In this document: piece after piece, positions 1-64,000 of the stretch | Position numbering within the stretch: the first letter of the stretch is position 1 | How the letters are laid out: every line of letters begins with the position of its first letter | Assembly (NCBI GenBank): GCA_030247885.1 | Contig: JAPDRO010000024.1 | Location: 310,001-374,000, forward strand | Length of the DNA: 64,000 nucleotides | Direction of reading: 5' to 3' | DNA from: Taxawa tesnikishii (nom. ined.) | Taxonomy: Eukaryota > Ascomycota > Dothideomycetes > Dothideales | Program-made: the position numbers and the translations under genes | Notes under the pieces: model-generated | What the model was told of the DNA's origin: nothing | The model's input: the letters and a program-made list of their open reading frames with translations, nothing else | The model's database searches: none

Positions 1-3000
1 CGGAGGCTGGGAGCCGAATATCCCGAACGGAGCTGTGGGTGGCTGGAGTCGCAGGGATGATCAGACGCAGACTCAGGCGCCCGGACCCGATGTGTGCTGG
101 GACCGGGATGGAACTATGGGACCTCTCGGCCTGGTGGACATGAGTGAGGAGGAGAAGGAGGTATGTTAGCATGGGTGCTGGACGGATCTTGTTTGGCTGA
201 GGTTTCTTCCAGATCTTCACTGGCTCCGTAAACTCTCCGCTCAAGCCTCCTACAACCACCAATAAGGAAGGCACCCCTAGGGAAGGAATGCTTCGCAAGA
301 TCTCTGTGTCGCAAAACGTCAACAGTCCTGGAGGCTATGGACTGAATTCCCCACCACGACTAGGCCAGGTGGTAGGCGCCGGGAGACCAGCGAGTCGTAT
401 CCTTTTCCTTCCAATGCCGTGTCTTCACCAGCGGCGAGCAAAGACCAGCCACGCACCACTTCGCCCCCTCCGGCCCTTGTCAGGAGAAGGACCGGAATGC
501 AGGAGACTACGAAGGCGGACGAGCCAGAGGACAAGCCGCCCGAGGAAGCTTCGGAGACTGCGCGCACGCCGTTTGGTGGCCTCAAGCGTAATCCCACCGG
601 TCCTCTGAGTGCGGGCTTAAACGGACCCTCTTCCCCATGGACCTCGACGCCACAAAGCGGTGGATTTTCGCCAATGGGTGCGTTTGGTAACTTTGCGATT
701 GGCACAGGTTCGGGGGCACTCCTGGTGCGCAGCGCTCCGGACTTGGAGCCGGTCGCGCCGAAAGCCGCTTCAAGGGACTTATGTCTAAAGACAGCAGTGA
801 CGATCTGGGCCGTGGACTGAAGGAGAAGGCATCACTCTCGAACCTGGGCAGGGTCAACGAAAGCGCTGCATGGCGCTCGCAGCAGGCTGAAGGCATCGCT
901 GAAGACGAACAGGGTCTGAGCGACGACGACTTGCCAACCGGAAGTGCTGCTCTAGGTGGCGGGCAAGACGTCAGCCCACCACGGCGCGGAAATGGCCAAG
1001 GCATTGGAACTCCAAGTCGCCAGGATTCGCGCGACGAGTTTGGTTTCGCTGCGTTTGGCATGACTTCCGACACTCCAAACTTCCAACGTCTCATGCAGAA
1101 CCAAGAGCAGTTCCAGCACCATACTCCAGTTGGACGTGGAGCCCACCAGCATCCTGGACAGGAGCCCATGAGTCCTACGGATACTAATCCCTATCAGAGT
1201 CCTGAGCAGCACGGTGCTGAACCTGACGACATCGATACCGATGGATCCGATGTTCAAAGCGGTCGTCTGCCTGGTCTTGGTGGATTCGGTAATGAGGGTA
1301 TCGGTGCAGGCGCCGGAGGTTTTGCCGGCCTTCACAATCTGGGCCGTGTACCCGCAGCTCCACCTAGTGACAGGAGCCAGACTTCAAGCGTGGGACCAAA
1401 CCGTGGCTTCTCAGGACTCAGCGGATTGGGAGCTCTCCCTGGGTTAGGCGGTACTTCTGCTTGGGGCGCCCCTCAGGGCAGTATCGGCACGCCTAACAGG
1501 GAGAGAGCTGGTCTTGCGGGTGGCTTTGGCCAGCATCCGTTCGGTTCAGCCGCAGAAACCCAATCGCCTAGCCTTGCCGGTTTGGGCCCCAGCAACATTT
1601 TCGGCCCACACGGAGGTAGCGCTTTAGGTGGAGGCCACGGCAGCAGACTGGGCTCTTTGTTCCCTCAGGCGATGCAAGACCAGATGCGCGGTTCTGAACA
1701 GGGCAGGCAGCCCCACGAAGACGACATCTCCGAGGGAGGGGTCGCCTTCTCTGCTCAGGGCAGCCAGCGCTTTGGAAACATGGATCCCAGCCGTGACACT
1801 GACAGCCCATTCAGAGCAGGCCGTGCGGGTGAAGCCAGCTTCGGCAGAGAGGCGCCGTTTGGCACGCTTGGTACCTCGGGTCAGATGCCTTCTATCACTT
1901 CTCCTAGCCAGGAGCCCATTGGACAGCGTCCTGCGCAGCCCTCGGCTCCAATGCAGCCACAACCAGTGGGCAGCTCCGCTTCAAACCAGCCACCTGCTGC
2001 TCAGCAAAAGACTATGGTCATGCCGGACAGGATGAGATGGATCTACCGCGACCCGCAAGGTGTCACTCAGGGTCCGTGGTCCGGTCTGGAGATGCATGAC
2101 TGGTACAAAGCCGGTTTCTTCTCACCGGAACTGCTTGTCAAGAAATATGAGGATCACGATTACGAGCCTCTGGCTCAGCTCATCCGTCGTATTGGAAACT
2201 CCCGGGAGCCCTTCCTGGTGCCGCAGATCGGTATTCCACATGGTCCGCCTGCTACCCAGCCCGGAAATGGATGGGCTGGAGCCGCACCACTGGCCGGCCC
2301 GGCCTCTGGAGCTCAACCGCCTTTTGCAAGCAGCTTCCCAAGCTTCGGCACCACTCTGACGGCCGAGCAGCAGAATGCACTTGAACGCAGAAAGCAGGAG
2401 GAGCAGTATCTTATGGCACGTCAGAAGGAGCATCTTGCGCAGCAACAGATCGCTCAGAGACTTCAACTACAGGGTGCACACAGTATTCTACCACAACAGC
2501 TTCACCATCACTCCAGCGCACATAGTCTGCACAGCCAGCCAAGCTTTGGCAGTATCACATCCCCAGCAGCCTATCAACCATCTCCCAGCCAAGGACCCGC
2601 ACCTGGTCAGCAACATGTGCCTGGGTTCTTTGACAACTCCTTCAGGGCCGGCCCTGTTGGAGGACTCGGTGCTGTCGGAGCTGGCCTTGGCCACATCCGT
2701 GAGGAGGAGATGCCGAGCATGCTTGACAGACTCAATCTTGGCCGTCCAGGACCGGGTGCCTTCGGAGGCATCGGACAGGGCTTCAACCAGCATCAAGACC
2801 CTATGCATACTCAGAGAGTCGATGCCATGCTCACCGATCGGACTAGACTCCAGCAAGAGCAAGCACAATTTGACGCTCAGCAGCGGTTTCGTCAGGAACA
2901 GCCGGCGAACAACGATCGCCTGCAGCAGTTCCAGGACCTTCAGGCACAGGCCAAAAATGATGCATTCGGACCAGAGGGCGTGATCGGACAACCCATCGCT

Positions 3001-4429
3001 CCACTCGCCGAGCGGCAACACGAAGAATTAGAGGATACCGAAGACCAAGAGTTTCAGGAAGATGAGGTTAACTCAGAGGTCGCTGCCGAAGAACCAGAAC
3101 CCGTGAAGGCACAGGAGCCTTTGTCCATGACTGAGCAGGTTCAGAAAGCTGTTTCCGCCAAACAGTCACCCGCACCACAGTCGCCGTGGGCTAAGGTTGA
3201 CACCGCTCTTCCTCAGCCATTCCCTCCTGCGCCATCCCAGTCGCCGCTCCCAGCTCCTGCTGCTCAGCGCAACAGGGCTAACATGGCCGATGCTTTGCAC
3301 ACGGAGTCACCCTCCCCATCTCAGACTCCATCCGTCGAGACGCCAAGCGCCTCCATCGCCCCATGGGCCAAAGAGCCAGCCGAGGCGCCCAGGGGCCTTC
3401 TCTCAAGGAGATCCAGGAGATTGAGGCCAAGGCTGCTGCTCAGGCCGAAGAGATCGCCGCGCAAGCTCGTCGTGCAGCTCTTGAAAGGGAGCTTGCTGCT
3501 CAAGCTCAGACCACCGTCCCGGCGCCCGGCTTGCCATCTAGCTCCACTTGGGCCAGCGCGTCCTCTCCTGCCATTCAGCCCGCTGCTACACCATCGGCAT
3601 GGGCCAAAGCAGCGAAGGCAGCCACCACTCCTAGCGCTGCGAAGACGCTGGCCCAGATTCAGAAGGAGGAGGAAGCGCGCAAGAAGCGTGTTGCCGTCGC
3701 CGCAGCTGCCGCAGCCGCCGCTCAGTCTCCTGTCGGTGGTGTCGCCGCCGCTCAGGTCGTTGGCAAGCGCTACGCCGATCTCGCTAGCAAAATCGCTTCT
3801 CCTGCGCCAGCTGTCGGTGGTGCCTGGACTACCGTGGGTGCTAGCGGAAAGGTCAAGACTCCCGCTGCTGTTCCCGCTCCCCCTCCACCCACCAGAGCCG
3901 TTTCGATGGCCACTCCGTCTGCGGCCGCGGTCAAGAAGCCCACTCCCAGCCGCAGCACCACGCTTGGGGGCAGTGCTGGTACCGTCAACGCACAGGACGA
4001 GTTCAAGAAGTGGGCCGTCAATGAGCTCAAGCACGATCTCAACAAGAACGTGATCGGTATGTTTCCACTAACCTTGTTTTTGCCTCTAATGTTTGCATCC
4101 GCTGACCACACACCACAGCCGAGGAGTTCATCAGCGGTCTCCTCAACTTCCCCGCCGACACCGAAATCGTCACCGAAGCCGTCCACAGCGTCTCCACCAC
4201 CATCGATTCGCGCCACTTCGCCGAGGAGTTCATCCGCCGCCGCAAGCTGGCCGACAAGGGCCTCGTCGACGCCAGTACCACGAAGTCATCCAGCCCTGCT
4301 AATGCCGGTCCCGGCCAGACGGGCGGTTGGAGCGAGGTCGCGAAGAAGGGTCCCGCCAAGGAGAACAAGGAGGACGTTTCGGGTAACTTCAAGGTGGTGG
4401 CGGCGAAGAAGAAGGGAGGCAAGAGGTAG
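1..4429 (+). CDS. GYF-domain protein (5' end outside the window)
   Basis: Large low-complexity protein with one GYF domain, a fold that binds proline-rich peptides (family of yeast Smy2 and human GIGYF, linked to mRNA and translation control). The domain is encoded at about 2034-2220 and shows WIYRDPQG, the signature GPWSGLEMHDWYKAGFF, and a basic tail. A conserved block near the left edge (about 95-160, PLGLVDMSEEEKE) agrees with fungal GYF proteins. Exons read as <1-160, 213-4056 and 4119-4429, with introns 161-212 and 4057-4118; the last exon ends KKKGGKR-stop. Glycine/proline/glutamine-rich stretches surround the domain, and a charged alanine-rich coiled coil follows about 3400-3720. The frame shifts three times, near 365, 712-716 and 3392-3395, each time as if one base were missing from a C or G run; between these points the frame is open for kilobases. 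The function is from the family; the family call is firm. Confidence 0.85.
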
Positions 4430-5031
4430 GGCCCCTTGCCGATCGAATCAGGGTGGCAAGAGGTAGATGATGCCTTTGCCCGAGTGGGAAGTAGTGTGAT
4501 GTCATTGAGTCGTGAAAAAGGTATACGGGGACAGTGGACTGAGGACCAAGGCATGCGCACTTGAAATGGATGGGTATTGCAGTCGTTGTTCGGCACGTTC
4601 GTTTACAGGACAAGTCAAGTACGAAGCATACATACTTTGGTGTTCACTTTCGTTACATTTTCGTTCACGGATCAAGCAAGCGCGGTGATACAAATCGGGG
4701 TATGTCCCGCCCCCCCGCCTCTCCTTTCCTGCGCCTTGAACTCCGCAACCTTCCCCCCCCCCCTCTATTCCAATCCCCTTTGCCGCGAGACGTGGCAGGG
4801 CCTCCACGCCGCCGATGACGGGACCAGCAGTCTCAGCACCCAGAGCTCTTCCTCCTCAACTTCGAACAGCCCGAAAAAGTCGGATGCGACAACCATCTAA
4901 AAAAATTGCCAAGGGAAAAACCCGGCATCGTCAAGCCCCCCCTCCTCCCCCCCTTCCCATTTCGGAGACACGGGGAAGGGGGTTAGGAGGCGTCGTCGGT
5001 CAAAAACGCGCACGACCCCAGTTCTCCCAGT
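4430..5031. other. convergent 3' intergenic region
   Basis: This stretch separates the 3' ends of two converging genes. It has C-rich runs (about 4750-4765 and 4940-4965) and an A-rich patch near 4898-4920. I see no gene in it; it probably holds the two terminators. Confidence 0.5.
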
Positions 5032-5936
5032 TCACAGAGTGGCCCACAAGTGCTTTGCGTAAAAGGAGCGGTCGAACCTGGCGGGCTCGAAGTCGACGAC
5101 GTGCACGTGCCCCCTTGCCGGGTTGCGCACGACGGCGCGGTTGAAGTCGCCCGTGGTCGCGTCTTGCTCGACGTCGACGCCCAGGCTGCGGTAGAAGTGC
5201 AGTTTTAGCCTGTTGGGTTTTTTTCCCTTTGTCAGTTTTGCGCTATTTCGACTCCGTGCTGATACGGGGGTTTTTGGGGAAAAGAGGCCCGGCGGTAAGG
5301 GGTGGGGGGGGGGGGGGGGGGGCGGTGAAGGATTGTACGGGGGGAAAGAGATTGAGATGTACGTACAGGGTGTCGTCTTCCGCGTCAGAAGGGAGGCGCG
5401 AGCCCTCGACGCCCTCGAGCTCGAGCGCGTCGAGTCGGGTTTTGAGGAGGCGCAGTTCGGCCTCCATGCGCTCGCCCTCGATTTCGAGGCTGCTGGCCGC
5501 TTTCGCGACGTTGAATTTGGCGTTGTCGAGGCCGCGCATCTGCTGTTCGTGGTCGGCGGCGTCGTGGTGCGATACCTCGTCCCGGTGTGATTGGGCGAGG
5601 TGGTGGAGGCGGCGGGATAGGGTGGACAGGGTGCGCTGGCTCTCGGATAGGCGGAGCGAGCGCGCGTTGCGCAGCGTGGTGAGGGATTCGGAGATGCGGG
5701 TCAAGGAGGAGAGGTCGGAGGAGGTGTGGAAGTTGGAGGTTGTTTGGGAGATTAGCTGGGTGCTGGTGTTAGTAAGAGGATTGTGGGGTTTCTGGAGTGA
5801 TGGAGGGTGGTGTGGGATGGATGAGGATTGGAGATGGGGATGGGAGGGAGAGGTTTGGCAATGCAAGCGGGCTGTTGAGGTGTGTAGATTGGGTATAGCG
5901 ACGTACAGTTACGGGATCTTCGTCGAACAGGACCAT
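5032..5936 (-). CDS. SPC24: Spc24, Ndc80 kinetochore complex subunit
   Basis: Component of the Ndc80 complex (Ndc80, Nuf2, Spc24, Spc25), which joins centromeric chromatin to spindle microtubules; Spc24 and Spc25 form the inner, kinetochore-facing end. Three exons: 5936-5907, 5755-5367 and 5209-5032, giving 198 residues, the usual fungal size. The short first exon encodes MVLFDEDPVT, a typical Spc24 start. The middle exon is a long coiled coil with the characteristic KAASSLEIEGERMEAEL stretch. The last exon encodes the globular RWD-like head: FYRSLGVDV, VVRNPARG, then a C-terminus ending FYAKHLWATL. Splice phases are 0 and 2 and the frame is intact throughout. It converges with the GYF gene and diverges from FIS1, with which it shares a 402-bp promoter. 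Intron 2 (5366-5210) carries a 19-base homopolymer. Confidence 0.93.
5304..5322. repeat. 19-base G homopolymer (C19 on the sense strand of SPC24)
   Basis: Nineteen consecutive G on the plus strand inside SPC24 intron 2. On the transcribed sense strand this is a C19 tract about 95 bases before the 3' splice site. Its length in the assembly should not be trusted. Confidence 0.9.
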
Positions 5937-6338
5937 TGTTGCGATGGATTTCCTTTCGGTTGAGGGAAAAGTGCACGTATGGTGTTTGCGCTTGATGGGG
6001 ACGCTGGTTCTTTCCTCTCGATTCAAAACGTGTAGAGCGCGTACAGTGTGTCGCAGTATACAGCAGTGGCAGTGGCAGTGGCAGTGGCAGCGTGGTGTAT
6101 GTCGTCGCGCTCGATTGTTCTCGCTTGGAGCACGGGATCAACAGAGTGCTGTTTTTGGTCTAGCGGCTTTTGGACCCTGAGCGGACGACGGATGAGGGAT
6201 GACGCACGTGTCTTCTGCATGTGAAGCAGGCAGGCAAGCACAAGCCACAAGCCACTGGGGTCAAGAGCTCGACGAAGGCAACGGCGACCATCTTCGTTCC
6301 TAAGACCTATACGAATCGCCGCCGCCGCCGCCGCCGCC
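5937..6338. promoter_or_regulatory. divergent SPC24/FIS1 promoter with two simple repeats
   Basis: The only space between the start codons of two divergent genes, so it must hold both promoters. It contains four to five copies of a TGGCAG hexamer at about 6064-6090 and (GCC)7 at 6318-6338, which abuts the FIS1 start and forms an almost ideal start context, GCCGCCATGG. No TATA box is obvious. Confidence 0.6.
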
Positions 6339-6966
6339 ATGGGAGATCATTTGCCTTGTGAGTTACTGTCGCATTTCCTGTGCTCTCCCAGTCGAGGTCG
6401 GATCACCAACACTGACCATGAACCTACCAGATGCTGCAGACGCGGAAAGGTATGCTGCCTGATCGACTTCCTACGTCTTCGTTCTCCTGTCCAGCTAAAC
6501 GCCCCGCCTGTCTGGACTTTTCTGACGGCACAATGACAGCCCGCTGAAGCCCGCAGAGCTGCAAGTCCTGCGCTCACAGTACGAAAAAGAAGGCGAATTC
6601 GTCTCGCTCCAGACCAAATTCAACTACGCCTGGGGCCTGATCAAGTCGTCGTCGCGACCAGAGCAGCAAGAAGGCGTGCGCCTCTTGTCCGAAATCTTCC
6701 GTTCCTCGCCCGACCGCCGGAGGGAATGTCTGTACTACCTCGGCCTGGGAAACTACAAGCTGGGGAACTATGCCGAAGCGAGGAGGTATAACGATCTGCT
6801 GCTGGATTTGGAAGTGAACAATCTTCAGGCGCAGAGTTTGAGGCAGCTTATCGATGACAAGGTTGCGAAGGAGGGACTGATGGGAGTTGCGATTGTGGGT
6901 GGCTTGGCTGTCGCGGCGGGCGCGGTCGGTGCTATGCTGCTGAGAGGGGCGCAGAAGAAGAGGTGA
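6339..6966 (+). CDS. FIS1: Fis1, mitochondrial and peroxisomal fission adaptor
   Basis: Tail-anchored outer-membrane adaptor that recruits the dynamin-type fission machinery. Three exons, two of them tiny: 6339-6357, 6431-6449 and 6540-6966, with introns 6358-6430 and 6450-6539, giving 154 residues, the family length. Family motifs visible: [27 protein letters not shown], the TPR-like segment [19 protein letters not shown], and [18 protein letters not shown] hydrophobic glycine/alanine/valine tail ([18 protein letters not shown]) followed by QKKR is the C-terminal anchor with its basic tip. The start codon fits the exon-1 peptide MGDHLPYAADAE and sits directly behind a GCC repeat. No frame damage. 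Confidence 0.95.
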
Positions 6967-7830
6967 GGGGGACATGGCGGAGCTGGATTGCATGAATCGG
7001 CATCTTCTCTAGCATGTGTTGATGGGGCAGAATGCATCGAAGGTGTATCCGAGAAGGAATCACCAGACGTACCGCAGTCTTGATTGCTTGGTACGTGTAC
7101 GACGTTAGCTGACATGTTCGATTACGGCGTTCAACATGGAGTTGGATTCACCCTTTGGCTGTTCACAGTTCGTAGCACACACCCTTGAGCAAACCTGAAA
7201 TCTGAAATCTGAAGTCTTAAATCTGAAACCTGATGGTATGTGACTCTTGCAGGCTACTGAATGACCCTCGCCAAGAGGTTGCTGCGCCAAATATAGAAGC
7301 TTCTAGGAGACTGTAACACACAAGACATGCAGCACGCACAAAAGAGACAGTGCCGCAGCAAGACACGACCGGGCGGCAAATCAAACCCGCAGCTGGCCAC
7401 GATCGGCGCGAGTTGAGAGTTGATCGAACAATAGAGAAAGTCGGCCAACCGCGTCTCCATCTAGCCTAGGGTTGTCCCAGCCACAGTGTGGCGTCTGAAG
7501 GAAGGAACGAAGGAAGGACGACCGACCGGTGACGTCGTCGCAAAGAGGGCAGTCACACTGGACAAAGAAGAACAAGAAGAAGTGCTCATCCACCGACAAC
7601 ACAATTTCCCTTCCAGCAGACCTACAACAAACATACCTGCAAACAACAAGCCCTACAACAGTCACCTGAGGATCGTCTGTGAAACCTAAGAAAAGCCTGA
7701 ACTTCCATCACTACATCCATCGCATCCGGATCAATCACGCTTGACCGGAGGGCGACGCTCCCCACCAACACCACGCTGTCTTTCTCGCCCATACTGAGCC
7801 AGGAGCAACATAACACTAATACCTGTCGCG
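6967..7830. other. intergenic region between FIS1 and the RING gene
   Basis: Contains the FIS1 3' end and the promoter and leader of the RING gene. An imperfect short tandem repeat of the type AATCTGAA occurs at about 7195-7225. Small open frames here are unconvincing; I see no gene. Confidence 0.5.
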
Positions 7831-9298
7831 ATGGACACCAATAACGCCAGACAGCAGGGCGAAAGGGAAATGGTCTTCTGCCATGAGTGCGAAAATGAGT
7901 GGTATAGAGACGAGCATGGGCTCACATGTCCTCAGTGCCACTCGGACTTCGTAGAAGTGGTGCGTATTGCAGTGCCAGTTCCCTCCGAACAATGGCTGAC
8001 TTGCGACCCAGATTGAGCGTGATCATGACCCGCGGGCAGAAATGCACCAAGATGAAGAGGAGGAAGACGACACCCCAGCTTTCCATCCATTCCACGGCCA
8101 CAACCCATGGGCAGAGCCAGAACATGTCCCAGACCCCGATGAGGGAGACATAGCGGCCCTGCCCGGCTTCCAGGTGCGCAACACAGGGCCAGGAACATAC
8201 CGCCTTACTGGCACTTTCAGGGCGGGAGCGATACCGCGCGGTCAGCAGGCCGACGGCGACGGCCGGATGCCGATGCCAGTCATGCCTCTCTTTGCAGATA
8301 TGCTGAATGGCATCTTGGGAAGCGGAAGACAACAAGAGGCGAACCCGACTCCAGCGGAGGCTCAGCAAGGGCAACAAGCGCAGAACAACGCTGGCGCACC
8401 ACAGGGCTCTCAGGAAGACCCGAATGCGCCGCATACACGCGTGCGCGAAGGCGGAGGGCCAGGCTTCAGATACAACATCACAACAACCACGCGCCTCTTC
8501 CCTCGCGATGCAAACAACCCGCAAGCTCCGCAGCAGCCCTTCGACGACCTACCCAACCTGCTCAACCAGATGTTCGCCGGAATGCAACCACCCCATGGCC
8601 ACCCGGGGAACGACCAGGACTTTGGGCCCGGTTTCCCAGGCGGCGGTCTGGGCCCCTTCGCCGACCTCTTCCAACTCTTCAATCCAGCCAACATGCGCCA
8701 CGGTGACGCAGTCTACTCCCAGGAAGCGCTAGACCGCGTCATCTCGCAGCTCATGGAACAGAACCAATCCGGTCGCGCGCCCGGTCCCGCATCCGCCGAA
8801 GCCATCGCCTCGCTGCCTCAGAAGACCATCTCCGAATCCGATCTCGACGACTCCGGCAAGGCCGACTGCTCCATCTGCATGGAGTCCGTAAGTCTTGGGG
8901 ACAAGGTGACCGAACTGCCCTGTCATCACTGGTTCCACGGCGAGTGCATCAAGGCCTGGCTGGGCGAGCACGACACCTGTCCGCACTGCAGACAGGGCAT
9001 CATGCCCAAGGACGGCGCGGCCGACGCCAATCAGGCCAGACGACCCGGCCAAGCGCCACGCCACGATCAGATGTGGGGCCAGGGTGAGGGCACGCGGGAG
9101 AGTCCTTTCATGGTTCCGGACAGCCCGACGACGACTACGACGAGACCGCCGCCCGGCAGCTTTCCCAGCGAGGATGCGACTCCGCAGCACGACGGCCAGA
9201 GCGAAGGCGGTAGCAGCGGCGGTAGCGGTGGCGGCCTCTTCTCGAGAATGAGAGACGCTTTCGGCGGCGGTGGCGGATCGTCCAACGAGCACAGGTGA
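7831..9298 (+). CDS. RING-H2 E3 ubiquitin ligase with N-terminal zinc ribbon
   Basis: Probable E3 ubiquitin-protein ligase of the RNF115/RNF126 type. Exons 7831-7959 and 8012-9298 (intron 7960-8011, phase 0) encode 471 residues. The N-terminus has a CxxC...CxxC ribbon (CHEC, then CPQCHSDFVE at about residues 16-42), as in the ubiquitin-binding zinc finger of that family. The middle is acidic and then proline/glutamine-rich. The RING-H2 domain lies at about 8866-8995: CSICMESVSLGD, then LPCHHWFHGECIKAWL and CPHCRQG, with all eight ligands present in C3H2C3 order. The tail is glycine/serine-rich with another Gly run just before the stop. Substrates cannot be read from sequence. The start is the first ATG before the ribbon. 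Confidence 0.88.
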
Positions 9299-11225
9299 AA
9301 GACTCTTTGATGAGAAGATTGCGAGGATCTGGTTTCATTGGCGAGTCTGCTTACGCCGAACAGCTCGACGAGGCCACCGAGCGAATAGAGTTCACGACGC
9401 AGACGCAACTCGCGGAGCAGACTCGACTCGACACGCTGGGAGAGGGATACGTCCCCAGAAGACAGCACGAGCACTTCCACCCCCGTCGGTAAGACAGGGC
9501 TACGGCAAAGGCTCTGGAATAGGTTGGGCAGATTGCGGAGCAGAGTTGGATCGAAGAGGGAGGAGTGAGCGTGAACGAACTTTTTGATACCCGTGAAGCC
9601 GTCAGTTTTTTTTTTTTGATGCGCAGCGGCCGCCGCTCGTGTCGGCCAGATAATCAGGCTGCTTCGTCGACGACCACGAGACCGATGCTCAGTGCTGCGG
9701 TTGGGGCGGCGCTAGGCTGGAGGACACCCGTGTCCGCGGGGTTCTATTCAGTAGCGTTGGACTTAGTCGAATCGGAAAACTATCTAAAGGCACCCCCCCT
9801 CTCCCTGGCTGGCGGAGCCGAAGTCCTGATGATTGATGCTCTCGCACAGCCCACGCTTCGTTCACAGATTTAATCTCGAGCTGGTTTTGCGAAATGGAGA
9901 AGGGGGTTTACCTCGTAGACTCTGCGATGGAAATACACAGGCGCATACAAAGGGGTTTTTCTTGCTGCACGTGCGCCTGTACTACACAGACCTAGCGACT
10001 TCTCTCCGCCTACTACGCACTTGTACTGATTCAGCATTGGCGAGATATTGCCAGCCCAGGATTGTTTCTCACCGCTTTTACTAGTGCTGAACAAATGATT
10101 CAAAAGGCTAGACGTGTAGAAGACCTAATATCCATACACTCTATGCAGGCTTTTAATGAAAACATTCTTGCATCAAAACATTGGAAATAAAAAAAAGGGG
10201 AGGACGGACCTCGGGATAAAAACGTCAGGTATGTAGGGAGGGTTTGTCATCGTAACGAACTGAAACATTCCATCCCGAATCAGTTCAGTTGGTATCTCGG
10301 TTGAAGAATTCTTGCTGGAAAAACACATCTAGTTGCTGGATATATCCAGTTGTTCCAAACATTCGAAATTTTCTGGAAAAAAAAGAATCAAAGCCTGACA
10401 CAACCTTTTCGCGTTGACGGCTACCCCTCCCTACTGACGTGATGGAAAGTTGCCTTTTCCCCTTTCCAGTAAACCCGTGGGGAATTTTTTTGTTGATATC
10501 GGGGCCATTCGTGCGTTTGTACGTTGGTGCGAGGAGCAAAACAACAGGGTCGACACGTTGTCCCGATGGTGGCAGAGGAAGATTCGCAATCAGTGCTGAC
10601 AGTGTTGGTTTGTTTTGCTTCCTCTATTGTTCTGTGAACGGGAGGGGGGGGATGTTCATCAGGCCATGCGGCGGGCGGACTCTGTTCTCGAATTCAGTGG
10701 TCTGTTGGGAGGTCATGTGCTGAGGCTCGCAACGAATGCTATGGCCAGGTGGCCGGACGAGCAAGCCACAGTCGACCTAACTTTAGTAACTTATCTATCG
10801 AGGATGTTTAAAGGGGAAGTCAGAGTTGATTTTACTTGTGTACTAGCGCAGCCTGGGCTTGGCGTTGGGATCGAAATCAGTGATGAAAGAAAGGGAAGAA
10901 GAAGAAGAAGAAGAAGAAGAAGAAGAAGAAGAAAGAGAAAGGATAAAAAAAGAAGCCAAAACTAGGATCTGGAAGAGCGGAAATTGAGAGAACGTTCTCC
11001 CATGAGGCTGCCATCCCCTTCCACCGTGGAGGGAAGTTTAAAACGCCCTTTCCATCCACCTGCTTGTTGACGCGAGCATTTTAGCAATCCATGCAATGCA
11101 CTAGAGAGGTGAAAAAAAAGGAACATAGTAGAGACCCGCAAAACCATGATCTTCAAACCCAACCCGAGCCGTGATTTCACGTTCCGTTACATCCAGGGCA
11201 TCCATCTTTAGGCACCAGACCTCGA
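9299..11225. other. long intergenic region with a GAA microsatellite
   Basis: About 1.9 kb without a supportable gene. It begins with the 3' end of the RING gene and ends with that of the next minus-strand gene. T and A runs occur at 9605-9616 and 10189-10196. The frames here start at non-ATG codons or are low complexity. Confidence 0.5.
10895..10933. repeat. (GAA)13 microsatellite
   Basis: Thirteen perfect GAA units, followed by a degenerate purine tail to about 10950. Purine/pyrimidine-asymmetric tracts of this kind are length-unstable. Confidence 0.95.
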
Positions 11226-12834
11226 TCACTGGCCGTCCAACTCCGCGTATCCGACGGGTTCACGCTGTCTCAGGAGGCGTTCCGTGGACCTGTCCCATCC
11301 GTCGCCGGCCCCGCCATCCCGCTTGAACCTGTCGAAGTCGCCGATCGCGTCGCCGCTTTTCTCAAGCCGAATTTTGACCTGGGCTCTGAGTTCACGCCTG
11401 CCACGAGTTCCGGCATCAGGGACGGGAAGGTGGTCCCGTAGGCAAGTGCCCGGTGCCATCCTTCCCCATCTGGGGCCGGAGATGAACAAGACCTCCCATT
11501 TGACGTCGTCGTGGTGGTCTTCTGCGTCTTTGGCGGACCAGCTCCCGTTGTCTCTTTGCTTCTTAACCTGCTGTTCCATCTTGGTCGAAAACTCGTCGTA
11601 GGTGAGGTTGATGGGGAACTCTCTGGTGTACTCGTGGAGCCAGTCGCCTGGTAGGTGCTCCGTCTCTAGCACGGTTACGAACTTGATCTTCACCTTTTCG
11701 GTAGGAGGTAATGGATTGGTGTTGGTGTTTGTGTTGGTGCTGGCGTTGTTGGCAGGTGCTCGCTGAGTGGCTTCGGAAACGTTGACGGGAGCACTGTGAC
11801 CAGGATGGGGCGGTTTTGATCGAGCGACTGGAATGATCGACTGCCGTCCTAGTCGAGACGGTTGTGGACCAATTCTGGTTTTCTTCTTGGCCGAGATGTG
11901 GGACGCGTCGCTGAGGTAGGAGTCGTCTTCTTCCCCGATCTGATCGCGAGACCGCTTTTCCGTGTGCTGCGCGTGCCGCGCATCTGGTGGCGCGGATGAG
12001 TGTCCCTTCATTGTTGTCTCGACGTTCGAATCGTCACGCATTGAAGGACGTGTCACATCCTGTCTCAGTGTGTCTAGGGTAGGAGCGGCGGAACTGAGAA
12101 GCGCATCACTGTTTTTGTCTGCTGAGACCTCTCCCGACACGGTACCTGGACTGATTTTGCATCAGCTCACTGCTCGTCAAAGACACGTGTTGTAGACGCT
12201 TACCGCTCCGTGATGTTCTTTGAGCTGGCAGGATTGTTGCGATTCTGTGCGCCCGGATGGGTCGCACCTCCACCCTGCTGGCTGATGTTGGTTCCGGGAG
12301 CTGCGCCCAACAATGATACTGAACCGCGTTCCGTCGTGTTTGGCGGTCGTGCCGACGGCTGAGCCGGGCCTCTCGTCGCCTGGATGGTGACTGCCTGAAC
12401 GGCAGGAACAGCCTGGTAGATTCTGATGAAGTGGGCATATATGAACTTGGTGTTGAAGTATGTGCCACTATTCCAACTTGTGGGATCGATGAGTGTCGCC
12501 CTACTGCAGGGGCGGGGTGATGGAGGTGGAAATGCACCTCAAGCTCTGCCGCGGTCTGCGGACGGAAAATGGTAAATGCCGTCGTTTCCAGTACCTGTAT
12601 GCGTAAGTTGGTGTATCTCGGGCACTTCATACTGCTATTACTGACCTGGTAGTCCCTCACGTTGTCTAGAGGTACAGCTACAGCATCGGAGTTGCCCTGG
12701 TACAGGAAAACGTGGATGCACCTTAGCTCTTTCGGAGCGCTAAGCAACCCTAAGGCTTGCTGCTGTGGTCCTTGCGGACGCGTCTCGCTCATATCCATCC
12801 TTGATGCGGTAGAGAGGTAAGTGCCTCCAATCAT
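11226..12834 (-). CDS. conserved-looking protein of unknown function, about 501 residues
   Basis: I do not recognise this protein. The best model has exons 12834-12646, 12594-12204 and 12150-11226 with introns of 51 and 53 bp. Start is MIGGTYL; an internal ATG at 12798 (MDMSETRP) is an alternative. The N-terminal part (CIHVFLYQGNSDAVAVPL, then LETTAFTIFRPQTAAELEV) looks globular; the middle has WNSGTYFNTKFIYAHFIRIY then a disordered proline/glutamine segment; then a basic KKKTRIGP motif and an Asn-Thr repeat. The C-terminus (KVKIKFVTVLETEHL ... KWEVLFISGPRWGRM) looks folded. Within exon 2 the frame must slip by one missing base at the C4 run (plus-strand G run 12509-12512); only then do both introns fit in phase. 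A nuclear role is possible from the basic motif but unproven. Confidence 0.6.
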
Positions 12835-13995
12835 GTAATGAGGGGGACAAACGTGGCGCTATGTGTATTTACTTGTTTAGAGTAGAGAGCTAGGCGAACT
12901 TATGATTCGTATATCGTATACGTCTTGTCCTAGACACATAGTTGGCTTCAGATGTGTTTGAAGAATGGAAGTCTGCCTTGCGTACTTTATAGTATAAGAC
13001 ACAACGTGTGGGAGAGTCGCGGAAATGAGACAACCCTGCAAAGTGCGTGTTATTCTAACGCTCGAAGTGTCTGAGACGGATAAGTAAAGCTAAGACGCGA
13101 AGCAATTGAAGACCTTAAGCTATGCAAAACACCCGTGCACCTAACCTTATATCGCGTGACGTAGATGTCACATAGAGCCAAGTTGGCTACACTTGAGCTT
13201 AGGTAAGGGTTCCTTCACTTAACTAGGAGAGAGATAACGTTCCGCTTGGGTAAGAGATAGCGAGAAAACAGGTTGGGAGATGAGCTATGAGTTAAGGTAG
13301 AATATAGGAGCACATTAATATGCACGACAGTAACACCACAACCTATGCCATCGCATCTTCTCCAAATGAAATAGAGGAAGACCAACTCACCGCGCGTCAG
13401 GGACTCCGAATTCCCTCTTCCATTCCGATTCCACCTCACAAAGAAGTCGCCCTCACCCTTCCTCCACACTACGGTGCATCCACGTCTCCATTACTTTCCT
13501 TCCTCAGCCACGGTCTTACCTTCACTCCGCCCTCAATCAATCTTTAACTGACAACGGCACTTACTATTTCTCTTCATGATCCTCAAGATCGTCTCGATAT
13601 AGACAGAGAGACTGAAAAAGAAGACGACAGCCTGCAGGCCCCATCATCCTACAAAGAGACAGAAGAAAGACGAACGTACCACATTCATGAACCCTGACAG
13701 CTTTCCGACCGAACCAACCCCGTTTCACACCTTCAAAACCGATACCTACCACTTCACCTCACTTTCACCCCATGACCTCAACTATGGCCCAGACCCCTCA
13801 CAACGCTTTCAGTAACAGCGTGAGCACACCCACCTATCAGAAATCAAGAACCGCAGTATTATTCTTAATCATTACATATATACAAAACCCCTCCCGGCCG
13901 GGGACCCCATCATTTCACCATTCCATCGGTGCCTAAGCATCCCCTCCAAGGGCCGGGGACCAAGTCAAGAAGTCTGGCCGCGACCAACCGTTAGG
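12835..13995. other. intergenic region, no convincing gene
   Basis: Upstream region of the preceding minus-strand gene and 3' region of BST1. A 75-codon ATG frame at 13320-13547 (plus) has ordinary composition and no recognisable domain, so I do not call it. Confidence 0.45.
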
Positions 13996-16900
13996 CTACG
14001 GCCTCTTCTTGACATGGCCCTGTCTCGTTGCACCCAGAGACCACTGTTTCAACCTCGATGGAGCGAAGAACGATCCCGATGAGCCGGTGGCGTGAACGAG
14101 GACGAGGTAAGCGCAGAGGGCGTTGACGAGATGGTGCAGGAGATAAGCGTAGGTGACGCCGTAAACGGCGGCGTAGAGGGCAAGGGAGAAGAGGACGAGG
14201 TTGGGGATGATGCGAGAGCTATTAGCATTGTTAGCACTCCTATTCCACAATTGCGGTCGCCGTTCGGGTGAGTGTATTTGGTTGCGACCATGGGGCAAAA
14301 GCAATGGTAAGGAGAAAAAGGATGTAACACGAGAAAGGAGACAGGGAAAAGAAATGAAAGGATGGTACGAACCGCCCAGTGATCCTAGGCACCATATGTC
14401 CTGTGCTCATCGTCTCGACCAGAAGGATGTAAGGCATGATAGAGAGGATGTTGTGATGGCTCGAAAAAGGCGTGAGCCAATGGACGGCGAGGTTGTGTAT
14501 CCAAACGACCAAGACGGGGATGTTTATCGGGAGGATCCAAAGCATGAGAACGAGCAGCGAGTGGGTATAGTTGTAGAAGTTCCAGTTGGCTCCAGAGCGC
14601 TGCGCGAAACCCATCAGCACCAGTACATCATACAGGAGATGGAAGGAAGGGAGAAGACGGAGTTGAAAGAGCATCGTGGGGTTAGATGTGCTAGGAACAT
14701 ACCGTTTCCCGGGCCAGCCGGAGTGCGCGCACGCAGGTTGCGAGCTGTACAATGCAGAGTACCATATATGCGAACTGGTACGGAATGATGGTTGCGACCA
14801 TCAGCAAAAGTATGCTTGTTGTGATGATTCTTTGGTGAGGTGATGCGACAGCGAAAGCTGTAGCGGTCCTCCTATATCCGCATCAATCAGTTGAGTTGAC
14901 ACAGACCAAGTACAGAAGTACTAACCTTCCCTCATCGTTCCTCAACGACACTGACCGTACGCTTGAGTACAGCAGTGTAAACAATTGAGTGAGGGCGAGT
15001 GTGATATAATTGAGCGCGATGCACACTCCCACGCTGATGAAACCAAAGAGCGGCACAAGGAACCAAAAGAAAGGATCGTGCGATCCAAGAAGCAGCTCGT
15101 TTCTTGTGAAATCCGCAGCGGTTTCGGTTGCATTAGACGGACGTCCCAAGATGTCCTGACGAAGGCCACCATGGTCGGTCTTCGTCAACGAAAGGGCCAA
15201 GAAAGACAGGGCGATGAACAGCAAGGGGAGTGAGGTGCGGATGCATTGGTCCATACTTTCAGTAAAGCTCATGAAGATGCCTGCGCACGTCAGTTGTCTC
15301 ATTCTGAATTTTGTCGGACATTGCACCTACCCGACGTATTGTAAATCTTGAACTGCTTCCGCAAAACCAACGCTACCACAAGTAGCGGGAAAGCAGCGAA
15401 AACAGTACGGTATCGCATGACAAGCTTGCCAGCACTTCCCATGACGTCGAGCTTGAGCATGACGTCCATGGTGCTGTTGCATGTAGGATCAGACCAAATC
15501 TGTAACGAAAGGCCGTCCTTGGTGTGGGCGGCAGCGACTGGTGGCGGAACGTACGGCGAGATTCCGTGGAGATTCACGTTGATGTCCTTGACGTTAGGCC
15601 AGAACTTGGTTTCGTAGGGCTCCAGGATGTACTGGCGCAACAGTGGCTTGAAAAGCTCTTCGCCGTTGCAAGCTTGGTTGATGCTGAGCTGGTACGTGAG
15701 GAGACTTGAGTGGACTGTAGGGATGTGGATCTCGTGCACCATCGGCCGCGAAGCAGGCAGTCTGCGGCGTAATCCGTGGGAAAGCAATCGCTGTAGCTTC
15801 TTTCGTACCCTCATGACAGATTCTGTTTCAGAGCTGAATTCCGCAATGACCCATCCGGAAACGGGGTCGACGGCTTTGTCGATAACTGCGACGAATTGGT
15901 ATTCAGAAAGGCCTTCTGTGTCATACTGCAAATACGAGAACGGTGAGCCACTGTTGAAGGCGTACTGGCTATCCTCGCGAGAAGCAGGGACAGAGATTGC
16001 GTCTGCCGCAGCGCTCTTACAGGCTAGGCGGGTCGATCCAAGAGCATCTCCCGACAGATCCATGTTCATAGAAAACAACGCAGCGGACTGCCCAGCTTGA
16101 TACGGATAGACACTGCAGAAGAAGACCTCGACCTTGCTGTGATCGTCCAGTTTTTGGTCGGTAAGAAAAGTGAAACGTCGGCGCTCTGCTGGCGCCTGAA
16201 GTGGTATTGGCATGACATGGGCCTCTGGCCTACCGGATCCACCGAGCGATCGCAGAACGAGTCGTTCTCCGTGTGGCAATATTGCAGTGGATTTGTCCTC
16301 GAGAGTCAGCAGCATTTTGGGTTCTGTGGATGCGTTAGCCTCAGGTCCAAGCCGACTGGGATTTCACTTACCAATATGCGGCAGCTCTTTGTCCACAATA
16401 GGTTCCATGCCACTGAGGAAACGCCTGCGGAATAGGCGCATGCGGTCATCCCGTAACAGGGTCTGTGACGGACGATTGACATCGACAACATCGTACAGGG
16501 CCCGCACAAGCGCTTTCCGGAACTGATCGCACCACATGATGGCAAGATGATCCATGCCTGTCCAAACATTCGGGATGCTGGATGTGAAGACAGTAAAACC
16601 GTGCGACTCCGGGACAAGCGACGTCAAACTTGCATAGTCTGATGGGACAACAGTATCGAGTCCACCTCCAGCGATTGAGATAAGTGTTAATTGCGATAGA
16701 GGGTTGTCGTCGGCTGACTCTTGTGAATAAGAGTGTCGCCAGTAATCGTTGATGTTCTTATACGTGTCGACCATGTCAGCGTCGAACGACACTGGCGCAC
16801 GAGCATGCGGTGCGGAGAGAGTTATAATGGTGTTGACAGTGTTGGCTTGATAGTTTGGCATGGTGAGCATTGTTCTTGCTGCAATGCCTCCCATCGAATG

Positions 16901-17827
16901 TCCGACTATAATCACAGATGTAGGGTCGGGCAGATTTGAGTTCCGAATTGATCTGTGCGGGTTGTGATACAGTGCCAGAATGTACGCGACCGCTTCGTTA
17001 AGGTATTCGGCTTGATCCAGGAGCGTCTGACCGTGGAAAGCCGTAAAATCCTCATTGAAATCTACCGAGAAGAAATCTAGCGCGCGCTTGCCTGATTGGA
17101 GCGCATCTTCATCGTGTTGAAGGACGTCGTGAAAATAGTATGCTGCTTCGGCAGCGATTGGTCTGACCTGCTTGTAGCTGCCTGCATTACCTGGGATGAA
17201 GAGTACAGGAATTCCTTTCACCTGCACAGATCAGCTCTGCTCGAAAACAACCACGCAGTTTTGGTACCCTCGTATCCTCGTCTATTCCACCTTCTCTGTA
17301 CAAATAGAGTGAATACTTGCTAGCGAAGCGAGTATGTTCCGTATCAAAGTCGGAGAACTTGGCGAAAGCTGCGCGCATGTATGACATTGCGCATCCCTTT
17401 GGATCCAGTTGGCGAGAGAGAAACGATTGTACAATGACGAACAGGACCAGGAATGAAACAGCAGTCGAGACAAATGTCAACGGCGAGCATGACCACGGGC
17501 TGCGCAAACGCGCCCTCTGTTTCTTGTGCAATTCCGCCATAACTTCTTTGTTCTGCTCGTCTTCCGGGTTCTGATCCAAAGGCGCTTTATCCAGGGATTG
17601 GCGCGCCGTCGCGGATTTGGTCCACGATCCAATCTTAGGGGATTCAATTGACCGTTCACAGTGTCACCGCTTCTCCGCCTGGCGTGTTCTTTCATAGTCC
17701 CCTGTGGTTCGCCAAACGGCATCTTCAGAGACTCCTTGCTCTTCTCCGCATTACCGGCAGCGCTCTTTGTGAGGGAAGCTGAACCTTCATCATCCTCGGC
17801 GCCGGATCCTGAGGCTCTTCTTCGCAT
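13996..17827 (-). CDS. BST1: GPI inositol-deacylase (PGAP1/Bst1 family)
   Basis: ER membrane lipase that removes the acyl chain from the inositol of GPI anchors, needed for ER export and quality control of GPI-anchored proteins. Seven exons: 17827-17268, 17221-16372, 16323-15331, 15280-14926, 14871-14703, 14599-14373, 14218-13996; about 1125 residues, normal for fungi. An N-terminal membrane segment (FVSTAVSFLVLFVIVQSFL) precedes the lumenal alpha/beta-hydrolase domain with GIPVLFIPGNAGSYKQVR and the catalytic serine in VIIVGHSMGGIAARTM. The C-terminal half has repeated hydrophobic segments (LPLLFIALSFLAL, FFWFLVPLFGFISVGVCI, SLLVLMLWILPINIPVLVVW) typical of the family's membrane region. In exon 1, between about 17640 and 17670, the frame slips as if one base were missing; with it, exon 1 is exactly 187 codons and all later phases agree. 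Family call is firm. Confidence 0.93.
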
Positions 17828-18976
17828 TTAAGGCTCCGTCTCCGTGTGAGGCTAGGGTGGTAGCCACGGCGGGCCTTTTGGTCGGGGAGTAGCGACTGTG
17901 GCGACCGTGACCGTCGTGTGTCGGTTGGTGGTACGTACAAACGAGCGAAGGGTAGAGTTCGCAGCGCTGTAGGCAAGAGGCAGGCAGGGATCTTGACATG
18001 CGGCGCGCGGGCCAGCTCTTATTGCGGTGTCCTACTCAACCCTAAGGTAGCCAAGCTTTGGAATCTGGGAATTAATTGGGCAAGCGCGAAAAAGCATTTG
18101 GTATACGCGGTGACGTTTGCGATCCGGCGCTCCTTATACATCCAGTGCTCGTTTTGTCTCAGGCCAACAATGATTGTTCTACGAAGCACAGAGATGATTG
18201 CGTGTAGAGCGACTGTGCAGCAGCACTCTGAACGCGCTGCATCATGGCATGCACGCGCAGTTGGGTGACAGCAATTTGCCCTGCGATAAGCCGACGTGCA
18301 GGGACGCGCAACACATCGCTCCAGCCAAGCCGCAAGCCCAACGCCGCATTCCATCAGCCAATCAGCCGCTCAGGAAAATTAAGCTTCAGAATACCGCCGG
18401 TGACTGGCGCACTTCGCCCACGTGCTACGTTTCTGAGTACTCCATCTTGTATGCACCCAATCCCCTTTCTAGAAGACCGCTACAGAAAAACTGTCCACTC
18501 ATTCCCGAGAAAACATACAGCACTGTTGTGCTCGACGGGCTGTTTGATCATTCGGTACCGCTGATCCTTAGATTTAGCGGCGATCCATGCAGGGGTACTG
18601 GCAAAGGAACTACTGCTCGCCCGCCTTGGCGGGAAAAAGCAGCCGGTACCACCGCCCCGTCCCATCTCGGCTTGGAGGGACTGCTCTGGCAACATGTGAC
18701 CAACTTTTCCACGCGTCTCAACCGGCTAGAGGACACTATTACCCTCTACCCAACCGAGTGCGCACGATCTCCCTAAATCGTAGCATTTACACTTCTGGGG
18801 CTGTTCACATTCTAGGCTTAGATCTACGCCTCTTACGCTGGAATCGCGGGAACGAGAGCGCGTCTAGTCGCTCGTGCATTGCTACCAGTCGCCTGGCTAG
18901 TATCCTTTCTTGTCGGGATGTGCTGCAAGACCAGCTAATTCGTAGCCAGGAGGGCCAAAGGTCTCAACGGATTACC
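17828..18976. other. intergenic region between IRC3 and BST1
   Basis: Holds the BST1 promoter and the IRC3 3' end. No plus- or minus-strand frame here has domain-like composition or clear ATG/splice support. Confidence 0.5.
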
Positions 18977-21206
18977 CTAAGCTTGGTCCATCACCGGTCC
19001 AACCCTGACCTGTTGTCTCGCAAGCCTGTCCTTCCACTGCCGCAACCGATCCGTCTGTTGTTCAGCTTTGCGACGCTGCTGGATCATCTTTTCTAGCCGT
19101 CCCTTTGCGCCGTACTTGATCTTCGTGAGCATGTCGCCGGCCTTGCCCTTCGTAGTGTTTTGCGGCGTCAGCTGATGGTCCGCATCGCGCGATTTGTTCA
19201 AGGCGGCCAGTTGGGCATCAGTAGCCGGGGTCTTGCGCCAAACCGCCCTTTTTGAGATGTACGAGAAAGGAAATCTTTCAGCGGCGAAGGTGTCGGCTGC
19301 GTGTACTGCATCTTCAAACGTTTCCGCGATTGCGATCTGGCGTGGACGTGCGAATGGAGCTTTGCCTCCACTGCCAGCTGGGAGTCTGTCGACGAAAGAG
19401 ACGGTATGTTCGGTCCCTTCCGCAGCAATCCTGAGAAAAGACCCCGTTCTGTTCGAGAGGATGTAACGGCCATCGTCCACCTGCACCCAGGCGAACTGGC
19501 TGATCATCCTAATGTATCGCTCTCCGGACGTGTCTTCGATCAAGTCGTTCACAGAGTCGTAGTGGGTAAACGTCACCTCGCCATTGAACGTGGGCCTTTC
19601 CATCGAGGTGGTTGGAGTCGCGTTCAAGGCTTCTTCTTCGCGCAGCTTCTCGCGCGCACGCCTTTCCCTGGTACTCTCCATGGCAGCAGCATCTGCATTT
19701 TCCACAATCTCTGATGGATCCAGTCCAAACAATGTCGGTACAGTGACGATGCCGGTCTCGAGTGATGCGACCATGTCGATGATGTGGCAATCCTTCTTCT
19801 CTGGATGAAGTCTAAGCCCACGACCGATCATCTGGACAAGAAGGTTGCGTGACTTCGTCGGCCTAGCCAACAATACGCAGTCAATGTTGGGTATGTCAGT
19901 GCCTTCGGTGAATATACCGCAGTTCAACAACACCGGGAATCCGCCATTCTTAAATGCATTCAAACGCTCGCTCCGTGTTTGAGGAGCGGTCTCGCTTGTG
20001 ATGAACCGCGCATCAACTCCATACCTGCGGAACATGGCAGTAAGGCTTGTGACGTGCGCAAGGTCAACGCAGAAGACCAGAGTCGCCTTTCTATCTTGGG
20101 ATTTCGCAAGCCACGCTTGTACGGTGACCTGGTTGATCTCGTCATTGTTGACCGCCTTGGAAAGATCGCCGATCTGAAAATCGCCCTTGTTGAGTGTCCT
20201 CACAGAGGCTAGGTTTGCTCCTGACTGGACGGTTGTAAATGATGCGTTGACCAGCCAGTCACCTCGGATCATATCTAGATAATCCCTGATGGACTGTTAG
20301 CCGGGCCTCACAAAGGCAATATCAACACACATACTTATGATACACGATGTGATCAATCGCCGCACCAAGTCGCAGACCATCATGTCGAGAGAAAGTTGCC
20401 GATACGCCAACGAGCGCCGCGATTCCGGCACGCCCTCCTTTCTGCGAGGCCTCATCCAGTCCGAAGTGCTCGAGGACGTCGAGATATCGCGCAGCAACGA
20501 CATGGTGTGCCTCATCAACCAGAACAAGCTTGAAGCGCTCGGGCTGGAACTTCGAGATGCGGTCTCCAGACATGATGCTCTGGACTGAAGCTACGGTAAT
20601 GTCGGCATACCCTGAAGCGTGCTTCTTCCCCATCTCAATCTCGACGAGCTTTTCTGGATACAGTCTTTGACAGTGCACCGCAGCTTGTTCAACGAGCTCC
20701 CGACGATGGACCAAGATCAGCGTCTGAGTGGCATCTGGAGTAGGTGCCGGGATCCGGTCAATGAGATGGCTGAAGATGACAGTCTTGCCGCTTCCTGTGG
20801 CCAGGGAAACTCCAAGGCGCTTTTGGCCCTTCTTCAGATGGTGTAGTACGGATTGAATACATTCTTCCTGGTAGTCTCGTAGCTGTACTTGTGGCCGTTC
20901 AGCCGCCACTGGCGCAGTCGCGACCAGAGTGGCTCTCCATCTCCGCTGAGAGATGTGAAGAGGCCTGGTGATACGGCATCTCAAGATCTTAGCGGCATGA
21001 TGGACTTCCAAATCTGCCAGCCGTGTGCGACATGCTAACAGCCTCCACATGAAGTCGTGCGTGTACGCATTGGATGCTGATGGCAGATGAAGAGACGACC
21101 CGGATTGCCGCGCTTCTCGAACGCCCCAAAATATGGGTCGGCAATGGTTGCAAAGCCACAATTTGAACGCCACAGTCGACGTCACAAGACGCCCCCTCAC
21201 GTTCAT
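18977..21206 (-). CDS. IRC3: mitochondrial DEAD/DEAH-type DNA helicase Irc3
   Basis: SF2 helicase of the yeast Irc3 group, which acts on branched DNA and maintains mitochondrial DNA. Exons 21206-20335 and 20285-18977 (49-bp intron, phase 2) give up to 726 residues. Motifs in order: Q-like [15 protein letters not shown], Walker [13 protein letters not shown], motif Ia [12 protein letters not shown], motif [14 protein letters not shown], motif [11 protein letters not shown], then C-terminal core [17 protein letters not shown] and motif [16 protein letters not shown] second ATG at 21050 opens [19 protein letters not shown], a good arginine-rich mitochondrial presequence, so the true start may be there and not at 21206. 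The frame is intact. It diverges from the 21371 gene with only 164 bp between them. Confidence 0.92.
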
Positions 21207-21370
21207 CCCGCTTCCAAGTTTCTACTTCAAATGCATCACTGACACTTGACAGTCCATTCGGGCATTTCTCTTTGCGTTTCCTGTATATTAATTCCTAATC
21301 CTTGCAGGCCAACTGACTAGTTCAGCGTGCATTCGGCACCCCACAAGCATCTCCCTACAAACGCGTTAAC
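21207..21370. promoter_or_regulatory. short divergent promoter, IRC3 and the 21371 gene
   Basis: Only 164 bases separate the two divergent start codons. If IRC3 starts at 21050 the space is 320 bases. No recognisable element beyond pyrimidine-rich stretches. Confidence 0.45.
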
Positions 21371-22748
21371 ATGCCTCTATCCAAGACCTCGAAGTCGCCT
21401 GATAGGGCGGGGAAAGAGAAAAGATCCAAGTGGAACCCGTTTCACTCCAAGAAGGATGCTCCACAACCAAACGTTCTCGACTCACACGACTCGGCATACG
21501 CCAGTGGAGGAGAGCAGCATAACTCTGAGACGAGCTTTACTGGCAGCGATTTCACGCGGAACAACCAGCTATCGCAGAGCAACACCCAGAACACCTATGG
21601 CAGCGAGTATCCTCCACGTGGAAGATGGAGCGACGAGGCCGCTCCGCAAGCCAACCCCGATACACAGGTTTCTCAAGTCCGAGAAACTCATACGGAGAAC
21701 GGACAGACGATAACCACGACTACAACTACCACGACCACCACTACTACAATCACCACCACTGGACCAGGAGGCACGCATAGCGTTCAATTTCCCAACAATG
21801 AGGCACCTCCGACGACCGACACAACTAACACAACCACCTCAACGAACACCAACGTGAACACGACGAACACTTCAGGACCCAACACAGCAACACAACAAAC
21901 TCCGCGACCAGGGATTGAGAGGGAATACACGGGCCCGCCAATCCCAGAACGCAGCAACAACAGAAAGAGCTTGGAGTTGCCCAGTCCCGCACGACCACGT
22001 TCAACGTCACGACCAGACCAGCCTGACCAGACCTTGAACCCCGGAGTCTCGAATTCGGAGCGTATGCGGCAGAATTTCTCCTACCCGGCTCGCTCACCGG
22101 CCACGAAGTCGCAAGAACAGTTGCCTGCGGGTAACACTAACGTATCGTACATGGGCTACGCACCTCCAAATCAGGCAGGGCAGCAAGCTAGTACGGACAG
22201 GTCGCAGTTCGTCGGCCCTATGCCTGCAGAACCAATGCCAAATGCTCCAGGCACGGGAACGCACTACGGGAACAGTAGTGTAGCTGGAGCCGGAACAACA
22301 CAACAAGCAGCACCGGCTTCAGCTGCAGTCCATCCTGCGCACCGTTCCACCCTCGCAAACCTAAAGAGTGCAGCAGCGGGTGTTCACGTAAGTTACTAAT
22401 ATCTTTTCTCTTCATACTAGCTAACCCCTTGTCCAGGGCGCTGGTGAGGCCTTACGAGGCACGCTAAACTACAACATCGATAAGCGCTTCAAAGGTACCG
22501 ACCCGGCGTACCTTGAGAAGGAACGCGAGGCGATCGAGCGAGGGAAAGCAGAGATCGATCCTAGATACTGGGAGCGGCTGGAGAAAAGCAGGTTCGGGCC
22601 CATGGTGCAGAAGTACGGTTATGGTGGCGGAGGGAAGGTGCCACAGCATGCCGCGCTGGACAAGGATGGTACCGGGGCTCTGAGGGTCGTGAACGAGAGC
22701 GGGACATATGGGAACACGACTACTATTGAGGGAGGTGCACGGAGGTGA
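21371..22748 (+). CDS. disordered protein with conserved C-terminal block, function unknown
   Basis: Not recognised by name. Exons 21371-22387 and 22437-22748 (49-bp intron with a clear CTAAC branch site, phase 0) give 442 residues. The first 330 residues are disordered: a basic start (KEKRSKWNPFHSKKD), a run of about a dozen threonines at 21713-21755 encoded by mixed ACN codons, then Asn/Thr- and Pro/Gln-rich sequence. The C-terminal 110 residues are compact and charged: LANLKSAAAGVHGAGEAL, then GTLNYNIDKRFKG, PAYLEKEREAIERGKAEID and a glycine-rich end. Because the ordered block spans the splice junction, the gene is very likely real. No membrane segment or signal peptide. Confidence 0.75.
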
Positions 22749-23192
22749 TTTGGTAGGACGGAGGGGAGAGTTTCGTCGGCCTGATCGATTTACTCACGAT
22801 TTGAATGACTGAATGATGTATTATACCTTGGCTTTCACGCTGGAAGTTCTGGTCTTGTTCGAGCAAGTAATAGGAAGGAAATGAACAATATACTGACCAT
22901 CACAACACCAACTAATCATGCCTTGTTCCCGTGGGGTAGAACCCATCAATCCGCACGACCGACGGAGTGTGTTGTCTTAGATGAGAATTTGATCTTGCGA
23001 TGTGATTTCGTGATGGCTCATGGAAGTGCTTGACGAGCTCGTGGTAGGACAAGACGATCGACAATGACGCAATCAGTATAATTCATACCGTACCATCTCC
23101 ATTTCCCTCCTCTTCCATCACAAAACTCTTCTTCTAGTCTCTTACCCTCAACCCAGCCTAAGTTCCCTCCTTGCCTACTTGGTCTAACGACA
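22749..23192. other. intergenic region
   Basis: 3' end of the preceding gene and promoter/leader of the next. Pyrimidine-rich from about 23095 to 23190, as in many fungal leaders. No gene seen. Confidence 0.5.
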
Positions 23193-23680
23193 ATGCCGAC
23201 TCCCGCAGCCACTTCTTCCTCCACCGCAGTAACCCCAACAACCTCTTCCAAATACCAAGCCGCAAAAACAACCTTTCCTACCTCATCGACCCCTCCAAAC
23301 CCACCGCCGCCCCAACCCGCTTCCGCACGCGCGCCCTCCTCCGCACCGCCCGCTATATCGCCATCTTCATCTTCTGGCGCCTTTACCGCTATGCCAAGTA
23401 CGCCGCCGTAGGCGCCATCAGTGCCGCCGTCGCGGGCACTGCTGTCGGAACGTTGACAGGCGGACTGGGGTTCTTACTTGCGCCGACGGGAGTGCTGGGT
23501 GGCGCGGGCATGGGGCTTCTATGGGGGATGGGAAGGGTGGGGTGGGCGGGGTGGAGGATGTTGGCTCGTAGAGTCAGGTCGGGGCAGGCGGGTGAGAAGG
23601 GGGTGAGCGCGAGAGTTGATGAGAGGAGGGTCAGGGCGGAGAGGTTGGAGGAGCGAGGGGTTAGGGAGGATCCTTGGTGA
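23193..23680 (+). CDS. small membrane protein with glycine/alanine-rich hydrophobic core
   Basis: About 162 residues, function unknown. The ATG at 23193 opens a Ser/Thr-rich N-terminus (MPTPAATSSSTAVTPTTSS). The body reads NLSYLIDPSKPTAAPTRFR, then a hydrophobic aromatic segment (YIAIFIFWRLYRYAKYAAV) and a Gly/Ala helix-like region (AISAAVAGTAVGTLTGGLG ... GVLGGAGMGLLWGMG), ending in an Arg/Glu-rich tail. This arrangement suggests a small integral membrane protein, perhaps mitochondrial or ER, as an inference from composition. The N-terminus and body are in different frames; one additional A in the A5 run at 23264-23268 joins them into exactly 163 codons, so I treat this as one gene with a missing base. 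Confidence 0.65.
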
Positions 23681-25131
23681 GCGGTGAGGTTGGTGGATGG
23701 ATGGGGATAAAGGACAAAGCAAGATCTGAAGCTCTGCCCCATCGGAGCAGCCAAGCCAACATCCTCCAGTCGAACATCGCAAGTGGGACAGAAGCCTCTG
23801 TTTCTTGATCATCGCAAGTCCCCAGTAAAGGAATGCGAGCGAGTCAATCTATTCTGTTCCTCTGGCATTTCGTCATTCGACTTGGGTCGCAACCCTGCTA
23901 CCACGGGTCTACTGGACAACAAGCCTGATCGCGACGACCTAGCAAGAGGGATCAAAACCCAGGCTTACGGTAGCTCTGGCTGCTCAATCTCATCGTACGC
24001 GGTAAACTCCGTCATAATCAAAGCCTTCATAGAAGCGAAGCAGGACGATCAGCAGACTTGATTTCAATCTCGCATAGTGTGGCCCACGACGAACGCCATT
24101 CTCAAGACGTGGCATGTTCACAGATTGCGGACTAAACCTTCCGTCGCGCTCTTCATCCTACACGATGATCTTACATGTACAAGTCCAAAGTCCTTAATCA
24201 TGGTATGGGGCGTTTTTGGCTTGCAGGATCGCGAAGGTCAGCAGTGACAGGTGGGCTTCTACCACTACAAGCGTCTTAAGGCAAAAGCCACTGACGATTG
24301 TACAAGCATACCTGCACCACCGCCCACGAATCTGCCTTTCACGGCCTAGGTGCATGCGTGAACGATGAAAAGCCAGGCGCGATGGCTGGGACGTATGAGG
24401 TGGGAAGCTACGTCTGCAGGAAACGTGGCACTGATGCAGTTCAGCTTGCTTCCTCCCTTGAACACTTCCTTCTTTCAGTGACCGACGGACCAATCAGATC
24501 GATAGATCGCTAACTACTTCTCCTCGCCTCGTCCGATGCGTATTCGATCTTCCTAGTCGTTGTACTTCCATGCACTCTGCTTGTCCAATACGTCGTCATT
24601 TCAGTGTCAGGAATTACTGGTTACGCTGCTATCGCATGCATGTTCGGGTTGAACCTTACAGATGGTCTCCTGTCTGGGATGCCTGATCGGAATCCAAACC
24701 TACACTTGCGATTTCCTACGCGACCTCAATACAGGACTATAGGCTGTCGTTAAGAACGATGTCACTGGAGGAGTGTCAACATGGCCAGGTTGCAAGCCCG
24801 TTGAAGTTCGCTGCCCCAGATCCGATGACTGTACACTGGCTAGCATCTGTCATGATCCGGCCTCAATCCTTATGTTGTCATGGACCCGTGGGGAACAGCC
24901 ATGGTTCTGTAGCATTGGCGCAATCGCTTGTAAGTTCGGAGGCTGCGATGGATTCAGGCCACCCGCTACGACGCCTGAGTTGGGTATGATCAAGCTTGTA
25001 ATGGGGGTTCCATGCTGGCGACGCAATGCCTAAACATGACTAAGAGGCTCCGCCATACCCTCATCATGGATGGGTACGAAAGAGTCCATGGATCCTCGTA
25101 ATCGTGGGTGCTTTTGTATCTCCACAACAAG
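23681..25131. other. gene-poor region before the P450 pseudogene
   Basis: About 1.45 kb without a supportable gene. Around 24770-24980 a frame has several cysteines (CKPVEVRCPRSDDC), but it lacks an ATG start in frame and a signal peptide, so it may be a relic of a secreted cysteine-rich protein or chance. Confidence 0.4.
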
Positions 25132-26765
25132 ATGTCAGACAAGAAAGTTTTGTTCAATCTCCCCATGTCATTCCCAAGCATCACTCCCTTTGCTGTCATA
25201 GCTCTGGGTGTTGTGGCTGTCTTTCTACTCATCTCCTATCTGCTTGCTTTCCCACATCCTATTCCGGGCATTCCTTACGACAAAGCCTCCGCGAAGAGGT
25301 TGCTGGGTGATCTCCCCGACATGTTTCAACACATGAAAGAGACTGGCCAACTAGCGGATTGGTGGGGGAAGCAGTGTGTTAGGCTCAATTCACCCATCGT
25401 CCAGATATTCTCACGACCCTTTGGAAAACCATTCGTCATCCTCACCGATTTTCGAGAAAGCCAGGATATTGTGATGTGGAGGTCCCAGGAATTTGACCAA
25501 AGTACATTCTTCGTCGATGTCTTTAGCGGTACGCTGCCAGACCACCACAACCCCTGGCAACGGGTGAAGAGTTCAAAGCGCATCGCCGTTTGATAGACGG
25601 GACAATGACGCCAGCATTTCTGAACCAGGTGAGTATTGCCAGGACCCAGTGGATTGCCCTAGTTCCTGTTCTCAATCAGTCTCTCTTAGGTAGCTGTCCC
25701 TCTCATCTATGATGGGATGATGGATATGATACGGTTGTGGCATCTGAAAGCGGAACTGGCCAAGGACCACCCCTTTGAAGCCATCCACGGTGCCTCTCAT
25801 GCCACGCTGGATGCTGTATGGTTGGTAACGCTCGGCTCCTCGGTCAGTACCACTCAGCACTCAATCAATCTATTGGCCTCTCTACCTGATCTTGACCTGC
25901 CTGCGGGCGAAGATGCAGCAATCGAGTTTCCGAAAGCCCCGACTCGACTCTGCCTGGGTTCGAAGCAGTCGTCACGGTTAGCGGCCTCGTCCTGTCTCTG
26001 ATGCCTAAGCCGATCACGAAACAGATCGCTGATAGTATGGAGCTGAGGGTGTCTTCGCCCTTCCCTAGACTCCACCACTGGGCATATAGGCAAACTTGAA
26101 GATACAGGAACGCCACGGCTTACAAAGATGAAGCGATTGTCAGAGCCATACGGGTAACCCTTGGCAATCTCTCGCCGGAACGCACGGAAGGAATTGATAA
26201 GTCTGTCGTGAATCATATAGTGCATCGTGAACGCCTTGCGGCGGAGAAGGAAGGGAGGCAGCCACAGTAAGTAATGTCATTTCTAATCTCTCACCGCCTC
26301 GAATGAAAGCTCATATCAATCACAGGTATAACACTGGCGTAATAAGAGACGAAGTGTTCGTCTTCCTCATGTCCGGCTTCGAAACCACCTCAACAACGAT
26401 ATCCTGGGGTTACAAACTGCTCAGCGACCATCAATACGTGCAGAAAGGTGAGGTGAAGTTCGATGCCAGGGCTGGGCCTTTCATGGGGTTTGGAGTGGGG
26501 CCGAGAGGGTGTTTTGGTGAGTTCGGCCCGCTTCAATCCCCGTCTCCCTCATCTACAAAGGAAATGAGCCGTTGCTAACGGAGTCTGTCCAGGCAAAAAG
26601 TTGGCGTACATTGAACTGCGCACGATATTTGTTCTGGTCATCTAGAACTTTGAGCTCCGGAAGACGCCCGAGAATCTGAGCAGCTATCGCGCTATTGATA
26701 AAGGTACATGCAAACCAATGCAATCTTATGTACAGTTGAAGCCGATTATGAAGCCTACGGGCGAG
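25132..26765 (+). pseudogene. cytochrome P450 pseudogene with an internal deletion
   Basis: Remnant of a membrane-bound fungal P450 monooxygenase. The N-terminus has an anchor (FAVIALGVVAVFLLISYLLA) and the proline-rich hinge HPIPGIPYD. Exons can be followed at 25132-25628, 25691-26266, 26326-26516 and 26593 onward with good splice sites. Helix I is recognisable (FVFLMSGFETTSTTISW), as is the heme-cysteine loop (PFMGFGVGPRGCFG). The segment between them, about 26440-26460, is fused directly: roughly 100 or more residues including the K-helix ExxR motif are gone. In-frame stops occur at 26097-26099 (TGA) and 26643-26645 (TAG), both explainable by C-to-T or G-to-A changes. Two additional one-base slips lie near 25562-25564 and 25950. 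Without ExxR it cannot be an active P450. Its subfamily and former substrate cannot be told. Confidence 0.85.
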
Positions 26766-27211
26766 GAGGTCCTGAGGGACGGTTATGGAAGTCTTTGGAA
26801 TCAGGACGAAGCGCTGCTCAATGTATCTGATGGAGTGACGACAACGCATAGAGCGTACACGATTTGTAGGAAACGAAGCCGAAAGATACAACAACACCTT
26901 CGTGCTGCCTGAGAGTGCGGCGTCGCAAATGCGGCTGTTTTGGTCACAGTTCATCAGGAGCCCGCTCAGCGAATACAAGTTTGTGCAATATGACACAAGC
27001 ACGGTAACTTATCTCACTGAGCGGGAAAATCGCTACACGAGGCGCCGCCGCTGGGCGCGTACGGATAGCGTCCAGATACATCCAGTGTCTTTCCAATCAT
27101 AACTTCATGACTCACGAACGCACATGCGCCGTTCGAATTGGAACAGTCGTCTTGCGACTCCCGATCAGCCGGCTTGAAGCAGCGCCATCTTGTTATTTTC
27201 CTGGCCCGTTC
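26766..27211. other. intergenic region
   Basis: 3' flank of the P450 remnant and 3' end of the next minus-strand gene. The P450 frame runs on to 26912 but past the usual end of the family. No further gene seen. Confidence 0.45.
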
Positions 27212-29152
27212 CTATGCGGGCCGATAACAGTTTGAGGGAGATAGACCGGGGCCATCTGTCTCACTTGCACCACAATTCTGCTCAGCACCATGCGAAGACC
27301 GATGGCCATCAGCAGCGCCGGCCCTCTGTGCTGACGTTTGAGGACTCTGGTTGCCGCCCAGAGCTGTGGATGGCCGGCTAGGATATCCCGCGTTGGCCTG
27401 GGCAGTAGCATCATATGCGTCGAACGGTATGTGTGTGACACTGTATACACTCGATCGCGGACCTGAAGGATTCTCGAGTGCAGGATAAGGGGAGACGTAG
27501 GTAGAGGGCCGGGTCAAGCTCTGAGATGCTTGGAACGGACACCCACTGCCGTAGACCCTAGTGGGGTAGTTTAGTAGATAACGCACGCCTTGAGATAGGC
27601 ATGACTCTTTGCTGGAGGTTGTAGTCAGAGAAGGATAAGGGTCATTGTAGTTTGCAGGCTGGAAGGAGTTTTGGGAAGCTTGAGATAAGTCGGCACTGCC
27701 ATAGACCCTACTACCTCCTGCGTTCGGTGGGAATCGTGCGCCTGCGGATAGGCTTGACGCCACCCTCAGGTCTGTAGTGATAACAGGATTGAGAGCGTTA
27801 TGGTCAGTGGGCTGGACGGGTTTGGGTAGCGCCTGGGGTGAATCCGGTCCGGGATGCAAAACGACAGAACTGATATTGGTAGAGCCTCGACCGCGACTAC
27901 TACGCTTGGGCGGCGTATTTGCTTGAAAGTGGGCGGCGGTGTCCTCGAAAGTGGTAAGGCTGAGTCCAGTGCGCTGGAAGAGGGACTGCGGCCATTGGGG
28001 GCTCTGTGGATCCGCTGGGGAGATCGGCTGGGCGGTTGCAGGATTGGCATTTTGAGGGTTTGTAGTGGCCCCAGCTCGCATTTTCGAGGGCCGCAGTTGG
28101 CTTTGCCTTCTTGTCGTTCCTCGAGCTCTTCCTCCTCCTCTTCTGCGTCCTATCTCCCTTCTTCGCGTGCTGCTGGGTGCCGGCGAGTCTACTGGTAAGG
28201 CATTGCCAGGTGTCCCTGAACGATCTGTGGCTTGCCTTCTCGAGGTTTCGGCACGGTTGGAAGGGATTATAAGCGGCTTTGCTCTCAACATCTCTTCGCG
28301 TGTGACAAAACCAGACCATAAGGCCTTGACGCTGCCGTCGCTGTTGGGAATTTCACGCTTGAGAATACGTACAACAGCCGTTGGTTGATAACCCAGGGTG
28401 GAGTAGTCTCTCGCAGCATATGGGTCCTGGCTTTCGTTGCTTGTGACTACGGTAAGCTGGTAGATCTGTTCATGCTTTTGCCCAAGGAGGTACAACATGG
28501 CTTGCAGGCAGTCTTCATCAAGTTTGCGGCTGTCAAGGATGCCGTCTAGCACGTGATCCAGAGAACCCCTTCTGCCGCCACGATGCTCCTCGCTGCAGAT
28601 AATCCATGCCGACTGTGCATACTCCACGCTATTCTTCTGACAATCTTCAAGCCAGTCGCCGATCGGGGGCGCTTCTGTGCTGACGATGTTGAGCTTGGCA
28701 CAGACGGACTGCATACTGACTGCAAGAGCTTGGAACATGGTGCTTACAGCGCGGGTTGCGTAGAATAGGCCGATCGTCTTTCCGGGGAAAGGAAGGCTAG
28801 TCGTATCGCTTGGCGCATTCACTGTCTGGAAGTAGGCTTGGTTGCCATATTCGATCATCTCTGTCAATGGACCCTGCAGCTGGGTCTTGTTAACTGCGTG
28901 CCTCATGAACCGTACGGAGCAACTAAGGCTTACAAGGGAGGTTGGGCGAGGTGGAAGATTTTGTATGTCCTGCAGGAGGCGTTGGGCGCATCGTTGATCC
29001 TGGTTCTGCTGGGCTACACGGCGGGCAGCTTTTGCGGAGTCGGTTGGATCAGCTAATGGTGGAGGCGGAGCATGAGAAGCGAGCGCTCGACGTTTGTCGA
29101 TCTCCTGATTGAGGCGAACGGAAATTCCCTGGAGCGCGTTGACTAAATCCAT
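27212..29152 (-). CDS. unrecognised 646-residue protein with internal repeats
   Basis: One uninterrupted ATG-initiated frame. I do not recognise it. The N-terminal 320 residues look folded: a charged helix (LQGISVRLNQEIDKRRAL), then FMRHAVNKTQLQGPL and KTIGLFYATRAVSTMF, then SAWIICSEEHRGGRRGSLD and GYQPTAVVRILKREIPN. From about residue 325 the chain is disordered, with a basic Arg/Gly patch (RRREIGRRRGGGRARGTT) that could contact nucleic acid. The C-terminal third holds two diverged copies of a roughly 50-residue unit marked RVYGS...QASQ...PYP.L (about 27620-27720 and 27480-27565). No membrane segment or signal peptide. Base composition is like that of its neighbours. It follows the P450 pseudogene and belongs to the accessory stretch; a lineage-restricted gene is the likeliest reading. 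Confidence 0.6.
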   Translation of the reverse strand: MDLVNALQGISVRLNQEIDKRRALASHAPPPPLADPTDSAKAARRVAQQNQDQRCAQRLLQDIQNLPPRPTSLVSLSCSVRFMRHAVNKTQLQGPLTEMIEYGNQAYFQTVNAPSDTTSLPFPGKTIGLFYATRAVSTMFQALAVSMQSVCAKLNIVSTEAPPIGDWLEDCQKNSVEYAQSAWIICSEEHRGGRRGSLDHVLDGILDSRKLDEDCLQAMLYLLGQKHEQIYQLTVVTSNESQDPYAARDYSTLGYQPTAVVRILKREIPNSDGSVKALWSGFVTREEMLRAKPLIIPSNRAETSRRQATDRSGTPGNALPVDSPAPSSTRRREIGRRRGGGRARGTTRRQSQLRPSKMRAGATTNPQNANPATAQPISPADPQSPQWPQSLFQRTGLSLTTFEDTAAHFQANTPPKRSSRGRGSTNISSVVLHPGPDSPQALPKPVQPTDHNALNPVITTDLRVASSLSAGARFPPNAGGSRVYGSADLSQASQNSFQPANYNDPYPSLTTTSSKESCLSQGVRYLLNYPTRVYGSGCPFQASQSLTRPSTYVSPYPALENPSGPRSSVYSVTHIPFDAYDATAQANAGYPSRPSTALGGNQSPQTSAQRAGAADGHRSSHGAEQNCGASETDGPGLSPSNCYRPA

Positions 29153-30813
29153 CGATTTCCTATTGAATAGTTACTGCATGTGGATTGCTGACGGCTTGTT
29201 GAAAACCCCTCCGGGATCCATAGCTGGCGAGTGGGCAGTTGTGGAAATGCGTAGTCGCAAGGTTAGGTTGACAGTGTCACACGATCAAGGCCTGGCTGCA
29301 GCCTGCTGGCCAGTGGATGTGTTGCGTTTTTGAAGAATTTAGGCGTGTGCATTGATGGACATGCATGGGTGACACGAGCGCGAGAATGGTGAATCAGCGA
29401 AGCAGAGGCGCGCATTGTATTGAGGTCGATAACACTGTGTCGACCGAATGCTTGCTTGGAACCCATGAGAGTTCACGTCGACACGCATGCCACACATGCG
29501 AGTGTTGAACTGGATCACCACTAGCTCAAGCCCTCTAGAGATTCAGACCTACGAGAAGTGCTCTTCTCCTCTACGTCTCACTTCCACGAAAATCAGGTCA
29601 CAGAGTGTAGGAAACAGGAAAGGCTCACTCACCAGGCCCGCTATTCCGTTGACTGCCGCCTTTTCGGTTTCAGGAAGAAAAATCTCCTTGAGAACCATCC
29701 ACGGATACACACTACTAGCTACGGAGATCTGCCATTTATAGTCATGTCACCTTATACATACTGCGTAGCTCCAATCGTCACAGAATGGCCTCCTTAGCTA
29801 AAGGGTCGAAAGATTGTATACTGATTCATGTGCAGGGATCAGAAGGATCTGAGACATCTGTATCAGAGGCTTGAGAGGCGTGCTCTTTGTCCTCTTACTG
29901 GCGCTTGTTGAGCCTGTCCGTTGTGTCTCCCGTTTGCGATTATGATCCGCTTCTTGTTGGTGCTTTTACTGCCAGCCTTTCACGAGCTTCAGATGCATCA
30001 ATCAACACCCGAAGCTCAAGTGTTTGCTTGAGGGCATATTTGTACAAAGACGAGAAGAGAAAAGGCAATAGAGTGTAGTTGATGCAACAGTCTTTCGAAG
30101 ATGTTACTCTGAATTGCAGTAAGAAATGCTGACTAATCAACACAATACGAACGGGAGTGAGACGACATCCCCTTCGCAGCAACATCTAGGTCTCTGTTTT
30201 GATGCATCAAGCGTGTCTCAGCCTTCCATTGAGCACACAATACCATGCGGCTACCTTGCATGAATTTATTCGATGGATGTTCCAGCCACTGGACGAAGCG
30301 GATTCACGGCCACATCTACGCACCTCCGACAGAGGTATTCTTCAGCCTGTATCTCTCATACGCTGGCGTTGTCAGAAGTTGTACTAGTGCAGAATGAGGT
30401 GTTGGCCATTGCGTAGAAGAATTCTTTCCTATATATTCTATCGCCAGTTTCAGAGATGGTCAGCAGGAGTGTCGCAAGGTCACCACCCTTTAACACCTCC
30501 GCAACGCCTACGCTATTCGAATTGGGACCGCTGTTGTGAAGGCCCAGATCACAGTAAGAGACGCTATTTCATCAGAATCACTGAGTGTCCTCTTTGCTGT
30601 CGGAAGCTCTATCTATCCACTTGTTCTTACCTCCCTGAGCTCAAGGAGCTTTGCTAAACACGTCGAACGTACATCCGTCTCATCTATTGCTCGCGCCCTA
30701 CGACATTTTGATGCCGGATCTAACGCCCTTATGCTCTCCGATCCGGAGGACAGCCAGCATGCTCATTACCCCATCATCTTTCCCATCAATCTCTTCAGAA
30801 GACCTTTGATCGC
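29153..30813. other. intergenic region
   Basis: About 1.66 kb between two minus-strand genes. It includes the promoter of the gene ending at 27212 and the 3' flank of the one ending at 30814. The largest plus-strand frame (30536-31048) runs antisense into that gene and looks like a shadow. No gene called. Confidence 0.45.
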
Positions 30814-32835
30814 TCATCGCGGTTCACGACTGGTGCGCTGCTGTCTCAAGAACGGCTTGGGATCTTCTGCATACTCTTGTAGGATGGTCTCTATGGAAGC
30901 GCCCTCCTGCAGCCTCCTCACTAGTTGGTGGACAACGAAGCCGTTTCGGGTGCGCAGCATGTTGACGACAGCGTCAAGGCTGTTGTTCTCAGCCACTAGA
31001 TCATGGTACCTGGCCATTAGGTTCTGGTGCCTAACCCTGAGATCATGATACTTGGTCACGGAAGACTGCAGCTGTTGCAAAAGCCACGCGATCTCGACGG
31101 CGCTAGTGGATGCGGTCAGCGAAGTGTGGGCGTTTCCGCCAATTGCAAGGCTGCCGGATCCTTGCATTGGTGCACCACCAGAACCCATGAAGTCTGTGAC
31201 TCCCACCTGCTCCGATGCCGCAAAAGTGTTGCTGGGACGGCTGTTGTCGTGCTGCGTAGGGGTCAAGAACGCCGCAGTCGGGACCATGTACGTGTTGTTG
31301 TAAATCGGTTGTCCAACGCTGATTCTGAAAGTAGATGTAGCATTGTCGACTGCAGACTGAGGGTGTTGAGAAGACACCGATCTCGAGCCGTGGTAATTGG
31401 CCAGGAAGAGAGTGGCCATCCATGCGTCAATGTCTTCCTCGAGGCTAGAATTTTCGCTCCTGGAGCTTGGTACACTGCCAATACTCGTATCGACAGCGAT
31501 GCTCCTGTCAATTTGGGCAGCGAATGTGACATTGCTGGCTTGCACATCACCCTGCTGGGTGGGAGACAGCGAATAGGCGTCAGGACCTGACTGTAGATGG
31601 CTAACACCTCCAGACTCCGGACCGAAGCTGAATTCTGACGGATGTTCTTCCCTGGACGGCTGAAAGTACTCAGCAAACAGTCCGACTCCGTCCCACGTGG
31701 CCTGAGCGGTACTGCGTTCATAGATGTTGACACGGGTGCCGCTCGACATGGTTCCTGCCGGCTGAGATGAAACCTCTTGGAAACCCTCTGCACCACCAAA
31801 TGGAAAGCGCCGACCAGGCAGCAGACTTTGGGAGGCCTTGCTACCCTGACTGTCGTCGAAGCTGCACATGTAATAGCGATCGAAGATGGCGAGATCTCCG
31901 TCTTCACTGACAAAGTTTTGATTTGCCACATTCGTATCGCTGGCGAGCGGGAAGGGGATAGGCGAGTCGTCGATCTCTATCACAGCAGGACCGCCCGTCA
32001 GAGTGCTGTCGACTCCGCCAAGACCGCTTGTCCTGTTTCGCCCCACGCTGGACGCCTTGATGACTGGAATTTTGGTGCTGCTCCTCCTGCGTGTCGCAGT
32101 GACGACTACGTTGTTCCTTCTTCGCGCGTCATCATGAAGGCTCTTCAGCTGCTCCAGCGTGAACTTCACCTTCGGTTCCAGGAGCTTCAGGTACTGTTCC
32201 AGCCGATGAGGTACATTGCTGCGGTGCATGATCTCCTTTGGGTCTGTTTTGCCCTGGTTCATCCTATTGGCGATGTCTTTGTTGGAAACATGCTGAGCCA
32301 CGTAGAGGAATGTTGGGTTGTCATACCAGAAATATGAGCGAAACTCGAGATCGTTCAAGATGTCCTGGCAACAGGCGTCTTTCGTTGGCTTCTTCACGGT
32401 GGGCATCAAGGCTCCGTGGTTCTTTGTTGGCCGACGAATGAATCTGCGACGCGGAGTACGTCGGGTTGCAAATCCCGGAGCGTTTGCCGATGGACTGTTT
32501 AAGCTGAGTTCCTGGTCTGCGTAGGAAGCATTGGGGGTAGCAATGGAAGCGAGAACACTGACACTAGTATCAGCAGGATACATCGTTCGGGCAAGAGTGG
32601 AGGCCAACTGCTGCTATAAATTCGTCAGCGACCGAATCCCTTCTCCATGAGCTTTACGTACGTCGTAGTTCTGATCAGATATATGGAGATTGTCGGTGCT
32701 GGTGAGAGATGCCAGAGCACCCGCTGTAAACCCAGATACATTAGAAAAGGCAAAGCCGTGAATGATGGTGTTGGAACCTGGGCTACACTGATGGACGCCG
32801 GTGGAATTGATCGAACCGTAAGGCAGCCCTGGCAT
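30814..32835 (-). CDS. unrecognised 657-residue protein with HTH-like and coiled-coil parts
   Basis: Exons 32835-32662 and 32613-30814 (48-bp intron, phase 0). The frame is intact. The start is the first in-frame ATG (MPGLPYGSINS); no earlier one exists before an upstream stop. After a basic segment (RRTPRRRFIRRPTKNHG) comes a compact region, about residues 145-235, with FLYVAQHVSNKDIANRMNQG and HRLEQYLKLLEPKVKFTLEQ, which has helix-turn-helix-like spacing. A long acidic Ser/Gln-rich middle resembles an activation region. The C-terminus is a coiled coil (VEIAWLLQQLQSSVTKYHDL, then ARYHDLVAENNSLDAV) with two near-repeats of YHDL. This layout would suit a transcription regulator, as an inference only. 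I know no family for it. Confidence 0.6.
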
Positions 32836-34466
32836 AAGAGTACCAAATGGGGCAGCATTTCGGGCGACGGAGGGGAAGTTCACGTTGTCGTGGTAAGTGC
32901 TCGTTGCGCTGGAGGCATCGGGTCGCGTGTGGTACGCTGTGTGCGGTTCGAAAGTTGACTTGAACTAACAGGACCTTAGCATTCGATAATCGGATAGAAG
33001 GAGGTCGACATACACCACACTGCGCTTCACTCTGCTCCTGAAACCAACCTCTTCAATAACGCAAAGGCGGACCCAACAATAGGAAAGCATCGATGAACAC
33101 GGCCGAAATACAACGTTTTGGAGATTGCAGTCAGCACCTGGAGGACAGTATAGATAAATCTACGTGAATCGGGACGTCGAGACCTGCAAGGCATTTATAC
33201 AGCCTGCAAAGATTGATCTTACAACGAGTGACTGCTTGCTGCCGTCAAAGACTTGCTTGCGTTACTGGAACATATAGGCGATTGCGATCCCTTCATGGCC
33301 GATGAAACGTAGTAGATTGAAAGACTGTGTGTGCCAAACTTGCAAGTAGAAAAGAAAAATACAATCTCGTTCACGGATAACATCGGAGAGCTAGTAGAGA
33401 AGTCTGAAGAGTGCCAACCTTAAAAATTCACATTAAGTCGATTGTGGAGGTTACTCAAAAGCTGCTTTGAACATCATGCTTAGAAGCGAACAAAAGATTA
33501 ATATTGGACGCACCACGACATCACCTTGTTCTACACCCATAGAAGCAAGCTACCTCAAGCGGCAATTTGCTTGTCGAACAATTATGGTTCATCGTACTCG
33601 GACCAATCCCTGTCCCTTCATATCGAGTGCTTTGACATGCTCAAGACCACTAACGTGATCTTCCTGAACGAATCTAACTGTCTCCAATCGAAACCATACA
33701 ACACACCCTCGTTCCGTTGCCAGTAGTTTTAGTGATCATGGTTTGCTGCCCCATCCCGCTGATGATCCCGATATCCGATGTGATTGACGGATCACTTCTG
33801 ATGTGAGTGGAGGTACTATGAGCCGACCGGCGCCAACGTCATTACCTTATGAGCGATAAGGATGACTTCGATTCCGGTTGTCCAGTCGGAGGTATCGTTG
33901 GTGACACAAGTCCTATAGGCCGGACTTTCTCACCATCTTTGTCGACGTAGGAGGCTCCGGACGTTGACCAGCGGAAGACCTGGGCTGTTGCGTCCCTGTA
34001 CCATTGAATCGCCACCTCGTCAGAGTATGAAGATTGATCAACGAGTCGGTTTTGGAGAGAATCTAGCATTAGGGGGATCATGTTGGGTCTTCCAGTTGAA
34101 ACATGAAAGTCGGACATAAGTGACAGAGAGCAGAATTCATGGAGGAACATCTATCGGGAGGGCGGTAACGCGAAGCACAGATTCGCAGCATGACAAAGTG
34201 CACGAGAGTTGATGTCTCAGATGCAGTGGTTGTGTTCCAGTCCGCATTATATAATAACGTGCTTGACAGACAATCTCCTTGTCGTATGAACCGAAGCTTG
34301 GCGGAGCGGCGGAGCAAGAAAAGCATTCGGGCGGCAAGACGCGTATCCAACTTCCCTATCAGCAGTCGAAGCCGGGCAAGAAGGGCAGGCGAACAACGTA
34401 AAATTGCAAGGAGGAAGAAGTCGTACCAGCGGCAATGCGAAAAACGACTGCTATGTATCTCCGCTT
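32836..34466. other. intergenic region with one weak open frame
   Basis: About 1.6 kb. A 102-codon ATG frame at 33842-34150 (minus) reads plausibly (DEVAIQWYRDATAQVFRW) but has no homologous feature I can name and might be a gene fragment. The rest shows nothing. Confidence 0.4.
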
Positions 34467-57290: not shown

Positions 57291-58635
57291 TTAGTTGTCC
57301 TTGCTCTTGCCCTCATCGTTCTTCTTCTTCTTCTCCTCCTTCTTTTTCTCTGGATTTCTTTCCTCGACGAACCACTCCGCAGGTGGCTGCCACGGAGACA
57401 AGGACTTTATCAGAGGCTGCAACTCCCTTGCATAGAAGTTGTTGCGGTAAAACCGCATGCAGGTAGCCCGATAACCCAGACCTACCATTCCCGCCACAGC
57501 CTTCAGAGTGGCCACAATATCTCCTCCTTCCGCCAGGAGGGGCAGCACAAGCTCGAATATGCGCCTAGTAAGGGGGTCGGTAAGGTGAGGTCCATTGTTG
57601 GCATTCGTCTGAGCGATGCTGATCAAGGCGCGAGTCCTCGAAGCCTGAGTGCGGCTGTGCGTAGCAGCGGGGACACTTGAGGGGGCAGAAGAGACTTCGA
57701 TATTCGGGCAAGGGTTTGGTTCGCCTCTGAGTTCTCGAGCATATTGTTCGAAGTCTGCTAGTCATCAACGCTATCCGTCATCATGGTCCATGACAGCCAC
57801 TTACCTCGAAGTGTACGGGCCTCAGAGTCGTACAGGCTGTCATACCACTGGCGAATCTCCTCGCATTCCTCAAAAGCGATCTTCTTCCGCTTATATATCT
57901 CGTCGAGATCACAGTCGATTTCGTTGTGGGTTCTCTTGTTGCTGCCGTTATGGCGGGCTGGATCTGGACTGACGGCATCCGCGTCCCTGCTGTGGTATGT
58001 AGTGTCTGGGTAGGGCAAGTGGACGTCAAAGGTAGCCTCTGGGTTAGGGTATGTATATAGCTACTTTTAATCAGTATGGTGGCTGACAGGAGAATGCAGG
58101 GTAAGGTTACCGCTTCGTTGTCCGCTTCGAGTGCCTGCTGACTCCGACGGTCTGCGTGGAATTCGACGTTCCGGGTCAGCTGCATAGGTTGTGCTAAGAC
58201 TCGTTAGTCGTGCGCATAGAACTAGGGTTTGCGCACAATTCGTGTGCAAGGAAAAAGATCAGAAAGATACGTACAGTCAAAGGCTCGATTCATCGCCTCA
58301 AAGGTTCCATCTAACGCATTGTGCTCGGATGCGGAGGAGCGTGGCATACTCGCCCATCTAGTAGGGAGTTCGGATGCGACTTCGGCTTCTGCTGAGGTCG
58401 CCTGCTGCTCGAGAGCGTTATGGTAAATCGCCGTTTTGTTGTTCCTGCTATCCCCCTGCTCGCTTTCAAGGGCGTTACCCGAAACTGGCTGCACAGGTTG
58501 TACTGCAAATCATTAGCAACGTACGCACAAGTCGGTTTGGCCATGGGATTGCAGGGTGCAAAGACAGCAACTGAGAGAATACGTACGCTCAGGACCACCG
58601 TACATCGTGATGGCAGCGTCGTTGAAAGTTTCCAT
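57291..58635 (-). CDS. unrecognised 351-residue five-exon protein
   Basis: Exons 58635-58587, 58502-58275, 58193-58111, 58036-57805 and 57754-57291 sum to exactly 352 codons with every phase matching, so the model is strong although the family is unknown. Start METFNDAAITMYGGPE. The first half is polar and disordered. A basic stretch NGSNKRTHNEID is followed by EIYKRKKIAFEECEEIRQWY. The C-terminal domain reads LTDPLTRRIFELVLPLLAEG, then LKAVAGMVGLGYRATCMRFY and RELQPLIKSLSPW, and the protein ends in a lysine/glutamate run (KKKEEKKKK). The end part resembles, loosely, the C-terminal block of the 53.5-kb gene (an R-aromatic-Y-x-N core then LIK). A nuclear role is a guess from charge. Confidence 0.7.
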
Positions 58636-60691
58636 GGAGGCCTTCCTAACACGGCAGGATGAGTGCAGGTGAGTTGATGGAACGGATGTGTCTTGGTGAA
58701 TAGGGTGTGTACCACATTCCGCAGAAGCTGCTGTTGGAGTTTGAATACTTGAAAGCGTGACTTTATGATCGTTTAGGAGTTTGTTGTGGTGGTGGATGAA
58801 GACGTAGGACCAAGATTGAGTTCAAGTAGGCAACTTACTTGGTGCTAAGCGAGTTACATTGCGACAAACGCTCTGTCCTTCACTTTTTAGGTGCAGCAAC
58901 ACATCCTTGGGCAAACTCCGATCTTGTACATATACTGGGGTACAAGCTTAGTGAATAAATCAGGCGGACATCGTAGATCCGAGAGGCGCTCCGAACTGTA
59001 TCCTACCTCTGACATGGCTGATCTTTTTCCATGTCTAGGTCAGCGCTAACCATATGCAGACCCATCTTTTTGCTTCACGAAGAAACTTCATGCTGCGAGA
59101 CGGCGTGACAAGTCTCAGCTACCAGTTGAATAGGAAGCCCAAGAATAGGTGAAAAGCATTTAATTGTCTGTCTTCTAATTGCTGCTTCTACGGTTGCTTA
59201 TATCTATCTGACTACAAAGAGCTGGTAGCAAGCAAATCAAACAGATATTGCAATGAAATGTCTTAGCTCATCTTGGGAGTCTGGCTGCATGGTTTGCTAC
59301 CGACGTGAGTCTTGTTTATGATGTTCTGAAAGGCCTCCTTAGGCGAATGTTTGGAGAAGTCATCTGCGAGATCGTCACTAGAGTCAAATCTCAGAGTGAC
59401 AAGTCCGCCTTCTTGCACCTAGCAGCGCACCCACAGGAAAGAATGGCCCAGGAAGAGCTTTGGGACACACATGTCATGTATCTGAGGAAAGAATCACCAA
59501 TACAGTCGAGCTCAAAAGAGCAGCATAGGTTGAGACAGGGCTCGGGATACTTCAGTATCTGCAGGTGCTGGGCTTCGGACGGTTCAATCTGACTCTGTGC
59601 CATGTGTGTGATGCTTCTAGACTAGCTTGAGGGCATCTGGTGATTGGAGTCAAGAAAATCCTTTGTCTGGAAGTGTAATGTCTCTCGAATCTCAAGTCTC
59701 AGTATGGCTTTGTCGTTCTCGAGATGACGCGTTCAGCTTTGGACAAAGAAACCGGGAGCAAGACTACAAGCAATCATATAGTAGGACTCCATACCACACG
59801 CCACCAGTCCGTGAACTGGCTCAATAACACAGGCATTCGTGGATAGTGCAAGACTATGCACTGCTTCAATGAGGGATTGGATGCATCAGCTAGATCTGCT
59901 CTGCCCCTATGACGCACCGTTTCATGTCTTCGAGTATGGTCCATCCACTGCATACACAGAGCTTAAGAAGACTACTACATGCCACACGACAAGTTGTCTC
60001 GCTTGAAAAGCTCGCAGGCACGCGGCTGCCTCAGAATCCTCTCGACGAACTCATAGCAACAACAGCAGTAGTGGAACAAAGCTCGAAACGGTGTACGGCA
60101 ACGTCTAGTGGCAGCCAAGATACTAATGATATACAGTCTGACCGTCGGCCAACAGAAGCAAGCGCAAGTTTGAGCGGCGGCAAAGACTTCTGGAACTTAA
60201 GTCAAGAAGCAGATCACTTGTACTGCCTTACAGGATCCCATTGGTACTGGACGAAGAGAGCAAAGAAGGGGATCTACCAGCATGGCGCGAGCAGCCACGA
60301 CTCGGGCGAGGGGCTGCAAAGCAGCAAGGGCGGAAACCCTCCTAAAACCCTTGAGATATTCAGCAGCCATCGCACGGGAGTGGAGGAGACGTCAGTGCAC
60401 ATTATGCCAGGTTCTGCAGGAGACAATGGCCAGCACATGGCGGCAACAATAAGACCAAACAGGCAGTCGCTATGCGCTATCACGCGAACACAATAACATG
60501 CTCACACATGATGTACAGGCTTGCGTCATTACGTGTATCACACATGTAGACCTTAGGACTATATAATCGCTCCGAGATCTCGGACAATGGCTATTGATCA
60601 GTTGATGATTCTCATGTAAATTCAATACAAACAAGTTATTTCTAGTCACTCACCAGCCCTATTATGTAGGCTTCGCACAACATTGTCCTCA
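58636..60691. other. gene-poor region with one weak frame
   Basis: About 2 kb. The longest frame is 59909-60496 (plus, 195 codons from an ATG); its composition is polar and repeat-free and no domain is visible, so I leave it uncalled. The rest shows nothing. Confidence 0.4.
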
Positions 60692-61544
60692 ATGCCCCAG
60701 CAGACGGTGACCCCTGGCGGGAAAGTCGAGACTCTTGTGCAACGAAGCGCTTTACTGAAAATTGGATGCGAGACTGCGAGTACGTAAAAACTTCCTTTGC
60801 ACTGTTCACCCGCAATTTGAACTTCTATATCTGTTTTGCGGCTGCCTATCAAAGTCTTGAACAAGCCACTAATGTACTTTCAGTCGCTTTCGAGGAGTGT
60901 TCATCACAATATCCGTGGGGCCGAACAACAGGCTTTACGAGAAGCTACCTGCCTACTTGCTGTGCTTGCATTCAGAATACTTCTTCACCCTTCTCAAAGG
61001 AGAGTTCAAGGAAGCACACAGCCCTTCCCTGGAGCTACTGGATGAAAAGGAAGAGGTGTTCGAGCTCTTCAACTTCTATGCTGTGGAGGGATACTTACCG
61101 CCGTTCCTTCGGTTTGATGACCAGCAACTTCAGATTCCCAATCCGGAGATGAGGGCAAAGCAAGATCTGGCTTACCTGACCTCTGCGTACGCTTTCGGAG
61201 AGAGACGCTCTGCGCGAGGATTCATGAACGCGGTCATCGACCGCATCATCCGAACCTGGGCGCACAAGTGGGTTTTCTTCGACAGTGAAACCTTGGACGT
61301 TATATACGCCGAGTGTTATTACACTCCACTGCGAAGACTAGCGGTAGACATTATGGCTACCTCCTGCGATACAAAAGCCCACTTGCAACAAAATGGAGAT
61401 CTCTGGCCCGCCGACTTTGCGCAAGACGTGTTCATGAAGCATATGGACCGGTTGGACTCGGAGTCCCGACTGCATGCGGTTGGACAGCATGCATGGTTGA
61501 ACATGAGTACATGCTCGTATTATGTCCATGCACAGCAGCCGTAA
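60692..61544 (+). CDS. BTB/POZ-domain protein
   Basis: Exons 60692-60783 and 60884-61544 (100-bp intron, phase 2) give 250 residues. The core is a BTB/POZ fold, a dimerisation and Cullin-3-binding module: VFITISVGPNNRLYEKLPAY, then LLCLHSEYFFTLLKGEFKEA, and LDEKEEVFELFNFYAVEGYL, in the order beta-strand, helix pair, acidic loop, helix pair seen in fungal BTB proteins. After it come AKQDLAYLTSAYAFGERRSA and a helical remainder with no second known domain. Fungi have many such stand-alone BTB proteins, few characterised. The frame is intact. It is the only plus-strand gene in this end of the window. Confidence 0.78.
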
Positions 61545-62516
61545 GTCAGACCCCGTCATGGTTTAGCAGAATCATATCGTGACAAAGATACTGAGATGCT
61601 CGAATATAGTCAAGACTCCGGTCCCATGGGACCACTCCAAAGACCGGACCAACAACGCATTGGAGGCGCTTCATAGGAAGAGACGGGTGCCGTCTTGGAA
61701 ACAAACAGGGAACCTGCAATGGAACATAAGAATTGATTGGGATGCGGGTCAACGGCAGGAGATTTTGATCTTTCCAGACAGATTGGTGGACTGTCATACC
61801 GTAGATTGGCTACATGTTGTTGATGGTTAGCTTCTTGTAGTGCTTTTGTCAGATTAGCTCCACAAACAAGAGGCCGGTCCCCGTCATGATCCAAACGGAA
61901 AGAAAAGTTCTAAGTTTGTGACCCACGCTGAGATCGTACGCCATTGGGCGTTGTGTGCCGTTACACGATCACAAGTTGAGGATACATGGATTGATCAGAG
62001 CAGTAACCCTACATGTCAAAGTAACCAGTCTCATCCACCGCAGTCTTGTTCGTCAACGGGCTCAGGCATTGCATTGTCCGGAACCGGAATTGAGTGCGGA
62101 TGAGTAGATCAGAATTGGGTAGGTGGCCTCTGTGGTTTCCTTGTTGCGCATCTCTCTGTTCCGTATGTGTTGGAGATCGAGGGGCCGGACTTGGCTGACG
62201 CATCTCTGGACTGCAGAGCTCACATCGATATCGGCTGCTTCAACATCGTGACACAGGGTACGTGTGGGGACTGGAGATTTTCAACGAGACATGGAGTTGG
62301 ATTAATGCAGATCCAATCTCTGGTTCCTCTAGGTCAACATTGCCCCTCCTTCATCAGCTCTCTTTTCCCTTCTGACGCTGAACGTGCACCGTGTCATCAA
62401 CAAGAGCGGTGAGGAGCGCTGTTTGGCGCCAACCTTCTGTAGTTTGTCCTGGTCAAGGCGCTCTACGTTTCTCCCCAAGCGGAGTGCCTGACCTTCGGCA
62501 GTCTCGTTGCATCCTT
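61545..62516. other. convergent 3' intergenic region
   Basis: Between the 3' ends of the BTB gene and the transcription-factor gene. No supportable frame. Confidence 0.5.
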
Positions 62517-64000
62517 TCAGACTGTGCAAAAATCTGCCATTGACAGTAAGACATTTCTCAGCTGTAAATAGTCTTGACCAGAGAGCTCTTGTTTGCTGGC
62601 CACGCTGCTCAAAATGTGGCCGACGCCCGCGAGTTTTCTGAGTAGTGGTGATCCAATGGCGCGGACGTACTCTGGCGGGATCGTACTCATGCTAGCAATC
62701 ATACGTTGAGCTGTTTGGCAGGCGCTCTGAATACTGGCTTCCTCAGAGATGAATGCGAGCATCCTCACTAGATGAATGGGGCAGAAGATGTTGGTAGCCT
62801 GGAAGCCGCATCGATTCCTGCCATTGTCCGTGGAACCCGGAAAGGCCTGACTGAATTGAGGAAGCAACCTTTTCTGCACAGCAGACAATCGATCAAGAAC
62901 CGAGGCCGTCTCAACCTGAGGCTCGCCACGCAAAATTGTGCCATGCGGGCCGTGTGTGTTACGCGTAGTCCTGAAGCTCACAATGGCATGCTCGAGTAGT
63001 CTGTAAAGATCAGTAGTAGCGTTCCATCCAGAGAACCAGTCTTCAAATTGCCCGTCTCTTCCGGCAACGAATGCCGGGTGATGAATCCCAGAAGGATATT
63101 CTACGCTGCATTGTGCCTCTGGTATGCGGATCAGATGACCCACCACGCAAGCTGTGTGGACCTCGATTCGGTACATCGCTCAGAACAGCCTTCTGCGCAC
63201 TTCTACCTTGCACACGCTGAGCCCTGGCGGCCAGCGCGACTCGTCGTTGAAAGCTTTGCATCCGGACAAGCCAAGATACAACCCAAGATACCTGTGCACG
63301 AGATCAGTGTTTCCGGTTTGTGTTCCAAGTAGTGCCAGAAATCCATAGCTCCGGATAAGATCCAATTCTGTGTGGCTGGTGAAGTCAGCAGGAACCAGAC
63401 GGATGGCTTCAGCAAGGTAATCCAGGGCAAAGGTTGTACAGTCTGCCGGTGACAGTTCATCGCTGAATAGAGCTCCGTTTTCTGCATGTTGCGCACTGAG
63501 GGCACACGTCGCCATGAGGCTCATATAGTCCGAGGGCGTGGCGGGAAAGGTGTCATCTGTCCAGCCTACATAAATCTCCCTCTCGCAGTACAGTGGGAAG
63601 CTGGATGCTTAGCAGACGTGGAAGAACTGGAAGCAATGGATAACGTACATAGGATGCACAGTATCGAGGTACACGTCCAGCAGCGAGGTAATAACCTTAC
63701 GATTACGCAGATTATCGGGCGCCTGAATGCCTCCTCCGAGCAGCGGAATGCATTGAGGCTCTGACGTGGATGCAGGTGCAGGTGTCGCTAAGCTTGCTCC
63801 TGTAGTACGAGGTTTGGTACTCTTTTCTTGGGCTGCCTCAGTCGCGTACATAGTTGGCCAAATTCGATGCACGGAAGGCAGCTAGGCGTTTCTTTAGGCC
63901 TGGTGCCACTGCTGATATCTTCGGCCGGCGGCTGTCTGCATTTCAACCCACGCTTGTGGCACCAGTCGCAGGCTTGTGTTATACGACGCTGATTTCTTAC
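62517..64000 (-). CDS. Zn2Cys6 fungal transcription factor (5' end outside the window)
   Basis: GAL4-type regulator. The zinc cluster is at the right edge (about 63965-63845): QACDWCHKRGLKC gives Cys-x2-Cys-x6-Cys and CLPCIEFGQLC gives the second triplet, followed by a basic linker QPKK. The intron 63648-63601 (48 bp, phase 2) joins VHPI to FPLYCEREIYVGW, the usual start of the fungal-specific regulatory domain (middle homology region). Later family blocks are visible: DLIRSYGFLALLGTQTG and EVRRRLF...MYRIEVH. Two defects: a one-base slip in the A4 run after the zinc cluster (plus-strand T 63823-63826), and a TGA at 63180-63182 exactly where the conserved RRRLFW has Trp. After it the frame continues for 220 codons to 62517. 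It may be a recent pseudogene or carry base errors. Target genes unknown. Confidence 0.82.

Follow-up and report, generated by a model that had tools for sequence, protein, structure and literature searches.

The window analysed here, a stretch of 64,000 nucleotides (G000:C17:310001-374000), is part of C17, a contig of 558,687 bases in the JES_119 assembly of Taxawa tesnikishii (nom. ined.), a member of the order Dothideales whose deposited proteins H2203_008580 and H2203_008581 are on a contig of that same length. It carries a GYF-domain gene, a PGAP1-like gene, a P450-like gene, a TPR-repeat gene, a mitochondrial carrier gene and unnamed genes on both strands, with 14 sites at which the reading frame has to be shifted (Table 1). 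Scans of the 64,000 nt with Rfam and for tRNA found nothing. The assembly examined comprises 34 contigs and 29,367,862 bases; the available text of the JES_119 genome paper gives 38 scaffolds and 29,383,553 bases, a largest scaffold of 2,828,030, equal to our contig C1, and an N90 of 558,687 (PMC11195213). On C1, four copies of GAAAAAAC at a 24-base spacing occur at G000:C1:1351-1430 and at G000:C1:2826634-2826713, on opposite strands. This array near both ends is probably a subtelomeric tandem repeat, and its presence at both suggests that C1 may be a complete chromosome. The same contig contains a 10 kb locus (L003, G000:C1:100001-110000) with 23.3% G+C, against ~52-54% for the genome.

Table 1. 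Frame breaks and related features of the window. Initial positions are those of the sequence-only reading; blind calls were made without its list; 95% sets are flat-prior sets.
Feature	Positions	Strand	Basis
GYF-domain gene break 1	349..365	+	initial position 365; placement model prefers C4 run 349-352; homolog offsets
GYF-domain gene break 2	712..716	+	G5 run; exact match of P0001; blind call
GYF-domain gene break 3	3392..3395	+	G4 run; exact match of P0001; homologs; blind call
Unnamed-gene break	12490..12539	-	G4 runs 12509-12512 and 12514-12517; hand-read frames; 95% set
PGAP1-like gene break near start	17571..17660	-	initial position ~17655; hand-read frames; 95% set 17571-17651
Unnamed-gene break, weak	23160..23268	+	hand-read frames; placement model ~23165, initial position A5 23264-23268
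P450-like gene break 1	25526..25592	+	frames, placement; model's top choice C4 25551-25554
P450-like gene break 2	25918..25952	+	frames, placement; model's top choice C4 25937-25940
TPR-repeat gene break 1	35551..35601	-	initial position 35600; blind call; 95% set
TPR-repeat gene break 2	36414..36437	-	initial position 36419; C4 36433-36436; 95% set
Break under deposited intron	40570..40612	-	G4 40584-40587; frames; P0121 skips most of 40545-40603
Mitochondrial carrier gene break	42772..42776	+	A5 run; exact match of P0124
Intron of deposited carrier model P0125	42809..42912	+	exact blocks of P0124 against P0125
Break upstream of open frame 48949-49854, weak	50170..50309	-	hand-read frames; 95% set
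Break in gene reaching window end, weak	63788..63882	-	hand-read frames; 95% set
Sole window stretch with runs of at least six	4710..11119	.	16/16 runs; clusters 4710-5344 and 9606-11119

The sequence-only reading had claimed 14 one-base breaks, and every frame change does fit one missing base, with the proviso that a gain of two bases would look identical. The flanking frames were set by hand from translations, open reading frames and protein alignments at 11 sites, while three of the 14 were also called blind. Proof is base-exact at three sites, through proteins of the same organism, supported by homologs at one, and a matter of reading frames at the remaining ten, which would be of the same nature by analogy with the proven sites. 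Protein families place some of the breaks within recognisable genes: PF07819 is matched downstream of the ~17655 break in the PGAP1-like gene, and TPR families are matched in 34467-35600. For the P450-like gene, PF00067 was found in one of five pieces searched with Pfam (26231-26575, downstream) and a solved-structure search with the first piece gave no match, so that the support for both breaks in this gene comes from the frames and the coding signal. The least secure of the 14 are those at 23264, 50174 and 63823, where the genes have no Pfam match.

The most direct evidence comes from protein searches, which returned two proteins of source 'lgn', a label that we take to mean Logan, encoded on other contigs and 100% identical to frames of the window. 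P0001 (1323 aa, contig of 23,315) matches the GYF-domain gene in the exact blocks 497-715, 715-3396 and 3396-4463, and P0124 (215 aa, contig of 18,578) matches the carrier gene in the blocks 42473-42775 and 42775-43116. All residues of both are accounted for with 0 substitutions, one window base being reused at each step. The closest other protein to P0001 has 71% identity, and P0001 must therefore come from T. tesnikishii. It is thus proved that at 712-716, 3392-3395 and 42772-42776 the window is one base short while the other assembly is in frame. The 'lgn' source is probably a short-read assembly.

Homologs were compared across the same breaks in sets of 120, which include P0001 and, for the carrier, P0124 and P0125; exact offsets count as evidence in this comparison, the remainder modulo 3 being set by the frames chosen. 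At the 3392 break, 114 of 120 homologs span the site and 113 of these 114 are offset by exactly -1. Of the 120, 28 reach across the first GYF break (365), and 23 of these 28 are offset by exactly -1. At 712, 98 of 120 span and the offset is exactly -1 in 11 only, because the alignments are gapped there. At the carrier break (42772), 119 of 120 match in both frames and the offsets are scattered (-1 in 5).

The sign of the breaks was assessed with a caller that is built on a three-periodic order-4 coding model, allows for intron-like gaps and makes no use of the list of 14. It was trained on the 304 kb that it scans, namely the window and loci L004-L027, leaving out the AT-rich L003 and the short L001 and L002. 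Thirty breaks were called, 26 having the sign of the 14 sites and 4 the opposite one (binomial p = 6e-5). When 69 indels were simulated, the caller recovered 27 of 45 deletions and 15 of 24 insertions and gave the wrong sign to none, which indicates that the sign bias belongs to the sequence itself. Three of the 14 sites (712, 3392 and 35600) were recovered, so the caller's counts are lower bounds. Random indels would give both signs, and 26 of 30 breaks of one sign led us to reject them as an explanation. An earlier, codon-only caller, applied to the window, gave three changes of the expected sign (35601 directly; 3297-3306 and 36436-36441 over short gaps); the change at the 36419 break was seen over a 6-base gap by this caller and was missed by the second one. 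It also gave an opposite-sign change at 5243-5252 (10-base gap), which the second caller replaced with a gap of 177 bases (5186-5362), as an intron would give.

The four opposite-sign breaks are counter-evidence to a reading of the sites as under-called bases. One (L021 2664) is sited at a GAA/GGA repeat, another (L023 5785) spans a gap of >30 bases, and a third (L022 1343-1349) has an A5 run on one side and a T5 run on the other, and a pair of separate losses there would mimic a single gain; for the last (L027 3263), no cause is visible in the sequence there. Elsewhere in the sample, three same-sign breaks occur inside ~600 bases of one gene (L015 8721-9768), and a membrane transporter gene (L022 4119-6098) has two.

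It had further been stated that most of the sites are short homopolymers. If runs of at least 4 are meant, this is true of 7 of 14 at the coordinates first given, and of more once the positions are refined from the coding signal. The flat-prior 95% sets of the 14 sites contain a run of at least 4 in 13 cases against 5.3 expected, and those of the 26 blind breaks in 18 against 8.1 expected; none of 2000 random draws reached the observed number in either test, the two having three sites in common. With breakpoints fitted to the coding signal, the 26 blind breaks correspond to 0.22, 1.33, 16.1 and 27.9 breaks per 1000 coding runs for observed lengths of 2, 3, 4 and at least 5. A model in which the rate depends on run length has a log-likelihood 15.7 above that of a per-base rate, whereas the gain is 0.55 to 4.93 in six controls with random deletions. 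Around the raw breakpoints of the caller, runs of at least 4 are not enriched within 5 bases (4 against 3.3 expected), and they number 10 against 5.7 expected within 12 bases and 14 against 7.9 within 20. Since the enrichment is seen at 12 and 20 bases and is absent at 5, we consider the raw breakpoints accurate to some 20 bases only. The placement model is itself inexact: for several sites it prefers a run ~10-30 bases off (for example to C4 25551-25554 rather than GGG 25562), it prefers the wrong run at the carrier, where the true A5 is known, and it places the 23264 break ~100 bases upstream. The 95% sets lack a run of at least 4 at 8 of the 26 blind breaks and at 1 of the 14 sites, and a homopolymer cause is therefore not needed for every loss.

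A shortage of longer runs is also seen across the entire genome. In the 304 kb sample, each added base multiplies the run count by 0.185 to 0.235 over lengths 2-5, counting only G/C runs flanked by A/T and A/T runs flanked by G/C. Genome-wide, the ratio of runs of six to runs of five in these classes is 386/7357 = 0.052 for G/C and 1840/14991 = 0.123 for A/T; runs of six are thus scarcer than the decay of the shorter runs of the same genome predicts. Counted over the whole genome without regard to flanks, G/C runs total 747 at length six and 136 at length seven, and A/T runs total 3839 at length six. Within the window, the 57,590 bases outside 4710-11119 contain no run of at least six, against 9.0 predicted from the genome density of runs of six (Poisson P = 1e-4, with the limits of the stretch picked after viewing the data). 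No break falls in 4710-11119, either among the 14 or among those found by the caller. A consensus corrected in some parts and left uncorrected in others would give such a pattern. The two clusters of this stretch have more runs of seven (8) and of eight (4) than of six (1), unlike the whole genome, and a G19 run lies at 5304-5322 inside the first. A further cluster of long runs, at G000:C17:290418-291779 (L023), has 6 of the 8 runs of at least six in 50 kb of sequence surrounding the window.

Two deposited gene models are affected. The deposited carrier protein P0125 extends to 42808 in the frame that P0124 leaves at 42775 and then skips 42809-42912; P0124, from the same organism, translates through 42809-42912 and contradicts this intron. 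In the deposited P0121, most of 40545-40603 is passed over (59 bases, three of them in a split codon), across the 40584 break. A homolog, P0122, is aligned from 40571 onward in the downstream frame, so that part of the P0121 intron looks coding and an intron within 40545-40603 is doubtful.

Programmed -1 ribosomal frameshifting is a known recoding system with an apparent -1 shift at runs, and it could be supposed that the DNA is right and that in many genes the ribosome rereads one base. The direction of the shift fits, and several of the breaks are in runs where slippage is plausible. The proposition had been judged unlikely from the outset, and we reject it, according it practically no credence: the DNA of other contigs encodes P0001 and P0124 continuously at the three sites tested, which excludes it there, homologs from other species are continuous across these places, recoding would be required in ten unrelated genes of one window, and the shortage of runs of six was counted genome-wide, beyond genes. 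Recoding restricted to one or a few of the ten frame-only breaks, as true sites scattered among assembly errors, also seems very improbable. The losses could instead be real deletions, either in pseudogenes or because the sequenced culture differs from that behind the 'lgn' contigs. Homopolymers commonly lose bases in nature too, and the 'lgn' contigs may stem from another isolate. Such an origin is nevertheless hardly credible, given that the genes are otherwise intact, with 1323 and 215 residues free of substitution, and that the same-organism copies are unbroken at the three sites tested. Decay would moreover give both signs, against the 26 and 4 observed, and the genome-wide drop in counts from runs of five to runs of six would be left unexplained.

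A more mundane possibility is that some of the ten frame-only sites are no breaks at all and reflect introns that went unrecognised, short exons or a wrong choice of frame. At 23264, 50174 and 63823 the frames were judged by eye, and the caller missed 11 of the 14 sites and put the 23264 break ~100 bases away. We regard misread frames at some of these ten as unlikely but worth keeping in mind; they could not account for the four protein-backed sites or for the excess of one sign across the 304 kb. The breaks are almost certainly errors of the assembly consensus, in the form of under-called homopolymers, and not biology. This cause, which the sequence-only reading had favoured, is corroborated by the one-sided sign, the clustering of breaks at runs of at least four, the shortage of runs of six and the read-through of P0001 and P0124; the other eleven breaks presumably share it with the three proven ones.

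The way in which the genome was produced offers a plausible cause of under-called homopolymers. According to the available text of the genome paper, JES_119 was sequenced with Nanopore at 194.58x (basecaller guppy 3.4.4) and Illumina at 25.38x and assembled with MaSuRCA, and its table of complete BUSCOs gives 97.4% in the row labelled Illumina against 92.9% in the row labelled Nanopore (PMC11195213). The main text of that paper makes no mention of frameshift, indel, homopolymer or Pilon, and its lone 'polish' concerns protein alignments (PMC11195213). We propose that the errors stem from the Nanopore share of the consensus. Nanopore reads under-call homopolymers, and the short reads would have left the consensus uncorrected over most of the window; many runs would thus be one base short, and each base lost inside an exon would produce a one-base frame shift. 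A hybrid assembly, as described, should have fixed such errors, and this counts against the artefact. The kind of artefact is already well known. In the portion of Kastor available to us (PMC12007338), gene-fragmenting indels of long-read assemblies are likewise frame-breaking single-base consensus losses that split otherwise intact genes; the present case differs in that the assembly is described as a Nanopore and Illumina hybrid and in that at least one deposited model bridges a break by an intron rather than stopping at it.

This case shows that a reading of the bare sequence is able to diagnose assembly quality, and the run-length spectrum provides a read-free test for under-called homopolymers. 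For T. tesnikishii, the public gene models are affected, and comparative work on its protein set may inherit the errors.
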